From positions 84,047,918 through 84,111,917 of the forward strand of contig OZ038382.1 in assembly GCA_964036045.1 (NCBI GenBank): a DNA stretch of 64,000 nucleotides. The letters run 5' to 3'. The notes under the pieces were generated by a model. It had not been told where the DNA came from. It searched no databases and saw only the letters and a program-made list of their open reading frames with translations. The position numbers and the translations under genes are program-made. Numbering within the stretch: the stretch's first letter is position 1; every line of letters begins with the position of its first letter. The DNA is from Eutreptiella sp. 'Long Island Sound 2002'. Its lineage: Eukaryota > Euglenozoa > Euglenophyceae > Eutreptiales > Eutreptiaceae. Of the stretch, positions 1-64,000 are shown in pieces.

Positions 1-1566
1 GGACCAATATGACTTGATACCAATCCTATGGCACACTCCGGTCCGAGTCGGGCATGTGCCTCATTTGCCCCAACCATGAGTGTGCGCATTTTTGGCCATT
101 TTGAGCAATTTTCCACTTTTGCTGCCCGCCGTGCACTATGTTCTAACCTTCGTGCACGCCGGACGCATGGACCAATGGACCATATATGACATGGGTGTTA
201 TGGGTAATGGTCCCCATGGTCCACACACCACGTGGGCGAAGCGGAGCCACCTTCGTTAAGGCGCTAGCCCAAAGTGAGTGTGGGCAATTTTGCAATTTTG
301 GCATTCGTGGACCCAATTGGGATCGTCACCACGCCGAGTGGCATGGAGATCTTTGAGAGCCAAGTGCATGGGAGTCTTCGTTGGACTCCCGGTGGATCAC
401 GTATGGAATGGCGGATCCGATCTCCAAGCGGGCTTGGAGATATACTATTGGGAGCACACCAAATTTTGGCTCATTTCAAGCAGCCAAAATGACCCCATTT
501 TGGGACCCCAATTTCCCCCTTCCGTGTGGTCAATTGGCGGCCCCATTTCTCTATGCCCACAGGGAGCCCGGACCTAAGTTCAGGTTGTACACTCAGATAT
601 CAGTCTTAGGTCCTGTCTCCTACCCTTTGAGCCATTGGCCTTACTTTGGCGGAGCGAGCCACGCGTGGGAATGACGCCAATTTTGGTGATTTTGGCATCA
701 TGACCCCACTTGACTCATCCGTGACGCCCTGATGCCGGAACCTCAGAGGGAACCAGGTTGGGTGAGGGCTCCAGGGAGTTCTTGCTCGAAGGGCATAGGG
801 TCAGTTGCCTCGTCCCTACCTCTGGCGGGTCCGGACGAGGGGTCAATTTTGGGGATTTTTGAGTTAATTTCAGTTTGGGCTGAAACAGCCCATTTTCAGC
901 TACCAACTCCTGGGTGATAATGGCGGGGCCATATCTCTGGCTCAGAGAGGAGTTGGGACCTGCCGTTAAGGGAGCATAGGGAGCCACTGCCTGTTGGCCT
1001 TGGAGCTCCTGGGTTTCATAGGAACTCGCCTGTGGCTGGGCGAGACACCTCTCGCATTGGCAGGGTTTCAGGGTCCGGACTGAGCAGGGCATGGGTTGTG
1101 TTTGAGCCCCCGCCCCCACCAGCCACTGAGAGGGTCGGACCTGGGATTGGGATACAAGTTAGGATAGAGTGTCTATTGTCCTGTGATGCCCTTACCCCAG
1201 TCCAGTCTTAACCCCATGTGTACATATCCTGATGTGTTGCTGTACATACTTTCGTTCCCTTGTTTCAGAGTGGCAAGGATTCTGAAACGCTTTGTCACAT
1301 GACATGAGCGCATTGATGCCCCTGTGAGCGTAGTGCTTTGCCTGCCTGCTCACTTGCGCGTGTCCCGCAGCGTCCCGTGGCCGGCCCCCCACGGGAACGC
1401 GTCAATATCTTTCTGTGGGTATATGGGGGGGGCGGAGGCGCTGAACTGCGTCCCGGAGGAGGGTTTCCCGTGCCCTCTGTGGCATGGCGGCCTCCGAGGC
1501 GGTGTCGTCGGGGTCAGAGGGGGACCGGGCGAGGATGTCTTCAAATTGTGGAGGCGGTGGCGCCCC
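1..1566. other. No supported gene; left edge of window
   Basis: Mixed-composition DNA. Short open frames exist on both strands but none shows a recognisable motif or start context. From about 1,400 the sequence becomes GC-rich and runs into the 3' end of gene X. It may hold gene X 3' flank or degraded repeats; nothing else can be supported. Confidence 0.5.
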
Positions 1567-2667
1567 TCACGCCTTCACGCTGCCCCGGCCCACCTCAACC
1601 AGGGGCGGAGCTCCCGCAGGGCGGAGGGACACCACCAGGCGAGGTGGACGGGTGGTAGGGCGGAGGGAGAGCACCAAGGTTGAGGTCCTGGAGCGGCCGT
1701 GGCGGGGGCTGGGGATGGAGAACGGGTATCGGTGGCGCAGGGAACGGGAAGCGCGGTGCCGTTCCTCGGGGGAGGGGGATGCGGACATGAGACTGGTGTC
1801 ACGCGTGGTGGCGCTGGGGGTCGCGGGAGCGGCGGGAGCGGGGCCCTGGGGAGCGGTGGCGGTCCATCGGGGAGAGGAAGTCGTGCGACTGGGGCCTGGG
1901 GGCTGGTGAGGCGCGGTGGCGTTATGGAGTTGTTCCACCAGGGTGTTGGGCGTCCATTCCAATGGGACCCCTTCCCTGCATGCCATGGCCTGGACCGCCT
2001 TCGCGAGCGCCATAACGGTGGGCGGCAAGGCGTGTTCGGCTACTTGGCGCACCATGCTGGCGGCCGTTGGGAAACTCCAGTACGTGGTGAACGACCCCGG
2101 CTGGTGGGCGTTGTCGGTGTCTGGGAGATCTAGGGAGAGCGCCTCCTTGATTTGGGCCACCGCTTCCGGGTGTATGGTGGTCGGGTAGTGCCAGACTGTA
2201 TGTTTGGCGGTTCTGTGGTATGTTTGGCCGGCTAGTTTTGCGGGTTCCATCGTTTGTGGGGTGAGTGTATCGTTGAGGGTGACGCCGCTCAGGCGGTTTA
2301 TCGCAGTGGTCCAATGTATCTGCCAGTCGCTTGTCTTGGGGTCGCCGTCAGTACCCTCTACAGCATAGTGGATGGCTGCCAATTCAGAGTCTGGGTCGAT
2401 TGCAATGTTGGTGTCCCTGGTTGTCGTCACACAGATGGCTTGTGTGAGTCTTGCTCGGGGCATTTGATCGTGATCTCCAAGGGTGGTGCCTTCGACCGTG
2501 GCCGTGCCTTGGATGGTGATGAGGAGATGCTGAGCTGGTGGCAGTCTTATCTGTTTAGTTGTGATGAGGTTGATGGCGTCAACCGTGGTTAGTGCACGCA
2601 AGATCTCTTTCCAGTCTATGGTGCTTATCGGTAGCTTCCACGCGGGTGCTGTGCGGCGGCTGTGGTT
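1567..2667 (-). pseudogene. Gene X, C-terminal part (disrupted, unknown function)
   Basis: This minus-strand open segment resumes gene X after the element 1 insertion and ends in TGA at 1567-1569. The first ~230 residues look like a folded protein of mixed composition, with a stretch around LPISTIDWKEIL and another around CREGVPLEWTPNTL. The last ~120 residues are Pro/Ser/Thr/Arg-rich and probably disordered. The N-terminal half ends with QLPREG just before the insertion and this half restarts with QLPNEG, which is the duplicated target. A stretch here (TYW...AEHALPP) weakly resembles one in the N-terminal half (LYT...AEHSIQP), suggesting an internal repeat of one domain. I do not recognise the family. 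The open frame also runs upstream into element 1, but that part is satellite sequence, not gene. Confidence 0.45.
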
Positions 2668-2687
2668 TCCTTCATTTGGCAGCTGGT
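2668..2687. repeat. Target-site duplication of element 1 (left copy)
   Basis: Twenty bases here match 5463-5482 with three adjacent mismatches (both read tccttca...ggcagctggt on the plus strand). They lie immediately outside the two ends of element 1, as expected of a target duplication made by target-primed reverse transcription. The mismatches imply an old insertion. Confidence 0.75.
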
Positions 2688-2934
2688 CGAAAGACAGACG
2701 GTACGGGAAACCGGACGCGTCCGGGACCAGGTCGGCACACGCCGACCCAGCGCAGCGCACGCAGCCCACGACCGACGCCCGAGGGACCCACCACGGACAA
2801 CCCCATTGCAGGGCCTCGAACGGGTACGACGCGGAGCGAGTCCAGCGCCCTTGCCTCGGCAGGGGCCAGCGGCAGGCACAATCAGCCCGGTATTCAGCCA
2901 GCCTCGGTGTGCCCCGCACAGCCGCCCAGTAATT

Positions 2935-2954
2935 CCGGGGGCGAAAGCCCGCGG
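2935..2954 (+). other. Conserved GNRA-type hairpin in element module
   Basis: The sense strand reads CCGGGGGC, loop GAAA, GCCCGCGG, pairing 7 of 8 positions. The equivalent sites in elements 2 (11371-11390) and 3 (31564-31583) form a perfect 8-bp stem with loop GCAA on the sense strand. GAAA and GCAA are both GNRA tetraloops, so the structure is probably selected as RNA. Confidence 0.5.
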
Positions 2955-3194
2955 GTCTGCAAAAGGCACCACGGCGTCGGGAAAGCGGGCCGAAGCCCCG
3001 AGGGCGACCGGACCGGACGAGGCGCGGCGCACCAAAGCGGGGCCACAAGGCACGCGAGAGAGGCAGGCCACCGGCCACAACCAAGGCACACACACAGGTG
3101 CCAAGCAACAACGGCCACCAGGTGCCGCACACCAAGACAGCGCGCACAATACACAACGAACCACGGCACGCGACCAAGTGCCAGTCAACACCAG

Positions 3195-3425
3195 CTGCCG
3201 TGCGGATGGACGTGTGGGCATCCGGCAGCGAACGCAGCCCCTGCCGGCTACGGAAGAGCCGCCGTCCGGATGGACGAGTGCGCGCCCAGCAGCGTACCCA
3301 GCCCCTGCCGGCTACGAACCAGCCGCCGTCCGAATGGACGTGTGCGCGCTCGGAGGGTACCCAGCCCCTGCCGGCTACGAATAGCAGCCGTCTGGATGGA
3401 CGGGTGCGCGCCCCGCAGCGACGCC
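3195..3425 (+). repeat. ~59-bp tandem repeat, about 4 copies
   Basis: Four units share the core cagcccctgccggctacga followed by a CCGTCCGGATGGACG-like stretch. They lie between the conserved module and the 65-bp array. An inverted homologous block with four units is found in element 2 at about 10,905-11,135. Confidence 0.8.
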
Positions 3426-3429
3426 CCAA

Positions 3430-4880
3430 ACACGCAACGCAGCACACCCAGCGCGCACACCGGTGAACAGGAGACAGGAAGCCCAGGACACCGCACACAC
3501 AATACACAGAACAGCACACCGAGCGAGCACGGCGGCAAACAGGAGCCAAGTGGCCAAGGACACCGCGCAGGCAACACAACAGGCCAAGGGACCACACCAC
3601 AGAACAGGAGCCAAGGGGCCCAGGACACCGCACACGCAACACAACGCATGGAGCGTACCCACCAGTGAACAGAAGCCAAGTAGCCCATGACACCGCACAC
3701 GCAACACAACACACCAAGCTTGTTCACCGGTGAACAGGAGCCACGTGGCCCAGGACACCGCATACGCAACACAGCGCGCTGAGCTAGCACACCGGTGAAC
3801 AGGAGCCAGGTGGCAAAGGACACTGCACACACAACACAACACGCCGGAAGGGCACACCCGTGAACAGGAGCCAAGTGGCCCAGGACACCGCACACGCAAC
3901 AGAACGCACCGAGCGAGCACATCAGCGAACAGGAGGCAAGAGGCCCAGGACACCCTACAAGCGACACGACATACCGAGCGAGCACCCTGGTGAACAGAAG
4001 CCAAGTGGCCCAGGACACCGTACACGCAACACAACGCAGCAGGCGAGCGCACCGCTGAAAAGGAGGCACGCAGCCCAGGACACCGCACACGCAACACAAC
4101 GCGTCGAGCAAGCACACCCGTGAACAGGAGCCAGGTGGCCCAGGACACTGCACACACAACGCAACACGCCGAGCGCGCACACCGCTGAACAGGAGCCAAG
4201 AGGCCCAGGACACCGCACACGCGACAGGACATACCGAGCGAGCACCCCGGTGAACAGGAGCCAAGTGGCCAAGGACACCGCACACGCAACACAACGCCGC
4301 GGGCGAGCGCACCGGTGAACAGGAGCCAAGCGGCCCAGGACGCCGCACACACAATACAACACACCGAGCGAGCACACCTGTTTACAGGAGTCAAGTGGCC
4401 CAGGACACCGCACACGCAAAATAAGGCACGGAGCAAGCACACCGGCAAACAGGACCCGGGTGTCCCAGGACGCCGCACAAGTGACGCAACACACCGAGAG
4501 GGCACACCGGTGAACGGGAGCCAAGTGGCCCAGGACACCGCACACGCAACGCAACACAACACACCGAGCGGGCACACAGGTGAACAGGAGCCAAGTGGCG
4601 AAGGACACCGCACACACAACACAACACACCGAGCGAACACACCGGTGAGCAGAAGCCAAGTGGCCCAGGACACCGCACGCGCAACACAATGCATGAAGCA
4701 AGCACACCGGTGAACAGGAGCCAAAAGGCCCAGGACACTGCACACGCAATGCAACGCACCGAGCAAGCACACCGGTGAATAGGAGCCAAGTGGCACAGGA
4801 CACCGCACATGCGACACACAACACCAAGCGGGCACACCGGTGAACAGGCGCCAAGTGGCCCAGGACACCGCACAAACGTG
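3430..4880 (+). repeat. 65-bp tandem array, about 22 copies (element 1)
   Basis: Units contain gtgaacaggagccaagtggc, then ccaggacaccgcacacgcaa, then an ACACCGAGCG-like stretch. The period is 65 bp, with point changes between units and occasional length variants. It is the reverse complement of the element 2 array at 8,481-10,870. Because 65 is not a multiple of three and the unit lacks stops in several frames, long open frames run through it on both strands; these are not taken as genes. Confidence 0.9.
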
Positions 4881-5462
4881 CGCGCCTAGGGCGACCGAGG
4901 ACGGGCAACAAGAAACCACACCCCATGGGTCGGGCGCACTGGGGCGACCCAGCCGACCCACTGGGCAAGCAGCAGGGGCGGTACCCGAGGGCCGCTGGTC
5001 CGAGACCAACCAGGCTGCATCGTGGACCATGGCAAACGTCACCTGGAGCCATGGAAGCAACCGGTGACAGGCGACCCGGTACACAGTCCAGGAGGGGGTT
5101 GCCTGCCAAGCAGCGGGGCCCCGCAACCCGAGCCACAGGGGTGAGGCGGTCGTACCGTAGACTCGCGGGAGCAACATCCCCTGTGGTGAAAGATACTCCA
5201 CACGGCTGGGCAGCCCCAAGAGCTGCCGCCCAAAAGAAGGGGCATGTGTCCCTACCCAGGGACACACGTGGGGACACCCTCCCACCCGGGGAACCGGGAC
5301 TGGGTGGCCGCAACACTGCCTTTCCAAGCACCTGCGGGAGCGGCTTAAGAGGCACCTGAACTAGGGCAGTGGGAGGCACAGGACGGTCCCTTCATAAGAC
5401 CTTCTTCCTGCATTGTCAAAGGAGGCATCCTGAGCTCCCAGAGATACCAACCTACCTACCTA

Positions 5463-5482
5463 TCCTTCACGGGGCAGCTGGT
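5463..5482. repeat. Target-site duplication of element 1 (right copy)
   Basis: This is the right-hand partner of 2668-2687, lying directly after the CCTA tail of element 1. Within gene X it encodes the QLPREG end of the N-terminal part. Confidence 0.75.
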
Positions 5483-7345
5483 AGTTGTCCGTGACGTGGT
5501 GCGTCGTGAGGGGGTTGGGCATGTGCTGGACTGTGATTGTAGGTTCGGCGTCTTTCTGGGCTGGTGGGTCCTGATCCCTCAGCGGGGAGTTATCCTTGGC
5601 TGGGGAGCAGGGTCGTGGTGGGCGGGGGGGTATGTATGGCTCCGATATCGGTTGCAGTGTCACCGGTCGGAGGTCCGTGATCACATGCGCCCCGTTGGCT
5701 GCATCGTCGTGGAGGTAAACCTCCAGCGCGGGGGGGGCGATAGGGTGCCACTCACATGGGTCGTTGGATGCTGAATGGAGGTGGAGACGTTGTTGGGTTG
5801 TCCAGCTGTGGTAGGTCGTGATGGTGTTCACCATGGCGGGGTCGTAGCTGTAGTTGAACAGGTGTTTTGGCGCTTTGTTCTGGATGAGCTTCGCCAGCGC
5901 GCTGATGTCTGCGTCGGGTACCAGGTCGTCCCATGTTGTGCGGAGTGTGGTATCCGGTGGTCCTGTGTGCCCCTCAAGCACTTCCGTCTCGTACTTCAGC
6001 CAGTCCTGCAACAGACGCACCACGTACGTGATGTCCTTGGACGGTTGGATGCTGTGTTCCGCTAGGGTGTGGGCATGGGCCAGGACTGTGTACAATATCC
6101 ACTGCTGGGGTGCTGGTCTAGGAGGTTCGGTTACGGTTTGTTCCGGGTCCTTCGCCTCCGTCGCTGCCTTTTCGTGGCGTACCGTGTGTACCACGGTGTA
6201 GTGATCATTGGCCTGTCCGGGGTTCCAGTCCTAGTGGACCTCACCCGCGGATGCCGTGGTCGGTCTGCATTTTCCAGTGCGAGCATAGGGTGGGCCTGTT
6301 TTGTCGTGGACGCTAATGGTGTGGTTCCACGTCCAGCTATGCAGCGTCAGGATGAGGATGAGTGCTGCTTCTTCGTATGATGTCGGCGGCGGCCCAACCA
6401 ACTCTTGGATGTGTTGTAAGGCCTCTGGCGCGTGTCGTGCTGCCGTGAGTTCTATCCCACTCCCGCTTGTAAAACTGTTTTGCCTTCGAAAATGAGCCTG
6501 CATGGTTTTACTGTAAAACTTTGCAGGCTCATTTTGAAGGCAAAACGGTTTTACCCCAGTCTTGGATACTCGTCCTTGTTTCACTACTCCTGTTGGTGGT
6601 TTTCGGTGGGCCTCCTCGGTCATCGCCGTATTCTTTGGGCGTACGCCCGTGGGTCTGGGCTCCTGTCCGCTGCTGCCGTTTTCTGCCTTTGCCCTGCATC
6701 GAGCGCTCCATACAGGCTCCATGTGGGTCGTTGGGGAGCCGGGGCACCCGTCGCTGACTGCAGGACGCATTGTATGCTGTTGCGCACCGGGTCATCGTCC
6801 AAGTCCATGGTGCCACCGTGGATGTCCAGGCCGCTGGGCAGTGTTGGTGGGGCTCGTTGTCGCCGGGGCGGGTCGCTGGTGGCGTCGACGTCCATGATGC
6901 TGCCATGGGTTGACATCTGGGATTTCGCTGCTGGTTCATCTGACGGTTTGTCTGACGTGTTGTTAGAGTCGGTTAGCCGTTGTTCGTCATGTGCGTGGTC
7001 GTCCCGTGATTTCACCGCCTCTATTATCAGTGCTGTTACTTGCTGTTGTTGTTGTGGATCCCTTGTCTCGTCGTGGCACTGTGCCGGTGGTAGTGGCGTG
7101 CTGCTGTAGATTGTGTTTTGGGTGCTGTATTCGGTGCGGTCGGGCCTCGGCGTGCGTCTACGCGGTGCGCCGTTGGTGCTGTACTCAGTTGCGTGGTCAC
7201 TATGGTTTGTGTGCTGGGACAGATTCTGGATTGGTTCCGGTTCTCCCGTTTGCCGTTGCGACATAGCTTTCCTTTGCATCTGTCCTTCATGGTATTGGTA
7301 GGTGGCGGTAGGCCCGCTCGTGCGTGTGTTGTACTCCGCGCTCAT
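5483..7345 (-). pseudogene. Gene X, N-terminal part (disrupted, unknown function)
   Basis: The minus-strand frame opens with ATG at 7345. Its first ~190 residues are Gln/Thr/Asp-rich with a QQQQQ run. A frame change occurs somewhere in 6,620-6,770, and coding then continues in one frame to the element 1 junction. Within that second frame a single TAG at 6231-6233 separates two segments that both look coding (…SAGEVH, then DWNPGQANDHYTVV…). The 86-bp palindrome at 6469-6554 lies inside the frame. Segments such as LILTLHSWTW and YHSWTTQQRLHLHS recur and suggest related modules. There is no recognisable catalytic motif. It may be a host gene or an ORF1-like protein of a mobile element. Frameshift, palindrome and split together indicate a broken copy. 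Confidence 0.4.
6469..6554. mobile_element. 86-bp near-perfect palindrome (foldback/MITE-like)
   Basis: The left arm (6469-6502) begins GTAAAAC and ends at GAGCCTGCA. The right arm (6522-6554) is its reverse complement with two substitutions and one indel. The centre again reads GTTTTAC-T-GTAAAAC, so the unit is two inverted ~43-bp halves, each bounded by GTAAAAC and GTTTTAC. It is AT-richer than its surroundings and lies inside gene X. No clear target duplication is visible. It could be a tiny foldback transposon or a selfish hairpin. Confidence 0.65.
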
Positions 7346-7884
7346 GGGGTCCGTGATTAGTGTGCCACATAGCCGGTGTATTTAGGAGCCACAGGCAGCC
7401 AGCCTGCATCAAGAAACCAACTACAGTGCAATGCAGCAACAATTCTGCAGTGACAGGGCAAGGCAGTTTATTTGTCTGTGTTTGAGTACTGGGCAGGGCT
7501 GTGTTCTGTGCAGGGTACAGCAGTCACGTTGCTTATTAGGACAGTGTTCGTGGTGTGACTTGGCTGTACTTGGTGCGTATTGCTGTTTTTCAGTGTGCAT
7601 CTAGTGCAAATTCGATGTGAATGCAAGTTTGACTTGTGCACCTGTGCTTGTTTTGGTGCCTGTTTTGTGGTACAGTGTCTTGTTTGTGGACGTATAGGTA
7701 CAGGCTTGCCTTATTTTTATCTGGTAACCCTGTTTTCACATCTTTCTGATTTTTCCGATTTTGGCATTCTTTGAATCTACCACCCATAATCACCTTAGGC
7801 TAATCAGGGAGAGGTTCTGCAAATCACCTCTCCTCTTGACCCTAAACTAATTAATCCTGAGCTCAATTTTTACAGTAAGCAGTG
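7346..7884. other. Non-coding stretch between gene X and element 2
   Basis: AT-richer than its neighbours with no convincing gene. It would hold the upstream region of gene X, which starts on the minus strand at 7345. Nothing specific is recognised. Confidence 0.4.
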
Positions 7885-7899
7885 GGTAGATGACCATAG
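7885..7899. repeat. Target-site duplication of element 2 (left copy)
   Basis: GGTAGATGACCATAG, 15 bp, identical to 13436-13450. The two copies abut the two ends of element 2. Confidence 0.9.
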
Positions 7900-8480
7900 G
7901 TAGGTAGGTAGGTAGGTATCTTCGGGGGCTCGGGATGCCTGCTTTGACAATCCAGGAAGAAGGTCTTACCAAGGGGACGTCCTGTCCCTCCTACTGCCCT
8001 ATGTCAGGTGCCTCTTGAGCCGCTCCCGCATGTGCTTGGGAAGGCATTGTCGCGGCCACCCGGTCCATGTGTCCCAGGTGGGAGGGTGTCTTCACATATG
8101 TCCATGGGTAGGGCCACATGCCCCCTCCTTTGGGCGGCAGCTCTGGGGGCTGCCCAGCCGTGTGGAGTATCTCTCACCACAAGGGGTATTGCTCCCGCTA
8201 GTCTACGGTACGACCGCCTCAGCCTTGTGGCTTGAGTTGCGGGGCCACTCTGCTTGGCAGGCGACCCTCTCCTGGACTGTGTACCGGCTCGTCTCACCGG
8301 TTGCTCCCATGGCTCCGGGTTACGTTTGCCATGGTCCCCGATGCAGCCTGGCCGGGCTCGGACCAGTGGCCTTGGAGCACTGCTCCTGCCACTGGCCCGG
8401 TGGGTCAGCTGGGTCGCCCGAGTGCGTCCGACCAATGGGGTGTTGGTTCTTTCCAGTCCCTCGGCCGCCCTACGTGTGTG

Positions 8481-10870
8481 CAGTGTCCTGGGCCACTTGG
8501 CTCCTGTTCTCCGTTGTGCCCGCGTTGTATGTTGTGTTGCGTCTGCGGTGTCCTGGGCCACTTGGCTCCTGTTCGGCGGTGCGCCCGCTCGGTGTGTTGT
8601 GTTCTGTGTGCCGTGTCCTGGTCCACTTGGCTCCCGTTCACCGATGTGCTCGCCGGGTGTGTTGTGTTGCGTGTACGGTGTCCTGGGCCACCTCACTCCT
8701 GTTCACCGGTGCGCCCGCTCGGTGTGTTGCTTTGCGTGTGCGCTGTCCTCGGCCACTTGGCTCCTGTTCACCGGTGTGCCCGCTCGGTGTGTTGTGTTGC
8801 GTCTGCAGTGTCCTGGGCGACTTGGCTCCTGATCACCGGTGCGCCCGCTCGGTGTGTTGTGTTGTGTGTGCAGTGTCCTGGGCCACTTGGCTCCCGTTCA
8901 CCGGTGTGCCCGCCGGGTGTGTTGTGTTGCGTGTGCGGTGTCCTGGGCCACTTGGCTCCTGTTCACCGGTGCACCCGCTCGGTGTGTTGCTTTTCGTGTG
9001 CGGTGTCCTGGGCCACTTGGCTCCTGTTCACCGGTGTGCCCGCTCGGTGTGTTGTATTGCGTGTGCGGTGTCCTGGGCCACTTGGCTCCTATTCACCGGT
9101 GTGCCCGCTCGGTGTGTTGTGTTGTGTGTGCGGTGTCCTGGGCCACTTGGCTCCTGGTCACCGGTGCACCCGCTCGGTGTGTTGTGTTGCGTCCGCAGTG
9201 TCCTGGGCGACTTGGCTCCTGATCACCGGTGCGCCCGCTCGGTGTGTTGTGTTGTGTGTGCAGTGTCCTGGGCCACTTGGCTCCCGTTCACCGGTGTGCC
9301 CGCCGGGTGTGTTGTGTTGCGTGTGCGGTGTCCTGGGCCACTTGGCTCCTGTTCACCGGTGCACCCGCTCGGTGTGTTGCTTTTCGTGTGCGGTGTCCTG
9401 GGCCACTTGGCTCCTGTTCACCGGTGTGCCCGCTCGGTGTGTTGTATTGCGTGTGCGGTGTCCTGGGCCACTTGGCTCCTATTCACCGGTGTGCCCGCTC
9501 GGTGTGTTGTGTTGTGTGTGCGGTGTCCTGGGCCACTTGGCTCCTGGTCACCGGTGCACCCGCTCGGTGTGTTGTGTTGTGTGTGCGGTGTCATGGGCCA
9601 CTTGGCTCCCGTTCACCGGTGTGCCCACCAGGTGTGTTGTGTTGCGTGTGCGGTGTCCTGGGCCCCTTGGCTCCTGTTCTCCGGTGCGCCCGCTCGGTGT
9701 GTTGCTTTGCCCGTGCGGTGCCCTGGGCCACTTGGCTCCTGTTCACCGGTGTGCCCGCTCGGTGTGTTGTGTTGCGTGTGTGGTGTCCTGGGTCTCTTGG
9801 CTCCTGTTCCCCGCTGTGCCCGCGTGGTTTGTTGTGTTCTGTGTGCGGTGTCCTGGGCCACTTGGCTCCTGTTCACCGGTGTGCCCGCCGGGTGTGTTGT
9901 GTTGCGTCTGCGGTGTCCTGGGCCACCGGGCTCCTGTTCAACGGTGCGCCCGCTCGGTGTGTTGCCTTGCGTGCGCCGTGTCCTCGGCCACTTGGCTCCT
10001 GTTCACCGGTGCGCCCGCTCGGTGTGTTGTGTTGTGTGTGCGTTTTCCCGGCCACTTGGCTCCTGTTCACTGGTGCGCCTGCCGGGTGTGTTGTGTTGTG
10101 GGTGCGGCGTCCTGGGCCACTTGGCTCCTGTTCACCGGTGTGCTCGTTCCGTGCTTTGCTTTGCTTGTGCGGTGTCCTGGGCCACCTGGCTCCGGTTCAA
10201 CCGTGTGCCCGCTCGGTGCGTTGCTTCGCGTGTGCGGTGTCCTGGGCCACTTGGCTCCCGTTCACCACTGTGCCCGCTCGGTGTGTTGTGTTGTGCGTGC
10301 GGTGTCCTGGGCCACTTGGCGCCTGTTAACCGGTGTGCCCGCTTGGTGGGTTGTGTTGCGTGTGCGGTGTCCTGAGGCACTTGGCTCCTGTTCACCAGTG
10401 CGCCCGCTCGGTGCGTTGTGTTGTCGTGCGGCGTCCTGGGCCCCTGTGCTCCTGTTCACCGGTGTGCCCACTCGGTGTGTTGTGTTGTGTGTGCGGTGTC
10501 CTGGGCGACTTTGCTCCAGTTCACTGGTGTGCAAGCTCCCTCCTTTGCTTTGCTTGCGCGGTGTCCTGGGCCACCTGGCTCCTGTTCACCGGTGTGCCCG
10601 CTCCGTGTGTTGTGTTGTGTGTCCGGTGTCCTGGGCGACTTGGCTCCTGTTCTCCGGTGTGCCCGCTCGGTGTTTTGTGTTGCGTGTGCGGTGTCCTGGG
10701 CCAATTGGCTCCTGTTCACCAGTGCGCCCGCTCAGTGCGTTGTGTTGCGCGTGCGGTGTCCTGGGGATCTTGGCTCCTGTTCACCGGTGTGCCCGCTCGG
10801 TGTGTTGTGTCGTTCGTACGGTGTCCTGGGCCGCTTGGCTCCTGTTCACCGGTGTGCTCCCTCTGTGTGC
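8481..10870 (-). repeat. 65-bp tandem array, about 37 copies (element 2)
   Basis: On the plus strand the units read gtgtcctgggccacttggct, then cctgttcaccggtgtgcccg, then ctcggtgtgttgtgttgcgt. Successive TCCTG landmarks fall at 8486, 8551, 8616 and 8681, giving a 65-bp period. A block of several units at about 8,775-9,170 is nearly identical to 9,165-9,560, showing recent unequal duplication. A very long open frame crosses the array and its flank, but it is explained by the stop-free repeat. Confidence 0.92.
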
Positions 10871-10904
10871 TGTGCTTTGGATTGCGCGTGGGGTGTTGCT
10901 GTGC

Positions 10905-11135
10905 GGGGCGTCGCTGCAGGGTGCTCACTCGTCCATCCGGACGGCGGCTGTTCGTAGCCGGCAGGGACTGGGAACCCTCCGGGTGCGCACTCGTCCGTCC
11001 CGACGGCGGGTGTTCGTAGCCGTCAGACTGAGTACCCTCCGGGCGCGCACTCGTCCATCCGAACGGCGGCTGTTCGTAGCCGGCAGGGGCTGGGTACCCT
11101 CCGGGCGCGCACTTGTCCATCTGGACGGCGGCTGG
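10905..11135 (-). repeat. ~59-bp tandem repeat, about 4 copies (element 2)
   Basis: Four units share tcgtccatccggacggcggc and tgttcgtagccggcagggac. They are homologous and inverted to 3,195-3,425 in element 1. Confidence 0.8.
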
Positions 11136-11139
11136 TGTT

Positions 11140-11700
11140 GCTTGGCACCTGTTCCTGTGCCGTGGTTCGTTGCATGTTGTGCGCGCTCTCCGGGTTTGCG
11201 GCACCCGGCGGCTGTTGTTGCTTGGCACCTGTCCGTGTGCCTTGGTTGTGGCCGGCGGCGTGCCTCTCTGGCGTGCCTCGTGGCCCAGCGTGGTGCGCCG
11301 CGCTTCGTCCGGTCAGGTCGCTCTCGGTGCTCTGGTCGGCTTTCCCGACGCCGTGATGCCTTTCCTAACCCCGGGGGCTTGCGCCCCCGGCTTTACTGGG
11401 TGGCTGTGCGGGGCACGCGGAGGCCGGCCGAGAACCGGGCTCATTGTGCCTGCCGCTGGCCCCCGGCGAGGCAGGGGCGCTGGGCTCGCTCCGCGTCGTA
11501 CCCGTTCGGTGCCCCGCGATGGGGTTGTCCCTGGCGGGTCCCTCCAGCGTCGGCCTTGGGCTGCGTGCACTGCGGTGGTTGGCGTGTGTGGACCCGGTCA
11601 CTGACGCGTCCAGTTTCCCGTACCATCCGTTGTTCGACTGGGGACTCGGCCGGTGCACCGGGGCTGTTTCGTGTGGACGCCGACACCTTCCCTTGCGGGT
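11140..11700 (-). other. Conserved module of elements 1-3 (element 2 copy)
   Basis: This ~550-bp GC-rich block is shared by elements 1 (2,690-3,180), 2 and 3 (31,330-31,900). In the sense direction one frame is open in all three copies and keeps peptides such as RSARSPRPT, GASGRHN and GTTRSE. This could be the tail of a disordered protein, or DNA/RNA conservation read by chance. It contains the GNRA hairpin at 11371-11390. Confidence 0.5.
11371..11390 (-). other. Perfect GNRA hairpin (element 2)
   Basis: The sense strand reads CCGGGGGC-GCAA-GCCCCCGG, a perfect 8-bp stem with a GCAA tetraloop. The hairpin is conserved in element 3 and, with one mismatched pair and a GAAA loop, in element 1. 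Confidence 0.6.
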
Positions 11701-11829
11701 CGGAGGACGACACGCCCGGGTCCCGCGCGTTTGTGCGTATGCGTGCCCTTCTTGGCCGGGTCGGGCAGGCCGGCCTCCCGGGCGCGTTCTGGTGCGCCTC
11801 AACTTTTTTCTTTGGCCGCTTTGTCTTTC

Positions 11830-13280
11830 TGCTTTGCTCGGCCCCCTCCGGGCTGGGGTTGCCCCTTTCTTTGTCGGTTTGTTTTTTTTCTTCCTCCCTT
11901 GCTTTCCGCGCGCCCCAGTTGTCTCTTGCGTTCTTTCATTTGCGGCCCTGGGTGCCTTGGGCTTTGGCGCCTTGTTTTTCTTTCCTTCCCCCCCCGCCGG
12001 CCTGTGTTGGTTTTTTTTTCCTTCCCTCCTTCTGCGCCCCCGTTGTCTCTGGCTTTCTTTGGTTTCCGGCCCCGGTTGCCCTGGGCCTCGGCGCTGTGTG
12101 TTGTTTGCTTTCTTGGCCTCCCGCTTCTCCGCTTTCCGTGCGCTCTCGTCTCTTTGGTGTTTCCCGCCTGGCCGTTGGCCGTTCCCTGGTGGCTGCTGCC
12201 CCCTCCCCCCCCCTTTCGTGTCTCGTGGTTTTCGTCGCCGCCCCTCGGTGCCTTGTTTTTCTTTTTTTTTCTTCCTTTTCCTTTCTGCGCCCCCGTTGTC
12301 TCCGGCTTTCTCTGGTGTCCGGCCCCGGGTGCCCTGGGCTTCGGCGCTGTGTGTTGTTTGCTTTGTTGGCCTACCGCTTCTTCGCTATCCGTGTGCTTTC
12401 GCCTCTTTTGTGTTGTCCGCCTGGCCGTTGGCTGTTCCCTGGTGGCTGCTGCCCCCCCCCCCCCCCCCCCTTTCGTGTCTCGCGGTTTTCGTCGCCGCCG
12501 CTCGGTGCTGTGTGCCGTGTGCTGTGCTGTGCTGTGTGTCCCTGGGTGCGGTGCTGCACCACGCTGCGGCGCGTTGTGGCGTCCGGTGTTGTGCTGTTGT
12601 GTGCTGTGTTGTTTTGTAGCGCTCGTTTTGGCGCAGCTGCTTGTTGTGCCGCGCCCTGTGGTGCTGCCTGTCGCCCTGTAGCCCTGTGCTTTGCGGCGCT
12701 GTGTTTTGCGGTGTTCCCCCGTGCTATGTGCTCTGTGCTGTGTGTGTTTTCTCCTGGCGTGTTGGTGCGCGCTGTTGTTCGCCGCTGTGCGTTGTGCTGT
12801 GTGTGTCCTGGATCGTTGTGTTGTGCGTTCCCTGTCCCCCCCGCTCTGTGCGGTGCTGTGCTTCCCTGTGCTGGTGCATTTGCGTTGTGCTGTTCGTGTG
12901 GTGCGTGCTGTTGTTGGCACCTGGTGCTGTGGTGCGTTGCTGTGTGTTGCGCTGTTTCCTTTGGTGTTCTGTGGTGCAGTACTGGGTCTGGTGGCCCGTG
13001 GTCGTCTGCTGGTGGTGTGTTTCGGTGTCCGTGTCCCTGTCTGGCTGTGTGGTCTGCTTCCCTGTGGTTGGTGTGGTTTGCTGTGTTGCCCTGCCTCCCT
13101 GTGTCGTGTTCTGTGGTGCTGTGCTGTTGTGCTCTGCTCTCCCTTTGCGGTGTTGTTGGTGCTTGCTTTGCCCTCCTGTGGCCTGTCGTGCTGTGCAGTG
13201 TTGCGCTGTTGGTTGTCTGTGCTGCTTTTTGCCTGGTGGTGGTGTCTGCGTGCTGTGGTGCCCTTTCCCTCCATGCCAGC
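11830..13280 (-). other. Low-complexity region of element 2
   Basis: The plus strand is strongly T/C/G-biased and the sense strand A/C/G-biased, with homopolymer runs (up to ~18 C near 12,455). A recurring segment (cctttctgcgcccccgttgt, then ctccggctttctctggtgtc and variants) appears near 12,030 and 12,280, so parts are degenerate repeats. Long open frames on both strands are compositional and not supported as genes. Confidence 0.6.
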
Positions 13281-13435
13281 ACGCACGAAAAATAATGTTT
13301 ATTACCCTGTCTTACCCCGCGCCCGTCTCTGAGTCGGTGGTGCACGTAGTCGAAGAATCTGGTTCCGGCTGCGTTGTTTTTGATGAAGTCGTCTTGTTCG
13401 TTGTCGACTTGGCCTGCCTGTCGTATCCAGTCGGT
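13280..13435 (-). pseudogene. Coding-like 5' remnant of element 2
   Basis: From the 5' end of the element the sense frame reads DWIRQAGQVDNEQDDF, then FFDYVHHRLRDGRGVRQ. This differs sharply from the low-complexity sequence after it. It may be the C-terminal end of an otherwise lost ORF, left by 5' truncation. An AATAAA lies just after it. It is too short to assign a family. Confidence 0.3.
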
Positions 13436-13450
13436 GGTAGATGACCATAG
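13436..13450. repeat. Target-site duplication of element 2 (right copy)
   Basis: Identical over 15 bp to 7885-7899. It directly follows the 5' end of the minus-sense element. Confidence 0.9.
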
Positions 13451-15180
13451 TATTGAACAGTGTGTATTTCATTGTTGTCACCGTTTGTTTGTTCATGCAT
13501 GTGTCTATTTTTTCAGAACTGCCTGAGAGGTGGGTAACCTCTCAAACCTATTTGTAAGCCATGTGATTGATTCTTGTCTTGCATATTCTCGGGTCAGGGG
13601 GTGTGGACTTGGAACGCAGTAGGTTTGAAAGCTCTTTTCAAGGTTAGTAAAACTTAAACCTTTTGAGGACACTGCCCCCCTTGAAATTGCTTTATTAATG
13701 CAGGCCAGCCAATCGAATACCCCTCAACTCTGGTGCTAGTAGTGTTAGATCTATCATGTGGAGATTGGAATCACTTATCCAACCGGAGGAAGACTACGTG
13801 ACAGCCATAGTACGTACCTTCATCGCTTCTGTGGACAAGTGTTGACAAAACATCTTCGAGGAAATCAAGGCCGTTCTTATTCATGCTATGGTGGTAGTGA
13901 GTAGTCACGGCAAAAGCTGCCTGTCACATGGGGTGTCTTCCGAAGGGGACGAGAGGTGAGACCAAGGGAAGCATAGGTAGGCGCACCGCTGGTTGTGGGA
14001 TACGTTGGTTGTTGCCTTGCAATTGGAATCCATTGGGGTGTCACACCATGATAGATTTTGAGGTCTCATGCATTTATTCTACGAGTTGACATTGCATTTG
14101 TCATTCATGCATGGTTCATTTGTGTCCTCACGGTGTGACTGAAATTTGGTGGTTCCCATTATGCCATGGTCAAGGTGAACATATAGTGTCTCCTCTCCAC
14201 AAGGTGGATTTGGTGCATTCCCTCACTCTCCCTCTCTCTCTCCCAATTCGTCATTCTCCTCCAGAGGTAAATTGAGCATTTAATGTGCCATGACAGTTTT
14301 CTTTCATCCTTTGAGATTTTTGGGCTCTTACACTTTGCTGAAGTGCCTGTGGCTTGGGAGTTATCCAATTAAGTCATGCCCTGGTTTGGCCATCTTATGA
14401 CTAGACTCAAGGATAGGCATGGGTCAAGCTTTCGCCACTCTTTCTCCAAGTGCATGCATGCTCTCTTTGGTGAAGGATAGGCGAAACCCTCTCCATATGC
14501 ATGCTCTCTTGGGTCAAGGCTAGGCAAAATTCTCTCCATATGCATGCTCTCTTTTATGATGGATAGGTGAATCTCTCTCAAGGGATTTGGTTGGGGAATA
14601 TCTCTCCTCGAGCACGGTTAGGTGACTTTTTCTCGATTCATGTACTCTCTCTGGGATGAGACCAACTCTCCATGCACGTGCTGCCCTTGGGTGGGATCAT
14701 CTTTCCATGCACGTGCTCTTTTTGGGTGGAGGTTAGGTCCAATACGTAGCCCGCGAGGCCACTGGCCTATTGTTTTTTGCACAATGCATCCCCGCAAGCC
14801 TCGGGTTGCTGGGGGCTGTGTAAGCTTTCACAGCAAGCTTTCATCTCTCAGTGTTGTTGGCTTCTGTAAGTTACAGGGCCATGAGTAGACTCAGAAAGCT
14901 AAGCCTTTCAGGATGATGTTATGGTACATCAATATACATAATCAGAAAAACAAAATAGACATACATAAACCAGTTTCACCTACTTCTGCAGGGCAGTTTC
15001 AGCTACTACTGATATATCTCATGGGATCTCAGCAAAAGGAAAATTCCAAGAAAGAATGGATAAAAGTGAAAACAGAAAAAAGACCGGTCTTTGACACGTA
15101 CTGGGTTTTGGGTGCTGGTGACACGTACACCTGCTTTGCAGTTTCGGTTTCTCCTGCTCCTTGCACCTTTTGGCTGTCAT
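13451..15180. other. Non-coding region with degenerate repeats
   Basis: Balanced composition and no convincing gene. At about 14,400-14,640 a degenerate ~44-bp unit (like ctctccatatgcatgctctc followed by a gataggcgaa-like stretch) occurs three to five times. The remainder up to the end of gene Y shows nothing recognisable. Confidence 0.5.
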
Positions 15181-15828
15181 TCATTCCCGAAGTATGCTGT
15201 GTGCTTCGGCAACAAAAAATGGACACTGGTGATGTGATTGCAGGCTGCTGTACATCTGTTGCATGTCTGAGAAAACTGATGCTGCCTTGAGTTTGGTGAC
15301 TACGTGTACAGTGGTGTGTGACACGCTTCAGGACTTCAAGTACTTGATAAACATGGGGCCAGACAACGACGAATCAAAGCAAATATCAATAAAAGTATTG
15401 GTTGACAGTTCCGGGACTTTGTTGAGCCACTCTGCCTCTTGTGAAAGTTTATACAGGCAGTGCACGGTTTGTATGTCGAACTTGGCACACGATGTGGCCA
15501 GGACAGAGTATATGTTATTGGTTTTTTCCGCTGACGGTGGTGTGTCCTTTTCATGAATGAACTGGTCTGAGACATCTGAGGAGGAGGACTGCAGTGAAGG
15601 CAGGTCCTCTGAGGAGGCATCTGTTTGCTGTGCTTCTTCAGTATGCACAATATCCAAATCAGGAAGCTCAAAGGCAAGAAACTGTAACGAATCACCTTCC
15701 CTGGAAGAGTCTTCACTGGATTGGAGATCTGGCATGTCGACGGACGTCTCGCTGTCAGTAAAGAGGTCTGGCAAGTCATTGATGTCCGGCGGTCTCAGTG
15801 ACGTATCAAAGTAGCGTGTGGGCATCGG
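15181..15828 (-). pseudogene. Gene Y, downstream exon (acidic Ser-rich, unknown)
   Basis: After the intron acceptor the frame continues in phase with PMPTRYFDTSLRPPDI, then an Asp/Ser/Glu-rich linker (DLPDLFTDSETSVDMPDL and similar) and a more structured end (CLYKLSQEAEWLNKVPEL). A TGA at 15328-15330 interrupts it. The frame stays coding-like (SVSHTTVHVVTKLK…) to a second TGA at 15181-15183. The Ty3/gypsy Pol in this window also has an acidic Ser-rich linker after its Dam-like domain, so the two proteins share an order. The product is unknown. It lies left of element 3, i.e. it was separated from its 5' exons by ~46 kb of insertions. Confidence 0.45.
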
Positions 15829-15944
15829 CTGCAAGTATCTGATGGGTGAAGGTTCGAAAACGTTGCAGGTGCTGGGATGAGCAGGACCAAGACAAGGTCT
15901 GGAGGGAAGTAAATATTATTCAGGAGGGGAATTAGATTACTTAC
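15829..15944 (-). other. Probable spliceosomal intron in gene Y (116 bp)
   Basis: On the minus strand the donor is GAAG|GTAAGT and the acceptor is ACTTGCAG|CC. Removing it joins ...EDLK to PMPTRYFD... in phase 0. The donor is conserved in copy B at about 61,908, and in copy B the acceptor end is where element 4 inserted. Confidence 0.6.
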
Positions 15945-16601
15945 CTTCAAGTCTTCCTGGGACCCTGAGGAGCGTGTCGGCGCGGATGCAAACAGTTCTT
16001 CTTGTTGAGAAGGGGTGTCATATACAGTGGGGTTGGGCGTTGTCCAGTAGTTTGTTACCGCTGGTGTTGTTGTCAATTGGCATGAGCTTTGTTGCAGTCC
16101 CAGTTGCAGTTGCAGTGCCACATCTGCAACCAGTCTACCACAACCTCACCCAACAGCCACCACCAACTGGCCTCTTTGGTGGTGGCCACAAAAGCAATGC
16201 CTCTATTCCCCTCAAAACCTATTTTCTGCGCCACACGCGGCTACAGATGACGTGGGGGGTGAACCCATAAAGTCTCAAGCTCCCAGTTCTCATGCAACCC
16301 ATTATTCCATTTCTTCTGAAAATTTCGAAAGCCATTCACCGCAAAAGCATCATAGGTTATAGGCATTTGATGCTTTTCCATCCACGAAGACAGAGATTCT
16401 ACGATGGACCAACGAATATTATATTTACGACTACCCCACACACGCTGAAAATTGTAACTGGGTCCACGTAATCTAGCCGGCTGCCTTTCCATCGAAGAAA
16501 GAACACGTGAATACATACAAGCTGGTGGTCGCACGGGCGACTGCCGAATCAATTCAGGAAAATTTACCTCAGCAAGACTCCGATGTGGAACGGTATCCAC
16601 A
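15945..16601 (-). pseudogene. Gene Y, DIRS/Dam-like domain (copy A)
   Basis: The frame reads ...SLAEVNFPELIRQSPVRPP..., then YDAFAVNGFRNF and TLWVHPPRHL, then a TAG at 16241-16243, then PRVAQKIGFEG and EVVVDWLQ. It aligns without a gap, across the TAG, to the domain in the gypsy Pol here (YDAFANRENKRF, LWINPPFHL, QQVIHKIK, CVDYIEL). This is the D-A-F-A...N/H-P-P pattern of the methyltransferase-like region of DIRS elements. A frame change follows near 16,100-16,130, then NYWTTPNPTVYDTPSQQEE runs up to the intron. Element 3 truncates it at 16,601. Confidence 0.55.
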
Positions 16602-17089
16602 GGTAGGTAGGTGCTCTCGGTCTTGGAGAGGCGCCCCATGGTTCCCCCTGGCGTCGCCCCTGTGACGGACAGGAAGAGGCTCCGCGCATGAAGACCGGAG
16701 GCGGCTTACATCGCGCTAGACCTGACTGGTGGCCCCCAACAAAGCGGCCCCGGGCAACACCGGGAGGGCTGATCGCCGCCAGCCCAACTGCTTGTCATGC
16801 CGGGAGGGTGGGCCCCCGTGCTTGCGCACGTCCCCTCCTTTGGGCGGAACCCTAGGGGTTCACCGGACTTCCTGGTGTATCCCGTTCCCAAGGCATGCAT
16901 GCATGTTCTTGGTACTGGGGTTCCGAGGTGCTTGAGTGTCGCACGCTCCACCTCGAGTCCCAAAGCAGCGCAAGCCTTAGGATGCAGCCTTACCCCCGGG
17001 CTCCGGATCTCATTTGGCCGGGTCACCTGCAATGCACGGGCTGCCTCAGTGCCCGGGCTATGGACACTGGGTTTCCTACTGTTGCGCGG

Positions 17090-19213
17090 CGCTTGTGTTG
17101 GGGTCTGGGTTGTGCTTGGGCTCTGGTTTTGGCTCCGCCCCGCCACCGGTGGCTTGGGTGTTGTGGTGTGTGTGCCCCTGTGTGCGCGCTCCGCTTGTAC
17201 CCCGCCACTCCTGGCTGGGGTGTGCGGTGTGGGTGGGTGTGCTTGGGTTCAGGTTTCGGCTGCGCCCCGCCAGTCCTCGCCGGGTCGTTGGGGTTTGTGT
17301 CTGCTTGTGTGCGCGCTCCGTTTGTACCGCGCCACTCCTGGCTGGGGTGTCAGTGTGCGGTTTGGGTGTGTGTGCTTCGGCTCAGGTTTCGGCTGCGCCC
17401 CGCCACTCCTGGCTGGGGTGTTGGGCTGTGTGTGTGCTTGTGTGCGTGCTCGGCTTGTACCCCACCACTCCTGACTGGGGTGTGCGGCGCGGGTATGCGT
17501 GCTTGGGCTCGGGTTTCCGCAGTGCCCCGCCTCTCCTGGCTGGGGTGTTGGGGTGTGTCTTTGTGTAGGCACTCCGCTTGTGCCCCGCCACTCCTGGCTG
17601 GGGTGTGCGGCGTGGGTGTGTGTGCTTGGGGTCGGGTTTCGGCTGCGCCCCGCCACTCCTGGCTGGGGTGTTGGGGTGCGTGTATGTTCGTGTGCGCGCT
17701 CCGCTTGTACCTCGCCACTCCTGGCTGGGGTATGCGGCGTTGGCATGTGTGCTTGGGCTCGGGTTTCGGCTGCGCCCCACCATTCTTGGCTGGGGTGTTG
17801 GGGTGTGCGTGTGCGCGCTCCGCTTGTACCCCGCCTCTCCTGGCTGGGGTGTGTGGTGAGGGTGTGTGCTTGGGCTCGGGTTTTGGCTCCGCCCCGCCAC
17901 TCCTGGCTGTGGTGTCGGGGTGTGTGTGTGCTTGTGTGCGTGCTCCGCTTGTATGCCGCCACTCCTGGCTGGGGTGTGCGGTGTGGGTGGGTGTGCTTGG
18001 GTTCGGGTTTCGGCTGCGCCCCGCCAGTCCTGGCCGAGGTGTCGGGGTTTGTGTCTGCTTGTGTGCGAGCTCGGCTTGTACCCCACCACTCCTGACTGGG
18101 TTGTGCTGCGCGGGTATGCGTGCTTGGGCTCGGGTTTCCGCAGCGCCCCGCCTCTCCAGGCTGGGGTGTTGGGGTGTGTGTCTTTGTGTACGCACTGCGC
18201 TTGTGCCCCGCCACTCCTGGCTGGGGTGTGCGGCGTGGGTGTGTGTGCTTGGGGTCGGGTTTCGGCTGCGCCCCGCCACTCCTGGCTGGGGTGTTGGGGT
18301 GCGTGTATGTTCGTGTGCGCGTTCCGCTTGTACCCCGCCACTCCTGGCTGGGGTATGCGGCGTTGGCATGTGTGCTTGGGCTCGGGTTTCGGCTGCGCCC
18401 CACCATTCTTGGCTGGGGTGTTGGGGTGTGCATGTGCGCGCTCCGCTTGTACCCCGCCTCTCCTGGCTGGGGTGTGTGGTGTGGGTGTGTGCTTGGGCTC
18501 GGGTTTTGGCTCCGCCCCGCCACTCCTGGCTGGGGTGTCGGGGTGTGTCTGTGCTTGTGTGCGTGCTCCGCTTGTATGCCGCCACTCCTGGCTGGGGTGT
18601 CGGGGTGTGTGTGTGCTTGTGTGCGTGCTCCGCTTGTATGCCGCCACTCCTGGCTGGGGTGTGCGGCGTGGGTGTGTTTGCTTCGGCTCGAGTTTCGGCT
18701 GCGCCCCGCCTTTCCTGGCTCGGGTGTTGGGGTGTGCATCTTTGTGTACGCGCTCCGCTTGTACCCCGCCACTCCTGGCTGGGGTGTTGGGGTGTGTGTG
18801 CTTGTGTGCGCACTCCTCCTGTACCCCGCCACTCTTGGCTGGGGTATGCGGTGTGGGTCTGTGTGCTTCGGCTCGGGTTTCGGCTGCGCCCCGCCTCTCC
18901 TGGCTGGGGTGTTGGGTGTGTGTGTTTGTGTGCTCGCTCCGCTTATGCCCCGCCACTCCGGGCTGGGGTGTGCGGCGTGGGTGTGTGTGCTTGGGATCGT
19001 GTTTCGGCTGCGCCCCACCACTCCTGGCTAGGCTGTCGGGGTGTGTGTGTGTTCGTGCGCGCGCTCCGCTGGTGCCCCGCCACTCCTGGCTGGGGTGCGC
19101 GGTTTGGGGGGCCGTGCTTGGGCTCCGGCTTCGGCTGCGCCCCGCCACTCCTGGCGGGGGTGTTGGGGTGTGTGTGTGCGCGCTTCGCTTGTACCCCGCC
19201 ACTCCTGGCTGGG
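17090..19213 (-). repeat. 65-66-bp period array of element 3 (left part)
   Basis: Units alternate around the core ccgccactcctggctggggt, with spacers such as gtgtgcttgggctcgggttt and gtgcgcgctccgcttgtacc, giving a ~130-bp A/B dimer. The period is ~65 bp, the same length as in elements 1 and 2, although the sequences are not obviously related. Long open frames on both strands are stop-free repeat artefacts. Confidence 0.85.
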
Positions 19214-19218
19214 GTGCG
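19214..19218. repeat. 5-bp target duplication of gypsy element (GTGCG, left)
   Basis: GTGCG lies directly before the left LTR and again at 30178-30182 after the right LTR. The array sequence is continuous if the element and one copy are removed. Confidence 0.85.
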
Positions 19219-19752
19219 TGAAAGTGCTGCCCTAGGTCGTGGATGGTGCCAGAGGGCTCAGGGCCGGCAAGACCGGGGGGGCAGGCACGCGAGGAGTCGA
19301 CCTGAACGCTGCTGTTGGGGGCAGAAGCGGATACACGGACACCAACGGAGGCAAGAGCGGCGACAACGGAGGCAAGATCCATGCTGATTGTTATCCGGCA
19401 AAAAATCCCAGTCTATGAAGAAAAATGATGCGGATATTCCTAAGTACATCTGAGTGTCCATATCTATCTGAAAAGATTTATATAAATCCGATTGTGAAAA
19501 AATATTTGGCCGATCTGGCTCGCGCACGCGCGTCAGCGGCAAATGGCGATTCCGGTCAAATGATCGGAACGCGGCGGATTTACGATGAATGGACCGCGGA
19601 ATCAGATCCGGCACATCAGAAATATATAGGTCTGATCCTGAGACTGAGCTGCGGGGCGGCGATTCCGCCGAAGCAGAGAAAATGACCAAAATGTAGCCAA
19701 TCTGGGGCAGATCTGCTGAAATCTGAGCAGATGGGGGTTAGCCGCACTTACA
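19219..19752 (-). repeat. 3' LTR (534 bp)
   Basis: This is the direct partner of 29644-30177 with only a few differences. On the minus strand it starts TGTAAGTGCGG and ends GCACTTTCA. Because gag starts within the LTR, this copy also contains an unused gag N-terminus. Confidence 0.92.
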
Positions 19753-19767
19753 CTCCCCCTCCAAAAA
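19753..19767 (-). other. Polypurine tract
   Basis: TTTTTGGAGGGGGAG on the minus strand directly abuts the TG start of the 3' LTR. This is the expected place for plus-strand priming. Confidence 0.85.
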
Positions 19768-21591
19768 CACACTGGGGTGTGTCCCTACGTCAACGAAGAA
19801 CGTAGTGCGGGTAAGTCCCAGAAAAAAATAGAAATGTAGCCTCGATGGGGCGAAATCTGCTTGATCTGACCTGATTTGGGCTGAATTGGCACTGAATCAG
19901 GATGGATGAACCTGAAATGAGACAGAATGAGGAGTGACGAACAGTCCTCCGGGCAGTAAAACATTAGGTTAAGGGCTAAAAAGCATGCAAACGTATCGAG
20001 AATCGATACCAAACCATGCCCTGGTTGAGAATGAGGTAGATTATTGGTGGATTGAGTGGGAGAATCAAGAAATGGAGTGACATCTCGGCGCTCTGGCACA
20101 GTTTAGCTGTCGCGGGCACGCTACGGTGTCCTCCACGTACTCTACATCGTGTTACTCCCGCTTTTCTCGTTCTGAAAAGTGCAGCATGTGCTTCAGATTT
20201 GGCGCATCTGGTGGATGATCACAAGATTCAGCAAGATTGAGAATCAATTTGAGCAGAGATGAAGGAGATGAAACAATCACAGAGAGGGAAAACAAATACA
20301 AATGTAGTCTGCAGGCCCTAAGTGAACAGAAAAACATCAGCGTCAACGAAGTTAGGCAAAGCCGTAAACAGATCTTCGAGGAATGAGAGAAGATGACAAG
20401 GAAATCAACCTAAACTGTCCTAAAATGAGGCAAATTTCCTAAGATGAAGGTGAAATGAAGCGGAATGTCTAGAACTGAAACTACTAACACCTTCGTTTAG
20501 ACTAGAGTTAATATATATTGTCGTTTATTCAGCTGCATTGTGCTTTCCGGCACGTTGGTTCGCGAGCATCCAACAGATTCCATGAAAATGTGGATCATGT
20601 GATGATGCATCATGATGCAACATGATGGCCCTGGATCCTTGGCATGTAACGCGCCGAAGGTTCGCTGAAGGCGCTTTACTGACAGTATATAACTGAGAGA
20701 CACCGAATAGTCCTTTATTTACAGTGGCGGCGGTGTCAATTGACTTGGACAAGGCCCATCTTTCGATTGAGTCCCACAAGACACTTGGATTCACCATTTT
20801 CGACAGTTTCAGGTCGGATTGAGCTCACATTGGCGTGTGCCAAAAATACACTCGGTGTAGCTTCGGTGTATTTTGGTTGTCTGAACAATTGACGTCGGGG
20901 TTTTGCACTGTTGCGCAGAATGATGGACAAACCTGAGGAATTCAAGGTAAATTCAAGGAATCTGGATCTGAATCTGGACTTTGGCTTCAGCATCACGGCA
21001 AATGAAGGTAAGATCTGAGTTCCTGGCGTCGCATCTAGTGCCGCCAGTACTACAGGGGGTGCCTGTAGGGGTGAATGTCGCTGTGTGCTGTGTGTGTGAA
21101 TGTCGCTGGCCAGCGTTTTTACTATGTACATTTGCTTCCATCTGCACGAGTAGCCAAATTCCAAAGATGCACAGACCAACAGAGACAAGATTACCCCGGA
21201 TCTGCCTGAATTAAGCCTGAGTTTGGTTTTTTCTGGACGGGGCAGCACACTCCGTGGCTTTCGGCAGCGTATCTACGCCTTGTCTGCCGAACGGAGACCA
21301 AAGCAAAGTTGATTGACGTCAAATTATCAAACATTCGCAGTTCTCCACATCATGTCGTAATCAGGAAAAATGAACAGTGGATTGAGCAGAATGTGGTTTT
21401 TTCAAGTCGTCAGAACACTCACATTGGAATAAGTGGTCGACAGGGCGAGGCTGGAGCTTTTGTAGGAGTTGGACATGCAAGGGTTTCGAACCTACACCCT
21501 TGAGCCCTAGCGACGAGTGCCATGACGCCCTGGACTAGACGACTGTTACCCAGATTATGGCGTCCGCGACTCAAGTCACGACGGGTCTCCC
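19768..21591 (-). other. Non-coding 3' region of gypsy element
   Basis: About 1.8 kb between the chromodomain stop and the polypurine tract. The longest minus frame (20,736-21,248) shows no envelope or other recognised features. A tRNA-like pair of A-box and B-box strings lies near 21,480-21,540 but does not fold convincingly. Confidence 0.5.
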
Positions 21592-22361
21592 TCAATTCGG
21601 CCAAGCACGAATACATGTGACCACCAACCTGTCTGGTGGGGCCCTCGTACGGCTTGGGCGCTGCAAATCAGCGGCCGAACTCGAAGCTTGGTCCTCATTT
21701 GGCTCCTGGGCTGGCCTGACCGCAGGAGGGGGGATCGACGGATCAGCCCTGGAACGTGGCTGCTGAGGGCCGTAAAAGGCTGGATCTCGATTCACCACAG
21801 GTCTTTTTCCGTCACTCTCCACCTGTCTGTCTGGTTTCGACAGACAGTCTGTCAGGAGTTCGCCAATTTCGGGGTGCTTCTTGAGGAAGTCAATGAACCC
21901 CTTGGTGTACCCATGGACAAAAGAATGGGCTGGTTCCCAGTTGTTGTGACTGGAATCAAAGCCCCTCCACTCACATAGAAATTCCCATTCGCCCTTTCCG
22001 TCACGTCTTGCTTCTAAAATCCTCTTGAGTTCGTACTTCCCCCCTTCGATGACCCGATCGGACAAAAATTTCGAAGTCCAAAAAAGGGGTTTAACCCGAT
22101 CCTTGGGGGAGGGGATCTTCCTCTTGAGGCGATCGCCCGAAACTTCAATTTCCCTGCTGACATCCACACGAATCCTCCACCTGTTCTCACCTAGACGCGC
22201 TGTAACAGCGAATGGCCCCTCCCACAAGGGAAGAAGCTTATCATCTCCGTCCAGGGTGGTTTCGGATTTTCGAAGCCGAACTCGATCATCGACTTCAAAA
22301 TTGTGGGGGTTTTTTCGGCCTTGATTCTGGACCCAAAGCCAGTCAGCTTGATGCTTATCGA
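21592..22361 (-). CDS. Pol C-terminus: integrase tail and chromodomain (shifted frame)
   Basis: This frame is offset by one base from the main pol frame. It starts with coding that follows naturally from the integrase (KHQADWLWVQNQGRKNP, then FEVDDRVRLRKSE), the usual C-terminal region of gypsy integrases. A chromodomain follows (YELKRILEARRDGKGEWEF, LCEWRGFDSSHNNWEP), then a Pro/Ser-rich tail. It ends in TGA at 21592-21594. Chromodomains fused to integrase define chromoviruses and are thought to guide insertion to marked chromatin. The shift most likely reflects one indel in this copy; no clear slippery site is visible. Confidence 0.85.
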
Positions 22362-25300
22362 TTAATTTCGAGACAGTTTTTCTGCTCGTTGGATTTCGTC
22401 CAAAAACAACGAAGCATCTTTACACGGGCGAGGATTATTCAACGGCATGTTCCACCAACACTTCTTTCGTCCAAAGACAATTTCATTTGGAGAAAGGCCA
22501 TGGTACAATGGCGTGTTGTGGTACCGGCGAAGCAATGCGAAGAGAACTTCAAGCCAATGGAAGTCTTTCTCACTGGCGAGCTCCTTACGAAGCATATTTA
22601 TTATAGAGCGGCCGGCTCTTTCGCCAGGCAGCGCTCGATGTGAGTGGATCTCGCATCTCAGGTGGTGGATTCCAAGGCGAGCACATAATTCCTTCCACCA
22701 TTCGGAGGTGTAATCTTTGCCTGAGTCCGTAACCACCTCGGATGGGACGTCCCAACCTCCCATCCAGGTCTGCGCGCACCATTTCGCGGCAGCCTTGCCA
22801 GTCATTGACTCGATGTTGCAAGGCAACACCTGAATGTAGCCAGAATGACGGCATTGTATAAGGAGCACTCCATTGACCTTTTTGTTGGTCCAATGGCACT
22901 CTTCGTCGTCGAGTTCACCAAGATGGAAAAAATCACTGGTGACTCTGTTAAGGAGGCGCTCCGGAATGGGATGTGGCCTCAGATGGCCGTGCTTCTTCGC
23001 GCTGGGGGGCGTCGAGACAGCACATTGGGCACATCCGGCGGCTACTTTCATACAATGAGTATATAGCCTTGAGCCGAACAACCTATGTTTAATCATCGAC
23101 CATAATCTACGGCCATGTGCGTGGGGGGACTCCCATTTGTGCCACCAGTTTAACACTCGGGGGGCCAGGGCGTCTGGTACGCACAATTTACCCTCCATCC
23201 ACAGCTTCCCCCCATCCAACGAATATTCAGCATAAATTCCATCCTTGTGAGCATCTTTGGATTTGAGATTCTCAAAGACCTCTTTAAACATGGAATCATG
23301 CAGATAATCGTTCGTCCAGTCACGGATGATAAGGGAATCTTTCGGCAGGGGTGGAGTTTTGGCCGGATCTCGACGCTTAATGCCCTGAATCAACCGAAAT
23401 CCACTTACAGGTCGGGTATACTCAAACCGTTTCACACTCCCTGAGGAGGGATCGGTGACTTTCTCCACCACTTTCAGTGATTTGGTGACAATTTCATGAG
23501 CATGCGCCGGATCTGAGAAGGCCGTGATGTCATGACACGGTAATGCATGCTGTTTAACAGAGCATTGCATGCATTCACGTCGAATGAGCTTTTTTTCTTC
23601 CTGATCCCACTCGATTACGACGTGGCGGTCCTGCTCCGTACCATGGATGTTGGTACTTTGCAGCCCCTCTGAAGCGGGGTAAGTCCATCGGCTCAGAGCA
23701 TCCGCTACCGTGTTGTGTTTTCCAGGCAAATACGACACATGGAGGTCAAACAAACTGAGAAATTCATGCCATCTGGCCCGTCGACCAGCTGAGCTCGCGA
23801 CAGTATCAATGTGTTCGGTGGCCCAATACTCAAGAGATCGATGATCCGTCAGGACCTCGACTCGATTGGTGCCAACCCACGATTGGTACTTCTTCAGAGC
23901 GCAGATTATGGCATAAGTCTCCTGCTCACGCGGTGACCATTGCATCTGGCGTGGAGCTAGCTTCCGCGACCAAAATGCAAGAGGGTAATGATCACCTGTG
24001 GCTTCATCAACCTGTTCAAGGACAGCTCTGATCGCGTACCTAGAAGCGTCGGTTCTTATGTAGAAGGGTCGGTCGAATTTCGGCACATGCAACGTGGCGA
24101 CTTCGCAGAGGGCCGCCTTCAAGTGATGGAAGGCCTCCTCGCACTCGTCAGTCCACTTGACACGAACCTTTGAACCTGCCTTCACCGCATCTCTCCCTAC
24201 CTTCAATAGTTCAGTGAGGGGGGCAGCAAATTTGGCATAATTCGGCACAAAAGTGTGGTAAAAATTGCAACAACCCAGGAATCCTCTCAATTCCGTGATC
24301 GTCTCAGGGCGCTTCCACTTCTGAATAGCGACGAGCTTCCCTGGACTGGGTCGTCGGGTGCCATTCTCAAGGAGAGAACCACAAAATTCGACTGATTTTA
24401 AAAATAGTTTTCCCTTCTTTGGCCCACAAATCAGCTGATTGGCATCAAGAATGTCCAAAACCTGGTTCAGCTGCTTTTCATGTAAGGCCACCAGCTCGGC
24501 TTCGGTCAGTCCCTCCCCCTCTGTCGCGATGATTATGTCATCTATGTACACACTCACGAAGGCACGAAGCTCAGGATGAGCTGTAAAAAGCACATCTTCC
24601 ATCATTCTTTGAAAAAACGAAGGGGCGTTCTTCAGGCCCATGGGCATGACCGTCCACTGGACTGGGCCACATGGCGTGCACATACAGGTGAGAGGTCGGC
24701 TGTCCTTCCTCAACGGCATTTGGTGAAAGCCGTGACGGAGATCCAGCACAGAAAACAAACGACCTCTTGCCCTCTTGGCGATTTCCTCCTCAATGAGGGG
24801 CAGGGGGTGTGAATCCGCCTTGGTTTCGGCGTTGAGGTTGCGAAAATCAACAACCATTCGCCAACCATCAATAGTGTTCTGGTCTGCAGGCGGCGGCTTC
24901 GGGACTGTGAAGGGTGCACAGCACCACTCGCTGGTCATACAACCCTCAAGCCAACCAAATTCCCTGAGATTTCTCTCGATTATTTTTCTGAGTATCTCAT
25001 GTTTCTGTCCATGGTTCTCATAAGGACGCTGTTTCTTCGCCTTGTACCCTTCACGAAGCTCGATGAAGGCTTCACCGAACTGCCCACGGACAGGGGGGTT
25101 CTTGATCAACTTCCCCGAAAGGGTTGTGTCCTTCCGTTCCTCAAAAATCTTGTCTCTTTTCTTGGAACACAACTCAGTGTCCACCTGATCGCCAGGAATT
25201 ACTGTCGAAAAAACTTTGGCGATTTCTTCGGCCTTGGCAGGAAGAATCTTCTTACGGATGTCCCTAAAAAGGTCCGTATCAACTGCCTCTTGAAGATAGG

Positions 25301-26774
25301 TGGGTCGAGTGTCGACATTCCAGAGATTCTCTTCGTGATCCAGCTCCTCGAAAGGATCTATGAAAGCTTCCACACGGGGTTTTTCATAAAAAACTCTGAA
25401 TTTGCGGCGCGAAGAAAATTTTTTTGTCGTCCATGCGCCGTAGATTCTTTTGGATGTAGATCGTATTGGGGAAGAGGGAGACGAGGCGGATCCATTTGAC
25501 GTTGGATCACCTTGGGCATCTGACGGACAAAAATCAGAAAAAATAGATTCATCATCAGTACCACGCTCAACCTCAGATCCAGACCCAACACAGGAATCAG
25601 TACTAGAATCAGCAGAATCAGAGTCAGAAAGCTTTCCATCCACCAGGAATGCAAGCGAACTCCAGGGCCGCTGTGGCAGGGGACCTGTGTCGTCCCTGGC
25701 ATACAGCTTAATCTTCCTGGGAAGTTCGATGTAATCTACACAAATGTCTTGCAATTCCTGAAACCAAGGCTTGTCGTCCCACAAGGGCACAACTAAAATC
25801 GCCTGGGTTTTATCTTGCTTGATTTTGTGGATGACCTGCTGGATTAAGTGAAACGGAGGATTAATCCATAACTTCTTGTCCCATTTATGGGTCCAAGCGT
25901 CGCGAAAGTGCTTGTCAAAGCGCTTGTTCTCGCGGTTAGCAAAGGCATCATACTGTGGCCAAAAGGAATGGTGTTCATAAAAATATTCACAAATTGTATC
26001 GCGCCATTTGTCGACAACTCTGTAGGATGAAGAGTGCCAGCGCGAAGGGCGTCGTGGCTGGGAGTCCCTACGAAGACATTCTAACTCTCCGGAGTAATCG
26101 GCACTCCCATTCACCTCTGCAATGGTGACATCTTCGCCAAACTTTGGTGTAACCTTTTGCTTCAAAAATTCTTCTGCACTTTTAAACCCTGCGTGCAAAA
26201 AACGAAATTCAGGACGCTCCAAGGGACCTGACTCCAGCAAAAAACAACGCCGATGACCTACGGGCGCCACCCTGTTCTTGCGAAGCCAAGGATGGCCCAA
26301 GTAAAGGTCATACTTTATGTCGGCACGATAGAAGTAGTCATCCTTAAGGATAACTTCCTCCACATTGCCATCTTCCCAAAGGTCTTGAGCGACCAAATGA
26401 GTTGATATATAACAACCGCGTTGCCCACCTGCGAGAGAATGTCCAGAAACTCCCTCGAGGGTAACAGGATGAGGCGAATCAAACACGCAGTCGTCAGGCA
26501 AAAAGGAATTGGATTGGAGATTTACCTCCGATCCATTGTCACACAAACAAGTGGCGAGGTGGAAATTGCCCTTGCAATCAGAGACCCACAGCTTTGTGAC
26601 AAACTGACGGGCCCTGTGCTTGGACTGTACACCAACCTCGTCCACTACAACAGAAGGATCCGCTGCCGGATCCAGGGGAGAGGAGACAAGCGACCCTACA
26701 TCAAGTAGTGGTCGAGAAGGAATCTGGGGATCATGCCTGACATCGCCTGGGGAGGGGCGATTTTCGTGGCTCCC
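22362..26774 (-). CDS. Pol: protease, Dam-like domain, RT, RNase H, integrase
   Basis: The frame is continuous with gag across one UAG and has no AUG at its beginning. Numbering residues from 26,645, the aspartic-protease motif is CDNGSEVNL at ~35, i.e. Asp-Asn-Gly instead of the usual Asp-Ser/Thr-Gly. A DIRS/Dam-like domain (DAFANRENKRF, LWINPPFHL, ILVVPLWDDKPWF) covers ~205-330, followed by an acidic Ser-rich linker. RT lies at ~540-720 with FSVLDLRHGFHQ, MPMGLKNAPSFFQ and VYIDDIII. RNase H covers ~860-985 (RTDASR to ADALSR). Integrase has an N-terminal His/Cys zinc region near 1170-1205 and a D,D,E triad (TSDFF, VVTDSGKDY, LPGERAG) at ~1237-1341. RT-RNase H-integrase order is that of Ty3/gypsy. 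The frame stops at 22,362 because of the downstream frameshift. Confidence 0.95.
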   Translation of the reverse strand, partial: GSHENRPSPGDVRHDPQIPSRPLLDVGSLVSSPLDPAADPSVVVDEVGVQSKHRARQFVTKLWVSDCKGNFHLATCLCDNGSEVNLQSNSFLPDDCVFDSPHPVTLEGVSGHSLAGGQRGCYISTHLVAQDLWEDGNVEEVILKDDYFYRADIKYDLYLGHPWLRKNRVAPVGHRRCFLLESGPLERPEFRFLHAGFKSAEEFLKQKVTPKFGEDVTIAEVNGSADYSGELECLRRDSQPRRPSRWHSSSYRVVDKWRDTICEYFYEHHSFWPQYDAFANRENKRFDKHFRDAWTHKWDKKLWINPPFHLIQQVIHKIKQDKTQAILVVPLWDDKPWFQELQDICVDYIELPRKIKLYARDDTGPLPQRPWSSLAFLVDGKLSDSDSADSSTDSCVGSGSEVERGTDDESIFSDFCPSDAQGDPTSNGSASSPSSPIRSTSKRIYGAWTTKKFSSRRKFRVFYEKPRVEAFIDPFEELDHEENLWNVDTRPTYLQEAVDTDLFRDIRKKILPAKAEEIAKVFSTVIPGDQVDTELCSKKRDKIFEERKDTTLSGKLIKNPPVRGQFGEAFIELREGYKAKKQRPYENHGQKHEILRKIIERNLREFGWLEGCMTSEWCCAPFTVPKPPPADQNTIDGWRMVVDFRNLNAETKADSHPLPLIEEEIAKRARGRLFSVLDLRHGFHQMPLRKDSRPLTCMCTPCGPVQWTVMPMGLKNAPSFFQRMMEDVLFTAHPELRAFVSVYIDDIIIATEGEGLTEAELVALHEKQLNQVLDILDANQLICGPKKGKLFLKSVEFCGSLLENGTRRPSPGKLVAIQKWKRPETITELRGFLGCCNFYHTFVPNYAKFAAPLTELLKVGRDAVKAGSKVRVKWTDECEEAFHHLKAALCEVATLHVPKFDRPFYIRTDASRYAIRAVLEQVDEATGDHYPLAFWSRKLAPRQMQWSPREQETYAIICALKKYQSWVGTNRVEVLTDHRSLEYWATEHIDTVASSAGRRARWHEFLSLFDLHVSYLPGKHNTVADALSRWTYPASEGLQSTNIHGTEQDRHVVIEWDQEEKKLIRRECMQCSVKQHALPCHDITAFSDPAHAHEIVTKSLKVVEKVTDPSSGSVKRFEYTRPVSGFRLIQGIKRRDPAKTPPLPKDSLIIRDWTNDYLHDSMFKEVFENLKSKDAHKDGIYAEYSLDGGKLWMEGKLCVPDALAPRVLNWWHKWESPHAHGRRLWSMIKHRLFGSRLYTHCMKVAAGCAQCAVSTPPSAKKHGHLRPHPIPERLLNRVTSDFFHLGELDDEECHWTNKKVNGVLLIQCRHSGYIQVLPCNIESMTGKAAAKWCAQTWMGGWDVPSEVVTDSGKDYTSEWWKELCARLGIHHLRCEIHSHRALPGERAGRSIINMLRKELASEKDFHWLEVLFALLRRYHNTPLYHGLSPNEIVFGRKKCWWNMPLNNPRPCKDASLFLDEIQRAEKLSRN

Positions 26775-29700
26775 CTAGGCGTTCTGACCTCCAGTGGCTG
26801 CGTTAACATTATGGACACACCCTGATTCGTCGACCCACTCATCTTGGAGCGGATCATCTGCTGGATTCAAGGCATTTTCAACGTAATCTCGGTCCGCATC
26901 GGACACCTGATCTGCACCTGAGACCTGATCCACACGATGGTTGCCCTTTCCACGTCCACGGCCACGGCCGCCGGATGATGGACCTCCACCTTCGCCACGC
27001 CCTCTGCCCTTACCAGAGGAAGGGGTTCCCGAAGGATTTCCCTTACCTTTACCCTGGAATCCTAGAGCATTTCCCTTGTTTGCACCGAATTGAGGGGTTT
27101 GGCCTGGATTTCGATTTCCGCCTCCGGCGTTGCTATTGGGATTTTTCTGGCCGTTCGGCTGCCCACCGGAGCCAGATGGAGTCCGATTTCCTGTGCCTTG
27201 GGACCCGCCAGGGCCTCCAGGATTTTTGTTTCCACCGGAGGGGGTCGGATTCCCTTTTCCAGCCTTCCCACCGTGCACCTGTCTGTCATTCCTGTCTGAA
27301 TTCTGCGAATTACTGATATTTTCACCAATCACCTTGTGATCGTAAGGAGACCATCGGTGATTATCAGTAGAATGCGTCTTAGCTCGGTTCGTAGAACCTA
27401 AAAGAAGGCAGATGCTACAGTGCTGCTGAACATTCCGGGTGTCATTCACCTTTTTGTTGCCCTTTTGGGCCCCATTTTGGGTGTTTTGCTGGGTATTCTT
27501 GTTTCCCCCAAGACCCTCATGGAAATTCTGATTGGCGGCGTCGGCGAGCCGCTCAACCTCCTCCCAGAGTTCCTTCGGGGTGTACGAAAACACCCAGTTT
27601 TTGGCCTTCAGGCGATGGCCATCGAAGCTGACTCCCCTGTTGAGGACTTGGACAAACAAGTCCCGATCCTCGTGTTCATGAAACTTGATTTTCCACGTGT
27701 TTTCAGTGAATTTCACCTTGGTAAACGACGTGGGGGAGCACTTTTGAAGTGCCTCCCTGACGGAAAACTTATTGGCAGAGGCATCGAAGCCTTCCACCTC
27801 CGCCCACCAGGTCTTGACCTTTTCTTCGGACTGTTTGTTCCGAAGGGTGGCGGCAGTTTCTGAGGGGATCTTGTCAAAAATCAGACTTTTCAGCTCGGCA
27901 CTAGAAAATTTTTCGCCTGAATGTTCAGCTTCTTCCACTACATTCCAGAAGCGCTGTTTTTTGTCTTGCACTTCGTGCAAAATTAATCGCGAGAATGAAG
28001 GAAAATTCTTCAACATTTGGTGGTAGTGGTCCTCTGGCAGCCGGGATCCACGTACCTCCAACTGTTCCCACACCTCATCAAAGGTAAGGGGGGAACTTGT
28101 ATCCTCGCGATCACTCCAAGTCCTGAGCCAAGTGTTGGCCGGCGCTCCCTCAAGGCAATCCAAGAGGGCCATCAGGAACTGATCATCTTGGAGTTTTTGA
28201 GTCTTAACCCACAGTTTAAATTCCCGTTGGAACTCAGGCCAACGTCGGGGGTTCCCATTATACTTCGGTTGCTTGGCAACCTGACGAAGTCGCAAGGAAG
28301 TAGGATTAAGAAGCGAATCCAGCCCAACACCGGCCGTAATGGCAGACACCTTGGCGGCATCATTCGCCACACCAGCTCCGGCGAGGGTCTGGGCGAGCAA
28401 CAGCTGGGCTAAGGTATTGGAATCAGCAGCAGGAGGGGCAGTACGGGAGGCAGTTCGCTTGGCATTCTGAGCCTCAGTCCTAGCCTTCGCCGTCCTACTC
28501 TCAGAACGAGAGATTTTAACCCTTTCCTTTAGCTTGGTCCTGCTGATCCTTGCATCGGTGGTCCTGGAGTCCACCGAAGGAGCAATTGAAAAAATTTCTG
28601 TCGCCTCCTCCGATGGCTCTGTTGCTTGTTCCACCGATGAGGCGCCCTCAGACCGCATGTGCGTCTTGAAAAGATTTTTTATTCCCAGCGTTTGAATGAT
28701 GAGGTGCATTTGATCTTTGAGCTGTTGGAGCTCAGCATCTCGCTGGAATCTGCAGGAGCAGTCGGCAGGACAGTACATGCCGTGTCCTGAAGGGCCTGAG
28801 CAGGCTGTCGGACCGCTGATCTCGGTGGTCCGCAGCCAGGAGTCCACTTGGGGAGCTCCTTCAGCCCTGATTTCCAGGCTTGCCTGCCTGGCCGCCTCTA
28901 AAATTCCCTCCTCAACCGCGGCGGCTAGATCGTCGCGGATGGAAACAGGGGGATGAGGGGCGGAGGGCCTGGGAACAGGTGCCCGGACCTTCTCCTTCGG
29001 GAAGGGGCTTGCCTCCCAGATCTGCAAAAAAATGGCAAAAGAGTCATCTTCTTGAGAACGCCACCACATCCTGGTATTAATTTCGTTCTGAAGGAGGAAA
29101 AAATATTCCGTTAAAAAATCAGAGGCGATTCTTTCTTGTTCGATCAGCTTAGACGTAGCTAAGTAACAAAGGGCCTCAAGGGCCTCAAGGTTACGGGTCA
29201 CTTCTGGGGACAAATGGTCGCCCCAGTGTGCCCAAGAGGCTGGTCGATTATAGCTAGGTACCTCACCTGGACCGCCCATCTCAATGTCGTTCAGATCGGC
29301 GTCAATGGTCTCAAATGTTGGACATGCGTAAGGAATGTTGGTACCTGTCAGCTCCGTAAGCTCCACCGGAGCATTGCCATCGTCGTAGGCCGGCGGATTC
29401 CAGCTGCTCGATGGCCAGTTTCGACTGGGATTATGGTAATCTGGGTCCCCACAGCTGCTGATGTGCGCCCTTCTTGGGCAGCTTGGACTTGCGCAAGGCA
29501 TTCCTCTCAAGGCCTCGTTCGCACAGCACCAAGGCAGTGTAATCGTTACTTCTCCAGAAGCGGCGGGGTCTACGGGGCCGTACTGGGGAGCGAGCTGTGG
29601 TTGGGATGCCACTGAAGCAACATTCAGGTAGCCTCTGCTACCATGAAAGTGCTGCCCTAGGTCGTGGATGGTGCCGGAGGGCTCAGGGCCGGCAAGACCG

Positions 29701-29807
29701 GGGGGGCAGGCACGCGAGGAGTCGACCTGAACGCTGCTGTTGGGGGCAGAAGCGGATACACGGACACCAACGGAGGCAAGAGCGGCGACAACGGAGGCAA
29801 GATCCAT
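26775..29807 (-). CDS. Gag (1010 codons), starting inside the 5' LTR
   Basis: The ATG at 29807 lies in the 5' LTR, ~95 bases downstream of a TATA box, and the frame runs through the primer site into the internal region. The middle part resembles a retrotransposon capsid (around QPKYNGNPRRWPEFQREF and LLDCLEGAPANTWL). Near the C-terminus the usual CCHC knuckle is replaced by a Cys-Cys-His-His cluster (HCSICLLLGSTNRAKTH, then TDNH). Gly/Asn/Pro- and RG-rich nucleic-acid-binding sequence follows. It ends in TAG (26775-26777) with pol in the same frame and the context TAG-GGG-AGC. This is very like the murine-leukaemia-type gag-pol readthrough site, so Gag-Pol is probably made by readthrough. Confidence 0.9.
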   Translation of the reverse strand: MDLASVVAALASVGVRVSASAPNSSVQVDSSRACPPGLAGPEPSGTIHDLGQHFHGSRGYLNVASVASQPQLAPQYGPVDPAASGEVTITLPWCCANEALRGMPCASPSCPRRAHISSCGDPDYHNPSRNWPSSSWNPPAYDDGNAPVELTELTGTNIPYACPTFETIDADLNDIEMGGPGEVPSYNRPASWAHWGDHLSPEVTRNLEALEALCYLATSKLIEQERIASDFLTEYFFLLQNEINTRMWWRSQEDDSFAIFLQIWEASPFPKEKVRAPVPRPSAPHPPVSIRDDLAAAVEEGILEAARQASLEIRAEGAPQVDSWLRTTEISGPTACSGPSGHGMYCPADCSCRFQRDAELQQLKDQMHLIIQTLGIKNLFKTHMRSEGASSVEQATEPSEEATEIFSIAPSVDSRTTDARISRTKLKERVKISRSESRTAKARTEAQNAKRTASRTAPPAADSNTLAQLLLAQTLAGAGVANDAAKVSAITAGVGLDSLLNPTSLRLRQVAKQPKYNGNPRRWPEFQREFKLWVKTQKLQDDQFLMALLDCLEGAPANTWLRTWSDREDTSSPLTFDEVWEQLEVRGSRLPEDHYHQMLKNFPSFSRLILHEVQDKKQRFWNVVEEAEHSGEKFSSAELKSLIFDKIPSETAATLRNKQSEEKVKTWWAEVEGFDASANKFSVREALQKCSPTSFTKVKFTENTWKIKFHEHEDRDLFVQVLNRGVSFDGHRLKAKNWVFSYTPKELWEEVERLADAANQNFHEGLGGNKNTQQNTQNGAQKGNKKVNDTRNVQQHCSICLLLGSTNRAKTHSTDNHRWSPYDHKVIGENISNSQNSDRNDRQVHGGKAGKGNPTPSGGNKNPGGPGGSQGTGNRTPSGSGGQPNGQKNPNSNAGGGNRNPGQTPQFGANKGNALGFQGKGKGNPSGTPSSGKGRGRGEGGGPSSGGRGRGRGKGNHRVDQVSGADQVSDADRDYVENALNPADDPLQDEWVDESGCVHNVNAATGGQNA
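29632..29643 (-). other. Primer-binding site, tRNA-iMet type
   Basis: TGGTAGCAGAGG on the minus strand begins immediately after the LTR CA end. It is complementary to the 3' end of animal/algal-type initiator tRNA-Met. It lies inside the gag frame. Confidence 0.8.
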
Positions 29808-30177
29808 GCTGATTGTTATCCGGCAAAAAATCCCAGTCTATGAAGAAAATTGATGCGGATATTCCTAAGTACATCTGAGTGTCCATATCTATCTGAAAAG
29901 ATTTATATAAATCCGATTGTGAAAAAATATTTGGCCGATCTGGCTCGCGCACGCGCGTCAGCGGCAAATGGCGATTCCGGGTAAATGATCGGAACGCGGC
30001 GGATTTACGATGAATGGACCGCGGAATCAGATCCAGCACATCAGAAATATATAGGTCTGATCCTGAGACTGAGCTGCGGGGCGGCGATTCCGCCGAAGCA
30101 GAGAAAATGACCAAAATGTAGCCAATCTGGGGCAGCTCTGCTGAAATCTGAGCAGATGGGGGTTAGCCGCACTTAGA
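29644..30177 (-). repeat. 5' LTR (534 bp)
   Basis: This is the partner of 19219-19752. On the minus strand it starts TCTAAGTGCGG (TG changed to TC) and ends GCACTTTCA. It contains the TATA box and the gag ATG. Confidence 0.92.
29901..29910 (-). promoter_or_regulatory. TATA box of the 5' LTR
   Basis: TTATATAAAT reads on the minus strand ~95 bases upstream of the gag ATG. Initiation ~30 bases downstream would place the gag start codon in the R/U5 part of the LTR, which explains a coding LTR. Confidence 0.6.
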
Positions 30178-30182
30178 GTGCG
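30178..30182. repeat. 5-bp target duplication of gypsy element (right)
   Basis: GTGCG, matching 19214-19218. The element 3 array resumes directly after it. Confidence 0.85.
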
Positions 30183-31300
30183 CTGTGTGGGCGTGTGTGC
30201 TTGGGCTCGGGTTTTGGCTCCGCCCCGCCACTCCTAGCTAGAGTGTTGGGATCTGTGTGCGCTTGTTTGCGCGCTCCGCCTGTACCCCGCCACTCCTGGC
30301 TGGGGTGTACGGTGCGGATGTGTGTGCGTGGGTTCGGGTCTCGGCTGTGCCCCGCCACTCCAGGCTGGGGTGTTGGGGTGTGTGTGCTTGTGTGCGCACT
30401 CCTTCTGTACCCCGCCACTCTTGGCTGGGGTATGCGGTGTGGGTCTGTGTGCTTCGGCTCGGGTTTCGGCTGCGCCCCGCCTCTCCTGGCTGGGGTGTTG
30501 GGTGTGTGTGTTTGTGTGCTCGCTCCGCTTATGCCCCGCCACTCCAGGCTGGGGTGTGCGGCGTGGGTGTGTGTGCTTGGGCTCGTGTTTCGGCTGCGCC
30601 CCACCACTCCTGGCTAGGCTGTCGGGGTGTGTGTGTGTTCGTGCGCGCGCTCCGCTGGTGCCCCGCCACTCCTGGCTGGGGTGCGCGTTTTGGGGGGCCG
30701 TGCTTGGGCTCCGGCTTCGGCTGCGCCCCGCCACTCCTGGCTGGGGTGTTGGGGTGTGTGTGTGCGCGCTTCGCTTGTACCCCGCCACTCCTGGCTGGGG
30801 TGCGCTGTGTGGGCGTGTGTGCTTGGGCTCGGGTTTTTGCTGCGCCCCGCCACTCCTAGCTAGAGTGTTTGGATCTGTGTGCGCTTGTTTGCGCGCTCCG
30901 CTTTTACCCCGCCACTCCTGGCTGGGGTGTACGGTGCGGGTGTGTGTGCGTGGGCTCGGGTTTGGGCTGTGCCCTGCCACACCTGGCTGGGGTGCTGGGG
31001 TGCGTGTGCTATTGCGTGCGCGCTCCTCCTGTACCCCGCCACTCTTGGGTGGGGTGTGCTGTGTGGGTGTGTGTGCTTGGGCTCGGGTCTCGGCTGTGCC
31101 CCGCCACTCCTGGTCGGGGTCTGCGGGTGTGTGTGCGTTTGCGTGCGCGCTCCTCTTGTACCCCGCCACTCCTGGCTGGGGTGTGTGGCGTGGGAGTGTC
31201 TGCTTGGGCTTGGGGTTCGATTGCACCCCCCCACTCCAGCTTTGAGTGTTTGGGGTGTGTGTGTGCTTGTGTGCGCCTCCGCTTGTGCCCCGCCACTCCT
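30183..31300 (-). repeat. 65-66-bp period array of element 3 (right part)
   Basis: Same core (ccgccactcctggctggggt) and A/B alternation as 17,090-19,213, from which it is separated by the gypsy element. One block (30,183-30,780) closely matches 18,780-19,213 of the left part. Confidence 0.85.
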
Positions 31301-31329
31301 GGCTCCCGTGTGCCGTGTGTGGGTTTGGT

Positions 31330-32060
31330 GTTCCCCGACACCTGTTCCTGTGCCCTGGTTTGTTGCATGTTGTGTGCGCTGCCCGGGTTTGCGGCACCCG
31401 GTGGCCGTTTTTGCTTGGCACCTGTTTGTGTGCCTTGGTTGTGGCCGGCGGCGTGCCTCTCTGGCGTGTCTGGTGGCCCCGCGTGGTGCGCCGCGCCTCG
31501 TGCGGTCCGATGGCTCTCGGTGCTCCGGTCAGCTTTCACGACGCCGTGGTGCCTTTCCCCACCCCGGGGGCTTGCGCCCCCGGCTTTAATTGGTGGCTGC
31601 ACGGGGCACGGGGAGGCCGGCCGAGAACCGGGCTCATTGTGCCTTCCGCTGGCCCCAGCCGAGGCTGGGGCGCCGGGCTCGCTCCGCGTTGTCCCCTTTC
31701 GGGGCCCGACGATGGGGTTGTCCCTGGCGGGTCCCTCCAGCGTCCGTCTTGGGCTGCGTGCGCTGCGGTGGTGTGCGTGTGTGGACCCCGTCACTGACGC
31801 GTCTGGTTTCCCGTACGGTCCGTCTTTCGACCGGGGACTCGGCCGGTGCACCGGGGCTGTTTCGTGTGGTCGCCGACACCGCCCCTTTCGGGTCGGAGGA
31901 CGCCACGCCCAGGTCCCGTGCGTGTGTGCATCTGCCTGCTTTCTTGGCCGGGAGGGGCGGGCCGGCCTCCCGGGCGCATTTTGGTCCACCTCACCTTTTC
32001 CTGTGGCCGTTCTTGGTGCTCTCTTTGTCTGCTTTGCCCCCTCCGGGCTCCGAATGCCTT
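31330..32060 (-). other. Conserved module of elements 1-3 (element 3 copy)
   Basis: Closely similar to 11,140-11,830 and to the inverse of 2,690-3,180. It includes the perfect GNRA hairpin at 31564-31583. The sense frame keeps the peptides GASGRHNEPGSRPAS and RSARSPRRTLEGPARDNP, as in element 2. The part up to 32,190 is low complexity ending in a C-run. Confidence 0.55.
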
Positions 32061-32192
32061 GCTTGTGGTTGTTCTTGTGTTTTTTTTCCTTTTCCTTTTT
32101 TGCGCTCCTCTTCTCTCTTGCGTTTCGTGTTTTCCTGCCCTGGGTGCCCTGGGCCTTGGCGTCTAGCGCCCCCCCCCCCCCGTCCGCCCATA

Positions 32193-32245
32193 TCAGTGAC
32201 GTATCCAAAGTAGCGTGTGGGCATCGCCTGCAAGTGTCTGATGGG
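32193..32245. repeat. Start of copy B of the ~807-bp duplication, ending in the element 4 TSD
   Basis: This 53-bp stretch matches 15,795-15,847 and carries the first bases of gene Y exon 2 plus the intron acceptor. Its last 17 bases (32229-32245, TGCAAGTGTCTGATGGG) are the left target duplication of element 4 and recur exactly at 61791-61807. Confidence 0.85.
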
Positions 32246-34139
32246 GTTTGAGGTTTGAGGTTTGATTTTGCGGGTACTAGACGCTTTTCGGCCCCGGGGG
32301 GCCACCTGGTCGGGCCAGGTGATATCCTCCCCACCGGGTCCTAGTGGGGGGCCCTCCAAGACGCACCTCCTGCCTGGTGGCGGAGTCCCCCGGGTTCACA
32401 GAGCTCGGAGCCCCGTCCTTCCCCGGCGTCCCCGTTTGGCCACTCCCCGGTCAGTGCATCAATTCGCAGCCGTGGCCGCGGGCGCTTACCCACTGCGTCG
32501 CCCCCCTAATGCGTGGTCGCCCGGGGCACCGGCGCCGCCGGGCCCGTGCTACTGGCTTGTCGCCAGTGGGACCCCCTTGGGCTGGCGCGGAGGCTGCCTA
32601 GCCTAGGGGTTGGGGCGTGGCGCTGTGCGCCACTACTGCCTTGGCGGCTGCAGTGTCCCGTCTGTGTGTGCGCGGCGCTCGCGGCCGGTTCGGGGGGGTT
32701 CGGGCCGGTACCTGGTGTTGTGTCTCCCCTTCTTCCCCCTTCCCGCCCCGCGTATCCCGCGTTGCGTGTGGCGGGCCGTCCCGTCCGGGTGTCCCTTATC
32801 CTCGCTCGCTGGTACGCCATTCCATGTGGTCTGTGCGTTCCGCGCGCTCGGTCCGGTTGCCCTTCTGGCGGTCCCCGCGTGTCCTTTTCGTGTGTGTGCG
32901 CTCGCGCCCTCGCGGTGTCCGCTCCCCGCTGGGTGGTGTGGCGCGCGCATCTCGCGTGGTTCCGGCACTGGGCGCTGGTAGGGCCGTTCCATGTGGTCCA
33001 TGCCCCTCCGCGTGTCCTGCCCCGGTCCCGTGCTCCGTCTGGCGTGCTTGGGGGGGGGCGGTCCGGTCCAGGTTCCCCCCTACTTGTCTTGGGGTTGCGG
33101 GGGCGGCGGCTGGGCGTCCCCGGGGGGCTGCCTTCGTCCGTTGCGTGGGGCGTGGGGCGTTCCTCTTCCCTCATCTGCCCGTCCACTAGGTGGGCTGTCG
33201 GGGTCTGCGTTGCGGGCGTGCGGTTGTGGGGGCCCCGCTCTGTTCTTGCGGGGGGGGAGAGAGGTGTCGTCTTGGTGTCCAGGCGCCGGCCCGCCGGATT
33301 CTCATGACGAGCTTGATGCGCACGGAGCTTTGCCCTGCGGGATGCGTGGGGGGGTTGGGGTGACCGTGGCTGGAGTGGTGCTCCAATGTCCCGGTTCATG
33401 GCCCAGCAGAGCAGCCCTACCGCGGGCTTACTCTTAGTACAGGGGGAGGGGGTTGCGGGCGCGTTTGTTCTGTGACCCGGGTGCCGGTGTATCTCAGAAG
33501 GCAGCCGCCCCGGAGGTAGCGCACCAGGCGCGCGCCGCGAAGGAGCTGGTTCGAACCCCGGGATCGGTGGTCTCCCACCGATCCCTTCGAATACCGGGCG
33601 AGGCCTCCCATCGACCTGTTTGAGTACAGGTGACGGTGCGCACTGCTGCAGGGGTGGGTGGTTCCCATGTCTTTTGTTTTCCTTGGGTGGGGGGTAAAAC
33701 GAACGAGACCTCCACCCGATCCACCGGTATCGGTGGTGGCGCGAGTTGCTGGAGGGGGGGGTGGTTCCCACGTCGCCAACTAGAGAGCTCTACGTGCAGG
33801 GATCCCAGGAGCACCAACGCCCGGGATCGAACCCCCGCACTGGACGATTGAAGACCGACGCTCTCACTACTGGGCCGCGGGAGTCTCTTACGCCACTGAG
33901 GGGTGTCGTCGGCTATGAATCCAGTCCTGAGGGTGGGGCTGCGCGCTGTGAAGCGTGTTGCGCGTGCCGGGAGGCCTCAGCCCACGCGCACGGGGTCGGG
34001 ACAGGGGAGGGGGCTGGGTGGGGTGCGTTGGATCGCCGACTGACGTGCACAGGGGTAAGAGGCGGGCAGTAGCACCACCGGGTCGCCGACTGACTGTAGG
34101 GCGGGGGGTCGCTCTGCCTCTTTCCGTCCCTCTGCCTTC
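32246..34139 (-). other. 3' end of element 4: tail and distal 3' region
   Basis: The sense strand ends in about 2.5 AAACCTC units at 32,246-32,270, a short-repeat tail instead of poly(A). Upstream lies GC-rich sequence with no recognised gene; a 421-codon minus frame is Pro/Arg-rich and compositional. Two similar stretches (gggtggttcccatgtc and ggggtggttcccacgtc) lie near 33,655 and 33,755. tRNA-like B-box strings occur at 33548-33559 (plus) and 33823-33836 (minus). Confidence 0.6.
33560..33585. other. Perfect 11-bp stem hairpin in element 4 3' region
   Basis: Arms GGGATCGGTGG and CCACCGATCCC are separated by a 4-base loop (TCTC). It follows directly after a B-box-like GGTTCGAACCCC. It could act in 3'-end recognition by the RT or in RNA processing; this is inference. 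Confidence 0.55.
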
Positions 34140-36150
34140 CCTGGGCAGGCAACAAAGCGGGCGTCACTGGCGTTGCGCTGTCCATGGGGGGCGTGGCCCC
34201 CCATACCACTCCGGTTCGTGTTCACCCAGCCTCTCCGGGTACGATCTGTGCGGCGTCCCGGTGCGCAGGCGTGGGCCCGCTTGTTCTTCGCGGCCCCCTT
34301 GTGGGCCGGCGGCCGGAGCGGGGGGGCGGGTCACACTCCGGCCCCCCTCTCGGGTGGGGGGGGTCCATTCCCCTTGCCTCGGGGGGGGTGTCGCGCTGCA
34401 GCCTCCCCGCTCTCGTTCGGGGCGGCGGCCTGCGGTACCCCTTTCTGGCCCTCCCCTCCGGCGCGCGCGTGCGGTCGGGGCTGAAGTGCCGCCCCGGGCT
34501 GGGGGGGGGTGAGGGGCGGCCCGTGGACCGCTCCCCTGGGGGCCCCGGCTGACCTGCAAACCCCCCCTCTGTCCCCTCGGAGTGGGCTGTGGTCACGGGA
34601 GGGTCATGTGGGGCGCGGCCTCCTTCGTGTTCCGTTGTGCGCGTTGCTCCGGCACGCCGGTGTGGGTTCGTGGGGGCAGGTCCAGCCGCCGTTGCCCTTA
34701 TCGTGTCGCCGTTCCTCCTGTGGGTGGGGGCGCCCCCCCGGCCCTGGGGGGGCGGAGGGCCGCGCCTGTGGCTCCCCAGCTGGGGTGGGTGCGGGGGGGG
34801 GGGGGGCGCCACCCCGCTCGCTCTCGGGCCTGTGTGGGAGGGGGGGGGGGGGGGAGTGGGGGGGGTCCTTCGGTTCCCTGGCGGTGCCCCCTGTCGGCCA
34901 AAAGGGGGGGGGGGAGGGCGGCTTGGCGGTCCCAGCCCCGGGGGCCAGCCTTCGGCCAGGGGGGTCGCGCCCTTCCCCCGCCCCCCTCTACCGAGTGCCG
35001 GATCCTCACGCAGTCCCTCCCTGGGGCCCCTCATCTCCCGGCCGTTGCCGCGCGGCGCTAGCCGGCCGGGGGTGGCCGTGAGGGTCAGCGGTCAGTGGTT
35101 AGCGGGTTGCGGGGCCGCTTTCCCCGGGTAGGCAACAAAGCGGGCGTCCCTTGGCGTCGTGCTGTCCATGGGGGGCGTGGCCACCCATACCATTCCGGTT
35201 CGCGCCCACCCGGCTTCTCTGGGCACGATCTGCGCGGCGTCCCGGTGCGCAGGCGTGGGCCCACTTGCTCTTCGCGGCCCCCATTGGAGCCGGCGGCTGG
35301 GGCGTCGGGGCGGGTCACACTCCGGCTCCCCTCTCGGGCGGGGGGGTCCGTCCCTTCAGCCTCGGGGGGTGGGGGCCGGGGCCCCTGCGGCTGGCGGGCC
35401 GGTGGGGGGGCGGGGGGGGGGGGGGTGTCGCGCCGCGGCCTCCCTGCTCTCGTTGCAGGCGGCGGCCTGTGGTACTCCTTCCTGGCTCTCTCCGCGTCGC
35501 CGGTGCGCTCCCTTCCGGCGCGCGCTTGCGGTCGGGGCTGAAGTGCCGCCCCGGGGTGGGGGGGGTGAGGGGCGGCCCGTGGACCGCCCCCCTGGGGGCC
35601 CCATCTGACTTGACACCCTTCCTGTGTCACCTCGGAGCGGGCTGTGGTTACGGGAGGGTCATGTGGGGCGCGGCCTCCTTCCTGCTCCGTCGTGCGCGTT
35701 GCCCCGGCACGCCGGTGTGGGTTCGCGGGAGCAGGCCCAGCCGCCGTTGCCCGCATTGCGCCGCTGTTCCCCCTCAGGGGGGGGCGCCCCCCCGGCCCTG
35801 GGGGGGCGGAGGGCCGCGCCTGTGGCTCCCCTGCTGCGGTGGGTGCGGGGGGGGGGGGTGGGGGGGCCGCCCCCTCGCCCGCCCCCGGGTCTGTGCGGGG
35901 GGGGGGGGTGGGTTGGGGGGGGCCCTTTGGCCCCCTGGTGATGCCTCTCGCCGGCCGTGGGGGGGGGGGCGGGGGCGGCATGGCGGCCCTGGTCCCGGGG
36001 GCCAGCCATCGGCCAGGGGGTCGCGCCCTTCACCCGCCCCCCCTATCGAGAGCTGGATGCCCGCGCAGGCCCTCGCCGGCCCTCACCTCCCCGGCCGTTG
36101 CCGCGCGGCGCCGGCCGGCCGGGGGTGGACGTGGGGGTTAGCGGTCAGTG
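34140..36150 (-). repeat. Two ~1-kb tandem repeats in the 3' region of element 4
   Basis: The landmark ggcaacaaagcgggcgtc occurs at ~34,147 and ~35,131. The landmark cagtggttagcgggttgcgg occurs at ~35,093 and, slightly changed, at ~36,145. The units are therefore ~0.98-1.05 kb. Both contain many runs of 7-14 G on the plus strand (C in the element RNA), so antisense DNA may form quadruplexes. Confidence 0.75.
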
Positions 36151-36314
36151 GTTAGCAGGTTGCGGGGCAGCCGGTTCCTCCCCGCGCTTGTCGCCCCCGC
36201 ACTCCCTCCCGCGGGAGGCGGCGCGTCCCCGCACGTCGTGCCATACCGTGGGGGGGGCGTGGGTCAGGGGGCCCATCCCCCCCCCCAACCCTCCCGTACC
36301 CGCCGTCTTGGCCT

Positions 36315-39200
36315 TCACTTGCGCCGCCGCTTGTGTGGGGGCTGGGGCTGCGGCGGCGGCGGGTTGTGCCGGCGGTAGCGCCAGTGGGCGAGGGCGCTAC
36401 GCAAAGCCCGGGGGAGCCAGTTGTTGGCGTCCGCATCCGTGATGCGGAGCACCGCTCCCCCCTCCAGGAAGGCCGGCCACGTCGGCTCCCTGTCGGGCCA
36501 CGCCGCCCGGATCACTGACCTGAGGACCCTCTCGTGGTCCTCTGGGGCCGCCCACCCCCCCGGGGGTGCCTCTTGGTTTCCTCCGTCCCTCCGGAGGAGC
36601 ACGGCATCGAAGGGCCGGTTCCGCGACCTCCTGGAGGTCCCCTGGTTGGCCCAGCACAACCACCCGTACACTTCCCCCACCAGGGGGAGGGTCTCCCCCC
36701 CCAGCGGGTCCGGGACTGCGCCCCAGTCCACGTTCCACGGCCGGCTCTCCTCCGCCCCCCGTGCCGGCCCCCCTCGCTGCTCCTGCACCTGCGGCGCCGA
36801 TGCCACGCCCCGTCCCCCCTCCGCCGAGGCCATCCGCGCCGGCTCCGCCCTCGGCGCGGGGGGGGCTTGCTGGTGCTGGTGTCGTGGGGGTTGGGGGGGG
36901 ATGAGCTCGCCGGCGTCAGGGTCGATGTTGTAGAGGTGGTGGTGGTGGTGGTGGTGGTGGTGATAGGTGTGGTGTGCCGGCATCTGTTGGATGCCGGGGG
37001 GGATGCACCTCACCGGCTGCACGTCCGGCTGCGGGGGTGCTCCGCCCTCTGCCCCCCTCCCCTCGCCCAGCCCTCCCCCCTGGGCTCCCGTGCCCCGTCC
37101 CTCCTGTCCCTTGGGGCCCTTGCCCTTGCCCTTGCCCTTGCCCTTGGGCCCCTTTCCGGTCCCGTGCCCATGTCGCGGGTCCCGCCTCTCGTCCCCCACG
37201 CCCTGGCCCGCTCGCTCTCCCATCCCCCCGTGTCCTGCCCCCTGCGCCTGGGTACCCTTCCCGCGCCCCTGAACACCCTTCCCGTGCCCTGGCCCCTCCC
37301 CGACCCCCTGCCCGAGTCGCGGGCCCCGCCTCTCGTCCACCACGCCCCGGCCCGCTCGCTCTCCCACCTCCCCTCGCTCCGCCCCCTGCACCTGGGCCCC
37401 CTGCCCGCGCTCCTGCGCGCCCTTCCCGTGCCCCGACCCCTCCCCTGCCCCCTGCCTGTCACGCCGTCCGCCGCTCCCCTCCCCCTCGCCGCTGCGCCCT
37501 TCCTGGACCACTCGCCGGGCGTCCCGCTGCCTTTGCAGTTGCGGCAGCGTGACGCCCGGCGGCGAGCGCTCGCGCGTCGGGGGGCGGACGTGCCGCTCCC
37601 GCCCCGGGGGGAAGGGCTTGGGGGGGTACGGCTTGGGGGGGCTGGTGTCGGTGTGGGCGGGGTTGGCGTGGGCGCGGTACTTCGCGCTCTCCCTGCCCAC
37701 TGCTGCTGCTGCGGCGGCCGCCGGCGAGGCGTCCGCGGCCCGTGCGGGGTTCTTCCCCCGCTTGCGCGGCGTGCCAGGGGCCGCAGCCCCTCTCGCGCCC
37801 TCCGCACTCTCCTTCGCTGCCGCGGCGGCCGCCGACGAGGCGCCCGTGGCCGCGGTCGCAGACCCTCGCACATCCTCCTCGGTCTTCTCTGCTGCCGCGG
37901 CGGCCGCCGGCGAGGCGCCCACGGCCCGTGCCGGGTCCGTGGCAACCCCTCTTGCGCCCTGCTTGCTCTCCTGCGCGGCTGCGGCAGCCCTCGGCGACGT
38001 GTCCGGCTCCTGCGCCGGGGCTGCCCCCCTTGCCGGCGGCGTGCCGGGGGCCGCGGCCGGGGCCGCGGCGTGGCTCGCCGCGGTCTCCGCCTCCTGCGCG
38101 TCAGGGCGGGGCGGGGCGGCGGGGCTGGCCGCTTGGGCGGCGGGGGCGGCCGTCTCGGCTGGCCCAGGTTCCCGGGCCGGCGGCGGCGGCCCGACCACCG
38201 CCGCCTCCGCCAGCCTCCGCTCCTCGCGCTCCGCGAGGGTCTCCCCCGTCCACTCTGGGGAGGAGACGGGGGAGCGGGAGCGGGACCGGCGGTGGTGGCG
38301 GTCGTCCCGCCCGAGGGACCCATCGGAGTCTGCCATCACTGTTACTCTGGTAGGCATGCGTGGTGGCAGGCGCGCCCTTCCCACTACCTCCTGGTGCATC
38401 AGTGCCGCGCCGTGGGCAGTGCCGTGTGGTGCTCTGCGGGGGGGGGGGGGAGGGGGTGGGGGGCCGGCTGTGGCGTCAGCCCCGCACGGCCGGGGGTCCG
38501 CGGCCATCCACCGGCATTGGGAGGGGAGGCGGGGGAGCCACGCGGCCCACGCGTCGCGCCACAGCTCCCAGTCTGGGGCGGGGCTCAGGGCCCTGGGCCC
38601 CCGGGGGTCGTCGAGCGGTGCCGGGGGCAGCCGCACCAGATGGACCCCCGTAACGGCGGTGACCTCCTGTGTGCGCAGGAAGGTGTGTACTCCGTCCCGC
38701 GCCGCGGGCGCCGGGAGGGGGGGGCGGGGTACGGGTGTGGCCCCATAGAGGTGGGTGGGGGTGATCCCCAGGATCCGCCCCGGGCCCCCGCGGCACGCGA
38801 CGACGAGGAGGAGGAGGGGGTTGCCAGGGCACTCTTGCCAGAGGACCTGCCCCCTGTGGTGGGCACCCCTGGTCCTGGAGAGGGGGGGGGACAGGTCTGG
38901 GTTAGCCCAGCCGCAGGGCGCGTGCGTCGCCGGTGGGAGGACGGGGCACCAAGTGGGCTCCCTGGGGAACGCCTCGTAGACGACGGCGTACGGGGGGGTA
39001 GGCCCGGTGCCGTCATACACCGGGTTGGTCGGCCGGGGGCGGGCGGACGCCTCGTCCGCGCCTTCCACGAACACCGTGACCTCGCCCACCTCCAGGTCCT
39101 CGTCCGGTGGGTGTAGAAGGTGGAGCCCCGCATCCAGCTCGGACACTCCCCCCGGGTACGTGGCCCGCGCCTGGTTCAGGTACGGGGCCGCGTCCCCGGG
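36315..39200 (-). CDS. ORF E: large protein of unknown function, no AUG at its start
   Basis: This frame follows ORF D in phase after a single TGA and begins PGDAAPYLNQARATYPGG with no AUG for ~170 codons, so it is probably made as a D-E readthrough product. The first ~190 residues and last ~180 residues look folded (ends near VYGWLCWANQGTSRR and NNWLPRALRSALAHW). The centre (~450 residues) is Ala/Pro/Glu- and then Gly/Arg-rich, with a His run of about nine at ~36,930-36,965. The protein ends in a basic KRRRK-type tail and TGA at 36315-36317. No family is recognised. A nucleic-acid-binding or particle protein is possible. An ORF located 3' of the RT ORF is unusual for a non-LTR element. Confidence 0.6.
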   Translation of the reverse strand, partial: PGDAAPYLNQARATYPGGVSELDAGLHLLHPPDEDLEVGEVTVFVEGADEASARPRPTNPVYDGTGPTPPYAVVYEAFPREPTWCPVLPPATHAPCGWANPDLSPPLSRTRGAHHRGQVLWQECPGNPLLLLVVACRGGPGRILGITPTHLYGATPVPRPPLPAPAARDGVHTFLRTQEVTAVTGVHLVRLPPAPLDDPRGPRALSPAPDWELWRDAWAAWLPRLPSQCRWMAADPRPCGADATAGPPPPPPPPRRAPHGTAHGAALMHQEVVGRARLPPRMPTRVTVMADSDGSLGRDDRHHRRSRSRSPVSSPEWTGETLAEREERRLAEAAVVGPPPPAREPGPAETAAPAAQAASPAAPPRPDAQEAETAASHAAAPAAAPGTPPARGAAPAQEPDTSPRAAAAAQESKQGARGVATDPARAVGASPAAAAAAEKTEEDVRGSATAATGASSAAAAAAKESAEGARGAAAPGTPRKRGKNPARAADASPAAAAAAAVGRESAKYRAHANPAHTDTSPPKPYPPKPFPPGRERHVRPPTRERSPPGVTLPQLQRQRDARRVVQEGRSGEGEGSGGRRDRQGAGEGSGHGKGAQERGQGAQVQGAERGEVGERAGRGVVDERRGPRLGQGVGEGPGHGKGVQGRGKGTQAQGAGHGGMGERAGQGVGDERRDPRHGHGTGKGPKGKGKGKGKGPKGQEGRGTGAQGGGLGEGRGAEGGAPPQPDVQPVRCIPPGIQQMPAHHTYHHHHHHHHHLYNIDPDAGELIPPQPPRHQHQQAPPAPRAEPARMASAEGGRGVASAPQVQEQRGGPARGAEESRPWNVDWGAVPDPLGGETLPLVGEVYGWLCWANQGTSRRSRNRPFDAVLLRRDGGNQEAPPGGWAAPEDHERVLRSVIRAAWPDREPTWPAFLEGGAVLRITDADANNWLPRALRSALAHWRYRRHNPPPPQPQPPHKRRRK

Positions 39201-39629
39201 TCAGCGCGTCCTGAGGGCGTGCAGCAGGGCTGGGGCGCTACTGCGGAGGGACATGGCAGACCCCGCTCCCGTCAGCCGGAGGGCGTCCCCCATGGACAGG
39301 GGCCGGCCCGACCGATTGGACTCGCGCCACTCCATCCAGTGCCCGTAGAGGGCCGCTTCCGGGCTGATGAGCCCCGGCCGGACGGCGTTCACGATCCGGT
39401 GCATTGCCGGGAGCAGCGTAGGGGCCCCCGCTTCGTTCAGGGCGCGGACGGCCGGGAGGGCGGTCTCGTTGAGGAAGGCCCTCGCACTGCCCTCCAGGTC
39501 GCACCGTGCGGCAGCGTGCGCTCCTTTTGCCTCCGCCACCGCGTCCGCCACCAGGCCCCGGACGGCCGCCTCCTGCGCTCTGCGGCGGGCCCTGGTGTGC
39601 CCCGGCCCATCCCCCCGTCGGCGTGGCAT
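39201..39629 (-). CDS. ORF D: 142-residue basic/alanine-rich protein
   Basis: It starts with a true ATG at 39629, 13 codons after the ORF C stop and in the same frame. It begins MPRRRGDGPGHTRARRRAQ, a basic N-terminus, and is then largely predicted helical (Ala/Leu-rich with LLPAMHRIVNAVRPGL). It ends in TGA at 39201-39203, followed by C and by open coding-like sequence (ORF E) in phase. It may be the initiating part of a D-E fusion made by readthrough. No homologous family is recognised. Confidence 0.6.
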   Translation of the reverse strand: MPRRRGDGPGHTRARRRAQEAAVRGLVADAVAEAKGAHAAARCDLEGSARAFLNETALPAVRALNEAGAPTLLPAMHRIVNAVRPGLISPEAALYGHWMEWRESNRSGRPLSMGDALRLTGAGSAMSLRSSAPALLHALRTR

Positions 39630-39668
39630 GGTGCTGCGGGCTCTGCAAAGGGCGGCGGCGGGTGGGGG

Positions 39669-42600
39669 TTAGGGGGCGAACACGTGCGACAGGTGCGCAA
39701 TGGATGTGGGGTCCCGCAGGTGCACGTGGATCCACAGAAGGGCAGCGCCCGCGGGGCCCGCCTGTTCGTGTGAGGGGGTGTGTGCCCCCTCGATGCGCCG
39801 GCGCAAAGCCTCCTCCTGTGTGCGCCTGCGCGGACCTGCGGGAGGTTCGGGCCAGGGGCACGCGGCTACCTGGGTGCACCGCTCGCACCTGTTGGCGCCT
39901 GTCGCTGCTGCGGAGGACACCGTGTCACACTCTCCGCAGAGTCGGCAGGTGTGTGGGAGGTGGGAGGGCGGCGACCAAGGGTCGAGATGGCGGAGCCAGA
40001 GGTCGTCCCACCTCTGTCGGAGGGGGTCCCGGATCTCCAGCAAGCGGGCGCGGACGCGGCGCCCGTAGTCCTTGCCAAGCGTCTTCCGCTGGACCTCCTG
40101 CCACGTGTCGCCGGGGAGGATCCCGTGGTCGTGGAAGGCGGCGATGAGGTCGTCCCACGCCGGGCGGGGGTGCCCCTGGGGGGGGCTCGCCATGTACACG
40201 TGGCGCCCGGTGAGGTGGGGCGTCAGCGCGTCCCATTGGCACCCGTTCGCGGTGTCCCTGTGGAGGAGGGCCAGTAGGGTGCCGTCCGCGACCGCCTCCC
40301 ACCCCACTCGCAGCCCTTCGCAGCCGTCCAGCTCCTGGCGCAGCGCGGCTGCCATACCGGTGGGGAGCATGAGGAGTAAGGGCCCCTGGGTGTCGCCCAG
40401 CCGGGACAGGGCGTCGTCGTATACCGGCCCCCCCGCTTTGAAGTGCGCCACGGTGAGTTGGGTGGCCCCGTCCTCTGGGGGTCGCCACCGGACGGCGGCC
40501 GCAGCGTGTCCCCACGTGCGTATCTCCGTGGCCCGGAGCACGTTGGCGGTGTGAAGGACGATGCGGGGCGGGACGGGCGTCCTGACGAGTGAGGATATGT
40601 CCCCAGTCCATCCCGTTTGCGGCCCCGGGGCCGCCTGCAGCCATTCCCCCGTCGCCGCGTCCCACGGGTGGTCAGGTCCCGCCCCGCGGACCATGGTGGG
40701 TCTCGGCCGGGTGTCCGGCCCCCACCCCCGGAGCGGGATGGCGGCGTATCGTTGCGCAGGGGTCTCCGGGGCGCGCGTGGCGGCGCACCACCGGCCCCAC
40801 TCCCGCGCCCACTCCTCCCCCACGATGCGCGCCTCCCATGCGGTCATGGAGCCGCGCCCGATGATCCACGGTGGGAAAAGGGCGTCTTGCAGGTGCCTCG
40901 AGAACCCCCCCGGCAGGTCCTGATACGGGTGGGGGCCCTCTTGGAGTGGGCACTCCAGAGTGCCATTCACAACACGGAGGGAGGCTACGAAGTCCTTGTC
41001 AGGGCGCGGGGGAGGGGGAGGGTGGTCGCCCTCCGCCGCAGTGAGCCACCGGTGCGCCCGGGCCGCCGCGCTCAGGGGGTCGTGGAGGAGTTGCTCCAGC
41101 CGGTGGTTGCGAAGCTCCCACGCGAAGTCCCCCAGCCGGAGCATGTGGTGGAGGAAGTCGTCCACCGAGGTCCCTCCCGGCGGGTCGTATCGGGTTATGG
41201 CGCGGAGCTGCGCCTCCGCGTCCTCGGGCACCTGTCCGGAGCAGAACACCTCCGTCCACGTGGCGCCTGCGGAGCGCCACGAGGCCACCCACAGGGCCTT
41301 GTCCCCAGGTGGGAGGTGGCGGGCCGCCTCGTGCACCGCCTGGCGGTAGTGGGGCCAGAGGAGCCGCGAGTGGGTGCAGCCCACGTGCATGTGCACCGGG
41401 GTCTCTTCCGGGCCGCCGCAGAAAAGGCACGGTTGCGGGACGATGGCAACGCCGGAGAGCCGCTCCTTCCGGACGCGGAGCCTGCGCTGCACCGGCGTGT
41501 GGCCGTCTCGGGCCCGCAGCGCCCGGCGGTTGGTGGCCGCCGCGGTGAGGTCCCGGGCGTGGACGTAGGCCGTGGCGTGGGCCGCGCCCAGAGGTGTGTG
41601 TCCCCGGTGCGTCAGCGCATGGTCCGTCTGCGCCCGTTGCGCGACCTCGCCGAGCACCCGCATCGTGGGGGGCCGTAGATCGAGATGGCCGTCACGGCCG
41701 GCGAAGATGAGTTGGGCGTGGCCAGGGTCCGGGGGCGTGTTCTGCAAGACGGTGTCCTGGGACGCCGCCCAGTCCGCCTTGTGCAGTAGGGCGTCACTGT
41801 GGTGCGAGGTGGCTCGGACGTACCAGAACGGGTGCCCGGCGTGTTGCCCCCGCGCGCACAGGCCGTCCCGGAGCCACCTCAGGGGCATCTGGTTGACCAC
41901 CTTCGCTGCGCCCGCGGGGACCCCCGTGGTTCGCTCGCGATCTGCGTGCCGCAGGAGGTGGAGGATGACTTCGGCGTCCACCGTGTGGACCCATGGTCTG
42001 TGTGCACCGTAATGTAGGGGGAGGGAGGCGGCCACCCCCTCTCCGTCAGGCACCGTGCCCGAGATGGCCACCGCCCACGTGCGGGTGAGGTCGGCGGCGA
42101 GAGCGACGCTGGTGGCGTGTTTGCAGGGTCCGCCCCCGGACGCGTCAGAGGAGGTGTGTCCCCAGGCCTCCAGGATCCAGTAGTATCCGGTGGGGCTGAG
42201 CCACCCCGCGTTGAGGTCGGTGGAGTGCCACCGGACGTCGGGGTGGCTGTGGGTCAGTTGGTCCACGCTCAGCGCCCTGGTGTCGCCTGGGCTGATCGCC
42301 GGGTGGTCGTGCAGCCGGATCTCCGCTCCGGCGACCGTGCTTGCCCAGGACCGTAGCGCCGTCACATGTTCCTTGAGCCACGCCGGGCCCCCGCGCTGGT
42401 GTACCACCAAGTGTCCTGTGTCCTCCGGACGGTCCTCCAGCGCGTGCACCGCCATGTGTGGGTCGTGCGGCACCCCCGTAGCCACCAGTAGGGCGGTGCC
42501 ACGGGGGAGCCCACGGGGTTCGGGCCGGCCTGCCCCCACTTGCACTATCACCCACTCGGCCCGGAGCTGCGCTTGTCCCGCCGCTTGGGTGCATTGGTCG

Positions 42601-45600
42601 TCTGTGGTCACCAGCCACAACGGCATCGGCGCGTGGGGCCGGGGGCGTAAGGGCTCTGGCCACGCCACGTCCGCGTTGGGCTCTTGGTGCTCGCTTTCCG
42701 CGAGTACGTCGCGGAGGATGTACATGAGGGCCGCTGGCGGGTGGTACGCCGCCCCCCGCGTGGGGGGGGACAGGCCGTCCCGGCGGCGGTAGCCCCCGAC
42801 GTGGAGGTGCAGGCCGTCTGGGGTCACCCGTGGGCCGGTGTGGGCGTCTGGCTTAGCCCTCGTGGGGTGGACGAGTCTCAGGCGGGGGTCCCGCGTGCCG
42901 GTGGTGTGGAAGAGGTGGGCCAGGGCATCGCGCCACCCGGGGTGGTTGGTGGGCCCTTGCTCATGGCGGCAATAATGGAGGTGTTCATCGGCGCATTGGT
43001 CGAGGCACTCCCGCACCGCCGTCGGCCACGGATTGTCGTTGTCGGGGAAGGGGTGGCGTGGCCCGTGGTGCCCATGCCACGGCGTTGCGTGTGGCACCGT
43101 CAGGCGGCACGTGTCGCGGTGTCGCAGCTTGGCGGTGCGCAGCGTGACGATTTTGCCCGGCGGGGACTGTAGTTGGACATGAGCCGCCCTGGGGCACGCG
43201 ATGGGGTTGTACATCCCCACTCCCAGGGCGGCCAGGGCCCGGGGTATGCGCTGGACCCAGTCGCCTCCCGCCAGAGTTGCGAACTCCGGGACGGGGTAGT
43301 GCACCTCAGGGCATATTCCGTGCGCGCCGGCTATCTCCCAGAACATCTTGGTGACCTCCGCGCGCACGGAGGTTGCGCGGTGGTGGACGAGTGTACCCAC
43401 GAGGGCCACCGCTGCCTGCTGGCACCGCGTGGGCACCCGTGTGAGCCCCAGGGTCCGGTCATCCTGCAGGCTGTCCCGCGAGGCGTCGAAGGCGTATCGT
43501 GCCCTGTCCTTCGCGACCTGGACCGTGATGTGGTCCAGGTGGCGTGCAGTGTCGGAGTCGTCGGCGATGAAAGGGGCGACGTACTGCGTCACCCCTCCGA
43601 GGATCGCCAGGATGACGTCCTGCACCACTTTCGGTGGCGCGAGGGTGTTAAGGCACCAGTGGTGCACTGCCGCCAGGCGTAGCCGGTGCTTGCGCTGCAG
43701 GGAGAACTCCCCGTCCGGCTGCAGCTGGAGTCCCAGGTAGGGGACGGAGTCCGCCGCTGGTACCCAGTACCACGGGTTTTCCAGGTGGGGGCAGAGGCGC
43801 AGCTGCAGGCCCGGGACCCCCTCCGTGGTGGCCATGGCGCACTTGCGGGGGTTGAGCTCCATGCCCATCATCCCCAGGTACGCGGCCACCGCCTCCACGC
43901 CCTCGACGAAGTGCTGCAGCGTGTGGGCCACCACCAGCAGGTCGTCGATATAGGCCTGGATGAGGCCGTGCTCGGCTCCTCCCGGCGGGCGCAGGCGGTG
44001 CCCCTGTGCCCTGAGCAGAGGCTCCAGGAGGAGCGCGTACAGCAGGCGGCTCTCGGGGTTGCCCTGCCGGACGCCGCGTAGCATGTAGACGGGCTGCGTT
44101 AGCCCGTGTGCTGTGACGATGCGCAGCCTGGCGCACGTGTGGAGGAAGAGCAGGAGGTCAATGACGTCCGGCGGCACGGAGAGGTGGCGCAGAATGAGGT
44201 GGAGGGCGCCGTGTGGGGCGGTGTCGAAGGCCTTGCGGGCGTCGAAGGAGAAGACGTAGTTGGGCCTTCCCCGCTGGAGCTGCCGCTGCGCCATGAACAG
44301 TGGGGGGCCTGTGTTGGAGCCAGGGAGGGCCCCCTGCTGCCAGTCGCTGACCACCCCGTGCCGTGTGAGCACCTCCGTGATGCGCTGGGTGAGGGGGCCC
44401 GTGAGCAGCTTCATGTCCAGCTGGCCCAGGGCTATGGGCCTGTAGTCGTCCAGTCTGGCAGAGCCCGGTACCTTGGGGCTGAGCCAGATGTGCGCGTCCC
44501 TCCAGTGCATCGGTGGCGGGGCGCCGCGGAGGATGGCCCGGTAGGAGTGGACCAGGAGCCACTGGACGGGTGCCGGGAGGGCCTTGATGAAGCGGGCCTC
44601 CACGTGGTTAGGACCCGGGGCCTTGCCATCGGCCTTGTCCAGGGCGGACTTCAGGTCCTGCATGGAGTACTGCTGGACCTGTGTCCAGGCTCCCTCAGGG
44701 ACCCGGGGGACGTGGCGGCCGAGGACCGCCTGGAAACCCGGGAGGTCCACCGGGCGTTTGTCATACAGTTCTCGCCAAAAGGCGCGAACTGCGAACATCA
44801 CGTCGTGGGCCTCCGTGAGGAGCGTTTGGGTGTTGGGAACCCGCACGTTCCAGAGGCCTGACGGGCCTGGGGCCTCTACCTCTATGGCTCCCCGCACGGC
44901 TTTCCATCGCTGGGCGATGTCGGGGGCGTGGCGGCGCCAGAATTCCTTGATGGCGCGCTTGCGGTCTGCCGCCAGGAGGGCGCGGAGCTGGCGAATGTCC
45001 TCCTCGAGGGCGGCTGCTTGCCTCTCCAGCTCCTCCTGCAGCTGGCCCTGCGTGGTCGGGCGGAACCCTGGCGACACACTCTGCAGTTCCTCCGTGAGCC
45101 GGAGCGCCGCCTCGGACCGGATGCCATGCCTGGCCGCGTCCGCCTGGTACGCTGCCGGGGCGCGCGCTGCCAGGGTGTCATAGCGGAGGACCGCTGCCTG
45201 GAGCTGCTTTCCGCTCTCCGGGGGGTCCCCCTCCGCCGGGTCCGTTCCCGCCGGAGACGGCTGCCGGCGTCCCACCACGCGCGCCAGGGCGTCATGCGTC
45301 GCGTGGAGGTGTTCGAACACCTTGTCCACCGCAGCCGCGGGCATGGACCCGTAGTCGTGCTGCTCTGGGGGACCCAGCCAGGGCGCAAGGGAGGGTTCAT
45401 CCTGCGCGGCGGTGACCGCCGCCCACAGGCAGTGTTGGACGGGCGCAGCCTCGGCGTCGTACGGGAGGAGGCGGCCTTCCGTGTGGCTGTAGGGGGTGGG
45501 CATCGCCGCGCGTCCCGCTGCGCTGAGGAGGCCCGGCAGGGCCAGGCGGACCGGGAGGTGGTCCGAGCCGACCACCTGGGGGTGTGCCATGCCGCGAGCC

Positions 45601-46364
45601 CAGACGCTCTCCCGCAGGGACCACGGCAGGAGGGGCTCGTTGACCAGGAAAGTGTCCACCCTGTGCTGGGACGGGTGGAGCGTGGGGGTCATGTCCTCCT
45701 CTCCGCCCGCCGCGGCTCTTCGGAAGCCGCAGGCTTCCCAGCCCGCTCGGAAATGCTCCGTGGCCGGGTTGGCGGGGACATCCATGTAGATGTTGGTGTC
45801 ACCGGCGATGACCACCGGGTGCCTCCCGCCGAGGCTGCGTGCCGTGGCATACATTTGTATGTCGGCCCAGAACGCCGCCCGTCCCGCCCACGGGGAGCAA
45901 CCTGCTTGCGGCCCGTGGACGTTGATGAGGGTGAGGCCTCCCCCGTCCGTGCGGATCTCCAGGGCCGCGGCTTTCCCGGGGACAATTTCCGTGAAGCTGA
46001 GCACCTCGTGCTCCGCCACGTACTTGCTGCTGACCGCGGTGAGGAGGCCCCCCCCTCTCGAGGTGGAGGTGGCCCCCGTCTCCGCCAGCCGGCTGCTGAA
46101 GTAGGCGGTGTACCCCTTGTCCCGGAGCGCCGCGGCCACGTGCATCTCCTGCGCCCTGGTGGCGATCCCCGTTTCCTGGAGCATGATGGCAAAGCCCCCC
46201 TCCTGGGGCAGCATGCCGGTGATGAGGTGCTCCTTGTCGGTGCAGGCCGCCGGCCCCCTGCGCCGCCGGAGTGTGTCCCGGAGGGACTGGTCTGGCGGCA
46301 CGAGGCCGTTGCGCAGGTTCCACGAGAGGAGCCACAGGGCGTCGCCCGTCGTGTCCTCCTGGAG
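39669..46364 (-). CDS. ORF C: AP endonuclease - reverse transcriptase - RNase H polyprotein
   Basis: The frame is open from directly after the ORF B TGA. Its first motif LLSWNLRNGL (near 46,320) is the classical N-terminal strand of APE endonucleases, and no AUG precedes it; the first AUG is ~35 codons further in. Numbering from 46,301: APE at 1-250 (LQETGI, VVIAGDTNIYMD near 169, GSDHLPVRL); RT at ~540-860 (GKAPGPNHV, FSFDARKAFDTAPHG, RGVRQGNPES, AYIDDLLVV near 782, YLGLQL); RNase H at ~1384-1510 (DASGGGP, then ATSHHSDALLHKADWAA); zinc knuckle CLFCGG...H...C near 1623; second Cys cluster CRLCGECD...CERC near 2117. It ends in TAA at 39669. This is the retrotransposition enzyme. At ~2,230 codons it is about twice a usual LINE ORF2, with ~600 extra C-terminal residues of unknown role. 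Confidence 0.93.
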   Translation of the reverse strand, partial: LQEDTTGDALWLLSWNLRNGLVPPDQSLRDTLRRRRGPAACTDKEHLITGMLPQEGGFAIMLQETGIATRAQEMHVAAALRDKGYTAYFSSRLAETGATSTSRGGGLLTAVSSKYVAEHEVLSFTEIVPGKAAALEIRTDGGGLTLINVHGPQAGCSPWAGRAAFWADIQMYATARSLGGRHPVVIAGDTNIYMDVPANPATEHFRAGWEACGFRRAAAGGEEDMTPTLHPSQHRVDTFLVNEPLLPWSLRESVWARGMAHPQVVGSDHLPVRLALPGLLSAAGRAAMPTPYSHTEGRLLPYDAEAAPVQHCLWAAVTAAQDEPSLAPWLGPPEQHDYGSMPAAAVDKVFEHLHATHDALARVVGRRQPSPAGTDPAEGDPPESGKQLQAAVLRYDTLAARAPAAYQADAARHGIRSEAALRLTEELQSVSPGFRPTTQGQLQEELERQAAALEEDIRQLRALLAADRKRAIKEFWRRHAPDIAQRWKAVRGAIEVEAPGPSGLWNVRVPNTQTLLTEAHDVMFAVRAFWRELYDKRPVDLPGFQAVLGRHVPRVPEGAWTQVQQYSMQDLKSALDKADGKAPGPNHVEARFIKALPAPVQWLLVHSYRAILRGAPPPMHWRDAHIWLSPKVPGSARLDDYRPIALGQLDMKLLTGPLTQRITEVLTRHGVVSDWQQGALPGSNTGPPLFMAQRQLQRGRPNYVFSFDARKAFDTAPHGALHLILRHLSVPPDVIDLLLFLHTCARLRIVTAHGLTQPVYMLRGVRQGNPESRLLYALLLEPLLRAQGHRLRPPGGAEHGLIQAYIDDLLVVAHTLQHFVEGVEAVAAYLGMMGMELNPRKCAMATTEGVPGLQLRLCPHLENPWYWVPAADSVPYLGLQLQPDGEFSLQRKHRLRLAAVHHWCLNTLAPPKVVQDVILAILGGVTQYVAPFIADDSDTARHLDHITVQVAKDRARYAFDASRDSLQDDRTLGLTRVPTRCQQAAVALVGTLVHHRATSVRAEVTKMFWEIAGAHGICPEVHYPVPEFATLAGGDWVQRIPRALAALGVGMYNPIACPRAAHVQLQSPPGKIVTLRTAKLRHRDTCRLTVPHATPWHGHHGPRHPFPDNDNPWPTAVRECLDQCADEHLHYCRHEQGPTNHPGWRDALAHLFHTTGTRDPRLRLVHPTRAKPDAHTGPRVTPDGLHLHVGGYRRRDGLSPPTRGAAYHPPAALMYILRDVLAESEHQEPNADVAWPEPLRPRPHAPMPLWLVTTDDQCTQAAGQAQLRAEWVIVQVGAGRPEPRGLPRGTALLVATGVPHDPHMAVHALEDRPEDTGHLVVHQRGGPAWLKEHVTALRSWASTVAGAEIRLHDHPAISPGDTRALSVDQLTHSHPDVRWHSTDLNAGWLSPTGYYWILEAWGHTSSDASGGGPCKHATSVALAADLTRTWAVAISGTVPDGEGVAASLPLHYGAHRPWVHTVDAEVILHLLRHADRERTTGVPAGAAKVVNQMPLRWLRDGLCARGQHAGHPFWYVRATSHHSDALLHKADWAASQDTVLQNTPPDPGHAQLIFAGRDGHLDLRPPTMRVLGEVAQRAQTDHALTHRGHTPLGAAHATAYVHARDLTAAATNRRALRARDGHTPVQRRLRVRKERLSGVAIVPQPCLFCGGPEETPVHMHVGCTHSRLLWPHYRQAVHEAARHLPPGDKALWVASWRSAGATWTEVFCSGQVPEDAEAQLRAITRYDPPGGTSVDDFLHHMLRLGDFAWELRNHRLEQLLHDPLSAAARAHRWLTAAEGDHPPPPPRPDKDFVASLRVVNGTLECPLQEGPHPYQDLPGGFSRHLQDALFPPWIIGRGSMTAWEARIVGEEWAREWGRWCAATRAPETPAQRYAAIPLRGWGPDTRPRPTMVRGAGPDHPWDAATGEWLQAAPGPQTGWTGDISSLVRTPVPPRIVLHTANVLRATEIRTWGHAAAAVRWRPPEDGATQLTVAHFKAGGPVYDDALSRLGDTQGPLLLMLPTGMAAALRQELDGCEGLRVGWEAVADGTLLALLHRDTANGCQWDALTPHLTGRHVYMASPPQGHPRPAWDDLIAAFHDHGILPGDTWQEVQRKTLGKDYGRRVRARLLEIRDPLRQRWDDLWLRHLDPWSPPSHLPHTCRLCGECDTVSSAAATGANRCERCTQVAACPWPEPPAGPRRRTQEEALRRRIEGAHTPSHEQAGPAGAALLWIHVHLRDPTSIAHLSHVFAP

Positions 46365-49300
46365 TCAGCTATCCCGCGTCGGCATCGCCGCCGGGTTCGC
46401 TGGTGCCGCCAGGGCATCTGGGTGCGCCGCATCCGCTGAGCCCGTTCCCAGCGGGGCCCACAAGGGGGCCCGGGGGACCGGGGGAGTCAGGGGGGCCAGG
46501 GGGGCCAGCCCCGCGGGGATGGACATGGACCCTGGTGGGGCCGCACCGCCGGCCCCCGGGGCCGCTCCGGGTGCCTCCTCACCTCCATCTGCGTGGTCGG
46601 CTGCCTGGGGCGGGGGGCGCCGGGTGTACGGGGCCTGCCACGGGGACCTCCGTGCTCTCCCCTGCAGGATGTTGGCGGCCGCCTCCTTGTCGTCTGCCGG
46701 AGCCGCAGCGTGCACCGCGTGCCACGCCAGGTGTTCCAGCATCGCCCCGCTGGTGTAGTACTTGTCCGCACACAGGGGGCATTTCGTCGGCTCCGTGGCC
46801 CCTCGCGCCGGGGGGAGCTGCACTGACTTCCGAATGGCGCCCTCCGCCGCTGGTTCGAAGGGCAGGTTGGCCAGCGGCACCGTGTGTGGTGCCAGCGTGC
46901 GGCCCGGGGCCGCCGCATCGAGGGCTCGCGTCGCGGGCGCGGGCCCGAGGCCTCGGGCGGCATCGCGCTGCGCGTCCGCTTGCAGCCACGTTTGCCAGTG
47001 CGTGGAGCCGATTTGGCGGTCGGGTTTGCTCCTCCACCGCAGGTCGTGGAAGGCCTGTAGCCAGTGGTACACCGTGGTCGGGACCGCCAGCTGGAGTTCC
47101 AGGTCGGCGGGGTGCGCCGGTGCCGGCCACACTCCCGGCCTCGCCGCCCGGGCGTTGTCCTTCAGCCTGACCTGGAGCAGGAGGGCGTGGTGTTCGCCCT
47201 CCCGCAGCGCCTTGATGATCATGCGTGTGCAGTCTGCCAAGCGGATCACGGCTTCGGGCCCCGGCAGGCGTTCAGGGTCGCAGACGACGACGTGCGCGTC
47301 CGCCGGGCTGAACATGCAGACCACCCACTGTGGGTTCTGCTGCCCCCGTTGGGCCACCGCCAGGGTAGCCGCTGGGCGGGCGTGCGTGATGGGCCCCGCG
47401 TGGAGGTCCGGGACGTCTGTGGCCCTGATGGCGTCTCCCTGCCACGCGGCCCGTAGATGCTCCTCCTGGTCGGGGCTCCACACCAGTGTGGGGGGGTTGA
47501 CCCACCCCGGTTCCTGCCTCTTGTTGGGGGCGCTGACAGTGTGCAGCAGGACCGCCAGCGGCCAGGGGTCCGCCGACATGTAGTAGGCCTGCCTGGGCCC
47601 CTGTCGCCAGTCGACGTGGGACAGGGGCGGGAATGCCCCTTGTCTGGCGGTGCTGTGCCAGACCGCCCATCGGCCTCCGGCCAGGATGTGCGACCGGTAC
47701 CCTCCGGCGTGGCCGTGTACGATGGCTTGGTAGCCTGCCGTCTGCAGTACCAGCGCCTCCCCCTGCTTAGGCCCGGGCGGGGGTGCGCCATCGCCCGCAC
47801 CCCAGACGCGGGTGCGCCCGCGGAGTGTGGTATGCCACGGGTCTGGTGCATCGCGCTGGGGCCCTTGTATGCATCCCGCAATTTGCGCCGGGCCGTGGTG
47901 GTGGACGAAGCTCTCCCCGCCGTCTGCTAGCAAAGCCGCCGCGACGACGTATAGTTGCTCCGCCGTGAAGGGCGCCGTCGGCTCGTGCGTCGCGGCCGGC
48001 CGTCGGGGCCGCGTGTCGCGGCAGGGGACGTGGGGCAGCAGCTGCGCCGGCCACGCCGCCACTGGACCCATGGTGACGGCCGCGACCGCGGACGCCAGCG
48101 CCGTGCGGTCCGTGGGTCTGTACTGCCGGAGTCCCGTGGTATCTCGGGTGAGGTGCCTGCAGGCTGCCATCCAGGCCACCGCTCCGCAGTTCGTGCAGTC
48201 CGGTTCGGCACCGCTCGCATCGTCGCCTCCCCACTGCTGTACCGTGGTGGCGGTGTCGAGCGGGGGGCCCCGCTGTAGCGCCTCCGGGCCCTGCCCCGGC
48301 GGGAGGGCGGGCGGGATTGGCTGCGGGTAGTTTTGCGCGCCCCGGCGCTCCGGGTGCGTGTGGTACGGGTTCTGCCGGCGGTGTTCCGGGGCTGCCCGTG
48401 GCTGGAAGAGGAGCTGGTGCAGGTACCAGTGGCCCTCCGCGGCGGACGGATTGCGGAGCGTTAGCCACTGTTCCACCACGCCTCCTGGGTGCGCGGCCTC
48501 GACGCGGCGCTGCAACCCCAGGCGGCCTAGGCGGTTGGACGTGTCCGCGGGTGGGATGTGTGCCTGCGGGTAGAGCACCCGCAGCGGCTCCAGCGCCAGG
48601 TCCAGCACTTCGTCGTTGAGCTGCTTCGTGAGGGCCGACGCCCTGTGTAGGGCGTGGAGGACCCCGGGTGTGGGGGCCGTGAGCTGTTCGAGCACCGGTC
48701 CCGGCGGGTACCGCGTACCCAGGTTCGTCAGCCACTCCCTGGTGTGGCTCAGTACGGCTTTCCACACGTCCCTTGTAAAGGCGTGCCGGGGGGCCAATGA
48801 GGGGACCATCCGTAGGAGGCGGTGGCACGCCGGCGGCGACCGCATGGGCTGTGGGGCGGCCGCCGTGATCCACCTGCACGCCGTGCCGGGCACGATTGCC
48901 CCCCATTCCACGGTCCCCATGCCCTCGGCATGAATCAGCGCCTGGCCTTGGACCATGGGGAAATAGGGGCTCGAGCGCCCCTTCCCTTCCCTCCACCGTA
49001 CCCAGGCGGCCCCTGCCTGCAGGCTGCGGAGCAGGGCCACGCCGGGGAGGGGCGGCTGCGGGAAAGCCCCCTTGACGGCCTGGGTGGCGTGGGCCAAGGT
49101 GCCCATTGGTAAGTACCACAACGGGAGGGTCCAGGGGCCCGGCAGTGGTTGCGCCACCCCTGCGTCCCATCGCCACTCGGAGTCTGGCGGGGCGGCCGGG
49201 ACCGTGCCCGTCTGCAGGAAGTGGCGTGCATACTTGTCGGGGTGCCGTTGGAGGGTTGCCGCGAGGCTGAGCCCCTCCGCCGCTGGTGCCACCGGGAGGC

Positions 49301-49628
49301 CGCCCCGGGGCCTGCGCCAGGGGTATTCCTGGTCGGCCGGCCAGGTGTGGAGGTCCCGGGCGATGTCCTCCGCGGTCCCTGTGGGGGCGTCCTCTGGTGC
49401 CAGGTGCCACATGACGGCGAGCACCGCCCATGTGGAAAAGGGCCACGCCCGCGGGGGGGTGTACACCTGGATGGTCCACTGTGGGCACGCCCGCCGCACG
49501 CGGGACACATGGAGCACCCCTCGGACCATGTCCGCCCCCAGGACCAGCACCATTCCCGAGGGATCCACAATGATCCCCTCTGCGGGTCCACCGTGGCGGC
49601 CCCGGGTGTGCAGGGCCACCGCCGCCTG
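46365..49628 (-). CDS. ORF B: ~1,087-codon protein with C2H2 finger, no AUG at its start
   Basis: It follows ORF A in phase after one TGA, reads QAAVALHTRGRHGG, and lacks an AUG for 25 codons, consistent with readthrough from ORF A. Numbering from 49,619, a Cys/Asn motif (PDCTNCGAVAWMAACRHL) lies near 475. A Gly/His/Trp stretch (YQAIVHGHAGGYRSHIL, then RWAVWHS) lies near 635-665. The spacing is suggestive of a cysteine-peptidase core such as those in ubiquitin-protease families, but the Cys pair could equally be a zinc site. A C2H2 finger (KCPLCADKYYTSG...H...H) lies near 943, followed by an Ala/Pro-rich end. It stops with TGA at 46365-46367. A role as ORF1/particle protein or RT cofactor is inferred from position only. 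Confidence 0.7.
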   Translation of the reverse strand, partial: QAAVALHTRGRHGGPAEGIIVDPSGMVLVLGADMVRGVLHVSRVRRACPQWTIQVYTPPRAWPFSTWAVLAVMWHLAPEDAPTGTAEDIARDLHTWPADQEYPWRRPRGGLPVAPAAEGLSLAATLQRHPDKYARHFLQTGTVPAAPPDSEWRWDAGVAQPLPGPWTLPLWYLPMGTLAHATQAVKGAFPQPPLPGVALLRSLQAGAAWVRWREGKGRSSPYFPMVQGQALIHAEGMGTVEWGAIVPGTACRWITAAAPQPMRSPPACHRLLRMVPSLAPRHAFTRDVWKAVLSHTREWLTNLGTRYPPGPVLEQLTAPTPGVLHALHRASALTKQLNDEVLDLALEPLRVLYPQAHIPPADTSNRLGRLGLQRRVEAAHPGGVVEQWLTLRNPSAAEGHWYLHQLLFQPRAAPEHRRQNPYHTHPERRGAQNYPQPIPPALPPGQGPEALQRGPPLDTATTVQQWGGDDASGAEPDCTNCGAVAWMAACRHLTRDTTGLRQYRPTDRTALASAVAAVTMGPVAAWPAQLLPHVPCRDTRPRRPAATHEPTAPFTAEQLYVVAAALLADGGESFVHHHGPAQIAGCIQGPQRDAPDPWHTTLRGRTRVWGAGDGAPPPGPKQGEALVLQTAGYQAIVHGHAGGYRSHILAGGRWAVWHSTARQGAFPPLSHVDWRQGPRQAYYMSADPWPLAVLLHTVSAPNKRQEPGWVNPPTLVWSPDQEEHLRAAWQGDAIRATDVPDLHAGPITHARPAATLAVAQRGQQNPQWVVCMFSPADAHVVVCDPERLPGPEAVIRLADCTRMIIKALREGEHHALLLQVRLKDNARAARPGVWPAPAHPADLELQLAVPTTVYHWLQAFHDLRWRSKPDRQIGSTHWQTWLQADAQRDAARGLGPAPATRALDAAAPGRTLAPHTVPLANLPFEPAAEGAIRKSVQLPPARGATEPTKCPLCADKYYTSGAMLEHLAWHAVHAAAPADDKEAAANILQGRARRSPWQAPYTRRPPPQAADHADGGEEAPGAAPGAGGAAPPGSMSIPAGLAPLAPLTPPVPRAPLWAPLGTGSADAAHPDALAAPANPAAMPTRDS

Positions 49629-50165
49629 TCACGCGTGGGTGACGCGGTCGACGGCCTCCTGGATGTTCACGCTGCCGCGCGCGGTCTCATCCAGGATCCA
49701 GCCCTGCGTCACCCCGTAGCGTAGGGCGGCGCGTGCGGCCGCGGGTTTCACCTCGGGCAACGCTCCGTCGTCGGCATCGGGCTGGGGGTGCTGTTTGGGG
49801 CACCGGCATTCGCCGGTGCAATGGCCCCGTTTCCACGCGGGGCAGATCGCGGATACGCTGCCCGCCGGCGGCGCAGGTTCCGCGGGCGCGCCCCCCGTGG
49901 GGGGCTCCGGCAATGCCTCCAGGTCGGAGTCTGTGCCCGTGTCCTCTTGTGGGGGGTCTCCTTCGCCGTCTCTGAGTCCCAGCGCCCTGATGACCTCGTG
50001 TGCTTCGTCCAGCGTCGGAGATCGGGGGCGTGTCTTGCGTGGTGCCGCGGGTTCCGCCATTGCTATGTCGCTGTGTCTAAGAGCAGGGGGCGGGGTGCGG
50101 ATGTCCCGTGGCTGGTGCGTTGGTGCGTTGGTGCGTTGCTCGGTGTGGGGGCGGTGGATGGGCAT
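49629..50165 (-). CDS. ORF A: small CCCH zinc-finger protein
   Basis: ATG codons occur at 50165 (within the last satellite monomer) and at 50060 (MAEPAAPRK…); the second is outside the array and may be the real start, giving ~143 residues. The protein has an acidic/Pro-rich N-terminus and one clear CCCH finger, C-x7-C-x5-C-x3-H (CPAWKRGHCTGECRCPKQH), of the RNA-binding type. A helical C-terminal segment ends VDRVTHA, then TGA (49629-49631) followed by CAG and in-phase ORF B. It is the first ORF downstream of the 212-bp array and probably starts the A-B-C translation unit. Confidence 0.7.
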   Translation of the reverse strand: MPIHRPHTEQRTNAPTHQPRDIRTPPPALRHSDIAMAEPAAPRKTRPRSPTLDEAHEVIRALGLRDGEGDPPQEDTGTDSDLEALPEPPTGGAPAEPAPPAGSVSAICPAWKRGHCTGECRCPKQHPQPDADDGALPEVKPAAARAALRYGVTQGWILDETARGSVNIQEAVDRVTHA

Positions 50166-53100
50166 CCCCGGGGGGGCGCCTTCCAGTGTTGCGAGGGGCG
50201 TCCGGTGTTAGGCGCTGTCCCTCCCCCGGCCGCTCGTCCTCCGGAGCGTGCAGCCAGGGTTCCGCGACCCGCGTGTCCCGGGCGCGGTCGATGCGGGCAG
50301 TGGACCCTGCACCGGCCCCACAGCGTGTGCCCTTGCGGGCCGGCGTTGCTCGCTGTGGGGGTGGCGGGAGGGCGTCCCCGGGGGGGGGTGCCTTCCACCG
50401 TTGTGAGGGGCGCCTGGTGTCAGGCGCTGTCCCTCCCCCGGCCGCTCGTCCTCCGGAGCGTGCAGCCAGGGTTCCGCGACCCGTGTGTCCCGGGTGCGGT
50501 CGATGCGGGCATGTGGACCCAGCACCGGCCCCACAGCGTGCGCCCTTGCGGGCCGGCGTTGCTCGCTGTGGGGGTGGCGGAAGGGCGTCCCTGGGGGGGT
50601 GCCTTCCACCGTTGTGAGGGGCGCCTGGTGTCAGGCGCTGTCCCTCCCCCGGCCGCGCTCGCCCTTCGTAGCGTGCAGCCAGGGTTCCGCGACCCGTGTG
50701 TCCCGGGCGCGGTCGATGCGGGCGTGTGGACCCAGCACCGGTCCCACAGCGTGCGCCCTTGCGGGCCGACGCTGCTCGCTGTGGGGCTGGCGGAATGGCG
50801 TCCCCGGGGGGGGTGCTTTCCACCGTTCTGAGGGGCGCCTGGTGTCAGGCGCTGTCCCTTCCCTGGCCGCTCGTCCTCCGGAGCGCGCAGCCAGGGTTCC
50901 GCGACCCGTGTGTCCCGGGTGCGGTCGATGTGGGCGTGTGGACCCAGTACCGGCCCCACGGCGTGCGCCCTTGCGGGCCGGCGTTGTTCGCTGTGGGGGT
51001 GGCGGGAGGGCGTCCCCGGGGGGGGCTGCCTTCCACCGTTGTGAGGGGCGCCTGGTGTCAGGCACTGTCCCTCCCTCGGCCGCTCGTCCTCCGGAGCGTG
51101 CAGCCAGGTTCCGCGACCCGCGTGTCCCGGGCGCGGTCGATGCGGGCAGTGGACCCAGCACCAGCCCCACAGCGTGCGCCCTTGCGGGCCGAAGCTGCTC
51201 GCCGTGGGGGTGGCGGAAGGGCGTCCCAGGGGGGGGTGCCTTCTACCGTCGTGAGGGGCGCCTGGTGTCAGGCGCTGTCCCTCCCCCGGCCACTCGTCTT
51301 CCGGAGCGTGCAGCCAGGGTTCCGCGACCCGCGTGTCCCGGGTGCGGTCGATGCGGGCGTGTGGACCCAGCACCGGCCCCACAGCGTGCGCCCTTGCGGG
51401 CCGGTGTTGCTCGCTGTGGGGGTGGCGGAAGGGTGTCCCCGGGGGGGGTGCTTTCCACCGTTCTGAGGGGCGCCTGGTGTCAGGCGCTGTCCCTTCCCTG
51501 GCCGCTCGTCCTCCGGAGCGCGCAGCCAGGGTTCCGCGACCCGTGTGTCCCGGGTGCGGTCGATGTGGGCGTGTGGACCCAGTACCGGCCCCACGGCGTG
51601 CGCCCTTGCGGGCCGGCGTTGTTCGCTGTGGGGGTGGCGGGAGGGCGTCCCCGGGGGGGGCTGCCTTCCACCGTTGTGAGGGGCGCCTGGTGTCAGGCAC
51701 TGTCCCTCCCTCGGCCGCTCGTCCTCCGGAGCGTGCAGCCAGGTTCCGCGACCCGCGTGTCCCGGGCGCGGTCGATGCGGGCAGTGGACCCAGCACCAGC
51801 CCCACAGCGTGCGCCCTTGCGGGCCGAAGCTGCTCGCTGTGGGGGTGGCGGAAGGGCGTCCCCGGGGGGGGTGCTCTCCACCGTTGTGAGGGGCGCCTGG
51901 TGTCAGGCGCTGTCCCTCCCCCGGCCGCTCGTCCTCCGGAGCGTGCAGCCAGGGTTCCGTGACCCGCGTGTCCCGGGTGCGGTCGATGCGGGCGTGTGGA
52001 CCCAGCACCGGCCTCACAGCGTGCGCCCTTGCGGGCCGGCGTTGCTCGCTGTGGGGGTGGCGGAAGGGCGTCCCCGGGGGGGGTGCCTTCTACCGTTGTG
52101 AGGGGCGCCTGGTGTTAGGCGCTGTCCCTCCCCCGGCCGCTCGTCCTCCGGAGCGTGCAGCCAGGGTTCCGCGACCCACGTGTCCCGGGCGCGGTCGGTG
52201 CGGGCGTGTGGACCCAGCACCGGCCCCACAGCGTGCGCCCTTGCGGGCCGGCGTTGCTCGCTGTGGGGGTGGCGGAGGGGCGCCCCCCGGGGGGGTGCCT
52301 ACCACCGTTGTGAGGGGCGCCTGGCGTCAGGCGCTGTCCCTCCCCCGGCCGCTCGTCCTTTGGAGCGTGCAGCCGGGGTTCTGCGACCCGTGTGTCCCGG
52401 GTGCGGTCGATGCGGGCGTGTGGACCCAGCACCGGCCCCGCAGCGTGCGCCCTTGCGGGCCGGCGTTGCTCGCTGTGGGGGTGGCGGAAGGGCGTCCCCG
52501 GGGGGGGTGCCTTCCACCGTTGTGAGGGGCGCCTGGTGTCAGGCGCTGTCCCTTCCCCGGCCGCTCGTCCTCCGGAGCGTGCAGCCAGAGTTCCGCGACC
52601 CTTGTGTCCCGGGTGCGGTCGGTGCGGGCGTGTGGACCCAGCACCAGCCCCACAGCGTGCGCCCTTGCGGGCCGGCGTTGCTCGCTGTGGGGGTGGCGGA
52701 AGGGCGTCCCCGGGGGGGGTGCCTTCCACCGTTGTGAGGGGCGCCTGGTGTCAGGCGCTGTCCCTTCCCCGGCCGCTCGTCCTCCGGAGCGTGCAGCCAG
52801 GGTTCCGCGACCCGTGTGTCCCCGGTGCGGTCGATGCGGGCGTGTGGACCCAGCATCGGCCCCACAGCGTGCGCCCTTGCGGGCTGGCGTTGCTCGCTGT
52901 GGGGGTGGCGGAAGGGCGTCCCCGGGGGGGGTGCCTCCCACCGTTGTGAGGGGCGCCTGGTGTCAGGCGCTGTCCCTCCCCCGGCCGCTCGTCCTCTGGA
53001 GCGTGCAGCCAGGGCTCCGCGACCCGCGTGTCCCGGGCGCGGTTGATGTGGGCGTGTGGACCCAGCACCAGCCTCACAGCGTGCGCCCTTGCGGGCCGGC

Positions 53101-56100
53101 GTTGCTCGCTGTGGGGGTGGCGGAGGGGCGCCCCCCGGGGGGGTGCCTACCACCGTTCCGAGGGGCGCCTGGCGTCAGGCGCTGTCCCTCCCCCGGCCGC
53201 TCGTCCTTTGGAGCGTGCAGCCGGGGTTCTGCGACCCGTGTGTCCCGGGTGCGGTCGATGCGGGCGTGTGGACCCAGCACCGGCCCCGCAGCGTGCGCCC
53301 TTGCGGGCCGGCGTTGCTCGCTGTGGGGGTGGCGGAAGGGCGTCCCCGGGGGGGGTGCCTTCCACCGTTGTGAGGGGCGCCTGGTGTCAGGCGCTGTCCC
53401 TTCCCCGGCCGCTCGTCCTCCGGAGCGTGCAGCCAGGGTTCCGCGACCCTTGTGTCCCGGGTGCGGTCGGTGCGGGCGTGTGGACCCAGCACCGGCCCCA
53501 CAGCGTGCGCCCTTGCGGGCCGGCGTTGCTCGCTGTGGGGGTGGCGGAAGGGCGTCCCCGGGGGGGGTGCCTTCCACCGTTGTGAGGGGCGCCTGGTGTC
53601 AGGCGCTGTCCCTTCCCCGGCCGCTCGTCCTCCGGAGCGTGCAGCCAGGGTTCCGCGACCCGTGTGTCCCCGGTGCGGTCGATGCGGGCGTGTGGACCCA
53701 GCATCGGCCCCATAGCGTGCGCCCTTGCGGGCTGGCGTTGCTCGCTGTGGGGGTGGCGGAAGGGCGTCCCCGGGGGGGGTGCCTCCCACCGTTGTGAGGG
53801 GCGCCTGGTGTCAGGCGCTGTCCCTCCCCCGGCCGCTCGTCCTCTGGAGCGTGCAGCCAGGGCTCCGCGACCCGCGTGTCCCGGGCGCGGTTGATGTGGG
53901 CGTGTGGACCCAGCACCAGCCTCACAGCGTGCGCCCTTGCGGGCCGGCGTTGCTCGCTGTGGGGGTGGCGGAAGGGCGTCCCCGGGGCGGCTGCCTTCCG
54001 CCGTTGTGAGGGGCGCCTGGTGTCAGGCGCTGTCCCCCCCCCGGCCGCTCGTCCTCCGGAGCGTGCAGCTAGGGTTCCGCGACCCGCGTGTCCCGGGTGC
54101 GGTCGATGCGGGCGTGTGGACCCAGCGCCGGCCCCACAGCGTGCGCCCTTGCGGGCTGGCGTTGCTCGCTATGGGGGTGGCGGAAGGGTGTCCCCGGGGG
54201 GGGTGCCTTCCACCGTTGTGAGGGGCGCCTGGTGTCAGGCGCTGTCCCTCCCCCGGCTGCCCGTCCTCCGGAGCGTGCAGCCAGGGTTCCGCGACCCGTG
54301 TGTCCCGGGTGCGGTCGATGCGGGCGTGTGGACCCAGCACCAGCCCCACAGCGTGCGCCCTTGCTGGTCGGCGTTGCTCGCTGTGGGGGCGGCAGAAGGG
54401 CGTCCCCGGGGGGGGTGCCTTCCACCGTTGTGAGGGGCGCCTGGTGTCAGGCGCTGTCCCTCCCCCGGCTGCTCGTCCTCCGGAGCGCGCAGCCAGGGTT
54501 CCGCGACCCGTGTGTCCCGGGTGCGGTCGATGCGGGCGTGTGGACCCAGCACCGGCCCCACAGCGTGCGCCCTTGCGGGCCGGCGTTGCTCGCTGTGGGG
54601 GTGGCGGAAGGGCGTCCCCGGGGGGGGCTGCCTTCCACCGTTGTGAGGGGCGCCTGGTGTCAGGCACTGTCCCTCCCTCGGCCGCTCGTCCTCCGGAGCG
54701 TGCAGCCAGGTTCCGCGACCCGCGTGTCCCGGGCGCGGTCGATGCGGGCAGTGGACCCAGCACCAGCCCCACAGCGTGCGCCCTGGCGGGCCGACGCTGC
54801 TCGCTGTGGGGGTGGCGGAAGGGCGTCCCCGGGGGGGGTGCCTTCTACCGTCGTGAGGGGCGCCTGGTGTCAGGCGCTGTCCCTCCCCCGGCCACTCGTC
54901 TTCCGCAGCGTGCAGCCAGGGTTCCGCGACCCGCGTGTCCCGGGTGCGGTCGATGCGGGCGTGTGGACCCAGCACCGGCCCCACAGCGTGCGCCCTTGCG
55001 GGCCGGTGTTGCTCGCTGTGGGGTTGGCGGAAGGGCGTCCCCGGGGGGGGTGCCTTCCACCGTTGTGAGGGGCGCCTGGTGTCAGGCGCTGTCCCTCCCC
55101 CGGCCGCTCGTCCTCCGGAGCGTGCAGCCAGGGTTCCGTGACCCGCGTGTCCCGGGTGCGGTCGATGCGGGCGTGTGGACCCAGCACCGGCCTCACAGCG
55201 TGCGCCCTTGCGGGCCGGCGTTGCTCGCTGTGGGGGTGGCGGAAGGGCGTCCCCGGGGGGGGTGCCTTCTACCGTTGTGAGGGGCGCCTGGTGTTAGGCG
55301 CTGTCCCTCCCCCGGCCGCTCGTCCTCCGGAGCGTGCAGCCAGGGTTCCGCGACCCGCGTGTCCCGGGCGCGGTCGGTGCAGGCGTGTGGACCCAGCACC
55401 GGCCCCACAGCGTGCGCCCTTGCGGGCCGGCGTTGCTCGCTGTGGGGGTGGCGGAGGGGCGCCCCCGGGGGGGGTGCCTACCACCGTTGTGAGGGGCGCC
55501 TGGCGTCAGGCGCTGTCCCTCCCCCGGCCGCTCGTCCTTTGGAGCGTGCAGCCGGGGTTCTGCGACCCGTGTGTCCCGGGTGCGGTCGATGCGGGCGTGT
55601 GGACCCAGCACCGGCCCCGCAGCGTGCGCCCTTGCGGGCCGGCGTTGCTCGCTGTGGGGGTGGCGGAAGGGCGTCCCCGGGGGGGGGTGCCTTCCACCGT
55701 TGTGAGGGGCGCCTGGTGTCAGGCGCTGTCCCTTCCCCGGCCCCTCGTCCTCCGGAGCGTGCAGCCAGGGTTCCGCGACCCTTGTGTCCCGGGTGCGGTC
55801 GGTGCGGGCGTGGGGACCCAGCACCGGCCCCACAGCGTGCGCCCTTGCGGGCCGGCGTTGCTCGCTGTGGGGGTGGCGGAAGGGCGTCCCCGGGGGGGGT
55901 GCCTTCCACCGTTGTGAGGGGCGCCTGGTGTCAGGCGCTGTCCCTTCCCCGGCCGCTCGTCCTCCGGAGCGTGCAGCCAGGGTTCCGCGACCCGTGTGTC
56001 CCGGGTGCGGTCGATGCGGGCGTGTGGACCCAGCATCGGCCCCACAGCGTGCGCCCTTGCGGGCTGGCGTTGCTCGCTGTGGGGGTGGCGGAAGGGCGTC

Positions 56101-59100
56101 CCCGGGGGGGGTGCCTTCCACCGTTGTGAGGGGCGCCTGGTGTCAGGCGCTGTCCCTCCCCCGGCCGCTCGTCCTCTGGAGCGTGCAGCCAGGGCTCCGC
56201 GACCCGCGTGTCCCGGGCGCGGTTGATGTGGGCGTGTGGACCCAGCACCAGCCTCACAGCGTGCGCCCTTGCGGGCCGGCGTTGCTCGCTGTGGGGGTGG
56301 CGGAAGGGCGTCCCCGGGGGGGCTGCCTTCCGCCGTTGTGAGGGGCGCCTGGTGTCAGGCGCTGTCCCCCCCCCGGCCGCTCGTCCTCCGGAGCGTGCAG
56401 CTAGGGTTCCGCGACCCGCGTGTCCCGGGTGCGGTCGATGCGGGCGTGTGGACCCAGCACCGGCCCCACAGCGTGCGCCCTTGCGGGCTGGCGTTGCTCG
56501 CTATGGGGGTGGCGGAAGGGTGTCCCCGGGGGGGGTGCCTTCCACCGTTGTGAGGGGCGCCTGGTGTCACGCGCTGTCCCTCCCCCGGCTGCCCGTCCTC
56601 CGGAGCGTGCAGCCAGGGTTCCGCGACCCGTGTGTCCCGGGTGCGGTCGATGCGGGCGTGTGGACCCAGCACCGGCCCCACAGCGTGCGCCCTTGCGGGT
56701 CGGCGTTGCTCGCTGTGGGGGCGGCAGAAGGGCGTCCCCGGGGGGGGTGCCTTCCACCGTTGTGAGGGGCGCCTGGTGTCAGGCGCTGTCCCTCCCCCGG
56801 CTGCTCGTCCTCCGGAGCGCGCAGCCAGGGTTCCGCGACCCGTGTGTCCCGGGTGCGGTCGATGCGGGCGTGTGGACCCAGCACCGGCCCCACAGCGTGC
56901 GCCCTTGCGGGCCGGCGTTGCTCGCTGTGGGGGTGGCGGAAGGGCGTCCCCGGGGGGGCCGCCTTCCACCGTTGCGAGGGGCGCCTGGTGTCAGGCGCTG
57001 CCCCTCCCCCGGCCGCTCGTCCTCCGGAGCGTGCAGCCAGGGTTCCGCGACCCGTGTGTCCCGGGTGCGGTCGATGCGGGCGTGTGGACCCAGCACCGGC
57101 CCCACAGCGTGCGCCCTTGCGGGCCGGCGTTGCTCGCTGTGGGGGTGGCGGAAGGGCGTCCCCGGGGGGGGTGCCTTCCACCGTTGTGAGGGGCGCCTGG
57201 TGTCAGGCGCTGTCCCTCCCCCGGCTGCTCGTCCTCCGGAGCGCGCAGCCAGGGTTCCGCGACCCGTGTGTCCCGGGTGCGGTCGATGCGGGCGTGTGGA
57301 CCCAGCACCGGCTCCACAGCGTGCGCCCTTGCGGGCTGGCGTTGCTCGCTGTGGGGGTGGCGGAAGGGTGTCCCCGGGGGGGGTGCCTTCCACCGTTGTG
57401 AGGGGCGCCTGGTGTCAGGCGCTGTCCCTCCCCCGGCTGCCCGTCCTCCGGAGCGTGCAGCCAGGGTTCCGCGACCCGTGTGTCCCGGGTGCGGTCGATG
57501 CAGGCGTGTGGACCCAGCACCGGCCCCACAGCGTGCGCCCTTGCGGGTCGGCGTTGCTCGCTGTGGGGGCGGCAGAAGGGCGTCCCCGGGGGGGGTGCCT
57601 TCCACCGTTGTGAGGGGCGCCTGGTGTCAGGCGCTGTCCCTCCCCCGGCTGCTCGTCCTCCGGAGCGCGCAGCCAGGGTTCCGCGATGCGTGTGTCCCGG
57701 GTGCGGTCGATGCGGGCGTGTGGACCCAGCACCGGCCCCACAGCGTGCGCCCTTGCGGGCCGGCGTTGCTCGCTGTGGGGGTGGCGGAAGGGCGTCCCCG
57801 GGGTGGCCGCCTTCCACCGTTGCGAGGGGCGCCTGGTGTCAGGCGCTGCCCCTCCCCCGGCCGCTCGTCCTCCGGAGCGTGCAGCCAGGGTTCCGCGACC
57901 CGTGTGTCCGGGGTGCGGTCGATGCGGGCGTGTGGACCCAGCACCGGCCCCACAGCGTGCGCCCTTGCGGGCCGGCGTTGCTCGCTCTGGGGGTGGCGGA
58001 AGGGCGTCCCCGGGGGGGGTGCCTTCCACCGTTGCGAGGGGCGCCTGGTGTCAGGCGCTGTCCCTCCCCCGGCCGCTCGTCCTCCGGAGCGTGCAGCCAG
58101 GGTTCCGCGACCCGCGTGTCCCGGGCGCGGTCGGTGCGGGCGTGTGGACCCAGCACCGGCCCCACAGCGTGCGCCCTTGCGGGCCGGCGTTGCTCGCTGT
58201 GGGGGTGGCGGAGGGGCGCCCCCAGGGGGGGTGCCTACCACCGTTGTGAGGGGCGCCTGGCGTCAGGCGCTGTCCCTCCCCCGGCCGCTCGTCCTTTGGA
58301 GCGTGCAGCCGGGGTTCTGCGACCCGTGTGTCCCGGGTGCGGTCGATGCGGGCGTGTGGACCCAGCACCGGCCCCGCAGCGTGCGCCCTTGCGGGCCGGC
58401 GTTGCTCGCTGTGGGGGTGGCGGAAGGGCGTCCCCGGGGGGGGTGCCTTCCACCGTTGTGAGGGGCGCCTGGTGTCAGGCGCTGTCCCTTCCCCGGCCGC
58501 TCGTCCTCCGGAGCGTGCAGCCAGGGTTCCGCGACCCGTGTGTCCCGGGTGCGGTCGGTGCGGGCGTGTGGACCCAGCACCGGCCCCACAGCGTGCGCCC
58601 TTGCGGGCCGGCGTTGCTCGCTGTGGGGGTGGCGGAAGGGCGTCCCCGGGGGGGGGTGCCTTCTACCGTTGTGAGGGGCGCCTGGTGTCAGGCGCTGTCC
58701 CTCCCCCGGCCGCCCGTCCTCCGGAGCGTGCAGCCAGGGTTCCGCGACCCGTGTGTCCCGGGTGCGGTCGATGCGGGCGTGTGGACCCAGCGCCGGCCCC
58801 ACAGCGTGCGCCCTTGCGGGTCGGCGTTGCTCGCTGTGGGGGCGGCAGAAGGGCGTCCCCGGGGGGGGTGCCTTCCACCGTTGTGAGGGGCGCCTGGTGT
58901 CAGGCGCTGTCCCTCCCCCGGCTGCTCGTCCTCCGGAGCGCGCAGCCAGGGTTCCGCGACCCGTGTGTCCCGGGTGCGGTCGATGCGGGCGTGTGGACCC
59001 AGCACCGGCCCCACAGCGTGCGCCCTTGCGGGCCCGCGTTGCTCGCTGTGGGGGTGGCGGAAGGGCGTCCCCGGGGGGGGTGCCTTCCACCGTTGCGAGG

Positions 59101-59765
59101 GGCGCCTGGTGTCAGGCGCTGCCCCTCCCCCGGCCGCTCGTCCTCCGGAGCGTGCAGCCAGGGTTCCGCGACCCGTGTGTCCCGGGTGCGGTCGATGCGG
59201 GCGTGTGGATCCAGCACCGGCCCCACAGCGTGCGCCCTTGCGGGCCGGCGTTGCTCGCTGTGGGGGTGGCGGAAGGGCGTCCCCGGGGGGGGCTGCCTTC
59301 CACCGTTGTGAGGGGCGCTTGGTGCCAGGCGCTGTCCCTCCCCCGGCCGCTCGTCCTCCGGAGCGTGCAGCCAGGGTTCCGCGACCCGTGTGTCCCGGGT
59401 GCGGTCGATGCGGGCGTGTGGACCCAGCACCGGCCCCACAGCGTGCCCCCTTGCCGGCCGGCGTTGCTCGCTGTGGGGGTGGCGGAAGGGCGTCCCCGGG
59501 GGGGGCTGCCTTCCACCGTTGTGAGGGGCGCTTGGTGCCAGGCGCTGTCCCTCCCCCGGCTGCCCGTCCTCCGGAGCGTGCAGCCAGGGTTCCGCGACCC
59601 GCGTGTCCCGGGTGCGGTCGGTGTGGGCGTGTGGACCCAGCACCGGCCCCACAGCGTGCGCCCTTGCGGGCCGGCGTTGCTCGCTGTGGGGGTGGCGGAA
59701 GGGCGTCCCCGGGGGGGGTGCCTTCCACCATGGTGAGGGGCGCTTGGGGTCAGGCGCTGTCCCTC
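50140..59765 (-). repeat. 212-bp tandem array, about 45 monomers (9.6 kb)
   Basis: The landmark cccgggtgcggtcgatgcgg recurs about every 212 bp from ~50,275 to ~59,605. Each monomer carries a perfect 7-bp hairpin (GCGCCTG-GTGT-CAGGCGC), lost by point changes in a few copies, and a G-run of 6-9. Higher-order copies occur: a four-monomer block (848 bp) near 52,115-52,960 is almost repeated at 52,960-53,810, and a variant carrying gcgggcagtggacccag recurs three monomers apart. The array lies directly upstream of ORF A in element sense. Open frames of ~200 codons in rotating frames are artefacts of a 212-bp (3n+2) stop-poor unit. Confidence 0.95.
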
Positions 59766-61790
59766 TCCCGTCTGCCCGCCCACTGCCGGGTGGGTTGCCG
59801 GGGTTCGTTGGGTGTGTGCGGTGTGTGTGGTGTCTGTGCCGTGCGTGTCGTGGTGCGTGGTGCTGCTCTTTCCTTGGTCCTCCGGTGCTCCCCTCTCCGG
59901 TGTCTTGGTGCGGTGTTGTGCTCGCCGTGTGCCCGCCGTGTCCCCTCCTCTGTGTGCGCCCCTTGCTCGTTCGCTGGCTACCCCTTGTTCCTTTCGCGGC
60001 TTCGTTGCTCTTTACCCTTTCCTCTACTCCTCTCCCTGGCATGCACTTTTTCCCTGCCTCCGCTTTGTTGCGTGTCTCTGTCTTTTTCCTTGTCGGCCCG
60101 CGCTTCCTCTTTTGAACCTGCGTAGGGAGAGAAAGGTGCGTAAACAAGCGTGCGGCGGCGGCGGTTTTGTCGCGACACGGCACCTCGAGCTGGCTGGTAC
60201 GTCATGCGACATTCGTGTGCGACCGGCTTGCGTGTAGGTTTATCGCCCCACTTGCTCCCGGCTTGTCTCCACCCCCCTTTGGTCACTACCTTTTCTCGTC
60301 GCCCGTTCCGCGCGCGCGGCGTGACATGCAACATACCTGCCTCTTTCCCCACTACCTTAACGTGTCCTAGTCCTCCCGCCTTGTCGGGCGTTCGCTTATA
60401 TGTGACGACGGCACGACGCAATACTTGCCTAAGCGTCTAAGACAACCCTACTTTAACGCCCGGACGACGCAGACACGAGCATACGCTTCTCTTCGGGACC
60501 TGTGAGGATAGAACATGGGTGCGTGCACGTGTGTTTGTTGGGACCCGGCACTCGCCGGCGCTATGCTATTTGTGTGTTTGCTCCTCATGTCCCCCTCCCT
60601 GGCTATTTGTGTGTTCTAACCCACGCAACTCCGCGGTTGGCGACGTGGCACGACATGGTAACATACTTGCGTTCTTGGTGGCGGTGTGTGGCTTGTCTAC
60701 TATTCGTTTGCATGCGGCGGCATACCTTTTGTTCCCTTTCGCTCCCTTTCGCCTCCTACATAAGCGGGCGTGCGGGTGGGCGACGGGCACGTCTCGGTTA
60801 CGTAGCGTAGCGTGGCAACATACTTGGACCCCACTAGTCACGTGTGTATGCTTGGTTTTTTTTTTTTTTTTTTTTTTTTTGTGTTGTGCTTTACCTCGGT
60901 GGTCTTTTTGTTCCTTCCTGTTTGTCCCTTCATACCATGTTGCTCGTCCGTGGCGGTGATGGCCTTGCGGCGTTCCGGGCATGCGCGTGCGGGCATACCT
61001 TTCTTTCCCTATGTGAGCGGGGGTGAGCATAGGCGTTCTTTCGGTGCCACCTCTTGTTGGTTTTCCTTGCCGGTGCGGTTTTCGTTGCGCTTTTCGTGGC
61101 GGCGCACTTTGGCGTTGCTTAACACGTTACTTGTTTTGCGCTTGTTACGGCGTTATGCACACAACATATGGCACATAACATACTTGCTTTCCGGCGGCCG
61201 GTGGCGTTGTTGTTGCTTGTGTGTATTTTTCATGCACGACATTCCACATACTTGGGTACATGTGCGGCCTCTTGCTCTTTTTGTTGTGATCCCCTTCGCG
61301 CGTATTTCCTACATGAGCGGGCTTGCATTGCTTGGTCGTGTACTTGTGGTATATCTCCACCGTGGTGCGGTTCGTTACCTATTTATTCTCCTTGTCTACC
61401 TTTTTCCGCGTTGTGCTTGTTTCGTTGGTTTCTAGCGGTGCGCGGCACATAACATACTTGCTTGTCGGCGGCCGGTGGCGTTGTTGTTGTCTATGTGTGG
61501 GTTGTTTGGGGGCGCGCACAAGTCCCTAGCGCCTAGGGCACGCACTTTGCTAGGTGGTTTGGGGCAAGCAACGCTCAGTTTCTTCGCCGTCGCGACTCTA
61601 TTGTTCGTCTTTTTCGGTGAGTGTCCTATATTTTGCGACCTCGCCAAACAGCGGCGTAAAATTGTTGTGGGGGTTTCTGAGGTCGGAAAAGACGATTTTT
61701 CGCTTTATTTCTGCTGGCGGTGCGTCTTTTTCTCGTAATTTTATTTTTCTTCTGCTGCGATCGCGCGACGATTGGAGGAGACTGTCTATA
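59766..61790 (-). other. 5' leader of element 4
   Basis: About 2 kb of unique sequence between the 5' end and the 212-bp array, with no convincing ORF. On the plus strand it carries a 24-base T run at ~60,857-60,880. A recurring ACATACTTG(C/G) string occurs at 60661, 60819, 61178, ~61246 and 61453. A ~50-bp duplication (61170-61219 and 61445-61492) contains cggcggccggtggcgttgtt. These may be transcription or packaging signals; no function can be assigned. Confidence 0.6.
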
Positions 61791-61807
61791 TGCAAGTGTC
61801 TGATGGG
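61791..61807. repeat. Target-site duplication of element 4 (right copy)
   Basis: TGCAAGTGTCTGATGGG, identical over 17 bp to 32229-32245. The gene Y sequence continues directly after it. Confidence 0.93.
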
Positions 61808-62565
61808 TGAAGGTTCGAAAACGTTGCAGGTGCTCCCGATGAGCAGGACCAAGACACAAGGTCTGGAGGGAAGTGAATATCATTCAGGAGGGGAATTAGA
61901 TTACTTACCTTCAAGTCCTCGTGGGACCCTGAGGAGCGTGTCGGCGCGGATGCAAACAGTTCTTCTTGTTGAGAAGGGGTGTCATATACAGTGGGGTTGG
62001 GCAATGTCCAGCAGTTCGTTACCGCTGGCGTTGTTGTCGATTGGCATGAGCTTTGTTGCAGTCCCAGTTGCAGTTGCAGTCCCACAACTGCAACCAGTCT
62101 ACCACAACCTCACCCAACAGCCACCACCAACTGGCCTCTTTGTTGGTGGCCACAAAAGCAATGCCTCTATTCCCCTCAAAACCTATTTTCTGCGCCACAC
62201 GCGGCTACAGACGACGTGGGAGGTGAACCCATAAAGTCTCAAGCTCCCAGTTCTCAGGCAACCCATCATTCCATTCCTTCTGAGAATTTCGAAAACCATT
62301 CACCGCAAAAGCATCACAGGTTATAGGCATTTGATGCTTTTCCATCCATGAAGACAGAGATTCTACGATGGACCGACGAATATTATATTTACGACTACCC
62401 CACACACGCTGAAAATTGTAACTGGGTCCATGTAATCTAGCCGGCTGCCTTTCCATCGAAGAAAGAATACGTGACTACATACAAGCTGGTGGTCGCACGG
62501 GCGACTGCCGAATCAATTCAGGAAAATTTACTTCAGCAAGACTCCTATGTGGAACGGTATCCACA
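61808..62565 (-). pseudogene. Gene Y, intron part and DIRS/Dam-like domain (copy B)
   Basis: This is the right-hand copy of the ~807-bp duplication. The intron donor GTAAGT is at 61,903-61,908. Upstream the frame has DTPSQQEELFASAPTRSSG. Further up lies the Dam-like domain with CDAFAVNGFRNSQ and TLWVHLPRRL, then the same in-frame TAG as copy A (62205-62207), then PRVAQKIGFEG. A second TAG replaces a Tyr codon of copy A (near 62,478). Unlike copy A, the sequence continues upstream into the rest of gene Y at 62,566. Confidence 0.55.
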
Positions 62566-62611
62566 TTACCGACCTTATCTGCCTATGGGGTGAGAACTGC
62601 AGATTTCTGGG

Positions 62612-63328
62612 CTATCCCCATGCAGCCATCAAATAATCTGGGGCCCAATTCCCCTGGTGACTCGAATCAGTATCAATCTTATCACTCATACATTGATCCT
62701 CCGACGTGTCCGAAAAATCGTCATTCAAGACTGCAACCAGTTGTCGTTGACAGTCCCAGAATTTCCCCTCAGCAATAGACGAACCAGAGCTCCATGCGTT
62801 TGAAGAAGGAGTGGATTGATTAGGCGGGTAAAGCTTCGGCCATGGCTTTGCACTTGCATGCGGTAATTCAAGTATTCGTGCGGGTTTCACTGTTTTTTCC
62901 AAGGAGGCACGTTGTTGAATGTGTTGTCGTTCTCGGCATTGGTCACAGCGCTTGGGCACTTGTAGGTTTTTTTCCAAGAACCAGTGTACATTTGACACTG
63001 TGAGGACGACGGATTTGCTACAGGCTTTGCACGATTATTCGATTAAGGAGGCTGATGTTACCTCCGGTTCTTTCTTGGTTGTCTTGCGCCGCGTGGTAGT
63101 TTGCCAGGCAGGTTCGTCTTCGTCTCCTGCTGCTGGCTTTTTGTCTTCATATTCTGGTTTTAGGATGTTCCAGGGGTTCTTGTGCTCGAAATGATCAGCG
63201 CTGTGAGTGGACATGGCATCTGGATTGTGACTGTATCTGCTTTGGATGCTTTTGCAGGCGTGAGTGGTTTGCGAGTCATAGATCAGGGCTTGGCTTCGAA
63301 ATACTGTCGGTTCATTTGTCTGCGACAA
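62612..63328 (-). pseudogene. Gene Y, zinc-ribbon segment
   Basis: The frame contains a Lys/Glu-rich stretch (KPEYEDKKPAAGDEDE), then a TAA at 63035-63037, and one codon later SCKACSKSVVLTVSN, WFLEKNLQVPKRC and DQCRERQ. This is the pattern of a small zinc ribbon (C-x2-C ... WF..K.L..PKRC-x2-C) seen in a widespread putative zinc-binding domain. A Ser/Asp-rich segment follows to TAG at 62612-62614. The frame then changes before the Dam-like domain, by intron or frameshift. It may be a nucleic-acid-binding part of the gene Y product. Confidence 0.45.
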
Positions 63329-63877
63329 GGCATGGCGAACTTAAAGTGGTCGTGCAGGTTTGGAATTTCGGGCAGGCGAACCGTAGGTCCAAGCGACTTG
63401 CAGGTCTGTAATCGACGCACGGCAGGAGAAGATATTGCATGTGGACGCTGACGCCGGGTGGTGCCTCCGGAGCTTGACGAAAGGAGCGGAGAGGACCGTG
63501 CACGTATGGCTTTTGTACAGAACCGCTGAGGACTTGAGCAGGTCACCGCGTTGCGACGGTAATTTGAGTTTTTGGCGCGTTGTGCATGTCGTGCGATAAC
63601 TGTGTTTTTGCGACGGCGTGGCTCGAAACGAGAAGCAAGCTTCTTCACTGGCTCCCTGGTCAACTGTGGGTGCTACCTTTGCAGCTGATGATCAGTACAG
63701 TGCTGAGATTGTATCAACTTGCCATATTTGCAGTATCGCTGTCGAACGGAAAATAGGCGTCTGTGCCGGCACAGGGTTCCGGTCGTAGCGGGACTTGTTG
63801 AGTTGGGCATGTCCACAATCTTCCAGTTTTGATGGTTGCCGGCACTTGCTGCAGTTCTCATAGTTCACTACATCCAA
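63283..63877 (-). pseudogene. Gene Y, upstream coding-like segments
   Basis: An ATG at 63877 opens MDVVNYENCSKCRQPSKL with a Cys/His cluster (CSKC...DCGH), ending in TGA at 63692. Another frame continues across a TAG (63673-63675) into TREPVKKLASRFEPRRRK and a basic Ser-rich stretch ending in TGA at 63283. Introns or frameshifts must connect these parts; I cannot place them. The start of the gene may lie here or beyond the window. Confidence 0.35.
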
Positions 63878-64000
63878 CGCTGGCCGTGGGTGCTGTTGTT
63901 CCTTGAAATCGTTGTTGCTTGTGATGGCGGTTGCATTTGAGGCGGCGTCCTCTTTGCTCTGAGGGTTCCAGGCACTGTCATGTGCAAACCAGCATCTCTG
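63878..64000. other. Right edge of window
   Basis: Upstream side of gene Y. Too short to interpret. Confidence 0.3.

Follow-up and report, generated by a model that had tools for sequence, protein, structure and literature searches.

Analysis of the window, a stretch of 64,000 nucleotides from Eutreptiella sp. 'Long Island Sound 2002', showed a long insertion on the minus strand, and its features are listed in Table 1. Read on the sense strand, the insertion contained a 2-kb leader, a 212-bp tandem array, ORF1, a UGA codon, ORF2, ORF3, a 4-kb 3' UTR and an (AAACCTC)n tail. The presence of the tail, three consecutive ORFs, the array and the leader in order bore out the preliminary description of a single minus-strand element.

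Table 1. Features of the insertion and its borders in the window
Feature	Position	Strand	Basis
Whole insertion, read as one LINE, 29,545 bp	32246..61790	-	Ends, tail, ORF order, other copies
Target-site duplication, left copy, 17 bp	32229..32245	+	17-mer search, empty-site comparison
Target-site duplication, right copy, 17 bp	61791..61807	+	17-mer search, empty-site comparison
3' tail, AAACCTC units (about 2.9)	32246..32265	-	Length differs among copies
3' UTR, about 4 kb	32266..36314	-	Self-comparison, 3' ends of other copies
ORF3, 1,104 codons	36315..39629	-	Alignment to database proteins
ORF2, 2,231 codons	39669..46364	-	Pfam, PDB, alignment to database proteins
In-frame UGA between ORF1 and ORF2 (UGA CUC)	46365..46367	-	Window and 5/5 covered copies
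ORF1, 1,231 codons	46365..50060	-	Alignment to database proteins
Tandem array, 45 full 212-bp units and one partial	50133..59781	-	Repeat analysis
5' leader, about 2 kb, lower G+C	59782..61769	-	Repeats, composition; junction in 5/5 copies
Copy-specific 5' filler, 21 nt, past the family's common 5' end	61770..61790	-	Comparison of copies

The 17-mer TGCAAGTGTCTGATGGG was found exactly at both borders, as had been claimed, and had no further occurrence in the 2.28-Gb assembly (2,280,300,865 bp searched; the reversed control pattern occurred once). With up to three mismatches it had 4 places in the window against 0.23 expected. The right arm (61791 to about 62565) aligned to an empty-site paralogue at 15830-16601 with 741 of 772 bases identical, while the left arm (32182-32245) matched 15784-15846 over 64 bp only, the two loci diverging further left. 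The arms overlapped at the paralogue by exactly the 17-bp duplication, and the earlier proposal that both flanks rebuild a sequence at about 15.8-16.6 kb was thus confirmed, on the left over these 64 bp. No long or inverted terminal repeats linked the element ends in a self-BLAST listing pieces of at least 120 bp at E 1e-10 or better. The 5' end had been placed near 61,790, which is the edge of the window insertion, but the common end of the family lies at 61,769. The last base of the filler (sense C, 61770) was common to the ten sampled copies and was not shared by 25 of the 39 scored places described below.

The three window ORFs aligned without gaps to database proteins, and G+C by codon position was skewed in all of them. 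In Pfam, ORF2 contained an APE endonuclease (aa 13-269, PF03372, E=2.4e-9) N-terminal to a reverse transcriptase (aa 638-881, PF00078, E=1.7e-20), with a weak zf-RVT match below the cut-off (aa 1626-1670), and its ten best PDB matches were R2 and L1 proteins. Comparison with P0002, which begins at ATG 46214 within the APE domain, showed no lesion in ORF2. An RNase H after the RT marks the LINE clades I, Tad, R1 and others. The preliminary description had named an APE-RT-RNase H ORF, and of this the APE and RT were confirmed and the RNase H was not: it gave no Pfam match, and hhalign against RNase H-bearing LINEs produced one 17-column alignment (probability 0.07%). A D..E..D..D-like pattern, judged by eye, was visible in two families. 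A search of viral and prokaryote contigs for close relatives of an ORF2 piece found none.

ORF1 showed a CCCH-like motif near the N-terminus and a C2H2-like motif near the C-terminus (both by eye), and neither Pfam nor PDB yielded a relative of it. The early idea that it holds a cysteine protease found no support. There was no Pfam match for ORF3 and no integrase match in any of the three ORFs. In AlphaFold models, mean pLDDT was 32.7 for ORF1 and 31.4 for the C-terminal half of ORF2, too low for a fold search. The window copy carries two in-frame stops, a TGA at ORF1 codon 144 (49629-49631) and a TGA at ORF3 codon 143 (39201-39203).

At the ORF1/ORF2 junction, UGA CUC CAG GAG GAC ACG was read in all five sampled copies whose fetched stretch spans it (nine were fetched; three fell upstream and one, C14b, gave no match). 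Since the stretch from the UGA to the APE domain has no AUG, ORF2 is predicted to be made by UGA readthrough as an ORF1-ORF2 fusion. The end motif of ORF1 was present in 13 of 120 listed ORF1 proteins, of which 12 end at the same residue and P0013 continues. At the position of a Thr (ACG) in the window, 12 nt past the stop, P0001 and P0013 carry Met. Given these Met residues and the missing stop in P0013, ORF2 may have begun at an ordinary start codon in older copies. The Met positions, where the window and 5/5 readable sampled copies read ACG, together with the closeness of this candidate start to the ORF1 stop, also give some weight to a reading without readthrough, in which ORF2 would start at the near-cognate ACG after ORF1 termination. 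This was judged possible but rather doubtful, as ACG start codons are usually weak, and ORF1 and ORF2 share one frame, which readthrough requires and reinitiation does not. Across 696 codons of the junction region in eight copies compared with the window, there were 14 synonymous and 16 nonsynonymous differences with no stop gained, and this substitution pattern gave no strong sign either way.

The G+C content was about 51-56% in the leader against 67-78% elsewhere in the element (1-kb steps), and degenerate repeats of about 270 bp flanked an A25 tract in the leader on both sides (T25 on the plus strand at 60856-60880). The array had 75% G+C, a mean pairwise identity of 94.7% between units, and multi-unit duplications; its 45 units compare with about 16-25 estimated in eight other copies. 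In the translated upstream parts of nine proteins, a unit register common to copies was not seen beyond the stretch adjacent to ORF1. The 3' UTR contained a tandem duplication of about 1 kb (34134-35118 and 35117-36171, 79% identity), and, judged from length, two copies of this repeat would fit 3 of the nine other elements and one copy the other 6. At about 33.1-33.2 kb, the 3' UTR has a stretch resembling a degenerate array unit, but its score was 45 where shuffles reached 43 at most, and another 3' UTR stretch scored as well, so it was rejected as a part. The 3' terminal fold was no stronger than shuffles (z -0.70), and a dinoflagellate spliced-leader relic was sought across the window and not found. 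A relative of 11.7 kb, found nearby by chance, consisted of the array and 3' end only, without ORFs, and began near its array without the 2-kb leader.

The search with the 5' end gave 2,077 first-look candidates, 40 of which were scored, and the end was present at 99% in 39/39 scored places other than the window; the 3'-end search gave 1,078 first-look candidates, and the 40 places scored among them likewise speak for a common 3' end. All ten sampled copies start with CGTCGCGCGATCGC, preceded by unrelated flanks, and nine of them reached the 3' end of the window element with its short-repeat tail, at lengths of 22,554-25,185 bp. The remaining copy, C21, had no match at 12, 16, 20 or 24 kb from its 5' end. 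A private target duplication of 15-18 bp was found in seven of the nine two-ended copies (six computed, each with 0/500 shuffles, and that of C18 taken by reading its ends), and no clean duplication in C14b and C5a. The AAACCTC tail, common 5' end and private 10-20-bp duplication predicted for independent copies were therefore recovered in 9/10, 39/39 and 7/9, respectively. Because the search was keyed on the 5' end, copies ending at the array edge are invisible to this sampling. Some predicted proteins, P0227 and P0244 among them, resemble truncated copies within other genes.

The length of 29.5 kb claimed earlier was right for the window copy but not for the other sampled copies (22.6-25.2 kb), and the window copy owes its extra length mainly to an array of about twice their size. 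The unusual size for a LINE was nevertheless a property of all nine two-ended copies. Growth of the array and nested pieces in place, after insertion of a LINE of ordinary length and with no RNA that long, is suggested by the doubled array relative to eight computed copies and by its multi-unit duplications. It could account for 29.5 against 24 kb but not for 24 kb itself, as the window copy minus the entire array is still about 19.9 kb, arrays of an estimated 16-25 units are kept in eight sampled copies, and the leader/array junction was continuous and identical in 5/5 copies probed. At the scale of about 23 kb, in-place growth is refuted by the nine copies with both ends, and as an explanation of the size it was judged improbable.

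The lower G+C of the leader, its A25 tract and the leaderless start of the array-only relative would fit two elements, side by side or joined by template switching, with a LINE ending at the array and a polyadenylated RNA as the 2-kb leader. The same leader/array junction in all five copies, the leader's 5' end at 39 other places and the related repeats flanking the A25 tract speak against this, and it survives only if the fusion is ancient and the joined parts have moved as a unit ever since; we regard it as very improbable. An array of 9.6 kb is also hard to assemble, and two half-sites could have been joined over a collapsed or expanded repeat. Such a misassembly is hardly credible, given that nine other copies, spread over seven contigs of 50-180 Mb, have the same ends and matching interiors at the points probed.

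The 29,545 bp are thus read, with high confidence, as a full-length copy from a family of giant APE-type LINEs, and target-primed reverse transcription probably made it from one RNA of similar length. This reading is carried by the exact ends, the duplications, the tail, the domains, the order of parts and the nine other two-ended copies of 22.6-25.2 kb; the RNA start, the fusion translation and reinitiation at ORF3 are inferred as follows. An RNA of about 29.5 kb would begin at the leader, with GTCGCGCGATCGC as the expected transcript start. ORF1 would be translated, some ribosomes passing the UGA-C to give the ORF1-ORF2 fusion with APE and RT, and ORF3 would be reached by reinitiation 39 nt beyond the ORF2 stop. 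The APE would nick the target and the RT prime in the AAACCTC tail, proceeding through ORF3, ORF2, ORF1, the 75% G+C array and the leader, and joining to the upper strand would add a few to about 28 nt of 5' filler and leave a 15-18-bp duplication. Expansion and contraction of the array probably set most of the length variation, and the array probably acts as a promoter or in some other cis role. In a single pass, the machinery likely copies an RNA of several times the length of a usual LINE. A fuller picture, nearly evenly poised and leaning slightly to doubt, is of a 22-30-kb RNA unit that the RT would have copied in full, its 75% G+C minisatellite included, at hundreds of loci, with a UGA-readthrough fusion enzyme and a third ORF, in which the array and 3' end would suffice in cis for array-only partners.

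Mammalian L1 has an APE-RT protein, ORF1 before ORF2, and a poly(A) tail. The window family resembles such APE-type LINEs in its APE-RT protein, short variable duplications, lack of terminal repeats and order of ORF1 and ORF2; it has short repeats in place of poly(A), and is about 3-5 times longer with a third ORF after the RT ORF. Unlike in L1, its ORF1 and ORF2 share one frame around the UGA, and ORF1 is without a Pfam or PDB relative. Large APE-RT proteins also occur in the algal LINEs Dualen/RandI and in the Haematococcus lacustris hit P0025. In the RT tree, the family lies on a long branch beside one other family (P0005-P0010), whereas P0025 falls in another set. The monomer unit of mouse L1 is about 200 bp. 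According to PMC9022269, tandem monomers precede ORF1 in the mouse L1 5' UTR in numbers that vary among copies, the youngest groups averaging 3-4 and seven loci having more than 10. The window family likewise has tandem units in copy-variable number before ORF1; compared with these figures, it has 45 and about 16-25 units, and its array is internal, 2 kb behind the common 5' end (window and 5/5 copies).

The review PMC6431247 describes the Terminons of bdelloid rotifers as Penelope-like giants that reach 40 kb and have extra ORFs, endonuclease-deficient, telomeric and with hammerhead motifs. From this account, the window element is alike as a giant non-LTR retroelement with extra ORFs and differs in its APE and 15-18-bp duplications, and an Rfam scan of the window at gathering scores was empty. 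The same review lists the giant LTR retrotransposons Burro (over 30 kb, high copy number) and Ogre (16-25 kb), whose size class the element shares, along with the high copy number of Burro; it differs in having an APE and neither LTRs nor an integrase match. Among the matches listed from the open-licence literature, no title described giant or three-ORF LINEs, the nearest being this review, or LINE readthrough.

In size the element, a LINE, ranks with Terminons and Burro. With it, LINEs join the giant retroelements so far drawn from Penelope-like and LTR groups, and a clear case is provided of a minisatellite carried and multiplied within a retrotransposon. Stop-codon readthrough may be a LINE expression strategy. 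The usual view of LINE insertion is of a short, abortive event, and most copies of ordinary LINEs are truncated. Repeated complete insertion of 23-25 kb would imply an RT of very high processivity or some means of selecting for completed insertions, a question that becomes testable in this family.

The 17-mer TGCAAGTGTCTGATGGG was found exactly on both sides of the minus-strand LINE at 32246-61790 and nowhere else in the 2.28-Gb assembly, all of which was searched. The outer left arm (32182-32245) and the outer right arm (61791 to ~62565) aligned to 15784-15846 and 15830-16601, respectively, a paralogous uninterrupted site at which they overlapped by exactly 17 bp. The insertion is therefore 29,545 bp with a 17-bp duplication, bearing out the preliminary description of one insertion with the 17-mer at both ends and outer flanks that rebuild uninterrupted sequence near 15.8-16.6 kb. 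Two ~820-bp direct repeats (15784-16601 versus 32182-32245 plus 61791-62565, the longer arm ~96% alike) bracket a Ty3/gypsy-like element; they might be its LTRs, and the LINE would then lie inside an LTR. The gypsy-like pol ORF showed a weak Dam-methyltransferase-like stretch ahead of the reverse transcriptase (RT) (PF05869, E=0.0032, below the cut-off). Minisatellites of 127 bp flank this element on both sides, and a 98.9% repeat of its gag-like ORF start adjoins one of them.

Features of the LINE, its surroundings and the nine followed copies (C5 positions refer to the assembly, all others to the window)
Feature	Position	Strand	Size	Detail
Window	C5:84047918-84111917			
Copy-specific stretch			21 nt	5'-most in sense
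Leader			~2 kb	contains degenerate ~270-bp repeats
Array			45 full 212-bp units	mean likeness 94.7%; multi-unit duplications present
ORF1	50060-46365	minus		
ORF2	46364-39669	minus		APE and RT domains
ORF3	39629-36315	minus		
3' UTR			~4 kb	then tail of AAACCTC units
Ty3/gypsy-like element	22362-29837	minus		
127-bp minisatellites	17111-19216 and 30178-31319			
gag-like repeat	19219-19750 and 29644-30175			
65-bp minisatellites	3432-5462 and 7901-9907			inverted orientation, 82% alike
Array-only relative	C5:83962811-83974527			found in 200 kb beside window
Long satellites	C5:84158119-84169969			periods 47, 52 and 10 bp
Copy C14a			22,725 bp	target duplication 15 bp
Copy C11			24,014 bp	target duplication 17 bp
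Copy C9			22,554 bp	target duplication 15 bp
Copy C4			22,703 bp	target duplication 16 bp
Copy C18			23,619 bp	target duplication 15 bp
Copy C15			23,983 bp	target duplication 17 bp
Copy C5b			23,145 bp	target duplication 18 bp
Copy C14b			25,185 bp	3 bp only
Copy C5a			22,939 bp	7 bp

A 5'-end search of the assembly, with 40 of 2,077 first-look candidates scored, gave at least 39 places besides the window matching at 99% (all 39 others among the 40 scored). Matches stopped at query position 279 in 25 places, 280 in 8, 281 in 3, 282 in 2 and 284 in 1. Since 25 of the 39 stop at 279, the common 5' end of the family corresponds to 61,769, and matches running further are likely chance extensions. 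A shared 5' end had been proposed near 61,790; a common end exists, but at 61,769, the last 21 nt being the window copy's own. Ten other copies were sampled (ranks 2-11), whose matches reach query 280-282, so that they share the next base too; all start with CGTCGCGCGATCGC, preceded by unrelated flanks. A probe 20 kb from the 5' end matched nine of them at ~24.4-26.6 kb of the element, while C21 gave no match at any of four interior probes. The 3' end was located in all nine followed copies (three with a first set of stretches, six with a second), each match reaching the last 3' base of the window copy, as predicted for independent copies sharing the 3' end and tail; tail length varied. Copy lengths are measured between that base and the C of CGTCGCG. 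A separate 3'-end search gave at least 42 matches (40 scored out of 1,078 candidates). The sample comprises the best-scoring 5' ends and is therefore biased towards window-like copies, truncated copies being invisible to it.

The expectation that each copy has its own 10-20-bp target duplication held for seven of the nine (15-18 bp, of which as many as four bases next to the tail could be part of it) and failed for C14b and C5a. Six duplications each exceeded all 500 shuffles, that of C18 was read off its sequence, and the 7 bp of C5a were equalled in 90 of 500. Filler between duplication and CGTCGCG measured 3-27 nt in the seven with a duplication and 20 nt in the window copy, each count rising by one if the C of CGTCGCG is filler. 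A nearly identical 12-nt stretch, AGTCC[GA]ATTTCA, stands ahead of the common 5' end in C5a and C5b. The array was estimated at ~16-25 units in eight copies versus 45 in the window (from the 20-kb probe offset, C5a left out), assuming that the length difference sits in the array. One copy of a ~1-kb 3' UTR repeat would fit six of nine 3' ends, and two copies the other three. The leader/array junction was unbroken in all five copies compared (97-99%).

Gap-free alignment to predicted proteins of other contigs gave identities of 94.3% for ORF1, 98.9% for ORF2 and 96.2% for ORF3. In the window copy a single in-frame TGA interrupts each of ORF1 (codon 144) and ORF3 (codon 143), and ORF2 has none (compared from the P0002 start, 46214). 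Codon-position G+C (positions 1/2/3, ORF frames alone) was.75/.58/.84,.74/.52/.86 and.79/.64/.86 for ORF1-3, as expected of coding sequence. The endonuclease (APE) and RT of a proposed APE-RT-RNase H ORF were recovered in ORF2; for RNase H there was no Pfam match in window ORF2, P0001, P0002 or P0005 and no useful hhalign alignment to RNase H-bearing LINEs, but acidic residues aligned in two families would be compatible with one. For ORF1, Pfam yielded no match and the PDB no significant relative, and AlphaFold confidence was confined to the surroundings of a C2H2-like motif. Among the predicted proteins, array translation continues into ORF1 in P0087, P0125, P0137, P0168 and P0180; P0113 matches the array on the opposite strand, and P0232 is array joined to ORF3.

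ORF1 and ORF2 lie in the same frame with UGA, then CUC, between them. Of the junction stretches retrieved from nine copies, five (C11, C15, C18, C5a, C5b) cover it and all read GATAGC TGA CTCCAGGAGGACACG; those of C9, C4 and C14a lie upstream, and C14b gave no match. Neither the window nor any of these five copies has an in-frame AUG between UGA and the APE domain. Among 120 ORF1 proteins listed, 13 contain the ORF1 end motif; 12 stop there and P0013 reads on. Judged from sequence, UGA-C readthrough would be the favoured route to ORF2, with the chances about evenly balanced. Where the others read Thr, P0001 and P0013 have Met; a normal start may therefore have existed in an older form. Translation of ORF3, which starts 39 nt past the ORF2 stop, would require reinitiation. 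Across 696 codons near the junction, eight stretches showed 14 synonymous and 16 nonsynonymous differences from the window, with no stops gained.

The array-only relative consists of ~50 array units fused directly to the element's last ~985 bp (81%), with an identical tail; tblastn with the ORF1, ORF2 and ORF3 proteins found none of them there. It sits between the two halves of a 309-bp direct duplication, far exceeding 15-18 bp, that are not identical to each other (25 of 309 positions differ). It is possibly a non-autonomous partner; assuming that it was mobilised in one piece, the array together with the 3' end might suffice in cis, a lead from one copy. A stretch at C5:84207410-84208197 shares 71.5% identity with the final ~790 bp of the element but continues into a different tail; it may be the 3' terminus of a more distantly related family.

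In the available text of a giant-retroelement review (PMC6431247), no giant LINE is named; size by itself would class the present element with Terminons and Burro, which are Penelope-like and LTR elements. The nearest parallel to its array is mouse L1 (PMC9022269). No comparable LINE appeared among the literature matches listed, which were open-licence papers. Protein-search clusters, drawn from ENA contigs reaching several Mb in length, comprised 438 (ORF2), 439 and 177 (ORF1) and 171 (ORF3) member sequences. Proteins P0005-P0010, also from ENA contigs, represent a second LINE family (main cluster P0005, 1,283 members; ORF2 ~43% identical) that joins the element's family on a long RT-tree branch and may also be giant. 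The central reading of a giant single LINE was right, and the main surprise is a family, not a single 29.5-kb locus: of the ten 5' ends sampled, nine are those of copies that exceed 22 kb and have both ends.
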